IMG/VR virus record: IMGVR_UViG_3300030233_000279
Location: 1 to 40,198 of that record
Direction: 5' to 3' (one strand)
Length of the DNA: 40,198 bases
DNA from: a virus
Part shown: one piece after another, positions 1-40,198 of the stretch
Numbering within the stretch: position 1 is the stretch's first letter
Layout: every line of letters starts with the position of its first letter
Translations under genes and position numbers: made by a program
Notes under the pieces: model-generated
What the model was told of the DNA's origin: nothing
The model's input: only the letters and a program-made list of their open reading frames with translations
Databases searched by the model: none

Positions 1-147
1 TCAACTGCGGGTTTTGCTGCCGACGCCTTGCATGCACAAGATGCCGAATCCCACGACCACCCCGAAGGCAATCGTCCACTCCATGGTTCCCATGCTGACG
101 ACGAAGCTTTCCGTCTCACGGATCACATGAAATACCAATTCGCGCAT
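1..147 (-). CDS. small single-pass membrane protein (host flank)
   Basis: A 48-residue reading frame on the minus strand starts at ATG 147-145 and ends with TGA at 3-1, exactly at the window edge. The second half (EWTIAFGVVVGFGILCM) is one hydrophobic stretch long enough to cross a membrane; the N-terminus is amphipathic (MRELVFHVIRETESF). The upstream sequence GGAAAAC is only a weak ribosome site. It is divergent from the tRNA downstream. I recall similar short proteins in planctomycete genomes but cannot name the family. Function unknown. Confidence 0.5.
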   Translation of the reverse strand: MRELVFHVIRETESFVVSMGTMEWTIAFGVVVGFGILCMQGVGSKTRS

Positions 148-360
148 TGCCGTTTTCCGAACATGAGAAACAAGACAAACAAGGTTCCACTTCCTAACGC
201 TAGGTCACAAAACCACGATTTGGGGGGATTTCGCCCGGAAATGCCCAGTTCGCGCGAACGGAAAAGAGACGGGTGGGTCTAATAGAAACGAAAGCGCTGG
301 CAATTAGCGCGAAATCGCCGGCGAAAGAGAAATTGCGATCAAATTATCACCAGGGGGGCC

Positions 361-388
361 TTGAGTTTCAGAGCGAGGGGCCTATATT
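361..388 (+). promoter_or_regulatory. sigma-70-like promoter of tRNA-Asp
   Basis: TTGAGT at 361-366 and TATATT at 383-388 are separated by 16 bases. The predicted transcription start near 395 lies about 15 bases before the mature tRNA. This is the best promoter match in the host flank. Confidence 0.5.
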
Positions 389-409
389 AACGTATCTCAA
401 CACGCTTTT

Positions 410-483
<74 letters not shown>

Positions 484-519
484 CTTTTTTCGCCAGTAAT
501 GCAGCGAAAAGTGAGATTT

Positions 520-555
520 ATGGCAGCCCTAGTAACTAGCGGCTGCCATGTTTTA
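520..555 (+). terminator. rho-independent terminator after tRNA-Asp
   Basis: ATGGCAGCC (520-528) pairs perfectly with GGCTGCCAT (541-549), with an inner CTAG/CTAG pairing, and is followed by GTTTTA. It sits 36 bases after the tRNA end. Confidence 0.6.
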
Positions 556-626
556 CGCGCGGTCGCTGGGTTCAGGTTATGCCGTTTGCGTCGATCTTGA
601 TTCGCCCCACAAAAGGCACGCCCTAG

Positions 627-729
627 AGAAGGCAGCTTGCCCGGGGTCGCAATGGAAACTCTATGGCACATGCTGCCAACCACTGGTTTCGTTAGCTACA
701 TTGCGACGCCGGGCAAGACGCCTTTTTCT
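627..729 (+). other. long structured palindrome, possible small RNA or palindromic repeat
   Basis: A 19-base arm at 636-654 pairs with 699-717 with a single G-G mismatch (CTTGCCCGGGGTCGCAATG against the complement). Outside it AGAAGGC (627-633) can pair with GCCTTTTTCT (720-729). Inside it GAAAC (655-659)/GTTTC (686-690) and TGGCA (664-668)/TGCCA (674-678) form further stems. A T-run lies in the 3' arm. The roughly 100-base element lies in the 484-980 spacer, which shows no credible gene. It could be an independent small RNA, a repeat element, or a terminator/leader. Confidence 0.5.
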
Positions 730-800
730 CTTCGCCCCACCGCATTCTTATCCGGTGTAGTGCCCTTCCCAAGTCTTCCTATATTCACGTCTTAAGGTGC

Positions 801-823
801 CCACCGGAGTGCCGCTCCGGTGG
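801..823 (+). other. hairpin upstream of SHD1 gene
   Basis: CCACCGGAG (801-809) and CTCCGGTGG (815-823) form a perfect 9-bp stem with a 5-base loop. There is no T-run after it. It lies 157 bases before the start of the next gene and may be a leader structure or a second terminator of the preceding unit. Confidence 0.4.
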
Positions 824-980
824 ATTCTCAATTTCGCGACGCCAAACCTTAGCACCAAATTAACCATGTTGCGGCTTGATTTTCGCCAAATCGGGGGCCT
901 CACTTTTGGTGGATGCGTACCCTCCCAGAAATTACAATAGCGACCTTCCGTTCCCGCGAAAATTTCTTGAGGTGCAGTAC

Positions 981-2015
981 ATGAATGAAGGCCGTCGGAA
1001 TGTCGTTTTTGTGCAAGGTGCAGAAAGTAACGGTTTAGGGATCGCCGGATTCGTTCTCTCTCTATTGGGCCTGGTCAGTTGTGGCCTGTTTGGCCCGTTG
1101 GGGTTTCTAGTTTCGCTTTTCGGTTTGGCCTATCGTCCGCGTGGCTTGGCGGTTGCCGGCCTGGTGCTGGGTGGGCTGACTACCGGAATCTTCGCCTTCT
1201 TTGGCTTCGCGCTTTTGTCGACGATGTTCGCGGCGATCACCGGAATTCAGATTGCCGCCAACGAGGCCTCGAATTCGTTACGCATGACTGCCAGCAATAT
1301 GCGGGTCATCAATGAATTCAAAGAGTTTGGAGCAATCCCATCGACCACGAAAGGCAAAGACCTGGTTAACGCGGATCGAGAAGGCTCTCAACCGTTCACT
1401 GGCTATCAGCGAGTCGACGAATTTCGGTATAAGCTGACCGTCGCCGGCCCTGATGGTGAACTTGGTACCGAGGACGATCGAACGGAATCGTTCGATATTC
1501 GCAAGGAAGTGCCTGACTATCAGGAGATCATGGAGCTATTAGCCTGGGAGAAGGAACAGGAAAACAACACGCCACCCACAACATCGAAGCCAATGAATGA
1601 GCCCGATACCTCACACGCTGATCCGCCGGCCGTGACTGCCACCCCAATGCGGAGCCCTTCGCCCTCTCCGGCCACGATGCCGCACCGCACTTCCAGTCAG
1701 CCGATCGAAACCGATCTTTCGGACGCATCTACCATAGAAGAAGCTACGCGGAACGGTGTCTTTAATTTGGACGACATGGAAAACCGCAAGCCTAAACCCT
1801 TGACGGGCATCGTCGAATTTGAAAACGAAAACGAACGCACCTGGCAATCCCTCGATGGGAACTTTTCGACGACGGCTATCCTCTTGAAATTCGATCGCGA
1901 TAAGGATGAAGTTCAGCTGAAAAAGACGGACGGAAGCGAGATCACCGTGCCGATCAAAACCCTCTCGTTTGACGACCGAAACTACATTCGCGGTCAGGCA
2001 CGCGAAGCAGAATAA
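981..2015 (+). CDS. DUF4190 / SHD1 domain membrane protein (host)
   Basis: The protein has 344 residues. Near the N-terminus a glycine-rich double hydrophobic segment (GLGIAGFVLSLLGLVSCGLFG, then RGLAVAGLVLGGLTTGIF) matches the DUF4190 membrane fold. A charged, Pro/Thr/Ser-rich linker follows. The last 60 residues (TWQSLDGNF...LLKFDRDKDEVQLKKTDG...IKTLSFDD) match an SHD1 (SLA1 homology 1) domain. SHD1 is common in planctomycete proteins, where its ligand is generally unknown. I chose ATG 981 because GAGG lies about 10 bases upstream and hydrophobicity begins just after it; an in-frame ATG at 876 would add 35 unlike residues. The gene is followed by a strong terminator and is most likely host DNA. 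Confidence 0.85.
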   Translation: MNEGRRNVVFVQGAESNGLGIAGFVLSLLGLVSCGLFGPLGFLVSLFGLAYRPRGLAVAGLVLGGLTTGIFAFFGFALLSTMFAAITGIQIAANEASNSLRMTASNMRVINEFKEFGAIPSTTKGKDLVNADREGSQPFTGYQRVDEFRYKLTVAGPDGELGTEDDRTESFDIRKEVPDYQEIMELLAWEKEQENNTPPTTSKPMNEPDTSHADPPAVTATPMRSPSPSPATMPHRTSSQPIETDLSDASTIEEATRNGVFNLDDMENRKPKPLTGIVEFENENERTWQSLDGNFSTTAILLKFDRDKDEVQLKKTDGSEITVPIKTLSFDDRNYIRGQAREAE

Positions 2016-2046
2016 GCCGCCATAATTCGTGATTCTGAAACTGCGA

Positions 2047-2073
2047 GCCGCGACCGATCGGTCGCGGCTTTTT
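2047..2073 (+). terminator. rho-independent terminator of SHD1 gene
   Basis: The 22-base perfect palindrome at 2047-2068 (GCCGCGACCGA and its complement) is followed by five T. It ends the last clear host gene. Confidence 0.85.
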
Positions 2074-2078
2074 GCTGC

Positions 2079-2701
2079 GCGTCCGCAAAATTCTTCCCAC
2101 ACTAAGCTTGACGCCTTTGCGTTTCTGGCTATCTTGGTCCTTCAGCTAACGAACCAGTGCCGCAATCACGCGGCCGATTGCCTCCAAGCTTTTGCTGGCG
2201 ATCCCTCTGAAAATTTCCCGCAAGTTCTTCGATTCACTGGACCTATTCGGTCCTGATCCATCGCCCGCGCCACTTACCCGTACACCTGTGCTCACTCGGC
2301 GGCGTGGCCACGATTGGTCGGAGTATCTTGCACACACTCCGAAATTTGATCGCAGCCGTTACGCGGGAAGTTTCCGGCATTGGCTGCGACGCCGAGCCTT
2401 GGATGGTTCAGTAGCGGCGCGGAACGCTTCGAGTCCCCGCGCCGCTGCTGACCGCCTTTTGGGGCGGGCGCTTCCGCGTCGGTTGATATGGCCGGCCGGG
2501 TTCGTCTGCCGCTGCTTGGCGCATTGAAACGGACCGCATCCATGCGTGACTTTTGCATGCGCATACACCGAATAACCGGCGCGGAAGCGTCGCACCAAAA
2601 CGCGCGGGATGGCGCGGTTTTCAGGGAGGCCTTTTTGCCGGTAGCTGCAGCGACGGACGCGAGGAGCGAGCAGCTACTGGATTCTTGCATGAGGCTGCAC
2701 C
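2079..2701. other. gene-free host/prophage junction
   Basis: No reading frame here looks like a real protein: the frames are Arg/Ser/Pro-rich and overlap one another on both strands. The left attachment site is expected in this stretch because the integrase starts at 2702. Bases 2466-2482 (GGGCGCTTCCGCGTCGG) resemble the first box of the late-module repeat family, preceded by a CCGCC/GGCGG inverted pair. The attachment core cannot be identified without the right junction, which is not recognisable in the window. Confidence 0.5.
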
Positions 2702-3673
2702 ATGATTTCACAACCACTCTTAACGCCAGCGGCAACGCTGCGTCTATTGTTCCAGCGACACTACCTGCCGCACTGCATCGAAGATCCGACCAGCCGAAAC
2801 CTGGAAGGTTACGAACGTGCTCTGGATCTGTGGGAAGAGTTGACCGAGAACCCATCGATCGGCGAGATCACCTGCGAAACACTCTCCGAGTTCAAGGGCG
2901 AACTGATGGCCTATCGCTTTCGCAGTCGACCGCTATCGGCCAACACGGTCCACAAGCACCTTTCGCACGTTCAATGGATTCTCGACCAGGCCGGACCGCC
3001 TGGCCGGCGCGGCAAGGAAAAGTCGGCGCTCGGTTTTCTCGATCGAGTTCCCTACACGAAGCTGCCCAAGCGTCGGGAAACGTACCAAGACGAAGTCCCG
3101 GCCGAAGAGATCGTGAAGCTGTTTCATACGGCCGGCCTGGAAGCGACCTATCCCAAGCTCGACGGCGTTTTGCCTGGTCATGTTTGGCAAGCTCTGTTTG
3201 GCGTGATGCTTTGCACGTCGCTGCGGATCGGCCAATGTGCGTCGATTCCCATGAATGCGGTCCGCTGGAATCGGATGCAGATCCTTTTGCCACACGAGAT
3301 TTGCCGCAAGTCGAAGAAGGACGAACCGAAGCCGATTCACCCCTTCGCGATGCAGCTGCTGATGCGGATCCGCGGACAGCGGGAACTGCTCTTCCCGCTG
3401 TTTGTCGAGCGATCGAAGAAGACTTTTTACGACGAACTACACCGCCTGCAGGAGATCGCCGGCGTGTCGCAGTTCGGCTTCCACGCGATCCGCGCCACGA
3501 CACTGACCAGCCTGTCCGAGATCAGCGCCGAAGCCGCGCAGTTTGCGGCAGGCCATTCCAGCATGCGCACCACGCGAATTTATCAGAAGGTTCGATTGCT
3601 GGAATCAGCTCAAGAGAAGCTGACCATCTTCGACGCTTTGGAAAATGGGCAGAGGGAAGCGGATATCGGCTAG
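2702..3673 (+). CDS. int: tyrosine recombinase / phage integrase
   Basis: The protein has 323 residues. Residues 10-100 form a SAM-like core-binding domain. The catalytic domain shows Arg175 (TSLRIG), a lysine-rich beta-hairpin near 203-206, the HxxR box His261-Arg264 (HAIRAT), His285 (GHSSMRTT) and nucleophile Tyr294 (RIYQKV), so the full R-K-H-R-H-Y set is present. It would catalyse site-specific integration and excision of the prophage. It is the first gene of the element and is followed by three hairpins. A longer overlapping frame exists but has no family features. Confidence 0.95.
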   Translation: MISQPLLTPAATLRLLFQRHYLPHCIEDPTSRNLEGYERALDLWEELTENPSIGEITCETLSEFKGELMAYRFRSRPLSANTVHKHLSHVQWILDQAGPPGRRGKEKSALGFLDRVPYTKLPKRRETYQDEVPAEEIVKLFHTAGLEATYPKLDGVLPGHVWQALFGVMLCTSLRIGQCASIPMNAVRWNRMQILLPHEICRKSKKDEPKPIHPFAMQLLMRIRGQRELLFPLFVERSKKTFYDELHRLQEIAGVSQFGFHAIRATTLTSLSEISAEAAQFAAGHSSMRTTRIYQKVRLLESAQEKLTIFDALENGQREADIG

Positions 3674-3721
3674 ATCGTCCGTTTCGTTGGGCTCCCCTGC
3701 CCTGCCCTCCACCCGTACACG

Positions 3722-3747
3722 CGCGGGACGTTCCCGCGTGTGTTTTT
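3722..3747 (+). terminator. terminator after integrase
   Basis: CGCGGGA (3722-3728) pairs with TCCCGCG (3732-3738) over a three-base loop; TGTGTTTTT follows. It lies 50 bases after the integrase stop. Confidence 0.75.
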
Positions 3748-3756
3748 CTGCCCCCC

Positions 3757-3829
3757 GGTTGCCGGCCGTCGGTTCGGTTCGCTGCCCGTCTTGCCTCACC
3801 CCAAGGCAATCGGCCGGCGGCCGGCAACC
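3757..3829 (+). other. large stem-loop between int and csrA
   Basis: GGTTGCCGGCCG (3757-3768) pairs perfectly with CGGCCGGCAACC (3818-3829). Inside, TTGCC (3791-3795) pairs with GGCAA (3805-3809). There is no T-run, so it is not a classical terminator. It may be a leader or DNA structural element. Confidence 0.5.
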
Positions 3830-3846
3830 CCTTTCCAAGACACGAC

Positions 3847-3877
3847 ACGCCCGCGCGAGGTTTGCGCGGGCGTTTTT
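3847..3877 (+). terminator. terminator upstream of csrA
   Basis: ACGCCCGCGC (3847-3856) pairs with GCGCGGGCGT (3864-3873) and is followed by T5. It isolates csrA from upstream transcription, or acts as an attenuator if transcription starts before it. Confidence 0.8.
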
Positions 3878-3924
3878 ATTTGCCCCCTGGCCGCCAACGC
3901 GGCCGCTAGTGAAAGGATTCCAAG

Positions 3925-4131
3925 ATGCTAGTTCTAAGCCGTCGCGTGGGTGAACAGATCCAAATTAACGACGACGTGGCCATCACCGTTCTAAGGGTGA
4001 AAGGCGACCGCGTCCGGATCGGGATCGAAGCCCCGCAAAACGTGACGATCCACCGCCGCGAAATATGGCTCGCGATCAAGGGAGAAGGCGACGACGAACC
4101 CGGCCAGCTGGAAACGAAGCCGGCAGCCTAA
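3925..4131 (+). CDS. csrA: CsrA, post-transcriptional regulator (prophage-encoded)
   Basis: The 68-residue protein starts MLVLSRRVGEQIQI and continues VAITVLRVKGDRVRIGIEAP and VTIHRREIW, the canonical CsrA/RsmA sequence including Leu4, Arg6-Arg7 and the conserved Arg (HRREIW) used in RNA contact. CsrA dimers bind GGA motifs, usually in hairpin loops or over ribosome sites, and change translation or mRNA decay. The start ATG 3925 follows AAAGGATTCCAAG, which itself contains a GGA. The gene is framed by terminators (3847-3877 and 4143-4174), so it appears to be its own transcription unit beside the integrase. GGA-loop hairpins and CARGGATG start sites elsewhere in the prophage are possible targets. 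Confidence 0.95.
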   Translation: MLVLSRRVGEQIQINDDVAITVLRVKGDRVRIGIEAPQNVTIHRREIWLAIKGEGDDEPGQLETKPAA

Positions 4132-4142
4132 CGGATTAAACC

Positions 4143-4174
4143 GCGGGCCGGCGATCGGTCGGCCCGCTTTTCTT
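4143..4174 (+). terminator. terminator after csrA
   Basis: GCGGGCCG (4143-4150) pairs with CGGCCCGC (4160-4167), followed by TTTTCTT. It lies 11 bases after the csrA stop. Confidence 0.8.
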
Positions 4175-4191
4175 AGAAGGAGTTTCAAACC

Positions 4192-4281
4192 ATGCGACCA
4201 ATAACGGAAGTCAACGCGTCGGCAAGCTGCCGACAAACTGGCGACGCGATCGCGACACAATCGCAGAAGGGAGGGCGATAG
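4192..4281 (+). CDS. 29-residue small ORF or leader peptide at the head of the early operon
   Basis: ATG 4192 is preceded by a strong AGAAGGAG at 9 bases spacing. The product MRPITEVNASASCRQTGDAI... has 29 residues. The gene ends two bases before ATG 4284, and the ribosome site of the next gene (GAAGGGAGGG) lies inside it, so translation of the two is probably coupled. The RNA can also fold GTCGGCA-AGC-TGCCGAC in the middle of the ORF. Bases 4214-4245 match 4672-4703 in the next gene in the same frame. It may be a real small protein or only a translated leader. Confidence 0.5.
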   Translation: MRPITEVNASASCRQTGDAIATQSQKGGR

Positions 4282-4283
4282 CC

Positions 4284-5285
4284 ATGGCCGGCGAATGGAT
4301 GCAAGTCGATATCGACATCATGGAAAAGCCCGAATTCCTGCGGATTGTCGAGATCACCGGAGAGGATGAATTCGTGGTATTGGGCCGGCTGTTTCGGCTG
4401 TGGGCGTGGGTCGAGCGGGCAACGACGGACGGGATCTTCCCCGGCCTGACGATCGAAACCCTGGCCAGGAAGTTCGGCGGCGACTCGGAATTCTGGCAGG
4501 CCTTAACGGATCCGGCCGTTGATTGGCTGTGGATCCACGGCGAAGGCCTGCAGATTCCACGCTATGAGAAGCGGTTCGACAAGTCGGCCAAACGCCGCGC
4601 CCAAGACGCGAAAGCGAAGGCGCAGAAGCGGAAGACGACCGCGGACAAAGCCGCCGCGGCCAAGCGTCGGATCGCGTCGGCAGGCGGCCGACAAATTGCC
4701 GACCTAGAAAACAGTGAGAACAAGAATAAGAAACTACCTGGTCAGAGTACCAGCGAATCGAAGCGCAAACCTACCAAGGCCAAGCGCCCCGCGGAAGCTG
4801 TTCCCCCTGATGACCCTGGCGACCCTGACCAAATAAAGGCAAAGGAGGGGAAGACGGCCCAAGGCCAGCTCTTCACGGAAGTCGATCTGTCCCGCGTGAT
4901 GGAAGTGGCCGAAGAACTATTTCGGCAGGCCCGATATACCGGCAACGATGGCGGGATCTTCTACAAGGCGGCCGCGGTTCTTCACGTGAACGCCGGACCG
5001 CTAACGCGTCACAACCTGGTCGACGCGGCCCGCGGCTGCCGCGGCAAGGGGAACGCCCCCGGCTATTTCCGCCAATCGCTGCGGAACCTATGCCCCGATT
5101 TCGATGATCGAGCGCTAGGCGTCTGGATTGAGCCGCGATACCCCACGCAACCACCTAACCAGATGCAGCGGGTTAGCCGCGACACGCTGCAGCTGCGCGG
5201 CGTGCCGAAGGGATCCACGTCCGGCCACGATCCGGAACAACGGCGCGACGAGGTCCTGGCACAACTGGCAGAAGTCGGCACGTAG
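4284..5285 (+). CDS. phage replication-initiator / replisome-organiser-like protein
   Basis: The protein has 333 residues. The N-terminus (MAGEWMQVDIDIMEKPEFLRI..., VVLGRLFRLWAWVERAT..GIF) is the winged-helix start seen in many phage replication proteins that read the phage origin. A long Lys/Arg/Ala-rich linker follows (about residues 95-180). The C-terminal part (about 190-333) has VMEVAEELFRQARYTGNDGGIFYKAAAVLHV and RGCRGKGNAPGYFRQSL, a DnaD/helicase-loader-like helical segment. The likely role is origin binding and helicase loading, but the helicase-loader part is inference. It is the first sizeable gene of the early operon. Confidence 0.6.
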   Translation: MAGEWMQVDIDIMEKPEFLRIVEITGEDEFVVLGRLFRLWAWVERATTDGIFPGLTIETLARKFGGDSEFWQALTDPAVDWLWIHGEGLQIPRYEKRFDKSAKRRAQDAKAKAQKRKTTADKAAAAKRRIASAGGRQIADLENSENKNKKLPGQSTSESKRKPTKAKRPAEAVPPDDPGDPDQIKAKEGKTAQGQLFTEVDLSRVMEVAEELFRQARYTGNDGGIFYKAAAVLHVNAGPLTRHNLVDAARGCRGKGNAPGYFRQSLRNLCPDFDDRALGVWIEPRYPTQPPNQMQRVSRDTLQLRGVPKGSTSGHDPEQRRDEVLAQLAEVGT

Positions 5286-5327
5286 CCGACGCGATCACAC
5301 GCAACCACGCAACAAGGAAAGCAGCAC

Positions 5328-5678
5328 ATGAAAACCTTGCAAGTTGTCTTCCAGCTGGTCGAAGTGCCTGAATGGGACACGGCCTCGGAAGCGGATCCGC
5401 TGGCGGTCGAGTTCACCCAATACACGCACGACGACCAACGGCCGGTCGTCAATCCGGCGTTGAAAATGTTGGCCATGCAGCAACTTTATGCGAGGGCCAG
5501 GAATCTAGGCAGGCCGATCACGCCGGGCGACGCGGTCCGCGTAACGATCTACGACCTGAAGGAGAAACGGCCCAACTTGCGGCCAGTGATCACGACGTGG
5601 ATCGTTTGCGGCTGTGGGTGCGGTGATCTTCGCCAGGTCGCGTTAAATGTCCGCCAAGTACGCCCAAGCCTTAACTGA
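5328..5678 (+). CDS. hypothetical early phage protein
   Basis: The 116-residue protein starts at ATG 5328 after AAGGAAAGC. It is mainly beta-strand-like at the N-terminus (TLQVVFQLVEVPEWD) and has a CGCGCGD cysteine cluster near residue 94. No family recognised. It ends 16 bases before the next start, in the middle of the early operon. Confidence 0.6.
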   Translation: MKTLQVVFQLVEVPEWDTASEADPLAVEFTQYTHDDQRPVVNPALKMLAMQQLYARARNLGRPITPGDAVRVTIYDLKEKRPNLRPVITTWIVCGCGCGDLRQVALNVRQVRPSLN

Positions 5679-5694
5679 AACGAAGGAACGCCCC

Positions 5695-5910
5695 ATGCCC
5701 CGGTACCGTTGTCTCGTGCGATCGTGCGACCAAAACCGCGCAGATGGCCAGCTGTTTTGCCGGCCGCATTGGTACGCCTTACCGGCCGAACTACGCGGCC
5801 GGATCTGGCGACTATTCCGAAACCAACCAGGCAGCAAGGAACACCGCGCCGCGGTGCTCGAAGCGATCCGCCTGGCCAACCAACAAGCGAAGGAGCGAAG
5901 CACGAAATGA
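5695..5910 (+). CDS. small Cys/His phage protein
   Basis: The 71-residue protein begins MPRYRCLVRSCDQNRADGQLFCRPHWYALP. Four metal-type ligands (CxxxxC, C, H before W) suggest a small zinc-binding module. It continues with a helix (RGRIWRLFRNQPGS..HRAAVLEAIRLA). ATG 5695 is preferred over ATG 5647 because GAAGGAA lies just upstream and it removes the overlap with the preceding gene. It overlaps the next start by ATGA. Function unknown. Confidence 0.65.
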   Translation: MPRYRCLVRSCDQNRADGQLFCRPHWYALPAELRGRIWRLFRNQPGSKEHRAAVLEAIRLANQQAKERSTK

Positions 5911-6410
5911 GCAACCCCCAACCGATCAACCTGGTTGTCTGGATTGGCCCCGGCCGCGATCGTTCGCCGGTCCTGCAGCATACCAAGATCGAAACGCCAG
6001 GCGGCGACATTACGCTGCGGGCGAACCTGGCCGCGTACATGATGCCGGCCGACGTGCCCAAGATGCCAGGCCTTCACCTGGTGAAAGCCGACGCGCACGT
6101 TTTTAACCGGCCAGGCTTCGGCTATGACTGCCGCCTGATCTTCCGTAAGGCCGCCCAAGTCGCCGGCGACCTGGTCGAGCTGCTTAGCGGCGACCCGATC
6201 TTCTGGGAAGACAACGGCGAACCGGTAGCGGATCCGCATACCTACGCGGCCGACGGGTTATTCGATCCCGGCGAAGTTTTCGAGCTGTCGCGCGGATGGA
6301 TCAACGGACCGCGCTACTTTGAAGTGGTCGACACGCCAACCGGCGAAGAGGTCCGGCCGATCGATCGCGAAGAATACGACCGACGCGCCAACGCGAAGGG
6401 GGCTGCCTGA
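5907..6410 (+). CDS. hypothetical early phage protein
   Basis: The 167-residue protein starts at ATG 5907 inside an ATGA overlap with the previous stop. It contains LVVWIGPGRDRSPVLQHT and an acidic C-terminal half. No family recognised. It shares a TGATG junction with the next gene, so it is clearly part of the coupled operon. Confidence 0.6.
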   Translation: MSNPQPINLVVWIGPGRDRSPVLQHTKIETPGGDITLRANLAAYMMPADVPKMPGLHLVKADAHVFNRPGFGYDCRLIFRKAAQVAGDLVELLSGDPIFWEDNGEPVADPHTYAADGLFDPGEVFELSRGWINGPRYFEVVDTPTGEEVRPIDREEYDRRANAKGAA

Positions 6411-6580
6411 TGGCCGAAAAGAAACGCGATCCCGACGAATGGCGAAACTACTTCTGGCAGTGTAACCGCTGTTACGTGATCCGGACGCCGCTGGTTGGCT
6501 ACTGCCCGCGGTGCGCGTCGCCTGAATTTACTTTGCTGGAACGTGCCGTAATGGTCGGTAAGCAATTGAATCTTTTCTAA
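6410..6580 (+). CDS. 56-residue zinc ribbon with C-terminal clamp motif
   Basis: ATG 6410 overlaps the previous TGA. The protein has CNRC (about residues 18-21) and CPRC (about 32-35), a four-cysteine zinc ribbon. It ends with QLNLF followed directly by the stop, which matches the bacterial sliding-clamp (DnaN) binding motif QLxLF. Placement in the early operon beside replication genes fits a replisome-associated adaptor, but that is inference. Confidence 0.65.
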   Translation: MAEKKRDPDEWRNYFWQCNRCYVIRTPLVGYCPRCASPEFTLLERAVMVGKQLNLF

Positions 6581-6599
6581 GGAAGGAAACGCGGAAGCG

Positions 6600-7313
6600 A
6601 TGGACAAAAGCAAAGCGATCGAGCGGATCCGGAAGCTACTCAAACGGACCGAAGAAAACGGCGCGACCAAGAGCGAAGCGGAAGCAGCTGCCGCGGAAGC
6701 CGCGCGGCTGTTGGCGAAGTTCAATCTAGAAGCGGCCGAAGTCGAGCGGGCCGCCTGCGATATGGTCGAAAGCGTGCTTGATATCAATAGCCGCGACCGC
6801 GTCGCGGTCCACGTTTCGGCCGTCGTTCAAGAATTCTATTTTGTGCGGGCGATCGTCCGCGGCCCGCTGATCGTTCTATTCGGCGAAGCCTACAACGTGG
6901 AAGTGGCGCGGTATGTCTTCCAGTTCTTACATCGCGAATTTTCGCAGCTGTGCGCCGATGAAGTCGGCCGCCTGATTTCCAACGGTTCGGTTCGTCTGAT
7001 GCAAGATGTCGAAAAGCATGTTGAGCCGTTCTGCCATGGCCTGGCATGGGGCCTTTCCTATCGCCTGCATGGGGAACGCGATCGATTCACGCTAGGCGAG
7101 CGGAACGCGTTGGTAGTGATCGACGACGATATCGAGCAAGCGATGCGGGAACGCTTTCCAAATTTCAAGCCTGGCGAAGAGTTCGACCAAATCGATCCGC
7201 GTGATCCGAAGTATCGCCGCGGCGTCGAACGTGGCCGTCGGATCGAGATCCGCGAAGGGATCACCAGCCAGGCCGGCGATCGGCCGGCGATCGCGGAAGG
7301 AGGCCGGCCGTGA
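6600..7313 (+). CDS. DUF2786-type phage protein
   Basis: The 237-residue protein begins MDKSKAIERIRKLLKRTEENGATKSEAEAA...ARLLAKFNL, the DUF2786 signature (IRKLL, then EA-rich helix and LL.K..L). A second conserved-looking block (VVQEFYFVRAI, HREFSQL) is as seen in phage and actinobacterial relatives. The biochemical function of DUF2786 is unknown. The C-terminus is Arg-rich. GGAAGGAAAC lies upstream of the start, and the gene overlaps the next GTG by four bases. Confidence 0.7.
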   Translation: MDKSKAIERIRKLLKRTEENGATKSEAEAAAAEAARLLAKFNLEAAEVERAACDMVESVLDINSRDRVAVHVSAVVQEFYFVRAIVRGPLIVLFGEAYNVEVARYVFQFLHREFSQLCADEVGRLISNGSVRLMQDVEKHVEPFCHGLAWGLSYRLHGERDRFTLGERNALVVIDDDIEQAMRERFPNFKPGEEFDQIDPRDPKYRRGVERGRRIEIREGITSQAGDRPAIAEGGRP

Positions 7314-7819
7314 TCACTTCCACCCTTTACACGTGCCGCGGCTGCAGCGGTCCGGCCTTCGGTGCGTTCTGCAGTTATCGCTGTTGGCGGATCTCCCACG
7401 GCTTGCCGACCGACGAAAAGCCGACGGCCTGGCCTACTCGGATGATCGAAGCCCACGCCGCCGCGCCAAAGATCTACGCGAATCGAACCACGCCGAAGGT
7501 GCTGGTCGCGGTGCCTACGGCCGCGGAGGGATGCCAGGTCGATCGAGCTGCAGATCCGGCCGAAGTGGTCGACCAGGCCGACACGGCCCACCAGGTGGAA
7601 GAGAAGCGGCCGACGTGCATTGCGTGCGGCGATACCGGCCGCAATAGCAAGGGCGGGCAGTGCGTTCCCTGCGTGCGAGCTGGCCGCGTCGACGCGGATC
7701 CGCTTCCCGAGTACTCCCAACCGATCGACCAGGTGGCAACGCCCCCGCAGCCGCCCGCGATTGCCCCCACGAAGCACCAAGATAGGCCGGCCGAAGCCGG
7801 CCAACTCTCTCTGTTTTAG
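7310..7819 (+). CDS. double zinc-finger protein with C-terminal clamp motif
   Basis: The 169-residue protein starts at GTG 7310 (GTGA overlap). It has two cysteine clusters: CRGC...CSYRC near residues 9-25 and CIAC...CVPC near residues 103-120. A low-complexity Pro/Ala tail leads to AGQLSLF at the exact C-terminus, a strong match to the DnaN clamp-binding pentapeptide. The second small protein of this operon with such an end is at 6410-6580. This suggests a clamp-recruited accessory factor; function unproven. Confidence 0.65.
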   Translation: MITSTLYTCRGCSGPAFGAFCSYRCWRISHGLPTDEKPTAWPTRMIEAHAAAPKIYANRTTPKVLVAVPTAAEGCQVDRAADPAEVVDQADTAHQVEEKRPTCIACGDTGRNSKGGQCVPCVRAGRVDADPLPEYSQPIDQVATPPQPPAIAPTKHQDRPAEAGQLSLF

Positions 7820-7842
7820 TTCCTGACGAAAGGTCCCCTTAG

Positions 7843-8136
7843 ATGGTTAAAGCTGCCCCCAAATCGAAAGCCGACGCGATCCGATCACACCTATCCGACG
7901 ATCCCGCCGCGTCGCCAACCACGATCGCCGAAGCGCTGAAGAAAGCCGGCTATAAGGACGTCACGCCGCAATACGTCAGCACGATCAAAAGCATGGACAA
8001 GCGAAAGGGCGACGGCCCCACGCGGCGCGGCAAGCTGACCGGCGACGAACTGGTCGCCGCGAAGGAGTATATCGGTCAGCTGGGCGGCATCGGCCGCGCC
8101 CGCGAAGCGATCGAGATCCTGCAAAAGTTGCGATAG
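7843..8136 (+). CDS. small helix-turn-helix-like phage protein
   Basis: The 97-residue protein contains DAIRSHLSDDPAASPTTIAEALKKAGYKDVTPQYVSTIK, a helix-turn-helix pattern of the kind seen in winged-helix and plasmid partition proteins, then a basic linker and a C-terminal helix. AAAGG lies upstream of ATG 7843. It is the best candidate for a DNA-binding regulator in the early region, but no specific repressor family is recognised. Confidence 0.6.
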   Translation: MVKAAPKSKADAIRSHLSDDPAASPTTIAEALKKAGYKDVTPQYVSTIKSMDKRKGDGPTRRGKLTGDELVAAKEYIGQLGGIGRAREAIEILQKLR

Positions 8137-8150
8137 GAGCACGGCACACG

Positions 8151-8702
8151 ATGCGAAACATGAGCTTCGCACTAACGAAACGCCAGATTCGCGACGGGTC
8201 CAAATGGGTAACGCGTCGCGATGGATGGCTCAAAGCTAAGGCCGGCGATCTGCTACGGCCGGTCGATAAAACGATGGGCTTCAAGAAGGGGGAGCGGCCG
8301 CGACCCCTTCTGCCCGATCGCCAATGTTTGCGCGTGGTATCGGTCCGCCGCGAACCGCTGGAAGTGATCACGCCAGAGGACGTGATCGCCGAAGGTTTCC
8401 CCGAAATGACGCCGGCCGAATTCGTGGCCATGTATCGCAAGCATGGCGACAAGGCGGACGACGGGAAGGTATCGCGGATTGAATTCAAGTACTTGCAAGT
8501 TCTAACGATGAAAGAACTGGATGAGCTGCTCGAGTACTCGGATTCCTTCCCCACCGGTACCGCGATCGGCAAACGCTGGAAGCGAAAAAGCGGCAGCGAT
8601 TGGATCGTCGGCCAGTACGTCGACATCGGCAACCCGGTCGAAGTCGGCATCCGCTGGTTTTGGGCAGTCGATGAAAACCACCAACCCTATAGGAGCCGTT
8701 AA
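8151..8702 (+). CDS. ASCH-like phage protein
   Basis: The 183-residue protein begins MRNMSFALTKRQIRDGSKWVTRRDGWLKAKAGDLLRPV, matching the ASCH/PUA-like proteins common in phages (T.RQI..G.K.VTRR, then GD). It continues LRVVSVRREPL and VIAEGFPEMTPAEFVAMY, typical of this group. Such proteins are thought to bind RNA or modified bases. It lies directly before the Gp37/Gp68-like gene, a pairing I have seen in other phages. Confidence 0.65.
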   Translation: MRNMSFALTKRQIRDGSKWVTRRDGWLKAKAGDLLRPVDKTMGFKKGERPRPLLPDRQCLRVVSVRREPLEVITPEDVIAEGFPEMTPAEFVAMYRKHGDKADDGKVSRIEFKYLQVLTMKELDELLEYSDSFPTGTAIGKRWKRKSGSDWIVGQYVDIGNPVEVGIRWFWAVDENHQPYRSR

Positions 8703-8704
8703 CG

Positions 8705-9772
8705 ATGGCTGAAAACTCGAAAATTCAATGGTGCCACCACACCCACAACATCTGGCGCGGCTGCAAAAGAAAGGGGCCTGGTTGTCTCAACTGCTACGCG
8801 GAGGCCTTCAGCAAACGCAACCCTGCGACGCTGGGCGTCTGGGGAGCCAATGGTACCCGCGTCGTCGGTACCGAAAGTTACTTGCGGCAGCCCCTTCGCT
8901 GGGATCGGAAGGCGCAAGAGGCCCGCGAAATTCATGACGCCTATATGTCGGCTGCCGTGTCCGGCTGTTCCAGGAAGCCACCCGAACGGCCTCGTGTGTT
9001 CTGTGCGAGCATGGCGGACGTGTTCGAGGATTGGCGCGGCCCCATGGTCGACAACTACGGCCACGCGTTGTGGGCCATCGAAGGCAGCGAAACAAATCCG
9101 GCCGATTGGGAACCCAATCCGGTTAGCGTCGACCCTTCAAACCTAGGCCCCTGGCAACGGATCACCATGGACGACGTCCGCGGCCATCTGTTCGAAACGG
9201 TCGACCAGACGCTCAACCTTGACTGGCTATTCGTGACGAAACGGCCGGAGAATATTCCCCAAATGTGGTGGGGTGATTTCGTTACCGGATTTCGCCCGAA
9301 TTATCGGCCCAACGTATGGCTTCTAACGTCGATTGCCTGCCAGGCCGACATCAAACGCAACCTTTCGCACCTGGTGCGATGCCGCAACCTGGTGCCGGTC
9401 CTGGGGCTATCGATCGAGCCGCTGATCGGTCCGGTCGATATCGGCGGATACCTTAACCAAATCGATTGGGTGATTGTGGGCGGCGAAAGTGGACCGCACG
9501 CGCGGCCGTGCCGCGTCGAATGGATCCGCCACATCGTTCGCCAATGCCAAGCGGCCGGCGTGCCTTGTTTCGTCAAGCAGCTGGGGGCCGTGCCGTATGT
9601 CGAAAGCTTCCAACTAGATCAATGGGCTTTATCGATGGATCGGAAGCAACTAGGGCCAGGCCTGGGCTATCGCGTTCTTCTTCGCGATTCCCATGGCGGC
9701 GATTCCAGCGAATGGCCGGAAGATCTTCGCGGCGTGCTGCAGTTTCCCGAGGTTCAACCGCTGGCCGTCTGA
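8705..9772 (+). CDS. phage Gp37/Gp68 family (DUF5131) protein
   Basis: The 355-residue protein starts two bases after the preceding stop. It has IQWCHHTHNIWRGCKRKGPGCLNCYAEAF near the N-terminus: Cys20, Cys27 and Cys30 form the CX6CX2C cluster of this family, which looks like a radical-SAM-type iron-sulfur site. Further family blocks are FVTKRPENIP, NVWLLTSI, RNLVPVLGLSIEPLIGPV, WVIVGGESGPHARP and GVPCFVKQLG. The reaction is not established; a modification of nucleotide or protein is plausible. Confidence 0.85.
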   Translation: MAENSKIQWCHHTHNIWRGCKRKGPGCLNCYAEAFSKRNPATLGVWGANGTRVVGTESYLRQPLRWDRKAQEAREIHDAYMSAAVSGCSRKPPERPRVFCASMADVFEDWRGPMVDNYGHALWAIEGSETNPADWEPNPVSVDPSNLGPWQRITMDDVRGHLFETVDQTLNLDWLFVTKRPENIPQMWWGDFVTGFRPNYRPNVWLLTSIACQADIKRNLSHLVRCRNLVPVLGLSIEPLIGPVDIGGYLNQIDWVIVGGESGPHARPCRVEWIRHIVRQCQAAGVPCFVKQLGAVPYVESFQLDQWALSMDRKQLGPGLGYRVLLRDSHGGDSSEWPEDLRGVLQFPEVQPLAV

Positions 9773-9797
9773 TCGGCCGCGGCCTTTTCTGTTTTTC
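9758..9797 (+). terminator. possible terminator after the DUF5131 gene
   Basis: GGCC (9763-9766) and GGCC (9775-9778), extended by CCG/CGG, form a hairpin across the stop codon, followed by CCTTTTCTGTTTTT. It would separate two parts of the early operon. The stem is modest. Confidence 0.45.
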
Positions 9798-9816
9798 CCC
9801 TGTAAAGGAGCTGACC

Positions 9817-10416
9817 ATGAATGTCCCTACGATGACGATGGACCCGGCCAAAGCGAAGGCCAGGCTCAAGGCCTACCGCGCCGAGCTGCACCACGAAGCC
9901 GACGCGACCTACCAGGCCGCGGCCGACGGCTACAAGGCCTTGGCGGCTGGCCTGCCGCTGATCGACATCAACCAGGCGATCGCCGCCGGCGGTTATTTCC
10001 CGAATGGCTACCCTCAGTTGGCGATCGCGCGGGCCGATCAGAAGTCGGTTCGCTGCCACGTAGATCGGGGCCAGATCGAATTCGATTGCACACGCTACGG
10101 CACCTATTGGGCGGCCGGTCTTCGCGTCTTCGCGAACGACGAATACGCCAAAAGACAAGCAGGCAGTAAGTGGACGCGCGTTCCCATGGTACCGCCGGAA
10201 GTGAAAAGCCAGCTACGCCGCGAACGCCGAAGCCTGCGGTGGTCGAAGTACCATATCCTGTGGGAGGTCGAACGCTGGTATGATCGCGACCCGATTGAAC
10301 CGCCGGTCGACCCGTACCTCTTGAAACACTGCGGCGGCAGCCTGTACGCGGTTCTTGCCGAATGGGACCTAACCGAGCTGGAACGCAGCGTGATGCGCCA
10401 GCTGGTCGGCCGATGA
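9817..10416 (+). CDS. hypothetical early phage protein
   Basis: The 199-residue protein starts at ATG 9817 after AAAGGAG. It has an Ala-rich helical N-terminus, then ARADQKSVRCHVDRGQIEFDCTRYGTYWAAG and a charged C-terminus. No family recognised. Its stop overlaps the next start (ATGA). Confidence 0.6.
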   Translation: MNVPTMTMDPAKAKARLKAYRAELHHEADATYQAAADGYKALAAGLPLIDINQAIAAGGYFPNGYPQLAIARADQKSVRCHVDRGQIEFDCTRYGTYWAAGLRVFANDEYAKRQAGSKWTRVPMVPPEVKSQLRRERRSLRWSKYHILWEVERWYDRDPIEPPVDPYLLKHCGGSLYAVLAEWDLTELERSVMRQLVGR

Positions 10417-10730
10417 TCGGCCTGGTAATCGCCGCGGCCTTGGGCGCTTCCGGAGTTGGGGAAGTGCCGCGGCATTATGTCCACCAACTGCAGGTCGTGC
10501 AGCGTGTCACCGACACCGGCCGCGTGATCGATTGGCAACTGCGGTGCTGGGTTTGGGATGGCAACCAATTCCGGCTAGGTCGAACGACATTGAACACGCC
10601 GCCACACGTGCGGCGTACCTGGCCGGAAGGCCGGTTGGTGGTGACCTGGCAAGACGGCTTCCGTAGCGGCCGCCTGGAAGCGGGCCGCGTGCAAATCTGG
10701 ATCGAGGTCCTGCGCGAGGTCGACCCATGA
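10413..10730 (+). CDS. hypothetical early phage protein with hydrophobic N-terminus
   Basis: The 105-residue protein starts at ATG 10413 (ATGA overlap). The first 15 residues (MIGLVIAAALGASGV) are hydrophobic and could be a short signal or anchor. The rest is beta-rich with several Trp (WQLRCWVWDGNQF, LVVTWQDGF). Function unknown. It overlaps the next gene by ATGA. Confidence 0.6.
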   Translation: MIGLVIAAALGASGVGEVPRHYVHQLQVVQRVTDTGRVIDWQLRCWVWDGNQFRLGRTTLNTPPHVRRTWPEGRLVVTWQDGFRSGRLEAGRVQIWIEVLREVDP

Positions 10731-11065
10731 TCACCTTTGAAGACGGGCCGGCTGCCGGCGTGGTTTTGGAGCTGCGACGCGCCCCGCCTTTCCTTCGCGT
10801 GGTGATCGATCGGAAAACGGGCGAGGTCGACGCGTTGGATCAGCTGGACGATCGGCCGCGGCCTGGCGAAGAGATCCACGTTTATCGACGCGCCGGCCGG
10901 GCGCGGCGTTACCACGTCAAGGCCTGCCGAAGAAGTGAATCGGGCTACGTCCTGCAGGCCCGTTACCGACAACACGAAGAACAACCCGCGGACCACGTCG
11001 GCCGCGACTGTAAGAGCTGGCAGAATTGGGCCGGCGAACAATGGGAGAAGGAGAACGCGATCTGA
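10727..11065 (+). CDS. hypothetical early phage protein
   Basis: The 112-residue protein starts at ATG 10727 in an ATGA overlap. The first half is beta-rich (GVVLELRRAPPFLRVVIDRKTGEVDALDQLD); the second half is basic then acidic. No family recognised. The stop TGA overlaps the ATG at 11065. Confidence 0.55.
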   Translation: MITFEDGPAAGVVLELRRAPPFLRVVIDRKTGEVDALDQLDDRPRPGEEIHVYRRAGRARRYHVKACRRSESGYVLQARYRQHEEQPADHVGRDCKSWQNWAGEQWEKENAI

Positions 11066-11742
11066 TGGAAACGATACCACCCACACCACCGAACGTTTTG
11101 GATTGGAAGCTTGGCAACGCGCCGGGAACCGTTTACGAGGCCTTCTCGCCGATCGTGATAGATTCGAAGCGATGCCGTTGGCGGATCTGCCGCCGCATGA
11201 AAGACGGCGAAGAATGGGTCGCCAACCATGACGAAGGCCTTCCGATCGACACGCGGACCTGGCCAAGCATGGGGATGGCCATGGCGGCCGTGCTGGCCGC
11301 GCATTGCGAGGTTATGAGAACCGGTCGCGATGCCACGGGCGAGGTTGCTTTGCGTTTACTGCAGCACGTGGAAGACACGGCCGACGAATGCAGTCGGATC
11401 GCCACGGAACGCGACCAGCTGCAGGAACGGGTCGAGGCATTGGAAACCGAGAAACGCGAGTGGATGGCATTCGTCGATCAGCACGCGGAAACGGTTACGC
11501 CGGAAGAAATGGGCCGACTTGTTGCGATCGCCGGCGAAGTACACGAACACCGGACCCAATTCATGGACGGTGCGAGCGTGGACTTGTCGAATGTCTTGCA
11601 TCGGATCGAGCTGCTACAGATCAGGTTATGTAAGTTGAAATATCCGCTTCAGAAGGTCGAGGCCGGCGCGGTCGATCGAAAGAAAGACGATCCGCCGCAA
11701 CCGATCACGGACTGGAGAACGGAAGGGTTTACAGATCGATGA
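11065..11742 (+). CDS. hypothetical early phage protein with coiled coil
   Basis: I place the start at ATG 11065 (TGATG overlap; AGAAGGAG upstream); ATG 11041 is possible. The 225-residue protein has an N-terminal domain of about 85 residues with RCRWRICRRMKDGEEW and an ATG-rich helix (MGMAMAAVLAAHCE). A coiled coil follows at about residues 100-140 (ERDQLQERVEALETEKREW). Function unknown. Confidence 0.55.
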   Translation: METIPPTPPNVLDWKLGNAPGTVYEAFSPIVIDSKRCRWRICRRMKDGEEWVANHDEGLPIDTRTWPSMGMAMAAVLAAHCEVMRTGRDATGEVALRLLQHVEDTADECSRIATERDQLQERVEALETEKREWMAFVDQHAETVTPEEMGRLVAIAGEVHEHRTQFMDGASVDLSNVLHRIELLQIRLCKLKYPLQKVEAGAVDRKKDDPPQPITDWRTEGFTDR

Positions 11743-11960
11743 TCGTCCGCGGCGTTCTAAGCTACACGGCGGAAACGCGCGAGAAGCTGTTGGCGTGCTT
11801 TGATCACTTCAACGACTACAAAGATACGCGCGGCTGGCTGGGCATGATGCAACGAAACCACCCCGAACGATCGGCAGAGATCCAAGGGGTTATCGATCGA
11901 CTTGAAGAAGGAAACCGAACCTGGTGGAAAACATGGAAACAAAAGCACAAAATCATATGA
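11739..11960 (+). CDS. small hypothetical early phage protein
   Basis: The 73-residue protein starts at ATG 11739 within an ATGA overlap. It is charged and helical (ETREKLLACFDHFNDYKDTRGWLGMMQRNH) with a Trp/Lys-rich end (WWKTWKQKHKII). No family recognised. Confidence 0.55.
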   Translation: MIVRGVLSYTAETREKLLACFDHFNDYKDTRGWLGMMQRNHPERSAEIQGVIDRLEEGNRTWWKTWKQKHKII

Positions 11961-12457
11961 TCCCAACCAGCGACCCGCGGCACGAGCAATCGAACCGCGT
12001 GATTGACGAAGCCCAAAAGTTTTGGAACCTGCAGCCTTACGTCGGCGCGGTGCAATGGATCGAGGACACGCTGGGCCGCCTGGTGATCTTCACGCGTGGC
12101 GAGTATCGCGCCGAGCTGCTGGCCGGCGTCGATCGGATCGGTAGCCAGGTCGAGCTGTACCAGCTGCCCGATCCGCTGCCGGAACCGCCGGACGTGATCA
12201 CCCACACGGCCGGCGTCGGCCTGCAGATCGGCGGCCGGATCCTGCAGCGGTGCGCGGTCTGCGGTGCGGTGCTGGTTGATAAGCCAGCCAGCCCACAACG
12301 GCACCCGCGCCTTGAATGTTTTGGCATCGGCCTATTGGTTCACGTGGTGCCAGGCCTGCCGCGCGAAGCGTGGGCAACCACCAGGCACGAAGCCGGCGAC
12401 GAATTGCCTGGCGATAGTTGCTACCTGGTCGACGCGCCGGAGGACGGCGACGTATGA
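11957..12457 (+). CDS. hypothetical early phage protein
   Basis: The 166-residue protein is placed at ATG 11957 (ATGA overlap with the preceding stop). In-frame ATG 11933 and GTG 11924 are alternatives, and the ribosome site is weak for all three. It contains QWIEDTLGRLVIFTRGEYRAELLAGVDRIG, one CxxC (CAVCGA) and an acidic C-terminus. No family recognised. Confidence 0.5.
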   Translation: MIPTSDPRHEQSNRVIDEAQKFWNLQPYVGAVQWIEDTLGRLVIFTRGEYRAELLAGVDRIGSQVELYQLPDPLPEPPDVITHTAGVGLQIGGRILQRCAVCGAVLVDKPASPQRHPRLECFGIGLLVHVVPGLPREAWATTRHEAGDELPGDSCYLVDAPEDGDV

Positions 12458-12630
12458 AGGGGAACCACTTCCAAACTCAGAAGCTGAAGGACGGCCTGGC
12501 CAAGGCACGAAAACAGCTCGAGCAAACGGCCCAAGATCTCCGCGCCCTGGGCGATGCCTTCCGGCTGCCGCATATCATGGCCAATCGCAAGCAGCGGCGT
12601 GCTAACCGACGCCGCCGGCCGAAGGCCTGA
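12454..12630 (+). CDS. very basic small protein
   Basis: The 58-residue protein starts at ATG 12454 (ATGA overlap). It ends ANRKQRRANRRRRPKA, so it probably binds nucleic acid. The first 40 residues form one helix (LKDGLAKARKQLEQTAQDLRALGDAF). Its stop lies in the first copy of a 24-base direct repeat. Confidence 0.5.
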   Translation: MKGNHFQTQKLKDGLAKARKQLEQTAQDLRALGDAFRLPHIMANRKQRRANRRRRPKA

Positions 12631-12646
12631 CTAAACGCCTGGAAGG
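12623..12646 (+). repeat. 24-bp direct repeat, copy 1 (copy 2 at 12867-12890)
   Basis: AGGCCTGACTA--CGCCTGGAAGG is shared by 12623-12646 and 12867-12890 with 22 of 24 bases identical. Copy 1 covers the stop of one gene and the ribosome site of the next; copy 2 lies in frame in the tail of that next gene. Confidence 0.8.
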
Positions 12647-12659
12647 ATCGCAGAAAAGG

Positions 12660-12917
12660 ATGGAACCGAATCCATACGAATCACCGCGGTCGATCGAGCC
12701 GCGGCCGGTTGCTTGGGGCAAGGTCGCGGTGGTCGCGATCTGGATTTTCAACGCGACTAGTGTAGGCCTGGCCGCCTGGAATGGGCATGGCTGGTTTATC
12801 CTGGCGATCGCTTCCTTTCTGGCCAGCGGACACCTAGAAGCAGAGCAGAGCAACGCGACCAGCTGCAGGCCTGACTATTCGCCTGGAAGGCCGAACGGAC
12901 GCGACGCGGCCTTGTAG
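12660..12917 (+). CDS. small two-helix membrane protein with NPYESP start
   Basis: The 85-residue protein begins MEPNPYESPRS, a start typical of many planctomycete membrane proteins. Two hydrophobic segments follow (VAVVAIWIFNATSVGLAAW and GWFILAIASFLASG). The last 20 or so residues (SNATSCRPDYSPGRPNGRDAAL) look like translated spacer, because they read through copy 2 of the 24-base repeat whose first copy is an intergenic junction. The tail may therefore come from a frameshift or loss of the original stop. Confidence 0.55.
   Translation: MEPNPYESPRSIEPRPVAWGKVAVVAIWIFNATSVGLAAWNGHGWFILAIASFLASGHLEAEQSNATSCRPDYSPGRPNGRDAAL
12867..12890 (+). repeat. 24-bp direct repeat, copy 2
   Basis: It matches 12623-12646 with two differences. 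In copy 1 this sequence is a stop codon plus ribosome site, so copy 2 may mark the remains of a lost gene junction. Confidence 0.8.
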
Positions 12918-12934
12918 CAGGCCTGCCAGGCGGC

Positions 12935-13063
12935 CAGATCGGTCGACCAGGCGGGCCGATCGGCCACGCATGGCCCCCCGGTCTAGGTTCTTCCTGGGGT
13001 TTGCTTGGATTCGACCCCGACGGGAACAGTCGAAAAAAGGGAGTTTGTTTCTTTCTGTGTCCG
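12935..13063 (+). repeat. 129-bp repeat, copy 1 (left end of structural region)
   Basis: This segment is strongly similar over its whole length to 38815-38943, including CAGATCGGTCGACC at the start, CCGGTCTAGGTTCTTCC, the block CGACCCCGACGGGAACAGTC, an A-run and GGAGTTTGTTTCTTTCTG at the end. GGGG/CCCC and CCC-GAC-GGG can pair. The 12918-13215 spacer otherwise shows no gene. Confidence 0.9.
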
Positions 13064-13215
13064 GCCGCCGGGCGTCAAGCCTGGTAATCCGCGGAAGACT
13101 GGGACCGCTAGCCGGGACACTTTTTCCGGATCCCGTCGCGAAAATTGCCGGAAACGTCTGGACGCGTGTACATGCCGCTGCCTATCCTGGGGGGCGTCAG
13201 CTATAGGGGCGGATT

Positions 13216-13389
13216 ATGAAAGTCGATCTGGAAGATCGCGAGTCTGTGGTAATTCTCGGGAAGAGAATCATTAACGACGCTGGGCGGAAAATCAGCCTGG
13301 TGATCTTGGACGAACGCGGCGAACAGATCCAAGTCGATCGACGTAGATACCCCAAGCCGACGTCCAAACCCAAACCGGCCGCGGTCTGA
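13216..13389 (+). CDS. 57-residue hypothetical protein
   Basis: ATG 13216 follows GGGGCGG. The product (MKVDLEDRESVVILGKRIIN..., ISLVILDERGEQIQVDRRRY) is beta-strand-rich with a basic Pro/Lys tail. It is a single small gene between the 129-bp repeat and a strong terminator. No family recognised. Confidence 0.55.
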   Translation: MKVDLEDRESVVILGKRIINDAGRKISLVILDERGEQIQVDRRRYPKPTSKPKPAAV

Positions 13390-13449
13390 TCGATCCGGCT
13401 TCCAATCCCCAAGCGGCCACGGCCGCAACCGGCACCGTAACAACACAAC

Positions 13450-13493
13450 GCCGGCCACGATTCCCAACGCGGGAAACGTGGCCGGCTTTTTTT
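13450..13493 (+). terminator. strong rho-independent terminator
   Basis: GCCGGCCACG (13450-13459) pairs perfectly with CGTGGCCGGC (13477-13486). An inner TTCCC/GGGAA stem extends it, and T7 follows. Confidence 0.9.
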
Positions 13494-13510
13494 ATGCCCA
13501 AGGCGACGCG

Positions 13511-13738
13511 ATGACTTCACTACTGGCCGGCATTGTTGGCAACACGGCATTTTGGCTTTGCACGGAAGTTCTTCCGTTTTTGCTGTTATCGATCGTGTGC
13601 CTGATCGTGCTGACCATCCTGGTAGTGCTAGTGGCGTTCCTGGCGATGATCGTGATCGGGCTGCTACCAAGCAAACCAAATCATGCCGCGGAGGAAGAAC
13701 CGCCGCGGATGCAAGAGGGCGAAGGATCGCCCGATTAA
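13511..13738 (+). CDS. small membrane protein, holin candidate
   Basis: The 75-residue protein starts at ATG 13511; an upstream in-frame ATG lies in the terminator loop and is unlikely. Residues 8-53 are almost entirely hydrophobic (FWLCTEVLPFLLLSIVCLIV, then LVVLVAFLAMIVIGLL), enough for two membrane helices, followed by an acidic/polar tail. Size and topology are compatible with a holin, and the papain-fold secreted protein is 0.8 kb downstream. There is no holin signature, so this is inference. Confidence 0.6.
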   Translation: MTSLLAGIVGNTAFWLCTEVLPFLLLSIVCLIVLTILVVLVAFLAMIVIGLLPSKPNHAAEEEPPRMQEGEGSPD

Positions 13739-13802
13739 CCGGCGACGGAACGCCGGGACCGACGCCAGGCATTGGGGGCGATGCCAGGCGTGGGGGCAGA
13801 GG

Positions 13803-13862
13803 CAGGAAGGCGGCCGAAGATGGCCACCAGGTCGCAAGGATGCGACCCCTTCCTGTTTTTTT
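13803..13862 (+). terminator. branched terminator or small RNA end with CsrA-type loop
   Basis: CAGGAAGG (13803-13810) pairs with CCTTCCTG (13848-13855). Inside are GGCC-GAAGAT-GGCC and GGTCGCA-AGGA-TGCGACC (13830-13847), giving a three-way junction followed by T7. The second inner loop reads CAAGGATG, identical to the core of the CsrA consensus (CARGGAUG). A further hairpin (CGCC/GGCG around 13763-13789) lies upstream. Confidence 0.65.
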
Positions 13863-13871
13863 AGCGACTAG

Positions 13872-13905
13872 GCCGCGGCGGTCAATTCGGACCGCCGCGG
13901 CTTTT
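13872..13905 (+). terminator. terminator before the first late repeat pair
   Basis: GCCGCGGCGGTC (13872-13883) pairs perfectly with GACCGCCGCGGC (13890-13901), followed by T4. It ends five bases before the first late-element box. Confidence 0.8.
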
Positions 13906-13909
13906 CGTG

Positions 13910-13980
13910 CAACGCTACCGCGTCGGTTTCCTTGTGAAACGGATCGATAGCAAACAGGCGGGTCACCGCCTCAGTAAAAG
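13910..13980 (+). repeat. late intergenic element, copy 1
   Basis: Box 1 CAACGCTACCGCGTCGG is at 13910-13926. The palindrome AGGCGG-GTCA-CCGCCT is at 13956-13971, followed by CAGTAAAAG. It is in tandem with copy 2. Confidence 0.85.
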
Positions 13981-14057
13981 CAACGCTTCCGCGTCGGCAG
14001 GGATTGCCGGCCGGATCCACACCAGGCGGGAAACCGCATCAGCAAATGGGGGCAAGG
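13981..14057 (+). repeat. late intergenic element, copy 2
   Basis: Box 1 CAACGCTTCCGCGTCGG is at 13981-13997 and AGGCGG-GAAA-CCGCAT at 14024-14039, then CAGCAAATGGGGGCAAGG directly before the start codon. GGGGG gives the ribosome site. CAAGGATG over the start equals the CsrA core. Confidence 0.85.
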
Positions 14058-14498
14058 ATGCCACGACTATCGAAGGCCAAGGCGCGGTCGATCATCATGC
14101 ACGCGCTGGCCAAGTTCTGCGTTAAGCAAGCCGATCGAAGCCAGCTCGAGGGGGGCGACAAGTTCGACGTAAACCTGGCAATCAATGGCACGATCGGAAA
14201 CCAGAAGGTAGAGGACATCTGCCGCGGTTCGCTAACCGTCGGACACGACACCACGAAGAATTCCAGTAGTGCGATCGCACCGGCCATGCTGGTCGCGTTC
14301 CTGATTAACGTGGATCCAGAACAAGCATCGAAACGAGTCGAGCAGCTGCAGAAGTTGGCTGCCAGCGGCAAGATCGATAAGAAGGTGACGGCCGAACAGG
14401 AAACACAGGCTGCCCGACTAATCAAGCTGTTCAATCAGACCGAACCCAAGACGGCGAAGGGCTCCGTTTCCTTTGCTGCAGCGAAGGCGGCCGCGTAG
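14058..14498 (+). CDS. hypothetical phage protein
   Basis: The 146-residue protein starts at ATG 14058, immediately after element copy 2; ATG 14046 is an alternative within the element. It is Lys/Ala-rich and helical, with GGDKFDVNLAINGTIGNQKVEDICRGSLTVGHD in the middle. The conserved-looking core suggests a DNA-binding or structural protein, but no family is recognised. It opens the region controlled by the late elements. Confidence 0.6.
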   Translation: MPRLSKAKARSIIMHALAKFCVKQADRSQLEGGDKFDVNLAINGTIGNQKVEDICRGSLTVGHDTTKNSSSAIAPAMLVAFLINVDPEQASKRVEQLQKLAASGKIDKKVTAEQETQAARLIKLFNQTEPKTAKGSVSFAAAKAAA

Positions 14499-14500
14499 CC

Positions 14501-15133
14501 ATGGACCGACGCCAAGCCGCCGCCGCGATCGTCGTGCTGTCCGCCTGCCTGGTGGGCGGCGATGAAGTCGCCGGCCTTGCGGTCGAGTACTTCCGCCGTA
14601 AGCCAACCGACCCGACCAGGCCGCCGGCCGACGTGCCGTTCCCCTTGCGCGTCCGGAACTATTGGGGCGGCAGTTGCTTCCACGCGTCGACCCAAGTTGC
14701 TTTGCGTTGGGCTGACCAAGGGGCGATCGCGGACAACTGGCGTCAGAAGTTCGGCGGCGGGGCATCGACCAGCGATATCGCCCGCGTGCTGGATCACTAC
14801 GGGATCCCCTACAAGCGGACGCAAATCGCCGGCTATGGTCCGAACGAAAACGGCACGGTCGAAATTCTGGACTATGCCCACAACCACCGCCTGGTTGCCG
14901 CGATCCACTACTTCCGCGGCCACGCGATCAGCTTTCTAGGCTGGTGCCAGAAAGACGGCCAGGCGATGGCCTGCCTACTCGACAACAACAAACCCCAGGA
15001 ATTCATCTTCATCGAAAAGAAAGAATTCTTGTGGAATTGGCAAAACCGTTACCACGCCGGCGCGATTGTTCCCCTGGTCAATCCGCTGCCGCCGCTACCC
15101 TACGACCCCCGCGATTTTTTGGAGAAGTCTTAA
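14501..15133 (+). CDS. secreted papain-fold (C39/CHAP-like) peptidase, endolysin candidate
   Basis: The 210-residue protein starts two bases after the previous stop. Residues 6-20 (AAAAIVVLSACLVGG) resemble a signal sequence. The catalytic set Cys59 (YWGGSCFHAST), His141 (RGHAISFLGW) and Asp161/Asn162 (LLDNN) has the order and spacing of papain-fold peptidases such as C39 and CHAP. Possible roles are peptidoglycan cleavage at lysis or processing of a peptide. No other lysis enzyme is recognisable in the window, which favours the first, but the substrate cannot be read from the sequence. Confidence 0.6.
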   Translation: MDRRQAAAAIVVLSACLVGGDEVAGLAVEYFRRKPTDPTRPPADVPFPLRVRNYWGGSCFHASTQVALRWADQGAIADNWRQKFGGGASTSDIARVLDHYGIPYKRTQIAGYGPNENGTVEILDYAHNHRLVAAIHYFRGHAISFLGWCQKDGQAMACLLDNNKPQEFIFIEKKEFLWNWQNRYHAGAIVPLVNPLPPLPYDPRDFLEKS

Positions 15134-15135
15134 CG

Positions 15136-15465
15136 ATGGCCAACACGTTCGAAAAGCGGCTCGACCAGATGGACAGCGAAACCGAGCGGAACAAGAACGC
15201 CGAGGATCGAATTCCGGCTAGTGCCAAATGGATCGACCACACGTTCGGCTTCGTGTTTATCTTTTGCTGCCTGATGTCCGGATTCACTTTCTGCGACCGG
15301 TTCGTCCCAGACTTGGCCACCTGGTGGAATTCGCCGCGGCATTGTCAGTGCGATGAATGCGAGTGGATCCGGGCCAAACATCGGCCGACGCCGCCGCCGG
15401 CCGCGATGCCAGCAATTCGCCCCAACCAACGCCCCTTGCCACCGTTCCAAATGCCGGAGATCTAA
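15136..15465 (+). CDS. single-pass membrane protein with CxCxxC
   Basis: The 109-residue protein starts at ATG 15136. A charged N-terminal helix of about 35 residues is followed by a transmembrane segment (FGFVFIFCCLMSGFTFC), a CQCDEC motif near residue 70 and a Pro-rich tail. It could be a spanin-like or membrane-associated phage protein. It lies between the papain-fold gene and another membrane-anchored gene. Confidence 0.55.
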   Translation: MANTFEKRLDQMDSETERNKNAEDRIPASAKWIDHTFGFVFIFCCLMSGFTFCDRFVPDLATWWNSPRHCQCDECEWIRAKHRPTPPPAAMPAIRPNQRPLPPFQMPEI

Positions 15466-15520
15466 CCGGCGACGACTTCAACCGTTTTGATATGGGTACC
15501 GCTTGACCATGGGGGAAATG

Positions 15521-16306
15521 ATGAACCGCAAACTGATCGCCGGCCTGATTGTCGGCCTATCGCTATTGGCCAGCGGCTTCGCTGGGTCGACACCACCGGA
15601 GCCGGAAAAGATGGAATTCGTTCAAGAGATCGAAGGGGTCGAGCTGCCGCCGCACGCGAAGTGGTACACGGTTCTGGTTACCGCCAAGGGGAAGCAGACG
15701 CCGATCGCCGGCTGGTTCGATTCCGATCCGCGGCTTGCCGAGCTGAAGCGCAAGACCGAATGGCGACACTATCAAAGCAATAGCGACGCCTTCCGGCACC
15801 AGCTGCAGCCGTCCTATGGAAATGATTTCCCGATGCTGGTGATCCAGGACGTGGACGGGGCGATGCGTGCGCAACTGACCGGCACGCTGCTAAAGCAGCT
15901 CGAGACGCCGGAGGAACTGGTCGGGGCCCTGGATCTGGCCGCGCAGACATTGCGGCCGGTCGAGATGCGGAAGGCACGCGAGAAAGTCGTGGGCGGTTGG
16001 ATCTTCAACCGACGGCCGCGGCCGCGACCATTTCCGAACAATTGCCCCGATGGCAATTGCAAACCGGATCTTCCGCCCGCGCCCAATGAGGACGACTACC
16101 AAGATCCACCGGCCGAAGAGAAAGCGAAGGACACGCCGCCGGCGAAGTCGTCGACCCCTTGGGCTGACCTGGTGATCTCTATCTTCGGCGATCGAGCCAA
16201 GCCTTGGGTGAATGGATTCAACCCAGCGGAAACGGCGATCGCCGGCGGAATAGTTGGCGCCGCGATCTGGTGGAAACGCCGGAAGAAACGCAAGGCTCGC
16301 GCCTAG
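15521..16306 (+). CDS. exported, C-terminally anchored protein, possibly thioredoxin-fold
   Basis: With start ATG 15521 (GGGGGA five bases upstream; ATG 15518 and 15509 are alternatives) the protein has 261 residues. MNRKLIAGLIVGLSLLASGFAG is a signal peptide. The globular part (WYTVLVTAKGKQTPIAGWFDSD..., DFPMLVIQDVDGAMRAQLTG) resembles a thioredoxin-type fold without the CxxC site. A Pro-rich linker follows, then a C-terminal helix (ETAIAGGIVGAAIWW) and a KRRKKRK stop-transfer end. It probably faces the periplasm. Function unknown; exclusion or lysis control is possible. Confidence 0.6.
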   Translation: MNRKLIAGLIVGLSLLASGFAGSTPPEPEKMEFVQEIEGVELPPHAKWYTVLVTAKGKQTPIAGWFDSDPRLAELKRKTEWRHYQSNSDAFRHQLQPSYGNDFPMLVIQDVDGAMRAQLTGTLLKQLETPEELVGALDLAAQTLRPVEMRKAREKVVGGWIFNRRPRPRPFPNNCPDGNCKPDLPPAPNEDDYQDPPAEEKAKDTPPAKSSTPWADLVISIFGDRAKPWVNGFNPAETAIAGGIVGAAIWWKRRKKRKARA

Positions 16307-16358
16307 TTTTCAGTTTGAAGTTTTCAGTTTTCAGTAAACCAACGAAGGGAATCGTTGC

Positions 16359-16844
16359 ATGATCGATTTAGTTACCAACCCGGTTTTCCTGGGACTGGCC
16401 GCGGCCGTTTATATCTTGTTCATCCACAAGCCGAAGGATGAAGCCGAAGGCGGCCAGGCGGACGCAACCACGTCGACCACGAAGGCGAAAGATACCACGC
16501 TGATCGGCCGCGTGGTCGATCGCGTGGAATCGAAGGTCCTGCAGAAGGCCCAAGCGGCCGCGGCCCGCCACAATCTGCCCATCGTCGCCGATCTACTCGG
16601 GGCGGTCGAACGCGGCGACGGGCCGGGCCTGGTAACCGTTGCCGAAAACCTCTCGGAAACGATGGCCACGCCGGAAGGCCGCCGCTATCTGCTGGGCAAA
16701 ACGGTCCGCAGCTGGATCGCGGAGATCGCCGAACACGACCCTGGCGAGTTTACCGCGATCGCCGCGGACGTGAACAACCGAAAGAAGGATATCGAAGACA
16801 ACGCCAAGCGGATCGCCTCTAACGGCGACCTGAAGGCGCAGTAA
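16359..16844 (+). CDS. N-terminally anchored helical protein
   Basis: The 161-residue protein starts MIDLVTNPVFLGLAAAVYILFI, a membrane anchor, and is otherwise soluble and helical with charged repeats. A short TTTTCAGT-type repeat (GTTTTCAGTTTGAAGTTTTC, then another copy) lies in the 16307-16358 spacer. It ends the membrane/secreted gene group. No family recognised. Confidence 0.55.
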   Translation: MIDLVTNPVFLGLAAAVYILFIHKPKDEAEGGQADATTSTTKAKDTTLIGRVVDRVESKVLQKAQAAAARHNLPIVADLLGAVERGDGPGLVTVAENLSETMATPEGRRYLLGKTVRSWIAEIAEHDPGEFTAIAADVNNRKKDIEDNAKRIASNGDLKAQ

Positions 16845-16863
16845 CGGACAACCGTTTGAGGAA

Positions 16864-16897
16864 GCCCCGCGGCGGTTCTTCGGAGCTGTCGCGGGGC
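16864..16897 (+). other. hairpin after membrane gene group
   Basis: GCCCCGCG (16864-16871) pairs with CGCGGGGC (16890-16897). No T-run follows; it may add to the terminator just downstream. Confidence 0.5.
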
Positions 16898-16908
16898 AAG
16901 GGTACAAG

Positions 16909-16981
16909 CGGCCGCCGCGGCTGACGGTTTTGTCCATCCGCTGGCCAGGTCAATCGCAAGATGCGCGGCGGCCGTTTTTTT
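16909..16981 (+). terminator. terminator with long apical region
   Basis: CGGCCGCCGCG (16909-16919) pairs perfectly with CGCGGCGGCCG (16964-16974), followed by T7. The 44-base apical region has no clear fold. Confidence 0.7.
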
Positions 16982-16985
16982 ATTT

Positions 16986-17045
16986 CAACGCTTCCGCGTC
17001 GGCTTCTCTGGGCGACCGTCGCAATTTCAGCACGAAGGGGCATCT
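16986..17045 (+). repeat. late intergenic element, short copy
   Basis: Box 1 CAACGCTTCCGCGTCGG is at 16986-17002. A shorter spacer leads to GCGAC-C-GTCGC (17012-17022), then CAGCACGAAGGGGCATCT and the start codon of the terminase-like gene. Confidence 0.75.
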
Positions 17046-17969
17046 ATGTTTATCCATCTAGTTGCGTGGTGTTTAATTCTTCTTTCGCTGATCGTCGCGG
17101 TCGAGTTGTGCCGCTGGCTTTTCATCTGGCCACCAGATGACGAACCGGACGACGACGAATGCGAAGGAATGAAAGAGGCCTGCCGCTACGACTTCCGGAA
17201 GTTCTGCGAGTACTATCTTCCGGAAACCTTCTATAACGAATTCACGCCACGCCAAGCGCGGACAATCGCCGGCCTGCAGTCGGTGATTTTGTTCGGCCAT
17301 CATGGCGAAGCAGAAATGCACCACGGCGAAGGCACTACGTCGATGATCAAGGCCGCGGCGATCTGGGCGGCCGCGTATCGGCACCGCGACTTTATCGTGG
17401 TGTTTACCGGCCAGGCATCGGCTGCCGAAATGATGCGTCGCCAGGTCGAGGCCGAACTATGGCACAACGAGCGGCTGTGGGAAGACTTTCCGCAAATTGA
17501 CCCCTGGCCGCCGATCGCCTTTCTGTCGATCACCGAAAGCCTAAAGGGAATTATTGAAACGACAGCGGACGGCAAGCGGATCCGCCCCGATTGTGTCCTG
17601 GCCGATTCTATCGGCGGTTGGGCGCGTTCCCTTTCTGATCTCGAAAACCGTAGGCGTACCTTTCAAAGGTTCGTCGGTGCTCTCCATTTCTGCCAACCAG
17701 GTAGCAAGAAGCTGGCCGTCGCTGAACTGGTAGGAGTTGAACCGCCGCGGCCGTCGACGATCGCCAGCATGAAGGCAAGCGAGATCCGCGGCTTATTCGG
17801 CCAGCCAGGCCGACGGGTGAAAGCCGGCGAAGCGGTCGTCTACGTGGATGATCAGGAAGGCGATCCACCAGCTGCCCCGCAAGACCCCCATGTCGCCACT
17901 ACACTTCGCAACCTAAAGAAAGCCCGCGAAGCGGTCGATCGGATGCGATCGCAAAACAAGAGCGAATAG
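17046..17969 (+). CDS. membrane-anchored inactive relative of the large terminase ATPase
   Basis: The 307-residue protein begins with a membrane helix (residues 3-27, LVAWCLILLSLIVAVELCRWLFIW). Residues 44-190 align with residues 99-290 of the phage's own large terminase: EACRYDF against EACRYDL, a large hydrophobic block, WEDFPQ against VEDFPE, and RPDCVLADS against RPDLVLLDD. The Walker A site is HHGEGTTS (92-99), so the catalytic lysine is Thr97, and the Walker B acidic pair becomes ADS. The nuclease domain is missing. It should not hydrolyse ATP. It lies directly before the terminase genes and may be a membrane-bound partner or packaging regulator. Confidence 0.75.
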   Translation: MFIHLVAWCLILLSLIVAVELCRWLFIWPPDDEPDDDECEGMKEACRYDFRKFCEYYLPETFYNEFTPRQARTIAGLQSVILFGHHGEAEMHHGEGTTSMIKAAAIWAAAYRHRDFIVVFTGQASAAEMMRRQVEAELWHNERLWEDFPQIDPWPPIAFLSITESLKGIIETTADGKRIRPDCVLADSIGGWARSLSDLENRRRTFQRFVGALHFCQPGSKKLAVAELVGVEPPRPSTIASMKASEIRGLFGQPGRRVKAGEAVVYVDDQEGDPPAAPQDPHVATTLRNLKKAREAVDRMRSQNKSE

Positions 17970-17977
17970 GGGCACAC

Positions 17978-18160
17978 GTGAAACCTTCCGACCTGACCAA
18001 ACTGTCGATGAAGAAGGCCGCGGAGCTTATGCACGTCGATCGGGCCGTGATTGTTGAGCTGGTGAAAGACGGCTGCCCACGCAACGCCAACGGCACGATC
18101 AACCTTTACAAGCTAAGCGCCTGGCTACTGCTGCGCACCAAGGGGGAAGCCGTTGGCTAG
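17978..18160 (+). CDS. small HTH protein, possible minimal terminase small subunit
   Basis: The 60-residue protein starts at GTG 17978. KKAAELMHVDRAVIVELVKDGCPRNANGTINLYKLSAWLLLR matches the winged-helix DNA-binding domain of Nu1-type small terminases and excisionases. Its position immediately before the large terminase, with an eight-base overlap, supports a packaging role. It would be much shorter than a normal small terminase, which carries an oligomerisation domain; the N-terminal extension of the next protein may supply this. Confidence 0.6.
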   Translation: MKPSDLTKLSMKKAAELMHVDRAVIVELVKDGCPRNANGTINLYKLSAWLLLRTKGEAVG

Positions 18161-20450
18161 TTTGAAAATCGACGCGGCCGAATTGTTGAAGGAGATCAAC
18201 GACGCCGGCCTGGGCAACGTGATCGACGCGCGAACACTACGCCGGCACCGCGACCAATGGGAGCTTGGCAAGTCGATCGACGTGGGAACCTATGCGGCGC
18301 ACCTGGTCGATCGCTACCAGGCGAAGCAAGCCAAGTCGACCAGCTACGAAGATAAGAAAGACAAGGCCCGCCAGCGCAGCGAGGACGCCACCCGCAAGGG
18401 CCAGGACATCGGGGCGCTGCCCGATATTGTCGATCCGGACCGCCGCGAAGCGTGCCGCTATGATCTGCGGCTATTCTTCGACACCTACATCGCCCCCGAG
18501 GATTTCTTCGCGTGGTCACCCGATCACCTGGACATCTTCGCCACGATGCAAGACGCGATTCTAAACGGCGGAAACTTCGCGCTGGCCATGCCCCGCGGAT
18601 CCGGCAAGACGACGATCACCGAAGCGGCCGCATTGTGGGCGCTGCTATTCGGCCACGTGAAATTCGTGGTGATCGTGGGCGCGACCGGAGAGAAGGCGAT
18701 CGACTTGCTGGAAACGATCAAGACTTACATGGTCGCGAAGGAAAAGCTAGTCGAGGATTTTCCGGAAGCGTGCGTCCCGATTATGAAGCTGGAAGGCCAG
18801 CCAGGCCGCTGCCGCGGCCAACGCTGCCAGGGGAAGCGAACGCAGATAGGCTGGCACGAAGATGAGCTAATCTTTCCCACGATCGAGGGCAGCGCCTGCA
18901 GCGGGTCGATCGTCCGGACGTTTGGCATCACGGCGAAGGGGATCCGCGGCCAGAAGTACACCAACGCCGAAGGGGTAACCTTCCGGCCTGACCTGGTACT
19001 GTTGGACGATCCGCAAGACGACGAATCGGCGGCTAGCCCGGGCCAGGTCAAGAAACGCGAGAAGACAATCAACGGCACGATCGGCCGGCTAGGGGGACCT
19101 GGCAAGCCGGTTACCTTGATTATGCCTTGCACGGTGATCGAGCCGGACGACTTGGCGTCGCGCTACCTGGACCGCAAACGCTACCCGCGTTGGTCCGGCA
19201 AGCTGGTACAGATGATGAAATCTTTTCCCGCCAACGAGGCGATCTGGGAGGAGTACTTCACGATTCTGCGCGAGGAACTGGCCGCCGGCAAAGGCAAGAA
19301 GCGGGCCAACGCGTTCTATAAGAAGAACCGCGCCGAAATGGACCGCGGGGCCGTTGTCTATTGGGTTCACCGCTGGGATCCTGGCGAGCTGTCCGCGATC
19401 CAACACGCGATGCATATCCGCGACGACGACCCGGAAACCTTCGCGGCCGAATATCAGAACGACCCGATCAGCGCCGGCACGGTCGACCTGGTGATCGTCA
19501 CCGCGGAAGAGATCGCGGCGAAGGTTCACAGCTACGGCCGCGACCAGCTGCCGATCGATACCGATCTGGTCGTGGGCTACGTCGACCTGCAGCTGCGGGT
19601 TCTCTATCACGCCTTGGGCGCGATGCGTTGGGATTTTACCGGCCACGTCCACACCTACGGCACCTGGCCGAAGCAACCGACCAAATATTTCATTTACAGC
19701 CCCAAGATCGCCGCGCCCATTCAGAACCACAAAACGGCCGAAGGGATCCGCCTAGGCGATCTATCGGAAGAGGCCCAAATCCGCCAGGCGCTCGAGATCC
19801 ACGTAAACCAAGATCTGATGCTACGCACCTGGAAGCGTGAAGGGGACGGCGCAGAATTCCAGATCGATCTTCTGTTGATCGATATGGGGGACTGGACGCA
19901 CATCGTGAAGCAGTTCATCGCCGAATCTCCCCACCGCGCCCGCCTGATGCCGAACAAAGGCCGCGGCGTCGGCGCGAAGAACGCCAAGATCAGCGAAACG
20001 GTTAAGAAGCCAGGTGAAGAGATCGGCGAGGAATGGATCATTCCGCGGGCCAAGGGGAAGAATCCGCTACGGCATATTATCCACGATACGAACCACTGGA
20101 AGAGCGCCGTACAAAACCGCTGGAAGTCGCCGATCGGCGAGCCTGGTTGCCTGACGCTTTACAACGCGAAGCCGCACGAGCATCGGATGATCTCAGAACA
20201 CTGCTCGGCGGAATTCGCCAACCGGATGAAGAACGAGAACAGCGGCAACACGGTCGACGAATGGAGTCTCAAACCGAACCGCGACAACCATCTTCTGGAC
20301 TGTATCAGCGGCCTGCACGTCGCCGCAAGCCGCAAGGGGTGTGCTGTGCCTTCGGCCGAACTGATGAAGGCGAAGCCGAAGAAGAAACGGGGCGGCAGCG
20401 GCAAGAAGAAGCTGAGCGAACTACGACGCGAAAAGCAGATGGGGCGCTAA
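18153..20450 (+). CDS. terL: terminase large subunit
   Basis: The 765-residue protein starts at TTG 18153 after AAGGGGGAAG. It powers packaging of phage DNA into the prohead and cuts the DNA. Residues 1-95 are an HTH-like, charged extension. The ATPase domain has Walker A PRGSGKTT (147-154, Lys152), Walker B LVLLDDPQ (281-288) and a C-motif-like IMPCT near 323. The RNaseH-fold nuclease has Asp478 (GYVDLQ), Asp577 (LLIDMG) and the late Asp in NHLLDCISG. It is longer than most large terminases because of the N-terminal extension. Confidence 0.9.
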   Translation: MASLKIDAAELLKEINDAGLGNVIDARTLRRHRDQWELGKSIDVGTYAAHLVDRYQAKQAKSTSYEDKKDKARQRSEDATRKGQDIGALPDIVDPDRREACRYDLRLFFDTYIAPEDFFAWSPDHLDIFATMQDAILNGGNFALAMPRGSGKTTITEAAALWALLFGHVKFVVIVGATGEKAIDLLETIKTYMVAKEKLVEDFPEACVPIMKLEGQPGRCRGQRCQGKRTQIGWHEDELIFPTIEGSACSGSIVRTFGITAKGIRGQKYTNAEGVTFRPDLVLLDDPQDDESAASPGQVKKREKTINGTIGRLGGPGKPVTLIMPCTVIEPDDLASRYLDRKRYPRWSGKLVQMMKSFPANEAIWEEYFTILREELAAGKGKKRANAFYKKNRAEMDRGAVVYWVHRWDPGELSAIQHAMHIRDDDPETFAAEYQNDPISAGTVDLVIVTAEEIAAKVHSYGRDQLPIDTDLVVGYVDLQLRVLYHALGAMRWDFTGHVHTYGTWPKQPTKYFIYSPKIAAPIQNHKTAEGIRLGDLSEEAQIRQALEIHVNQDLMLRTWKREGDGAEFQIDLLLIDMGDWTHIVKQFIAESPHRARLMPNKGRGVGAKNAKISETVKKPGEEIGEEWIIPRAKGKNPLRHIIHDTNHWKSAVQNRWKSPIGEPGCLTLYNAKPHEHRMISEHCSAEFANRMKNENSGNTVDEWSLKPNRDNHLLDCISGLHVAASRKGCAVPSAELMKAKPKKKRGGSGKKKLSELRREKQMGR

Positions 20451-20453
20451 GTC

Positions 20454-20645
20454 ATGGCAACCAAATCACCACCAGCAAAGGCCGAAGACGAACGTACCGC
20501 CACGCCTGGCGTGCAATGTCCGGCGTGCGGATGCGGCCACGCCCCGGTATATTACACGCGGCAGCAATTGAACAAGACGGTCCGCCGGCGGACGTGTCGC
20601 AATTGCGGCAAGCGATTTTCCACCACTGAACGCGTTACCGGATAG
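20454..20645 (+). CDS. small NrdR/Ogr-like zinc ribbon protein
   Basis: The 63-residue protein has CPACGCGH (about 22-29) and RRTCRNCGKRFSTTE (about 45-59), which is the zinc ribbon seen at the N-terminus of NrdR and in phage Ogr/Delta-type activators. Only the ribbon is present. In late operons, Ogr-like proteins activate late transcription, so this is a candidate factor for the late elements, but the match is to the ribbon alone. Confidence 0.65.
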   Translation: MATKSPPAKAEDERTATPGVQCPACGCGHAPVYYTRQQLNKTVRRRTCRNCGKRFSTTERVTG

Positions 20646-20654
20646 GCGATCCCC

Positions 20655-20840
20655 ATGGCAAACGATCCCAGAAGCAACTTCAAAATTCACGCCCAAAAAG
20701 TGCAAGATGGGTCGGCCGCGGCGGCGCTCAATTGCTTAATGCAAATGGTCGAGATCCAACACCAGCGGATCGAAGACCTGGAACGCCAGCTCGAGCAGCT
20801 GCGACGCGGCAACACCGGCCTAGTCGACGGCATAGGTTAG
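20655..20840 (+). CDS. small coiled-coil protein
   Basis: The 61-residue protein starts at ATG 20655. The middle is a helix rich in heptads (MVEIQHQRIEDLERQLEQLRRG). It lies in a run of three very small genes between terminase and connector. Function unknown. Confidence 0.55.
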   Translation: MANDPRSNFKIHAQKVQDGSAAAALNCLMQMVEIQHQRIEDLERQLEQLRRGNTGLVDGIG

Positions 20841-20857
20841 TCGCACCAGGCGAACGG

Positions 20858-21040
20858 ATGGATCCGAACAGCAAAAAACGAAAAAGGCCGCCAGCCGAAC
20901 CGACACGCCCCGCGGATCCGGTCGGCTTCCATGAATACCAGGCACACCTCTTGCGCGAGATCGCCAAACGCCTGGCAATTCCCGCGGAGTACTTCAACGC
21001 GGCCGATTCTCACACCGCGGCCGACGACCGGGCCGAATAG
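20858..21040 (+). CDS. small hypothetical protein
   Basis: The 60-residue protein starts at ATG 20858 with a weak ribosome site. A basic Pro-rich N-terminus (DPNSKKRKRPPAEPTRP) is followed by HEYQAHLLREIAKRLAIPAEYFNAAD. The second part faintly resembles a segment found in portal proteins (REIA..L.IP..YF), but no more can be said. Confidence 0.45.
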   Translation: MDPNSKKRKRPPAEPTRPADPVGFHEYQAHLLREIAKRLAIPAEYFNAADSHTAADDRAE

Positions 21041-21269
21041 GCCGATTCTCTACGCCACGAAATGGCACATTTCGACGCCAGCCCCTAGCCTCTGGCGAAA
21101 TGAAAAGCGGCAAAGTTCCAGATATGGAACGCATTCCGAAAAACGGCCGCGAAGGGCACGTTTCGATCTAACCAACGCCGCGGTGATCGCGTAACACCAC
21201 CATCTAACAAGCCGCGGCGTGATGGGCGGGCCGGAAATGACGGCCGCCAATCCGCCGCGCATTTTCATG
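21041..21269 (+). other. gene-free, strongly structured spacer
   Basis: No coding frame is credible. Four hairpins lie in 180 bases: CGCCAG/CTGGCG (21076-21097, with flanking CATTT/AAATG), GTTCCA-GATA-TGGAAC (21115-21130), ACGCCGCGG/CCGCGGCGT (21175-21220), and GGCGGGCCG/CGGCCGCC (21225-21248). None has a T-run. It may be a small RNA, a long leader, or part of a packaging signal. Confidence 0.5.
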
Positions 21270-21347
21270 CAACGCGTCGGCGTCGGTTCGGATAGCCGGC
21301 TGGAAAGCAATTAGGCGGGGAACCGCCTCAGCAAACTAGGGGCAGGG
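21270..21347 (+). repeat. late intergenic element before gpW-like gene
   Basis: Box 1 variant CAACGCGTCGGCGTCGG is at 21270-21286. AGGCGG-GGAA-CCGCCT is at 21313-21328, then CAGCAAACTAGGGGCAGGG and the start codon. CAGGGATG over the start matches the CsrA core CARGGAUG. Confidence 0.85.
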
Positions 21348-21548
21348 ATGGCGGACACTAACGCGGAATCGATCGAGAAGCTGGAAACTGCGGCGACCCA
21401 ACCGAAGCAAGTCACGGTCGACGGCGTGACGGTTCAAGCGCATTCGCTTAAGGATCAGATCGAGCTTGATCAATACCTTGGCAGGAAGAAAGCCGCGCAG
21501 AAGGGCGGAATGCGTTTCCAGCAATACGTTCCACCTGGGACCGCGTAG
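21348..21548 (+). CDS. gpW-like head-tail joining protein
   Basis: The 66-residue protein starts at ATG 21348. QVTVDGVTVQAHSLKDQIELDQYLGRKKA then GMRFQQYVPPG resembles lambda gpW (length 68; DGRRVEF.A.SVSDLKKYI, then RRRGPAGF). Its position between terminase and portal is the same as in lambda. It would close the head and join the tail. Confidence 0.65.
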   Translation: MADTNAESIEKLETAATQPKQVTVDGVTVQAHSLKDQIELDQYLGRKKAAQKGGMRFQQYVPPGTA

Positions 21549-21559
21549 GAGCTGCCAAC

Positions 21560-23068
21560 GTGGTACAAGCCAACAAATCGCTAAGCCCGATCCTGGGGGC
21601 CAACGGCCAGCCGATCGCCCGCGAACCTTCCGCGGCCGTGATCGAGCGGCAACGCGGCCGGATCCAAGAGCTGCGGGCGAAGTACGACGCCGCGGTTACC
21701 AACTTCCAAAATGTGAAGCATTGGACCAACGCGGACAATCTTTCCGCCGCGTCGGCGGCCAATCCTGCCGTGCGCCGGCGGCTTCGATCGCGTGCCCGTT
21801 ATGAGTGCCGCGAAAACAACAGCTTCGCCAAGGGGATGATCGACACGCTGGCCAACGACATCGTCGGCCGCGGTCCCAACCTGCAGATCCACCACACCAA
21901 CCAGGCCGCGGCAAAGCAGCTCGAGCGAAATTTCCGCCGCTGGATGAAGCGGATCGGCCTACCGGCTACGCTGCGGACCGGGGTTACCAGCGAAGTTGGC
22001 GACGGGGAGATCTTCGCAGTCGCTACCAACAACCCGAACGTCCGCAACGCGGTCCAACTGGACGTCCGGCTTCTGGAAGCCGATTACTGCAGCGACTTCG
22101 GCGGCTTCCAGTCGACCACGTTCGACGATGGGATCGAGTACGACCGCGGCGGCTACCCGGTTGCCTACAACTTTCTCGAGGATCATCCCGGCGACAACTT
22201 TGTCGGGGCAAGCCACTGGAAGACGAAACGCGTCCTGGCCGACCAGGTGATTCACTACTTCCGCCAAGATCGACCAGGCCAACGCCGCGGCGTTCCCTGG
22301 GTCGCGCCTGCGTTGCCGTTGTTCGCGTTGATGCGTCGCTACACGCTGGCCGTCACCATGTGCGCCGAAACGGCCGCGCGGCATTCGGGCGTCATGTACG
22401 CCGATGGCCACCAGGTGGTGCCCGATGAAGACGTCGACCCGATGGACACGATTGAATTCGAAATGAATTCAATGTTGACGCTGCCGATCGGCTGGAAGCT
22501 GGGGCAGCTCAAAGCGGAGCAACCGACCACCACTTACCAGATGTTCCGCGACGCGCTGCTTTGCGAGATCTCGCGTTGTCTCAATATGCCTTTCAACAAG
22601 GCCAGCGGCAATTCGAGCGGCTACAACTTCGCCAGCGGTCGGCTTGATCACCAGACTTACTTCGAGTTTGTCGACATCGAGCGGAGCAACCTGGAAACGC
22701 TTTTCCTGGACCGCGTCTTTCTGTGGTGGATCAACGAGGCGGTTTTCATCCCTGGCGAGATCCCGGCCGGAATCGGGCCGATCGATCAGCTCGATTACAC
22801 GTGGCGATGGCCGAAGCACCAGCACATCGATCCGCAAAAGCAAGCCGCGGCCGACCTGCAGCTCTGGAACGGCGGCCTTTTGACGGATGAAGAATATCAG
22901 CTCGAGAACGGCCGCGACCCGGAAGAACACTACGCCAGCTTAGAGCGGCAGTATAAGCGTCGCGCCGCAATCGGTGCGCCGCTGCCTGGCTTCCAGCAAG
23001 GGGCAGGAAACCAGGAAGCCAACCCAACCACGGACGAAGAAGAGGCGGCCACCGATGACGACGCGTAA
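21560..23068 (+). CDS. phage portal protein, lambda gpB family
   Basis: The 502-residue protein starts at GTG 21560. Family blocks are RARYECRENNSFAKGMIDTLANDIVGRGPNLQ, WMKRIGL, VTSEVGDGEIFAVATNN, VRLLEADYC, VIHYFRQDRPGQRRGVPWVAPAL, and CLNMPFNKASGNSSGYNFASGRLDHQTYFEFVDIER, all characteristic of the lambda-type portal. It forms the ring through which DNA enters. The C-terminus is acidic. It overlaps the next gene by 14 bases. Confidence 0.92.
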   Translation: MVQANKSLSPILGANGQPIAREPSAAVIERQRGRIQELRAKYDAAVTNFQNVKHWTNADNLSAASAANPAVRRRLRSRARYECRENNSFAKGMIDTLANDIVGRGPNLQIHHTNQAAAKQLERNFRRWMKRIGLPATLRTGVTSEVGDGEIFAVATNNPNVRNAVQLDVRLLEADYCSDFGGFQSTTFDDGIEYDRGGYPVAYNFLEDHPGDNFVGASHWKTKRVLADQVIHYFRQDRPGQRRGVPWVAPALPLFALMRRYTLAVTMCAETAARHSGVMYADGHQVVPDEDVDPMDTIEFEMNSMLTLPIGWKLGQLKAEQPTTTYQMFRDALLCEISRCLNMPFNKASGNSSGYNFASGRLDHQTYFEFVDIERSNLETLFLDRVFLWWINEAVFIPGEIPAGIGPIDQLDYTWRWPKHQHIDPQKQAAADLQLWNGGLLTDEEYQLENGRDPEEHYASLERQYKRRAAIGAPLPGFQQGAGNQEANPTTDEEEAATDDDA

Positions 23069-25364
23069 GCTTTCCAACCTTTTCGGCCTGTTGCCGCAAT
23101 TGAACGCCGGCGGAACCGCGGACGATAAGAACGTGTTTCGCGATCTTCCCGAAGATCCGCCGGAGGTCCTGACGCTGGAAGCGGAAGGCGACGTCGAATG
23201 GATCGAGGCCGCCGGCGAAGGGGAAGACGGCGAAGGCGAAACCGCGCCGAAGTTCGCCATGGTCGCGTACCGCGGCGGCAAGATGCGCCCGGCCGGATGG
23301 GGCGGCGACGTGGTCCTGGACCTGGCCGGCACGAAGATCGGCAAGGGGAAACGTCCCGCGCTTCTCTTCCACAACCACCGCCAACCGGTCGGCCACTTTG
23401 AAGAGAATGGGATCGTCAACGATGGGAAGACGATCAAGGCCGAAGGCGTTCTATCGGTCGAAAGCGAAGAGCAGCAACAAATCATTCAGTCGAGCCGCGC
23501 CGGCTTCCCTTGGAAGGCGTCGATCGGTGCCGCGCCCGATTGGTCGAAAGTCGAGTTCGTTGAGGCGGGCGATTCTCGCACGATCAACGGCAAATTGCAA
23601 CGCGGCCCCTTTACCTACGTGAAGGCCGCGCACGTCCACGAAGTTTCTTTTGTCACGATCGCCGGCGATGACACGTCAAGCGCGGCCGTGAATGCCACAC
23701 GATCCAGGGAGGGATCTAACGCGATGAATTTAGAACAATGGCTCGAGGCCAACGGCTGGGACATCGAAACGCTGACCGAGAAGCAGCTCAAGCCGCTGCG
23801 TGCCCAATGGAAAGCCGAATTGGAAGCGAGCGGCGACGGCGGCGAAACCGACGAAAATGACACGCCCGCGGGCAACGGCCGAGGCCTGAACGCCGGCGGC
23901 AACACCAACCAGAAACAGGAAGCCGGCGTGCCTTCGCTGGTCGAACAGCTGCGTGCGGAAGGCGCGGCCGAAGTCGAACGGCAAGGCCGGATCCGCGGCT
24001 TGTTTGCCAGCGCTCAACTTCCGGAAGATCGCCGCGGCGAATTGCACGCCCAAGCGATCCGCGAAGACTGGAACGCCGACAAGGTCGAGCTGGAGATCTT
24101 GCGAGCAAGCCGCGGCGACGTGGGCAACGGCGGCCAGGTGGCGATTCACTCGCGAAACAAGAACCTGACGGCCGGCGCGATCGAGGCGTCGATTTCCCAA
24201 TCGCTGGGCGTGCCGGAAGAGATCGCCGCCCGCGGGATCAGCGAGAAGGATATGAACGCCGCCAACGACGCGGCCAATCGCAACCTGAGCCTGCACGCCT
24301 TGATGGATATCGTCATTCTGCAGGCCCACGGCTACGGCTTCAGCGGCAACCGCAAATCCCGCGACTTCATCCGCGCGGCGGCCAGTGCCGACCGGATCCT
24401 GTGCGCCGATGGCTATACCAGCCTGAAGGCGTCCGGCAATACCACGATCAGCCTGACGGGGATCCTGGGCAACGTGGCCAACAAGTCGCTGATCACTGCC
24501 TTCGAATCGGTGGAAACGGTTTACCAGCTGCTTTGCCGATCGGCCAGCCATTCCGACTTCAAGGCGCATAGCCGTTACCGGTTGGATATCAACGGCGGCT
24601 ATCAGAAGGTCGGCCCGGATGGTCAGCTCAAGCACTCCAAAATGTCGGAAGCGGAGTACACCAACAAGCTGGAAACCTTCGGCACGATGCTGACCCTGAC
24701 CCGTCAGGACATGATCGACGACGACTTGGACGCTTTCGACCAGATCGCCAAGCAGTTGGGCATCATGGCCGGGACCGTGATGGAAGAGCAGTTCTGGATT
24801 CTCTTGCTGACCGATCCGAATTCGTTCTTCAGCGCTGGCAACGGCAACCTGACGCACGGCACTGACTACGCGCTATCGATCGACGGCCTGACCAAGGGCG
24901 AGGCCAAGTTCAGCGATCGCGTCAAGTCGGACGGTTCGCCGATTCTGATGAGTCCCAAAATCCTCTTGACCGGTAGCACGCTCAAGACCACGGCGAAGGA
25001 GCTGTACGACGAAACCAAGGTCAACGTATCGACCACGGCCAACAAGCAGCAATTCGCCAGCAATCCGCACGCGGGCAACTACACGCCGGTAGCTTCCAGC
25101 TACATGAACAACACGGCGATTCGCACGCGGGCCGGCAAGTCGATCACCGGCCAATCGTCGACCAAGTGGCTGCTTCTGGCAGATCCGAAGGTTCGGGCCG
25201 CGTTCGTCTGTGCGACTTTGAACGGCAACACCATGCCGACGATCGAGTCGGACGAGTCGGCGTTCAACACGCTGGGGATGCAGTGGCGCGGTTATCACGA
25301 CTTCGGCTTCGGCAACGAAGAACCCGAGGCCGTGATGGAATTCACCGGCGTCGCCGCGCCGTAA
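23055..25364 (+). CDS. fused prohead protease and major capsid protein
   Basis: With start ATG 23055 the protein has 769 residues. Residues 95-215 match the HK97-type prohead protease: PALLFHNHRQPVGHF carries the catalytic His and HVHEVSFVTIAGDDTSS the Ser (Ser198). A charged, low-complexity scaffold-like stretch (about 225-400) follows. The last 370 residues (GYTSLKASGNTTISLTGILGNVANKSLITAF..., KMSEAEYTNKLETFGTMLTLTRQDMIDDDL...) form the HK97-fold capsid protein. Processing by the protease is expected to release the mature capsid. No internal start with a good ribosome site was noted. Confidence 0.85.
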   Translation: MTTRKLSNLFGLLPQLNAGGTADDKNVFRDLPEDPPEVLTLEAEGDVEWIEAAGEGEDGEGETAPKFAMVAYRGGKMRPAGWGGDVVLDLAGTKIGKGKRPALLFHNHRQPVGHFEENGIVNDGKTIKAEGVLSVESEEQQQIIQSSRAGFPWKASIGAAPDWSKVEFVEAGDSRTINGKLQRGPFTYVKAAHVHEVSFVTIAGDDTSSAAVNATRSREGSNAMNLEQWLEANGWDIETLTEKQLKPLRAQWKAELEASGDGGETDENDTPAGNGRGLNAGGNTNQKQEAGVPSLVEQLRAEGAAEVERQGRIRGLFASAQLPEDRRGELHAQAIREDWNADKVELEILRASRGDVGNGGQVAIHSRNKNLTAGAIEASISQSLGVPEEIAARGISEKDMNAANDAANRNLSLHALMDIVILQAHGYGFSGNRKSRDFIRAAASADRILCADGYTSLKASGNTTISLTGILGNVANKSLITAFESVETVYQLLCRSASHSDFKAHSRYRLDINGGYQKVGPDGQLKHSKMSEAEYTNKLETFGTMLTLTRQDMIDDDLDAFDQIAKQLGIMAGTVMEEQFWILLLTDPNSFFSAGNGNLTHGTDYALSIDGLTKGEAKFSDRVKSDGSPILMSPKILLTGSTLKTTAKELYDETKVNVSTTANKQQFASNPHAGNYTPVASSYMNNTAIRTRAGKSITGQSSTKWLLLADPKVRAAFVCATLNGNTMPTIESDESAFNTLGMQWRGYHDFGFGNEEPEAVMEFTGVAAP

Positions 25365-25371
25365 TTGGGTG

Positions 25372-25440
25372 CAACGCTACCGCGTCGGCTGACATTGCCG
25401 AGCGGACGATAAACCGAGGCCGCGGCCTGGCCGCCGCGGC
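25372..25440 (+). repeat. late intergenic element with alternative hairpin
   Basis: Box 1 CAACGCTACCGCGTCGG is at 25372-25388. At the position of the usual palindrome there is instead GCCGCGGC-CTGGCC-GCCGCGGC (25419-25440). The next gene starts 51 bases later. Confidence 0.8.
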
Positions 25441-25491
25441 TTCCACTTCAACCAACCAAGCAAACGCAAATCGATAAGCGAGATTGAAACC

Positions 25492-25845
25492 ATGGATGCG
25501 ACTTTTGTACACGGCGACCCGTTGATGGTCGATCACACGCCAGGTTCGGCCGTTTCCGCGGGCGACGTGGTTGTCCTGGCCGACACGGTTCGAATTGCCC
25601 ACCGCGACATTGCGGCCAATGAGCTGGGCGCGTTGGCGGCCGAAGGGGGCGTCTACGAAGTTCCCAAGGCGGCCGGCGGATCCACCGCGATCGCCGACGG
25701 CAAGAAGGTCTATTGGGACGCCGGCAACAGCGTGATCACCGCGACCGCGTCGACCCACAAGGTAATCGGCGAAACCGTTGGCGCTTCGCTGGACGCGGAC
25801 ACGACCCAGCGAATCATCCACAAGCCGGGACCGGCCGAGGCCTAA
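25492..25845 (+). CDS. DUF2190 capsid decoration protein
   Basis: The 117-residue protein has the compact all-beta pattern of DUF2190/head-decoration proteins: MVDHTPGSAVSAGDVVVLADTVRIAHRDIAANELGALAAEGGVYEVPKA and GKKVYWDAGNSVIT, then IGETVGASLDADTTQRI. It sits directly after the capsid gene, as usual. It likely stabilises the capsid surface. Confidence 0.85.
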   Translation: MDATFVHGDPLMVDHTPGSAVSAGDVVVLADTVRIAHRDIAANELGALAAEGGVYEVPKAAGGSTAIADGKKVYWDAGNSVITATASTHKVIGETVGASLDADTTQRIIHKPGPAEA

Positions 25846-25863
25846 TCCGAGGCAAGAGGGGCG

Positions 25864-25880
25864 CAGCGCGTTCGCGTCGG
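25864..25880 (+). repeat. late intergenic element, degenerate box 1
   Basis: CAGCGCGTTCGCGTCGG at 25864-25880 matches box 1 with several changes in the middle. No matching palindrome is visible before the GTG start at 25934. Confidence 0.5.
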
Positions 25881-25933
25881 TTTGGGGGATGGCCGGCGCG
25901 GCGCGTTGATTTTGAAGCAAGGGGAACGATTCG

Positions 25934-26317
25934 GTGGGCTACTTCGATAACGCGATTAAGTGGGCACGCGACCAGATCCACGCGGCCGCGCCGGTCTACG
26001 TCGTGTATCGAACCGATAGCGATAGCCTGCCCATGACCGCCACCAAAGGGGCCTCCGACTTCCAATCCGAAGCGGGCGACGAATACGCCAGCGAAGAACA
26101 CACGATCGACTTCCTGGTCGATCCGTCGGACCTGGTCGCGGCTTCCACCCAGTTCAAGCCGAAGGCAGGCCACGAAATTGACGAGCTGGACGGCGAAGGG
26201 GGCAACGTGGTCGCGACGTATCGGATCACGGCGCTGCCAGGCGTTCCGCCTTGGGCCTGGTCGGGACAATCGCGGGCAATGATGCGGATCCATACAAGGC
26301 AGATCGGTGATGAGTAA
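25934..26317 (+). CDS. putative head-tail connector protein
   Basis: The 127-residue protein starts at GTG 25934 after AAGGGGAAC. It has a beta-rich body (APVYVVYRTDSDSLPMTATKGASDFQ, GNVVATYRITALPG). The position after the decoration gene and before the tail tube suggests a stopper or head-closure protein. The family is not recognised by motif. Confidence 0.6.
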   Translation: MGYFDNAIKWARDQIHAAAPVYVVYRTDSDSLPMTATKGASDFQSEAGDEYASEEHTIDFLVDPSDLVAASTQFKPKAGHEIDELDGEGGNVVATYRITALPGVPPWAWSGQSRAMMRIHTRQIGDE

Positions 26318-26780
26318 CAACGGACCCGCGGTCGACCTGGCCGACGGCCTGGCGTGCAAACTTACCGACCTGGGATTCGCGGCGACGCGATCGCATTACC
26401 CGATCATTCGCACCGACGACGTGGAAAGCGTGAAGATCTTCGTGATCCCCGGCGGCAACAAGGCGGAGATCAAAACACGGACCACCAACGCCCACGACGT
26501 GGTCGCCGCGATCATGGTGGTTAAAAACCTGAAGAACCCCGAAGACGCCAGCGAATTCGACGGCGTCGCCCAAACGGTCGAAGCGATCAAGCGGCTATGG
26601 GAAAACCCCCATCAAACCGAATCGCTAGGCGAGAACGCGGGAGCATTGAGGCACGCCCCGATCGACGGCCTGACGTGGAAGGGGCAGATCCGAAACGAGC
26701 CGCTATTTGAGCAAGAGAAGCTTTACGAACACAACCAGCTGGTGAGCATTATCCAGCTGACCTATCACGGCACCAGGTAA
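26310..26780 (+). CDS. putative tail terminator / head-tail joining protein
   Basis: The 156-residue protein starts at ATG 26310 (GTG 26307 is equally possible), overlapping the previous gene. It has VDLADGLACKLTDLGF, VKIFVIPGGNKAEIKTRT and a C-terminal LYEHNQLVSIIQLTYHGTR strand typical of tail terminators. Its place immediately before the tail tube supports this. Moderate certainty. Confidence 0.55.
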   Translation: MSNNGPAVDLADGLACKLTDLGFAATRSHYPIIRTDDVESVKIFVIPGGNKAEIKTRTTNAHDVVAAIMVVKNLKNPEDASEFDGVAQTVEAIKRLWENPHQTESLGENAGALRHAPIDGLTWKGQIRNEPLFEQEKLYEHNQLVSIIQLTYHGTR

Positions 26781-26783
26781 ACG

Positions 26784-26868
26784 CAACGCTACCGCGTCGG
26801 CTTCGATAGCCTAGCGATAACTAACAAATTGGCGAGGGATCGCCGCACCAAAAAAGGGAGGGAACCCG
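26784..26868 (+). repeat. late intergenic element with compensatory palindrome
   Basis: Box 1 CAACGCTACCGCGTCGG is at 26784-26800. The palindrome is GGCGA-GGGA-TCGCC (26831-26844), where the inner G-C pair of the other copies is an A-T pair on both sides. ACCAAAAAAGGGAGGG then gives the ribosome site for ATG 26869. Confidence 0.85.
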
Positions 26869-27348
26869 ATGACTTTCGAACGCGATAGCGTCCTGGGGAA
26901 GGACTGCTATTTATTCTACAACACCGGCACGCACGACACGCCCGTCTGGGTCGAGATCGAGCGAGCCATGGACGTCGACGTAACGCCTTTCAGCAAAGGG
27001 AAGGCAGAACAGAAAACCCGCGGTTCCAAGTTCAATTACAAACGCGGCACTTTTATCGAGATGGGCGTCTCGTTCGGCTACGACTACGCACCAGGCGGCG
27101 ACGACGACGTTTTCGCGGCCTTGCTCGATTCCATGCTAAACAGCACGCCGATCGAGTTCTGGGCGGCCGACGGACCGGCGGCCACGGTCGGCACGGCCGG
27201 CCCGCGGATGGTCTGCGAAGTCTTCGAATGCCCGATGGGGCAAAAGCTGGAAGAAACCGGCAAGTTCGATATCGCCGCGGAGATCACACGCGTTACCGAA
27301 GGGGGCAGCGTGGTCGAGCCGGACTGGTACGAAGTTCCCGCGGCTTAA
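26869..27348 (+). CDS. major tail (tube) protein
   Basis: The 159-residue protein (GKDCYLFYNTGTHDTPVWVEIERAMDVDV, KFNYKRGTFIEMGVSFGYDY, MLNSTPIEFWAADGP) has the beta pattern of siphovirus tail tube proteins, with the typical opening about a prefix strand followed by VxIxxxxDV. Its position between the tail terminator and the chaperones agrees. It would polymerise around the tape measure. Confidence 0.7.
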   Translation: MTFERDSVLGKDCYLFYNTGTHDTPVWVEIERAMDVDVTPFSKGKAEQKTRGSKFNYKRGTFIEMGVSFGYDYAPGGDDDVFAALLDSMLNSTPIEFWAADGPAATVGTAGPRMVCEVFECPMGQKLEETGKFDIAAEITRVTEGGSVVEPDWYEVPAA

Positions 27349-27423
27349 TCGATCGACCTGGTCGAACCGCACCGCACAACAACCCGTTTTTTTTGAATCT
27401 CTAACCTTTGAGGAATTGAAACC

Positions 27424-27588
27424 GTGAACGCTGAAGAACAAAAAGTCCTGGCCGTTTTGACCGAAGCCACCAAGGATCTGAAGGAAAAGCAGCTGGTCAC
27501 CATCCAAGCCGGCGACGTGCAGACGATCTGCCGCCTGGCCGCCAAGGCCAACACGTCGACCACGCCTGGCAAGACTGGCGACAAGTAA
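27424..27588 (+). CDS. 54-residue hypothetical tail-region protein
   Basis: GTG 27424 follows GAGGAATTG. The product is one helix (NAEEQKVLAVLTEATKDLKEKQLVTIQAGDVQTICRLAAKA) with a Thr/Lys-rich tail. It is too short for most searches. Its place between tube and chaperone suggests a tail assembly role. Confidence 0.55.
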   Translation: MNAEEQKVLAVLTEATKDLKEKQLVTIQAGDVQTICRLAAKANTSTTPGKTGDK

Positions 27589-27599
27589 ACCATTAAAGG

Positions 27600-27635
27600 G
27601 GCCTCGCCGCCGGCCACCACGGCCCGCGGCAGGCC
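27600..27635 (+). other. hairpin between small gene and tail chaperone
   Basis: GGCCT (27600-27604) and AGGCC (27631-27635), with an inner GCCGC/GCGGC and GGCC/GGCC, form a strong imperfect stem. No T-run follows. Confidence 0.5.
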
Positions 27636-27672
27636 TTCCCCGCTTCCAATCATCCACCACAAGCCATAGGGA

Positions 27673-27689
27673 CCGGCGCGGTAGCGTCG
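27673..27689 (-). repeat. late intergenic element, inverted box 1
   Basis: CCGGCGCGGTAGCGTCG is the reverse complement of box 1 with two differences. It ends one base before ATG 27691 and is the only copy in the opposite orientation. Confidence 0.65.
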
Positions 27690-27690
27690 C

Positions 27691-28224
27691 ATGAAAATGA
27701 ACGAAGCAGCAACCGACGCTTTGCCGTCGACGCAATTCGAGGATAGCAAGGGCCGCAAGTGGGATGCGACGGTCGACGCGCCCACGGTGAAGGAGATCCG
27801 CAACGTGTTGAAGATCGACCTGCTGGATCTGCTGGACGGCAAAACCGATTCCCTGCGGAAGCTGATCGACGATCCGATCACGCTGGTCGACGCGCTTTAC
27901 CTGGTCTGCCGCGAACAGTGCCGGGAGAAGTCGATCGACGATATCGAGTTCGGCCGCGGCCTGTACGGCGACGGGATCGACAACGCGGTCGACGCTTTCC
28001 TCGTGGGGCTGGCTTATTTTTTCCCGAAGGGCCGTCGCGCGATCGTGCTGGGCGTGATTCGGAAAATGAACGAATCACTGGACCGCGTCACGACCAAAGC
28101 GCTGGCGGCCTTGGAGGATCAGAGATTGATCGACGCGATCGATCGGGAGACGGACCAAGCGGTCGAAACGTGGCTAACCGAAGTCGAGAGCCGCGGGACT
28201 GGTGGAAAATCCTCTACCAGTTAG
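27691..28224 (+). CDS. tail assembly chaperone (G-type product)
   Basis: The 177-residue protein contains TVKEIRNVLKIDLLDLLDGKTDSLRKLIDDPITLVDALYLVCREQ and VDAFLVGLAYFFPKGRRAIVLGVI, helical as in tail chaperones of siphoviruses. Its gene position (after tube, before tape measure) is diagnostic. Near the stop, GGA AAA TCC (28204-28212) offers a -1 slip on four A residues, leading to the downstream frame. A canonical T TTT TTC slip site also lies at about 28016-28022. Confidence 0.75.
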   Translation: MKMNEAATDALPSTQFEDSKGRKWDATVDAPTVKEIRNVLKIDLLDLLDGKTDSLRKLIDDPITLVDALYLVCREQCREKSIDDIEFGRGLYGDGIDNAVDAFLVGLAYFFPKGRRAIVLGVIRKMNESLDRVTTKALAALEDQRLIDAIDRETDQAVETWLTEVESRGTGGKSSTS

Positions 28225-28520
28225 CGGCCGTTTGCCAGGTAGATCCGGACCGCCGCGGGCGAACGCTTCGCGAGCTGGTTTGGATGAGCAACTACCGCGG
28301 CAAGCACGAATGGCAACAGACCGCCTTGCTGGCTTCGATCCTGATCAACGCGAACCGGGACCCGAAGAAACAGCGGAAGCCGGTCGACCCCGATGATCTC
28401 AATCCCTACGTGGAAGACAAGCCCCGACGACGCGACGGCGTCCGCGTTTGCAAAGGCAACCGGGCGATCCTGAAGAAGCTGTTTAGCAAGAAGGGCGGCA
28501 ATGTCATCGGCGCGACTTAG
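28209..28520 (+). CDS. frameshift extension of the tail chaperone (T part of GT)
   Basis: After a -1 shift at 28209 the frame reads ILYQLAAVCQVDPDRRGRTLREL, then VWMSNYRGKHEWQQTALLASI, and stops at 28520. With the first 173 residues this gives a fusion of about 276 residues. There is no ribosome site or good start for the second part alone. The LREL.WM pattern resembles C-terminal parts of tail chaperones. It overlaps the next gene by 20 bases. Confidence 0.65.
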   Translation: MLYQLAAVCQVDPDRRGRTLRELVWMSNYRGKHEWQQTALLASILINANRDPKKQRKPVDPDDLNPYVEDKPRRRDGVRVCKGNRAILKKLFSKKGGNVIGAT

Positions 28521-29046
28521 CTTCAACGTCGGGATGCGAATGAAGCAGATGTTCTTCGATCGGCCGGCCGTTTATCGGTCGATCGAGCCGGGCAAGCTGC
28601 GAGTACTTCGCACGCACGCGGGCAAAATCCGCAAGACGGCTCGGCGTTCGATGAAACGCGTATCGAAGGCGGCCAGGAAAAAGGCGACCAGGTTGCGGGC
28701 CGAAGCGATGCAGCGGGGCGATCGTGTCTTCCGCGATCCCACGGTAAGCAAGCCAGGACAGCCCCCCAAGATCCACACCGAAGGAGACTTTAACCCCAAG
28801 AAGATTTTATTCGGTTACGACACCAGCTCGGATAGCGTCGTTGTCGGGCCGGTCCGGACGAATTCGCGACACAACGCGGTCGAGTCGTTGGAGCATGGCG
28901 GCAACGTACCGATTTACATGGGCCGGCGACGAAAGCGGAAGCTGATCAAAACGGTCTACATTCGGGCGCGGCCGTTCATGCGACCAGCGGAAGAGAAGAT
29001 GCGGCCAGAATTTGAAGCGGAGTGGGCCGAAATTCAGCAAGTTTAG
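28501..29046 (+). CDS. HK97 gp10-like tail / head-tail protein
   Basis: The 181-residue protein starts at ATG 28501 after AGAAGGGCGG. The N-terminal half is basic. The C-terminal half has VSKPGQPPKIHTEGDFNPKKILFGYDTSSDSVVVGPV and HNAVESLEHGG, the signature of HK97 gp10-like proteins. In many phages this gene comes before the tube; here it lies after the chaperones. Confidence 0.65.
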   Translation: MSSARLSFNVGMRMKQMFFDRPAVYRSIEPGKLRVLRTHAGKIRKTARRSMKRVSKAARKKATRLRAEAMQRGDRVFRDPTVSKPGQPPKIHTEGDFNPKKILFGYDTSSDSVVVGPVRTNSRHNAVESLEHGGNVPIYMGRRRKRKLIKTVYIRARPFMRPAEEKMRPEFEAEWAEIQQV

Positions 29047-29049
29047 TGC

Positions 29050-29121
29050 GAGCGCTACCGCGTCGGTTTCGATTGAGCGCGAGACGGTAGGAGAGGAAGA
29101 GGCGAAGGATCGCCACGCGTA
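29050..29121 (+). repeat. late intergenic element, first of tandem pair
   Basis: Box 1 GAGCGCTACCGCGTCGG is at 29050-29066. The palindrome GGCGA-AGGA-TCGCC (29101-29114) again carries the compensatory A-T pair, and its loop is a GGA. Confidence 0.8.
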
Positions 29122-29124
29122 GAG

Positions 29125-29197
29125 CAACGCTGCCCCCGCGTTGTTTTGCCTGGTACACGGATGGATAGGAGGCAGGCGGGTCACCGCCTCATAAAAA
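29125..29197 (+). repeat. late intergenic element, second of tandem pair
   Basis: A degenerate box 1 (CAACGCTGCCCCCGCGTTG) is at 29125-29143. AGGCGG-GTCA-CCGCCT is at 29174-29189, followed by CATAAAAA and ATG 29198. Confidence 0.75.
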
Positions 29198-31165
29198 ATG
29201 GCAACCGGGGGAGTCAGAGCGGGCGCGGCCTTTATCGAGCTGTACGTTAAGAACGGCATGGAGAAGGGCCTGCGCAAAGCACGCGCGAAGCTGCAGGCGT
29301 TTTCGGGTAGCGTCCAAAACATGGGCCGCAACCTGACCGGCCTTGCAGCGGTTGGCGCGGCACCTCTGGCAATGGCGGCCGCGACCTATGCCAACTTTGC
29401 CGACAAGATGGCGGAGGTCCGCGCGGTAACGGGCGCGACCGAGCGGCAGTTCGGCCAGTTGGAAGGCAAGGCGCGGGAGCTGGGGGCAACTACCAGCTAT
29501 TCGGCCAGCCAAGTCGCCGAAGCGATGAAGTTTCTAGGGATGGCCGGTTTCAACCCTGACCAGATCATGGCAGGGATTCCGGCCGTGTTGAACCTGGCTC
29601 GAGCTGGTGCGACCGACCTGGCCACGGCTGCCGACATCGCGTCCGACGTCGGTTCGGCCTTCGGCCTTACGGCGGAAGATCTGGGACACGTCGCCGACGT
29701 GATGGCCGTAACGGCTTCGAGCGCCAACACCTCTATCGAAATGATGGGGGAAACCTTGAAGTATGCCGCGCCGTTGGCGAAGGCGGCCGGCCAGTCGATC
29801 GAGGACACGGCCGCGGCGATCGGCGTGCTGGGCAACAACGGTATCAAGGCGTCCATGGCCGGTACCGACATGGCTGAAATTATGAAGTCAATCGGCAGCA
29901 AGTCGGTCAAAGGGATCGAGGCGATCGGCGTTAAGACCAGCGACGCGGAAGGCAACGTTCGCAACCTGTTGGACGTGATGAAGGATATCGGAGCGGCTAC
30001 CGCGGGAATGGGCCAATCCGATCGCCTGGCGTTCTTCGAGGCCAACTTCGGCCGCGCTGCCAAGTCGGCCTTGATCCTGTCCGATTCCGGTACTTCATTG
30101 GATCAGCTACGCGACAAGATCGGGGACGCCGACGGGGCCGCGGCGAAGATGGCCGAAACGATGGACGACAACCTGGGGGGCGCGTTCCGCCGGTTTATGT
30201 CCGCGTTCGAAGGCGTGCAAATCTCCATCGGCAAGGCCTTGGAAGGGCCATTAAAAGGTATCGTTGATTGGGGCGGCCAGGCCTTGGCGTCGATCGGTCA
30301 ATTTATCGAAGCCAACCCGTTACTCGTGGCATCGTTTGCGGCGATCATCGCGATCGCAGGCGCGGCCGGCGTCGGCTTGCTGGGCTTGGCGGTCGTTATG
30401 AATATCGTGGCCGGAGCGATCACCGGAATTATCACCATGCTGGGTGCGCTTGCTACGGTGATCACCTTCCTGGCTTCCCCCTTGGGCCTGGCGATCGTGC
30501 TGATCGGTGCGCTGGTCGCGGTGATTGGCGGATGGATCGCGGCGATCGGTTACGCGACCGGGTTTTGGAGCTGGGCAGCTGCCAAGATCGGCGAAGCCTT
30601 TCGCTACTTGTGGGACACGCTAGGACCGATCTTCCAAGGCCTGCAATCTGCCATGATGTCGGGGAAGTGGAAGCTTGCCGCCCAAATCTTGTGGGCCGGT
30701 ATCAAGATTGCCTTTGCCGAGTCGATGGCCTTCCTGTTGCGATCGGTCGAAACGTGGGCCAGCCAGGTTAGCGAAGTGATTGGCCAACTGGTCGATAGCT
30801 ATGCGCTCAATTTCAAGCTGGATTCCAAGTTCGCGCAGCTGGAATTGAAACGGCTTCTCAAGGAAGCCGCGGACCTGGAAAAGCAAAAGCAACAAGAGGA
30901 AGCCAGCGACGACGATTCCGTTTTGCCTGGGCAAACTTCGCCGGACTTCGACATTCCGAAAGTGCCGGATCTAGAAGATATCGGCGGGCAGGTCGCGAAG
31001 GCCTGGGAGCTGGCCGTCGGTACCTCTAACAGCTTCGCGGTCGATCGGATCGGCACGCAGGCCGCACCGCTGGAACGCGTCGAAAACCAGCTGCAGGAAG
31101 CCAACACCAAACTAAGCACGTTAGTCGAACAAGGCGAAGACGCCGGCGATGAATTCGGGGAATAA
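29198..31165 (+). CDS. tail tape measure protein
   Basis: The 655-residue protein starts at ATG 29198. Residues 70-300 carry the TP901 tape-measure core (ARELGATTSYSASQVAEAMKFLGMAGF..., AADIASDVGSAFGL, MMGETLKYAAPLAKAAGQSIEDTAAAIGVLGNNGIKASMAG). Residues 370-460 are strongly hydrophobic (several potential membrane helices), as in proteins that enter the host envelope during DNA entry. The C-terminal quarter is a charged helix with a Gln-rich segment. It sets tail length; by size the tail would be of about 100 nm. Confidence 0.9.
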   Translation: MATGGVRAGAAFIELYVKNGMEKGLRKARAKLQAFSGSVQNMGRNLTGLAAVGAAPLAMAAATYANFADKMAEVRAVTGATERQFGQLEGKARELGATTSYSASQVAEAMKFLGMAGFNPDQIMAGIPAVLNLARAGATDLATAADIASDVGSAFGLTAEDLGHVADVMAVTASSANTSIEMMGETLKYAAPLAKAAGQSIEDTAAAIGVLGNNGIKASMAGTDMAEIMKSIGSKSVKGIEAIGVKTSDAEGNVRNLLDVMKDIGAATAGMGQSDRLAFFEANFGRAAKSALILSDSGTSLDQLRDKIGDADGAAAKMAETMDDNLGGAFRRFMSAFEGVQISIGKALEGPLKGIVDWGGQALASIGQFIEANPLLVASFAAIIAIAGAAGVGLLGLAVVMNIVAGAITGIITMLGALATVITFLASPLGLAIVLIGALVAVIGGWIAAIGYATGFWSWAAAKIGEAFRYLWDTLGPIFQGLQSAMMSGKWKLAAQILWAGIKIAFAESMAFLLRSVETWASQVSEVIGQLVDSYALNFKLDSKFAQLELKRLLKEAADLEKQKQQEEASDDDSVLPGQTSPDFDIPKVPDLEDIGGQVAKAWELAVGTSNSFAVDRIGTQAAPLERVENQLQEANTKLSTLVEQGEDAGDEFGE

Positions 31166-31170
31166 GCAGG

Positions 31171-32019
31171 ATGCCAGAAGTTTACGAAATTGTGAATTCG
31201 CAAAGCGGGAAGGATGGAACCGGCCGCAACACGAAGCGGAAGCTGCTGTACCACGTTTTGGGAACCGATTCGGATACCGATATCGTGACGGCCGTTTTGG
31301 CGGAAGCGCCGGGCATCTTCACGGCCAACGGTATCAACCTAAAGCTGGACGATATCAGCAAGACTCAGATCGGCCCGGAATTCTGGGCGGCCGAAGTCAA
31401 CTACATCGATCCCGAGAAGCAGGAAGACAAAAAGAAGCGGGACGAAAACACGCTGGTCGCCAGTTGGGACACCACCGGCGGAACGCAGCACATTACGACC
31501 AGCTTGGAAACCCGCGGATCGGGCCAGCGATCGTTAAGCATCGACCCGGCCGAAAACTTCGGCCGAGCGATTGAAGTCACCGAGAGCGGGGTCAACGGGA
31601 CCGACGTCGTCGTTCCGATGCTTCGGCTTGAGTTGGAATATAAGTTCCCCAACGCTTCCGTTACCGACGCCTATATCCGCAAGCTGCGCGACCTGACCGG
31701 CACGACCAATAGCGCGGAGTTCAAGGGCTGGGCGATTGGCGACTTGTTACTCCTGGGTTCGAGCGGACGCCAGTCAAGCCAGGGCGGAATCACGGCCCGT
31801 TTCATTTTCGCGGCCGGCAAATCAATTTCCGGATCGTTCGGTGGGTTCGTCGACGACGAAGGCAACACGCTCGACCTGACCAAACGCGCCCACGATCACC
31901 TCTGGTACTACTTCGCCAGGGAAGAAGGAGACGAGAACGTCGTACAGCGGCCGAAGTGGCTGTACATCGAGCGCGTTTATGAAGAGACGGATTTTGCCGA
32001 GATCGGAATCGGCAGCTAA
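31171..32019 (+). CDS. hypothetical tail protein
   Basis: The 282-residue protein starts at ATG 31171 after AAGCAGG. It is beta-rich (LLYHVLGTDSDTDIVTAVLAEAPGIF, ARFIFAAGKSISGSFGGFV) and ends with an acidic IERVYEETDFAEIGIG. Its position directly behind the tape measure is that of distal-tail proteins. No family is recognised. Confidence 0.6.
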   Translation: MPEVYEIVNSQSGKDGTGRNTKRKLLYHVLGTDSDTDIVTAVLAEAPGIFTANGINLKLDDISKTQIGPEFWAAEVNYIDPEKQEDKKKRDENTLVASWDTTGGTQHITTSLETRGSGQRSLSIDPAENFGRAIEVTESGVNGTDVVVPMLRLELEYKFPNASVTDAYIRKLRDLTGTTNSAEFKGWAIGDLLLLGSSGRQSSQGGITARFIFAAGKSISGSFGGFVDDEGNTLDLTKRAHDHLWYYFAREEGDENVVQRPKWLYIERVYEETDFAEIGIGS

Positions 32020-32067
32020 CCAACAATCAGCAAGGGGAGCGGCGCGGGATGCGTTGCGATATATGCC

Positions 32068-32745
32068 ATGGATCGGCCCAACCTTTTGATACATACCGCG
32101 ATCAGCGGATTTACTCAGAATGTCGGCAAGTGGAACGGGATCTTGGACCTGACCGAAAAGCTGCGCGAGCAGCATTGCGACGGCGTCCGGAGCCGCGTCC
32201 ATTACTACCCTTGGCACGCCAACTTCGCGCACGTGGCCGAGTACTACTTCGCCTTGGGTGAGAAGTACGGCGTTCGGCCGATCTTGGGGATCTACGCTTA
32301 CAGCTGGGGAGCTGGCCGCGGGGCGATGACGCTGGCCAGGCAACTCAAGCGGCGGGGGATGATGGTCCGCGTTATGGTTCTATCGGATCCGGTTTATCAT
32401 CACCCCTTCGCCCCCTGGCGTGCCTTGCGGGCCTGGTGCCTGCCGCTGATCGGGGAGCAAGTGATTCGCGTCCCTGAGAACGTGAAGGAGGTCTATAGCT
32501 TCCACCAGCACCAGAACCGACCAGGCGGGCACAAGCTGATCAGCGGCGGCCAGGCCGGCGGCGCGTTCATCCATCCGCGGCAGCTGCTGCGCTATGATCA
32601 CCAGTACATGGACAACGCGCCGGAGTTCCACGAGTTGGCCTTGGCAGAAGCGGGCAAGTTATGCAAGTTCGCCGGCGGCCGACGGCCGGAAGCCAATCGG
32701 CAATTAAAAGTGATTCGTGAATCACATGGGAGCGAAGCGACATGA
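32068..32745 (+). CDS. alpha/beta-hydrolase-like tail-region protein
   Basis: The 225-residue protein starts at ATG 32068. YGVRPILGIYAYSWGAGRGAMTLARQLKRRG has the nucleophile elbow pattern of serine hydrolases (Ser79, in AYSWGAG), followed by VRVMVLSDPVYHH with Asp107 and a His-rich stretch (FHQHQNRPGGH) that could give the third residue. ATG 32068 has a weak ribosome site, while GGGGAG precedes an out-of-frame ATG at 32049. An esterase in the tail could cut surface polysaccharide or lipid; this is inference. Confidence 0.6.
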   Translation: MDRPNLLIHTAISGFTQNVGKWNGILDLTEKLREQHCDGVRSRVHYYPWHANFAHVAEYYFALGEKYGVRPILGIYAYSWGAGRGAMTLARQLKRRGMMVRVMVLSDPVYHHPFAPWRALRAWCLPLIGEQVIRVPENVKEVYSFHQHQNRPGGHKLISGGQAGGAFIHPRQLLRYDHQYMDNAPEFHELALAEAGKLCKFAGGRRPEANRQLKVIRESHGSEAT

Positions 32746-33833
32746 GACAAAAACGAGTGAGCGGCGGGCAGAAGATCAGCGGCAACCTATCGGCCGCGGC
32801 GATCAGCCAGTTGCCGCGGTTGATCGAGAACGACCAGATGCGAGAACTGAACAAGCCAGGCGGCCCGATCCCGACGGTCGACGGTCCTGGCTTGTTTGTT
32901 CATGCGAAGGCGACCAGCGAGCTGGCGACGGGGGAATGGACCTATTTAAATCGGCCGCTATTCCCTTCGATTGTCAGTAGTACCGACGTGAAAGAAAGTA
33001 CCTGGTTCAATCAATCCGAACTACTGGAAGCGGCCACGCCGGACGCCTTGGGCCTGCAGGGCGGCGGGCAATACGTCAAGCAACTGCTTCCGGCCATGGC
33101 GATCGAGCCGCGGCGAGCTGGCGAGCTGACCCGGTATCAGATCGGCGGCCTGGCACGGACGCGGATCCAGTTTCCCGAGGGGGCCTTGGCGACCAGCAAT
33201 CTCTACCGCACGGCCTACATCGGTACCAATTCGATCCCGATGGCCACCGACACCGACGCCGGCGAGCTGGATATCATCTGGCACAAAGAGATTGACAGCG
33301 AGAACCGAATTCACGCGGCGATTGTTCGCTTCCCTACCGGCCCCCGGCCGCCGCGGTTGTCGCAATGGACCGCGCGAGTTCCCGGCGTGACATACAACGG
33401 CGGAACTGCCGCGCCAGATTTCTGGTCGAAGGACGTAGGCGGCGGCTTGAATACCTACCTAGGCGTGGAAACGTCGGCGGGGAATCTGAAGATTTTACGC
33501 GGGGGGGAATACCACGTTTCCATAGGCCTCTATTTGGCGTCCTACAGTTGGACAAACCGCGCTTCGCGATCGGGTAGGGTCACCGCGCAGCTAACCGGCG
33601 GGATCTGGGCAGGGGTCGGCAAGGTGGTTGCCAATGCCAAGGCCGTCGACGCGTCCGGCGACCCATTGACCGATGAGATCATCGGCACGGCGACGCGGGT
33701 TATCAACGTGGATGCCGGCGACACAATCAGCGTACAAGTTACGGCCGACATCGGAGCGGCAGAGGTTAAAGTTCAGACCACAATCGAGGGTCCTTATAAC
33801 AACCACTACCCCGAGGGTTCGGCCTACTACTAG
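32742..33833 (+). CDS. tail tip / fibre protein with jelly-roll-like end
   Basis: The 363-residue protein overlaps the previous gene by ATGA. The N-terminal part (KISGNLSAAAISQLPRLI, TSELATGEWTYLNRPLFP) resembles attachment domains. The last 120 residues (ILRGGEYHVSIGLYLASYSWTNRASRSGRVTAQL..., VINVDAGDTISVQVTADIG) have the C1q/TNF-like jelly-roll pattern found in many tail proteins. It probably belongs to the adsorption apparatus. Confidence 0.6.
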   Translation: MRQKRVSGGQKISGNLSAAAISQLPRLIENDQMRELNKPGGPIPTVDGPGLFVHAKATSELATGEWTYLNRPLFPSIVSSTDVKESTWFNQSELLEAATPDALGLQGGGQYVKQLLPAMAIEPRRAGELTRYQIGGLARTRIQFPEGALATSNLYRTAYIGTNSIPMATDTDAGELDIIWHKEIDSENRIHAAIVRFPTGPRPPRLSQWTARVPGVTYNGGTAAPDFWSKDVGGGLNTYLGVETSAGNLKILRGGEYHVSIGLYLASYSWTNRASRSGRVTAQLTGGIWAGVGKVVANAKAVDASGDPLTDEIIGTATRVINVDAGDTISVQVTADIGAAEVKVQTTIEGPYNNHYPEGSAYY

Positions 33834-33835
33834 TG

Positions 33836-33924
33836 CAACGCTACCGCGTCGATTGAACTGGAAAACGTAACAACCTATTAGGCGGGTTACCGCCTCACCA
33901 AAAAACGCCAGGGAGGGCGTCACC
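33836..33924 (+). repeat. late intergenic element before tail genes
   Basis: Box 1 CAACGCTACCGCGTCGA is at 33836-33852. AGGCGG-GTTA-CCGCCT is at 33880-33895, then CACCAAAAAACG and AGGGAGGG before ATG 33925. TTGAAC (33853-33858) and TATTAG (33876-33881), 17 bases apart, form a promoter-like pair inside the element. Confidence 0.85.
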
Positions 33925-34611
33925 ATGTCACGGATGATTTTCGATCACGGTCTGCAGCTGGCCGAATATGAAAGCGGAGTGATCCGCGTTCTGTTGGAAG
34001 CCCACACGTCGGCCTACACGCCCGATCGATCGGATCAATACCTTTCGGAGTTCTTCGGCGGCGGCGGCGTGGAATTGTCCGAACCGGCCAGCTATTCGCG
34101 GCAGACGTTGGCAGGCAAGACGGCCGCGGCCGACGTGGCCAAGCACCAGTTCGAGCTGGACGCCAACGACGTCGCCTTCGGTACGTTGGAGATCTCCAGC
34201 CAGCGGATCATTGCGGCGATCTATTACCTGCAGATTGGGGGCGACGATACGACGCCGGCCAATGATGTTCTGTGGCTGCGCGACGATGGCAAGATCGATA
34301 TCAAACTGACCGCCGCGGCATTGGAAGACGAGACGACGCTGTACGTCGAACCGATCGCCGCGGATCTTCGCGACGGCGCGACGATCGACTTCGGCAGCGG
34401 CGCAACTTGCACGCTGGACGGCGATCACTCCAAGGGGGACGACGAATTAACCGTTACCGCCTTGGGGGCCAATGCCGCGCGATGGGCTACCGCGACCGAC
34501 GTGGATACGGTCGCGATTATTCCCGGCTTGGATTGTATCGCGATCCCGCAAAACGGCCCGGTTAATATCGCGTTTGATCCCGACGGCCTGGTCTACTTCA
34601 AACAGCGATAA
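33925..34611 (+). CDS. hypothetical tail protein
   Basis: The 228-residue protein starts at ATG 33925. It is beta-rich with acidic residues (HQFELDANDVAFGTLEISSQRIIAAIYYLQIG, VAIIPGLDCIAIPQNGPVNIAFDPDGLVYF). It lies among the adsorption genes. No family recognised. Confidence 0.6.
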   Translation: MSRMIFDHGLQLAEYESGVIRVLLEAHTSAYTPDRSDQYLSEFFGGGGVELSEPASYSRQTLAGKTAAADVAKHQFELDANDVAFGTLEISSQRIIAAIYYLQIGGDDTTPANDVLWLRDDGKIDIKLTAAALEDETTLYVEPIAADLRDGATIDFGSGATCTLDGDHSKGDDELTVTALGANAARWATATDVDTVAIIPGLDCIAIPQNGPVNIAFDPDGLVYFKQR

Positions 34612-34651
34612 GCGGCGACCAGGTTAGGCCACGAAAGGAAGCGGGGCAGCG

Positions 34652-36082
34652 ATGGCTTACGTCCACAAAGATCGCGTATCGGAAAGCACAACCACCAGCG
34701 GGACGGCGAACCTGGTGGTTGGTGGTGCGTTGCCTGGTGCGCGTTCGTTTGCTGCCGCGCTAACCGATGGCGACCAGTTCGTCTATTGCTTGGAAGAAGG
34801 CACCGCCTACGAGATCGCCGACGGCACGTGGAATTCCGCGACCAGCACGATCACCCGCGGAACGCTTCACAGCAGTTCTACCGGGGCGAAGTTGAATCTC
34901 ACCGGTAGCGGCGCGACGGTGATGCTGATCGTCAGCTCGAAGTGGATCCAAGAGCTGGAAGCGACGATCGCGGCGCACGCCGCCGACATAGCAGGCAACG
35001 CCAGCGAAATTACCGCATTGGAAGAGTTTCACACCCATTGGGACACGACGTTTAGCGGGCACCTGGTGCCGGCGAGTCACAACACCCGCGACATCGGAAC
35101 CAGTTCCATCCGGCCGCGGAATCTATACTTGGCTGGTAACGCGATCGTGGCCGGTTCGGCGACTTTTACGGGCGCGGTATCCGTTCAGGGGTTGGATGTT
35201 ATTTCCAACTTCCTAGCGCTTGGCAGTGCGATCGATGGCCTGGTAGCCATTTTTTCAAGTGTCATTGCGGACGGTACCTACGTAACCGCCGGCGGCGATG
35301 AAATCACCGTTGCCGATGGGGTGATGACCGAGTTTTCGCAAGGCGCGGGAGGCGCGTCTGACAGCGGCAATTTCATCGTGGGCCTTTTGATCAGCTCGCA
35401 CACGGACACCGCCCACGACTTAGAGATCACGGCCGGCCGCTGTGCCTCTTCGGACGGTGCTGCGATTATTACGAGCGGTTCGGCCGTAGTGATTGCGATC
35501 GACAACGCCAGTCACCGCGTCGACGGCAGCACACTGGACGCTGATACCGACTACTACGTGCTGGCCGGCATGGATAGCGGGGCGTTTGTCGCGGGGTTCT
35601 CCAAGGTCGAAAGCCTGCCATCAGGTTGGGATTGTTACCGCGCGATTGGAGTTTATCGGACCGATGGCAGTAGCAACTTGCCTGCCACTTCGATGGATGA
35701 AGATGAGACTCGGTTTGTGTTATACGACGCTTTCACAGTGCCTGTTGTTTATTCGTCGGGATCCTTTCCCACGGCACCTGGCAGCACTATAGATACTGGA
35801 GTCCCTACGGTAAGCAAAGTCAAAGCGTTTCTCTCGGGTTGGGCACATCAATTTGCGATAGGAAATTACCTCAATATCCATCCAGGCACACGATCCTTGC
35901 CTGCCAGTTATGCTGGGACTCAGTTTACATGGAGAGCTGATTCGGCAGGAACAACCAACATCTATCCGGCAATCCCGCACGTAATGGTGGAAACATCTGG
36001 TGGCGGCGTGTGGTTCCGATCGAACAACGCGTCCATGTCCGGGCAGCTGCTTTGCTACGGCTATAAATGGAGTCCGTTCTAA
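34652..36082 (+). CDS. tail fibre protein
   Basis: The 476-residue protein begins MAYVHKDRVSESTTTSGTANLVVGGALPGARSFAAALTDGDQFVYCLEEGTAYEIADGTW. This DRV.E.TTT.GTG motif is the typical start of phage tail fibre and appendage proteins. A helical stretch (ELEATIAAHAADIAGNASEITALEEFH) leads into beta-rich repeats. From about 35690 the DNA is visibly less GC-rich, so the receptor-binding tip may have been exchanged. The stop overlaps the next start (TAATG). Confidence 0.75.
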   Translation: MAYVHKDRVSESTTTSGTANLVVGGALPGARSFAAALTDGDQFVYCLEEGTAYEIADGTWNSATSTITRGTLHSSSTGAKLNLTGSGATVMLIVSSKWIQELEATIAAHAADIAGNASEITALEEFHTHWDTTFSGHLVPASHNTRDIGTSSIRPRNLYLAGNAIVAGSATFTGAVSVQGLDVISNFLALGSAIDGLVAIFSSVIADGTYVTAGGDEITVADGVMTEFSQGAGGASDSGNFIVGLLISSHTDTAHDLEITAGRCASSDGAAIITSGSAVVIAIDNASHRVDGSTLDADTDYYVLAGMDSGAFVAGFSKVESLPSGWDCYRAIGVYRTDGSSNLPATSMDEDETRFVLYDAFTVPVVYSSGSFPTAPGSTIDTGVPTVSKVKAFLSGWAHQFAIGNYLNIHPGTRSLPASYAGTQFTWRADSAGTTNIYPAIPHVMVETSGGGVWFRSNNASMSGQLLCYGYKWSPF

Positions 36083-36657
36083 TGGGGATGGCGATCTTTC
36101 GCGGCGGTAAGCTGGCCATGTTTTTCGGGGTTCGCTTGCCAGATCCTTCGCCGGCCGAAGAAGGCGACCAGCTGATCGAGGCGGATAGCGTCGACGATGC
36201 GTTGGCGGCCTACGATACAGCACACGCGACGAACCTGGCAGCGAGGAAAGCCAAAAGCGAAGAAGTGGAAACCTGGTACGCCGCGAAGATTGCGGCCGGC
36301 TGGGAAGTTGAGCTGCGCGACGATCTGGGCGTGTTGGTCTACTCGCCAGGCTATACGCTGCGGATCGATAACGATGCGCGGAACGAATTCGACCAGCTGG
36401 CCACCAAGTGGACGATCAAGATCTTAGGCGGGCTAGTGCCGTCGATGGTTACCACCGAGATCTACGGCATGGATGAAGCGAGCGCGAGCGGTAACGACGG
36501 CGGCCACGTGGTGACGGTCGACGTCTTCCTGGCGCTGATCGACGCCGGTGGCACCTATTACGAAAACCTGCTCAACTTGCGCGAGAGTTACCACCAGGCG
36601 ATCGCGGCCGGCAATGTGTCGTTTACCGTCGGCGATGCCTTGCCAGAACCGGAGTAA
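36082..36657 (+). CDS. hypothetical tail-region protein
   Basis: The 191-residue protein starts at ATG 36082 (ATG 36088 is an alternative). A charged helix (LAAYDTAHATNLAARKAKSEEVETWYAAKI) is followed by beta strands (LVPSMVTTEIYGMDEASASGNDGGHVVTVDVFLALI). It may be a fibre-assembly or chaperone-type protein. No family is recognised. Confidence 0.55.
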   Translation: MGMAIFRGGKLAMFFGVRLPDPSPAEEGDQLIEADSVDDALAAYDTAHATNLAARKAKSEEVETWYAAKIAAGWEVELRDDLGVLVYSPGYTLRIDNDARNEFDQLATKWTIKILGGLVPSMVTTEIYGMDEASASGNDGGHVVTVDVFLALIDAGGTYYENLLNLRESYHQAIAAGNVSFTVGDALPEPE

Positions 36658-36660
36658 GCG

Positions 36661-38439
36661 ATGCCGGGTTTCGTTTCTATTGGATCCACGCCGATCGGCA
36701 TGATATTGCGTCGCGTGGTCATTCGGGCCGGAGCGATCCGCGCGGACGCAGGCCAGGCACCCGCGGCCGCCGGCACGTCTGCAGCGATCGCACCGGAGCC
36801 GATCGCGTTGGACCTGGCGAAGCTATCGGGCGGCCTGGTGCCGTCGGTTTCGATTCAACCGGAGCCGATCGAGCTGCAGGCCTTCGACCTGCCGAGTGAG
36901 GCCACGGCCAGCGGGTCGATCGACCTGGTCGCGATCGATCTGCAGGCGATCGACCTGGCCGGCCTGGTGACCGGTACCGCAACCACGGCCGCGGATGCGT
37001 GTCCGGCGGACCTGGTCGCAGCTGGCGAGGCACTGGTACCGACCATCCAACTGCAGCCGCAGGCCACAAAAGTACTCGGGGCGGCTTCGGTCGCGGATCC
37101 GACGGCCGCGGCCGGCCTGGTGCCTGGTGCGATTCACACGGAAGGCACCACGGCCGCGGGGCAGCTGCAGGCCGGGCGAACGATTCCGGCGGATCCGTTG
37201 GAAGGAAATCTCGAGATAGCGGCCGGCGGCCTGGTGCCGTCGGCTTCGATTCAACCGGATCCGATCGAGCTGCAGGCCTTCGACCAGGTGACCGACAACA
37301 CGGCCGGCGGGTCGATCGACCTGGTCGCGCTCGAGTCGGCTTCGATCGCCGGCCACTACATCACCAGTAGCGCACGAACGATTCCCGCGGATGCGGTTCG
37401 CGTGGATCCGCGGCCGGCGATCGCTAACCTGGTTTATGCGATGATCATCCAAGGGGGCGGGATCGAGCTGCAGGCCTACCAGCTGCCACGCCAGGCGACG
37501 GCCGGCGGGTCGATCGAGCCGGAAGCCGTAACGCTGTTAGAAGGCGTTTCCGGCGGCCTGGTGGGCGGATCGCGGGCAATTCCGGCCGGCCTGATCGCCG
37601 CGGACCTGGTCGCGGCTTCCGAGGTCCTTGTACCGGCTGCCGCCTGGCAGGCCTTCGCGGTGGAAGTACTCGAGTCGGCTTCGGCCACGGATCCAACGGC
37701 CGCGGTCAGCTTGGCACCTGGTGCGATCGAGCTGCAGGCCGGCCAGCTGGTCGACCAGGCCAGCGGATCGATCGAGCTGCAGGCCTTCGGCTTCGATCTT
37801 CGCGTCGGTACCGGAAACCCAACCCCGCAAACGGAACTACGGCTTCAGTTCTTCAGTTTCAGTTTTTCGTCAACGCCAGGCCAGGCAGAAAGGGACGCCA
37901 GCGGCACGATCGCCGCCGGCATCCATCACGCGGCCGCGGAAGTGGCCCGCGGGCAGCTGCAGGCCGGCCTGGTGATCACGGCGGATGCGTTGGAAGTCGA
38001 TCTCGAGAAAACGGCCGGCGGCCTGGTGCCGTCGGTTTCGCTGGAAGTGGATCCGGTCGAGCTGCAGGCCTGGCACCTGGTGACCGATACCACGGCCGGC
38101 GGGTCGATCGACCTGGCAGCAATCGAGCTAGAAGAGCTGATTTTACGCCAGCGGGTGATCGGTCCGCGGACCATCCCGTTCTATCCCATCGCGGTGGAAA
38201 CCGCGCACCAAGAATGGCGGGGGTTCGGTCCGGTACTGATCGCGCCGCCTGAATTGGTCTATACGCTTCCGTCCGCGTGGCCTTACTATTGCCTGGCCGA
38301 TAACCGCCTGGCCTTTGACTTGGACAATCAACGGCTGGCCTTCGATCTGGTCGACAACCGGCTGGGATACGACCTGGGGCTTGGTTGGTATCAATTCGAC
38401 CTGCGTGACAATCTGCTGATTTATCGAGTTGAGGAATAG
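36661..38439 (+). CDS. 66-residue repeat protein, putative fibrous tail protein
   Basis: The 592-residue protein is made of about seven units of exactly 66 residues. LVP or a close form begins at residues 59, 125, 191, 257 (LVY), 323 and 455, each a multiple of 66 apart. A typical unit reads GGLVPSxSIQPxPIELQAFD and later GSIDLxAIEL. The sixth unit (387-452) keeps the register but starts with foreign sequence (RLQFFSFSFSSTPG). The C-terminus has a second, short repeat (DNRLAFDL, DNQRLAFDL, DNRLGYDL). The Ala/Ile/Leu-rich units suggest a beta-solenoid or fibrous shaft. It is unlike any family I know. Confidence 0.75.
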   Translation: MPGFVSIGSTPIGMILRRVVIRAGAIRADAGQAPAAAGTSAAIAPEPIALDLAKLSGGLVPSVSIQPEPIELQAFDLPSEATASGSIDLVAIDLQAIDLAGLVTGTATTAADACPADLVAAGEALVPTIQLQPQATKVLGAASVADPTAAAGLVPGAIHTEGTTAAGQLQAGRTIPADPLEGNLEIAAGGLVPSASIQPDPIELQAFDQVTDNTAGGSIDLVALESASIAGHYITSSARTIPADAVRVDPRPAIANLVYAMIIQGGGIELQAYQLPRQATAGGSIEPEAVTLLEGVSGGLVGGSRAIPAGLIAADLVAASEVLVPAAAWQAFAVEVLESASATDPTAAVSLAPGAIELQAGQLVDQASGSIELQAFGFDLRVGTGNPTPQTELRLQFFSFSFSSTPGQAERDASGTIAAGIHHAAAEVARGQLQAGLVITADALEVDLEKTAGGLVPSVSLEVDPVELQAWHLVTDTTAGGSIDLAAIELEELILRQRVIGPRTIPFYPIAVETAHQEWRGFGPVLIAPPELVYTLPSAWPYYCLADNRLAFDLDNQRLAFDLVDNRLGYDLGLGWYQFDLRDNLLIYRVEE

Positions 38440-38444
38440 AAACG

Positions 38445-38807
38445 ATGACCCTGGCAAAACAACGCGACTACGAAAAGAACCCGACCGAGGTTCCTAGCTT
38501 CGCGATCAATTGCGGGCCGCTTATGCAGACCGGCGAAACGGTCACTTCGATCATCACGGCAGAGATCTCGCAAACCTACGAAGACGGGACCGCGATAGAC
38601 GCGGCGGATGAGGTTTCCATTCAGGGACCGGCCGCCAACGCGTCGAAGATCTGCGAGCCTGGCGTGGAACCTATTCCGATCGGCCGCGGGATCGTGGGGT
38701 TTGTTTCCGGCGGCAAGTCGTCCGCGAAACTCTACAAGATCACGATCCCTTTCAACACCAGCGAAGGGCAGCGACGGGACGCGGAGTTCCTGTTGCGCGT
38801 TCGCTAA
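38445..38807 (+). CDS. last structural-region protein
   Basis: The 120-residue protein starts at ATG 38445 after GAGGAATAG. It is one compact beta domain (FAINCGPLMQTGETVTSIITAEIS, KLYKITIPFNTSEGQRRDAEFLLRVR), as found in some phage decoration and baseplate proteins. It is followed directly by the second 129-bp repeat. Confidence 0.6.
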   Translation: MTLAKQRDYEKNPTEVPSFAINCGPLMQTGETVTSIITAEISQTYEDGTAIDAADEVSIQGPAANASKICEPGVEPIPIGRGIVGFVSGGKSSAKLYKITIPFNTSEGQRRDAEFLLRVR

Positions 38808-38814
38808 TTCTCTC

Positions 38815-38943
38815 AGATCGGTCGACCTGGCTGGCCGATTGGCCAGGCACGGCCCACCGGTCTAGGTTCTTCCCTGGGGATGATCGAGATCGACCCCGAC
38901 GGGAACAGTCTAAAAAAAGGAGTTTGTTTCTTTCTGTGTCCGT
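38815..38943 (+). repeat. 129-bp repeat, copy 2 (right end of structural region)
   Basis: It matches 12935-13063 along its full length and has the same total length. It starts eight bases after the last structural gene and ends 37 bases before the stop of the convergent methyltransferase gene. It may contain a bidirectional end of transcription, a structured RNA or a recombination site. Confidence 0.9.
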
Positions 38944-38980
38944 CCGTTTCGTTGGACATGACTCCACTAATATTTACAAG

Positions 38981-40198
38981 TCATTTCTTCCGAAAAACTA
39001 CAACGCTCTCACGTGATGGTAAGCGGCCATAACTCCCCATTTGCTGCGCGCTATTCCCTCGAAAGCGTACAGCAATGATTTTCTCCAAGTTCAGCCCAAG
39101 CTGCTTTCCTATCTCGCCGATAATTTCGTCCACAAGCAGAGGGACGCCTTTATACCGGGCATTCCCAACTACAAATCCAATATGACCATTTCTTTTCACG
39201 ACCCGCGAGCATTCCTTTAGGCAAAGATGCATGTCCACAAAATAGCCTTCGAGCATTCTTCGGATCTTTGGCGCCAGGCTCGCTTCTTCCAGTTGATGCA
39301 AACAGGACACCAATGAATCTGGTGGGTGGTAATCATCAAACGCAGGCCGATCGGGGCGAGCCTCTGGGTGAGAATGAATACTCTGGTATCGGACATCCCT
39401 GGTGCCCTCCCAATCAAGGAATGCAAACATTAGCTCTACACCAAAAACTCTTGTGTAGTCATGTCGGTTGGGATAAGGCGGTGAAGTAATTACCGCTGAA
39501 AAGTTTCGATCCGCTTCTGGAAGTAACCTAGCATCTCCAAGCCTAACTTCTTGCCTTGAAATCGTTGTCTTTTGCGTCTTTTCCACGTCCTCAAGTATGA
39601 TCTTAAGTTGATCGAAAAAAGCTTGCGGAATAGTATTGCTCTTAATCCTTTTCTCAACCCAACTGAGCCATCCGCCGGTTGCTACTGCACGACTATAGTT
39701 CGGGATAAGACTGATCAATGCCAATCTGAAAAGTCGCTGATACTTCGCTGAACAGGAAAGATCCTGAATTAATTCATCTATGCCTACAAACATTTTAAGC
39801 GACGGACGCGGAATCGCTTTTTTGACGAGTTCAGGAAACGAACTGACTGAGCGTTCAGGGCACATCGAACCAATTCGGAACTCTAATTGCTGTACCAGCT
39901 TTCTTATCCGACTTGACTGATAAGACTCCGATTTTACCTTGCTGACGAAAACAGCGAGTGGCGAGAGATCATATCCTGTGGCCTTCAATCCTCGTTCCTT
40001 AGACGCAACTAAAGTTGTTCCTGCGCCAACAAATGGGTCCAGAATACTGTCGCCGTTATTCAACCTCCACTCATCTACGAGAGCGTTTACGAGCTCACCT
40101 GTAAAACTATGAGGAAAACAATACCAGCGGTGGATCCCTGCAGTTCTAATTGGTCCAGGCGTAACCCAATTCCTCCAATGCTCCCGAATCTCAATCAA
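38981..40198 (-). CDS. DNA methyltransferase (partial at window edge)
   Basis: At least 405 residues read on the minus strand, ending at 38981; the first codon in the window is TTG (Leu or a start), so the N-terminus is probably outside. SILDPFVGAGTTL (about 52-64) is the AdoMet-binding motif and TSPPYPNRHDYTR (about 239-251) the catalytic motif of N4-cytosine or N6-adenine amino-methyltransferases. The last part has GFVVGNARYKGVPLLVDEII, common in this group. The DNA is clearly less GC-rich than the phage genes, which suggests recent transfer. It may be an orphan methylase protecting phage DNA or part of a restriction system outside the window. Confidence 0.88.
   Translation of the reverse strand: MIEIREHWRNWVTPGPIRTAGIHRWYCFPHSFTGELVNALVDEWRLNNGDSILDPFVGAGTTLVASKERGLKATGYDLSPLAVFVSKVKSESYQSSRIRKLVQQLEFRIGSMCPERSVSSFPELVKKAIPRPSLKMFVGIDELIQDLSCSAKYQRLFRLALISLIPNYSRAVATGGWLSWVEKRIKSNTIPQAFFDQLKIILEDVEKTQKTTISRQEVRLGDARLLPEADRNFSAVITSPPYPNRHDYTRVFGVELMFAFLDWEGTRDVRYQSIHSHPEARPDRPAFDDYHPPDSLVSCLHQLEEASLAPKIRRMLEGYFVDMHLCLKECSRVVKRNGHIGFVVGNARYKGVPLLVDEIIGEIGKQLGLNLEKIIAVRFRGNSAQQMGSYGRLPSRESVVVFRKK

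Follow-up and report, generated by a model that had tools for sequence, protein, structure and literature searches.

Hairpin elements in the late module

The window, i.e., the whole stretch of DNA that was analysed, comprises the 40,198 nt of the IMG/VR record IMGVR_UViG_3300030233_000279 and belongs to a phage. Two short hairpins are repeated between the structural genes of its late module. The first, box 1 (CAACGCTACCGCGTCGG), is itself a hairpin with a 6-bp stem and a 4-base loop, which had been overlooked in the first-pass annotation of this DNA. With up to 3 mismatches allowed, box 1 has 11 matches in the window, compared to a mean of 0.27 and a largest count of 2 in 100 dinucleotide shuffles. 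Hairpin 2, with the pattern GGCRR-N4-YYGCC, also occurs 11 times, against 2.3 expected, and so bears out the short palindrome described earlier downstream of the box. It lies ~43-50 bases after the boxes at 13910, 13981, 21270, 26784, 29050, 29125 and 33836, and is absent after those at 16986, 25372 and 25864.

All copies described here are on the plus strand unless stated otherwise. A tandem pair of forward hairpins 1 (13910..13925 and 13981..13996) is accompanied by hairpin 2 at 13956..13971 (AGGCGG-GTCA-CCGCCT, a match to the pattern) and 14024..14039 (GCGG-GAAA-CCGC). Forward copies without hairpin 2 are found at 16986..17001, which is shared with the relative G001, and at 25372..25387, which is forward in the relative G002 as well and absent in G001. 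The forward copy at 21270..21285, whose site is empty in G001, is followed by a hairpin 2 that matches the pattern at 21313..21328 (AGGCGG-GGAA-CCGCCT). The one at 26784..26799 is followed by GGCGA-GGGA-TCGCC at 26831..26844, and the forward hairpin 1 at 29050..29065 (GAGCGC-TACC-GCGTCG) by GGCGA-AGGA-TCGCC at 29101..29114. In both of these hairpins 2 a G-C pair is replaced by A-T on both sides, as reported before. A further forward hairpin 1 (33836..33851) precedes AGGCGG-GTTA-CCGCCT (33880..33895), a normal Shine-Dalgarno sequence and the ATG at 33925.

Three hairpins between a Shine-Dalgarno sequence and an ATG had not been recognised as such. At 27674..27689 a reversed hairpin 1 (CGGCGC-GGTA-GCGTCG in mRNA sense) lies between AGGGA (27668..27672) and the ATG at 27697; AGGGA is 24 bases ahead of this ATG, with no nearer core. 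A degenerate reversed copy (CGGCGC-GGGAT-GCGTTG, 32040..32056) lies between the Shine-Dalgarno sequence at 32032-32039 and the ATG at 32068. At the tape measure gene it is hairpin 2 (AGGCGG-GTCA-CCGCCT, 29174..29189, predicted stem probability 0.98) that fills the gap between AGGAGG (29167..29172), 25 bases before the ATG, and this ATG at 29198.

The strong box sites listed earlier (13910, 13981, 16986, 21270, 25372, 26784, 29050, 33836 and, inverted, 27673) were all recovered, and the placement of the family in the late module holds, as it is nearly confined there. The degenerate forward copy at 25864..25879, listed as a weak site, is genuine because its orthologue in G001 (11766) is a better copy. 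The other weak site (29125..29143, CAACGC-TGCCCCC-GCGTTG, conserved in G001) is a real hairpin but not a standard box, as its loop has 7 bases. The hairpin-1-like element at 2466..2481, isolated and forward, had been named as the only other candidate; its inverted partner on the minus strand (2577..2592, no adjoining Shine-Dalgarno sequence) and the reversed copy at 32040 were missed.

Cassette turnover in related phages

Two relatives in IMG/VR, G001 and G002, have a portal protein 80-89% identical to that of the window and carry the elements in both orientations. The comparison covers these three phages, the completeness of the records being unproven. The elements are best read as copies of a ~72-base intergenic cassette, in which a variable spacer separates hairpin 1 from hairpin 2 and a CANNAAAA tail follows. 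Its flanks are AGGAG or TG, GYT and CANNAAAA. The cassettes lie between structural genes in either orientation, and a single intergenic site can differ among the three phages, with the element forward, reversed or lacking altogether. At 26784 the entire ~72-base element is cleanly missing in G001, and no target duplication is seen at the empty site.

Matches of 71-96 bases link copies from different sites and opposite strands, with E-values down to 2.5e-11 for inverted matches at non-orthologous sites. The tandem pair (13902-13996) is 76% identical over 96 bases to an inverted tandem pair in G002 (10956-10865), and 21260-21330 is 77% identical over 71 bases to an inverted copy in G002 (4661-4591). 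Within G002, inverted copies match over 72 bases (E = 3e-10). Judged from this repeat family, its turnover and its orientation, the cassette appears to have changed sites, multiplied and flipped inside the late module of a single small clade of phages. It would have moved as a unit, by an enzyme or by recombination. Recombination alone could also move copies.

The elements had been proposed to be a phage-specific late promoter or operator, or a structured 5' leader acting in one direction. They are intergenic, they lie in the late module, and in the window the forward copies all point at the downstream gene. However, a late promoter should keep a fixed orientation toward its gene, and here the orientation varies at orthologous sites: the relatives have reversed copies before the same genes, or the site is empty, as in G001. 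Only 1 sigma-70-like promoter was found in the region, where 4.9 are expected by chance, and the three records yielded no gene with sigma-70 region 2. This explanation is very improbable. A T7-like late promoter was rejected because every unassigned ORF is too short for a T7-type single-subunit RNA polymerase (the RNA_pol search was run without a positive control) and because the orientation is variable.

Searches for further copies

No cassette copies were found outside the three phages in any of the viral contigs and genomes searched. Composite DNA patterns had true matches among the viral contigs only in G002; upon inspection the rest were single and mostly in coding sequence. Among 84,980 species genomes there was no planctomycete match, and 33 scattered single matches in other phyla were regarded as chance. 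The portal search across genomes returned no relative, and terminase and tape measure searches no further close relatives. The distant relatives L084-L086 (capsid protein 40-50% identity) have no copies of the box. A DNA similarity search of phage records gave chance matches only, and in Rfam nothing but tRNA matched. The family is phage-restricted in all searched sets, as had been suggested.

Pairing and covariation of the stems

In mRNA sense all reversed hairpins (12/12) are fully paired. For reversed hairpin 1, 100% of the cells are paired in 8 distinct sequences, and in slid controls pairing falls to 22-56%. At its outer pair both sides vary (C-G, G-C and G-U), and covariation is 0.399 versus 0.213 in shuffled controls. 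Hairpin 2 has five both-side changes and a covariation of 0.179 versus 0.091. The palindromes thus covary, in support of the earlier proposal. The predicted stem probability is 0.86-1.00 at 8 of 12 starts and 0.02-0.37 at the other 4, where the local fold favours other pairing. The forward copies of hairpin 1, among them the one at 13910, have an A-C mismatch in mRNA sense.

The forward copies retain their letters, this mismatch included, and box identity, with these copies included, is 0.87 compared to 0.42 in the spacer. Such conservation in forward and reversed copies alike would suit a DNA dyad bound by a phage protein (a repressor, late activator or nucleoid/partition protein) that spread through the late module in the manner of stoperators, since a near-palindrome can be used either way round. 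However, the two halves change together (CGACGC/GCGTCG to GAACGC/GCGTTC, and GGCGG to GGCGA in hairpin 2), and the loop length varies, both of which fit base pairing better than recognition by a protein. Between the orthologues at 25864, 2 of 17 bases are different beside a stretch of 36 identical ones, and the exact abutment to the Shine-Dalgarno sequence and the spacing would be left unexplained. We regard a DNA site of this kind as unlikely.

Spacing of Shine-Dalgarno sequence and start codon

In the reversed copies the Shine-Dalgarno sequence adjoins the hairpin on its 5' side with a gap of 0-2 bases, and the start codon usually follows 6-12 bases 3' of the hairpin. At 11 of 13 hairpin starts a Shine-Dalgarno core is absent at 3-13 bases and present at 19-30 bases. 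Among the other late starts only 5 of 31 lack a near core (Fisher p = 3e-5), a value that overstates significance because the copies are related and the test assumes independence, and the hairpin starts were defined after being seen. A sequence-blind scan for a Shine-Dalgarno sequence, a hairpin of at least 6 bp and a start codon recovered 12/13 hairpin starts and 0/30 other starts, with a background of 14/1018 ATGs in the three genomes. A purine run is nearer to the ATG at two hairpin starts (the G001 tape measure gene and G002 5651), and the reversed copies at G002 5561 and 10865 are followed by another cassette and not directly by the main gene.

Four starts that are normally spaced in the window and G001 have a hairpin and a far Shine-Dalgarno sequence in G002. 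At the tape measure start the three phages share one layout with three different hairpins between Shine-Dalgarno sequence and ATG: that at 29174 in the window, AGGCGA-AGGA-TCGCCT in G001 and GAACGC-GGAA-GCGTTC in G002. In two phages it is hairpin 2 that fills this position. Up to seven starts within a genome share a single hairpin family.

With a probability of about 0.6, we take the elements to be an invertible cassette family whose reversed hairpins would give split ribosome-binding sites, the forward copies being the flipped cassette. From the repeat family, its turnover and orientation, the geometry of the starts and the covariation we infer bridging by the ribosome. Folding of the reversed hairpin 1 directly after the Shine-Dalgarno sequence would shorten a non-working spacing of 19-30 bases to a working one, and the gene would therefore have a split ribosome-binding site as in T4 genes 25 and 38. 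In two phages hairpin 2 would take over this bridging at the tape measure start. The forward copies keep the sequence of hairpin 1 without full mRNA pairing and lie mostly upstream of an ordinary ribosome site; most likely they are spacer only, mRNA-stabilising hairpins (hairpin 2) or passengers. With split sites as the function, the conservation of the forward box is explained only by a need for mobility or by recent spread. The idea of a structured RNA put forward earlier thus probably holds for the reversed copies, but in a different role, with the hairpin separating Shine-Dalgarno sequence and AUG. A stronger version, which is conceivable but doubtful, would be a portable invertible ribosome-binding site carrying its own Shine-Dalgarno sequence and bridging hairpin, which rewires late-gene initiation with each move or flip and is off or neutral in the opposite orientation.

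The presence or absence at sites, both orientations, tandem copies and conserved ends with a variable middle would also be seen in a functionless selfish miniature palindromic repeat (REP, REPIN or MITE-like) mobilised by a host transposase, with the Shine-Dalgarno layout tolerated or co-opted by chance. However, the unpaired GTAG/CGTC end tag is absent, and a family search that detected its positive controls found no Y1 transposase in the three records. The lack of any planctomycete match in the species genomes and of a near Shine-Dalgarno core at 11/13 hairpin starts also speaks against it, as does the tape measure gene, which swaps its hairpin yet keeps the layout. A purely selfish repeat is quite unlikely. 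Separately, the integron attC site was dropped, as inspection by eye turned up no GTTRRRY/RYYYAAC pair.

Comparison with known systems

The layout had been thought to be without a described family, but the split sites of T4 genes 25 and 38 (Nivinskas 1999; Malys and Nivinskas 2009; reviewed in PMC3014915) are a precedent. There the spacing goes from 22 to 5 in gene 38 and from 27 to 11 in gene 25 (PMC3014915). As in T4, a clade-restricted hairpin lies between Shine-Dalgarno sequence and AUG, the only core is too far from the AUG (11/13 hairpin starts), and by sequence geometry the hairpin fills the gap and restores a working spacing; the linear spacing is 22-27 in T4 and 19-30 here, and the collapsed one 5-11 and ~6-13. 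In contrast, the T4 hairpins are single and gene-specific, whereas those described here, known from sequence, form a repeated family at up to seven starts per genome, replace one another at orthologous starts and are also found inverted where no start codon is near.

SAS/ESAS of cluster K mycobacteriophages are likewise dispersed phage-specific repeats near translation starts, absent from the host, with an inverted-repeat part upstream (PMC3203893, PMC11373665). However, SAS is an asymmetric 13-mer (GGGATAGGAGCCC) that lies 3-7 bp from the start of non-structural genes and almost invariably has the same orientation, and in ESAS the inverted repeats lack covariation and enclose a SigA-like promoter (PMC3203893, PMC11373665). 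Our elements differ in sequence, are free in orientation, lie at structural genes and have covarying stems; no promoter was seen, and promoter-like sites are below chance.

REP, REPIN and MITE elements (PMC3733652; REPINs of Bertels and Rainey 2011 cited there) share the short paired intergenic hairpins, both orientations and the variability between relatives. Unlike REP/REPIN, the cassette has no GTAG/CGTC tag and no RAYT in the records, sits in a phage and not a chromosome, and has two unrelated end hairpins with a Shine-Dalgarno sequence in the spacer. Unlike in MITEs, these ends are different hairpins and not terminal inverted repeats, and no duplication is seen at the empty 26784 site. 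Stoperators of cluster A mycobacteriophages (named in PMC3203893) are also short repeats dispersed between phage genes, but they are 13-bp repressor sites controlling transcription, whereas ours are covarying hairpins tied to translation starts.

Compared to T4, the repeated and exchanged hairpin family appears to be new, while the split-site layout itself is already known. The known split ribosome-binding sites are isolated cases. A single family of hairpins that occupies as many as seven late starts and is swapped between orthologues would be a natural spacing test, i.e., a test of whether the ribosome reads the spacing through a folded hairpin whatever its sequence. The turnover of the cassette shows the shuffling of short leader parts in phage genomes.

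Hairpin families in the phage and its relatives

The first-pass annotation had described two-box intergenic elements, and both box 1 and the second palindrome proved genuine, each occurring far above chance. Box 1 (hairpin 1) is a hairpin with a layout of 6, 4 and 6 bases; together with the second palindrome (hairpin 2) and a spacer it forms a cassette of about 72 bases. Two IMG/VR relatives were found by a portal search, G001 (3300029624_000058, portal protein 89% identical) and G002 (2837289379_000001, 80% identical). Three more contigs, picked up through their capsid protein (40-50% identical), lack the box. The majority of box copies in G002, and some in G001 and the window (27673), lie on the strand opposite to the structural genes.

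Forward copies of hairpin 1, i.e., those in the orientation originally listed, mostly read CAACGC-TWCC-GCGTCG and carry an A-C mismatch in the mRNA, which becomes a G-U pair on the other strand. The predicted stem probability in mRNA sense is ≤0.61 in 9/10 of them, and hairpin 2 is predicted to fold in most forward copies that have it. All 12 reversed copies of hairpin 1 pair completely in mRNA sense, with the stems CGGCGC/GCGTCG, CGACGC/GCGTCG, CGACGC/GCGTTG, GAACGC/GCGTTC and GGACGC/GCGTTT. In pair counts over the distinct reversed sequences 100% of cells are paired, the outer pair being altered on both sides. The double change GGCGG/CCGCC to GGCGA/TCGCC in hairpin 2, noticed in the first pass, is present as well.

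Hairpins at translation starts

In 12/12 reversed copies a purine-rich Shine-Dalgarno adjoins the 5' side of the hairpin, and in most the start codon, assigned by alignment of orthologous genes, follows 6-12 bases 3' of it. A hairpin is present at 13 of 44 late starts, all 13 with a Shine-Dalgarno core at 19-30 bases. A core at 3-13 bases is missing in 11 of these, whereas 26 of the 31 others have one (Fisher p = 3e-5). A scan blind to hairpin sequence recovered 12/13 hairpin starts, 0/30 other starts and 14/1018 ATGs overall; these geometry and scan figures are guides and not independent tests, since the copies share ancestry and inspection came before the class was set.

For the tape measure start, hairpin 2 is present in the window (AGGAGG-C-[AGGCGG GTCA CCGCCT]-8 bases-ATG), its A-T variant with a different loop in G001 (AGGCGA AGGA TCGCCT), and hairpin 1 in G002 (GAACGC GGAA GCGTTC). 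The window starts 25934, 26869, 31171 and 33925 have normal spacing in the window and G001, and a hairpin with a far Shine-Dalgarno in G002. Such exchange at orthologous starts gives the strongest comparative hint that conservation acts on the fold rather than the letters.

Most likely, reversed copies act as a hairpin-bridged Shine-Dalgarno: the hairpin would fold and pull the far Shine-Dalgarno to working distance from the start codon. Spacing and covariation support this reading, with ribosome bridging itself an inference; other pairings are favoured in 4/12 predicted local folds. For T4 genes 38 and 25 it was shown experimentally that a hairpin brings a far Shine-Dalgarno near the start (PMC3014915). 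Forward copies are the inverted form of the cassette, and an ordinary Shine-Dalgarno then follows most of them.

Cassette turnover

The element at window 26784 (~72 bases) is wholly absent in G001, between a stop codon and the next Shine-Dalgarno. Window 13902-13996 and 21260-21330 match G002 10956-10865 and 4661-4591 in inverted form, upstream of different genes; within G002, 6140-6211 is an inverted match of 10950-10879. Conservation is 0.87 and 0.80 in the end hairpins but just 0.42 in the spacer. A search for a Y1 transposase in the three records found none; the unit may have been moved by an enzyme or by recombination.

Two hairpin-1 copies ~95 bases apart (2466-2592), inverted relative to each other, resemble a miniature inverted-repeat unit; they lie on the left border of the phage-like region, near a tRNA-Asp (410-484) and an SHD1-domain protein (876-2015). 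G002 also holds a second cassette type (5582-5643 and 9911-9973, 87% over 63 bases), ordered hairpin ACATGC-TTCC-GCACGT, spacer, Shine-Dalgarno, hairpin GAACGC-GGAA-GCGTTC; the loops of both hairpins are complementary and could allow pairing or a switch. At G002 5561-5610 the frame ATG CTT CCG CAC GTG CTT TGT TAG begins 8 bases after a reversed hairpin with Shine-Dalgarno; its 7 codons lie within the next cassette and could represent a leader peptide or be due to chance.

Genome context

The late module of this IMG/VR virus record encodes terminase (18153-20450), portal (21560-23068), protease-capsid (22974-25364) and tape measure (29198-31165). The SHD1 domain is frequent in planctomycetes, so the protein at 876-2015, the sole hint, suggests a planctomycete host. 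Immediately upstream of the large terminase, a 307-aa protein (17046-17969) is similar to the N-terminal ATPase part of that terminase (34% over 109 aa, Walker A lysine missing) and looks like a partial duplicate, decayed or repurposed. Internal repeats of ~110-270 bases (36829-38129) lie inside a 592-aa ORF (36661-38439), which probably encodes a repetitive protein for receptor binding or a fibre. A 133-base direct repeat, which may serve attachment, packaging or control, flanks the late module (12935-13067 and 38814-38946, 86% identical); its ~50-base core, CCCCGACGGGAACAGTCGAAAAAAGGGAGTTTGTTTCTTTCTGTGTCCG, is also present once in G002 (19899-19959), after the late module of that phage.

Relation to known systems

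Like SAS/ESAS of cluster K mycobacteriophages the cassette is a dispersed start-associated repeat, but it lacks their defining features. Its spread and orientation recall REP and MITE repeats, whose tag and terminal repeats are missing here, and no transposase was seen. The T4 split ribosome-binding site probably shares the working mode, and its testable defining features are found here apart from folding and effect, which are predicted; however, here it forms a repeated, exchangeable and invertible family. We therefore file the cassettes as a variant of the T4-type split ribosome-binding site, in which repetition, exchange and inversion are the new part.
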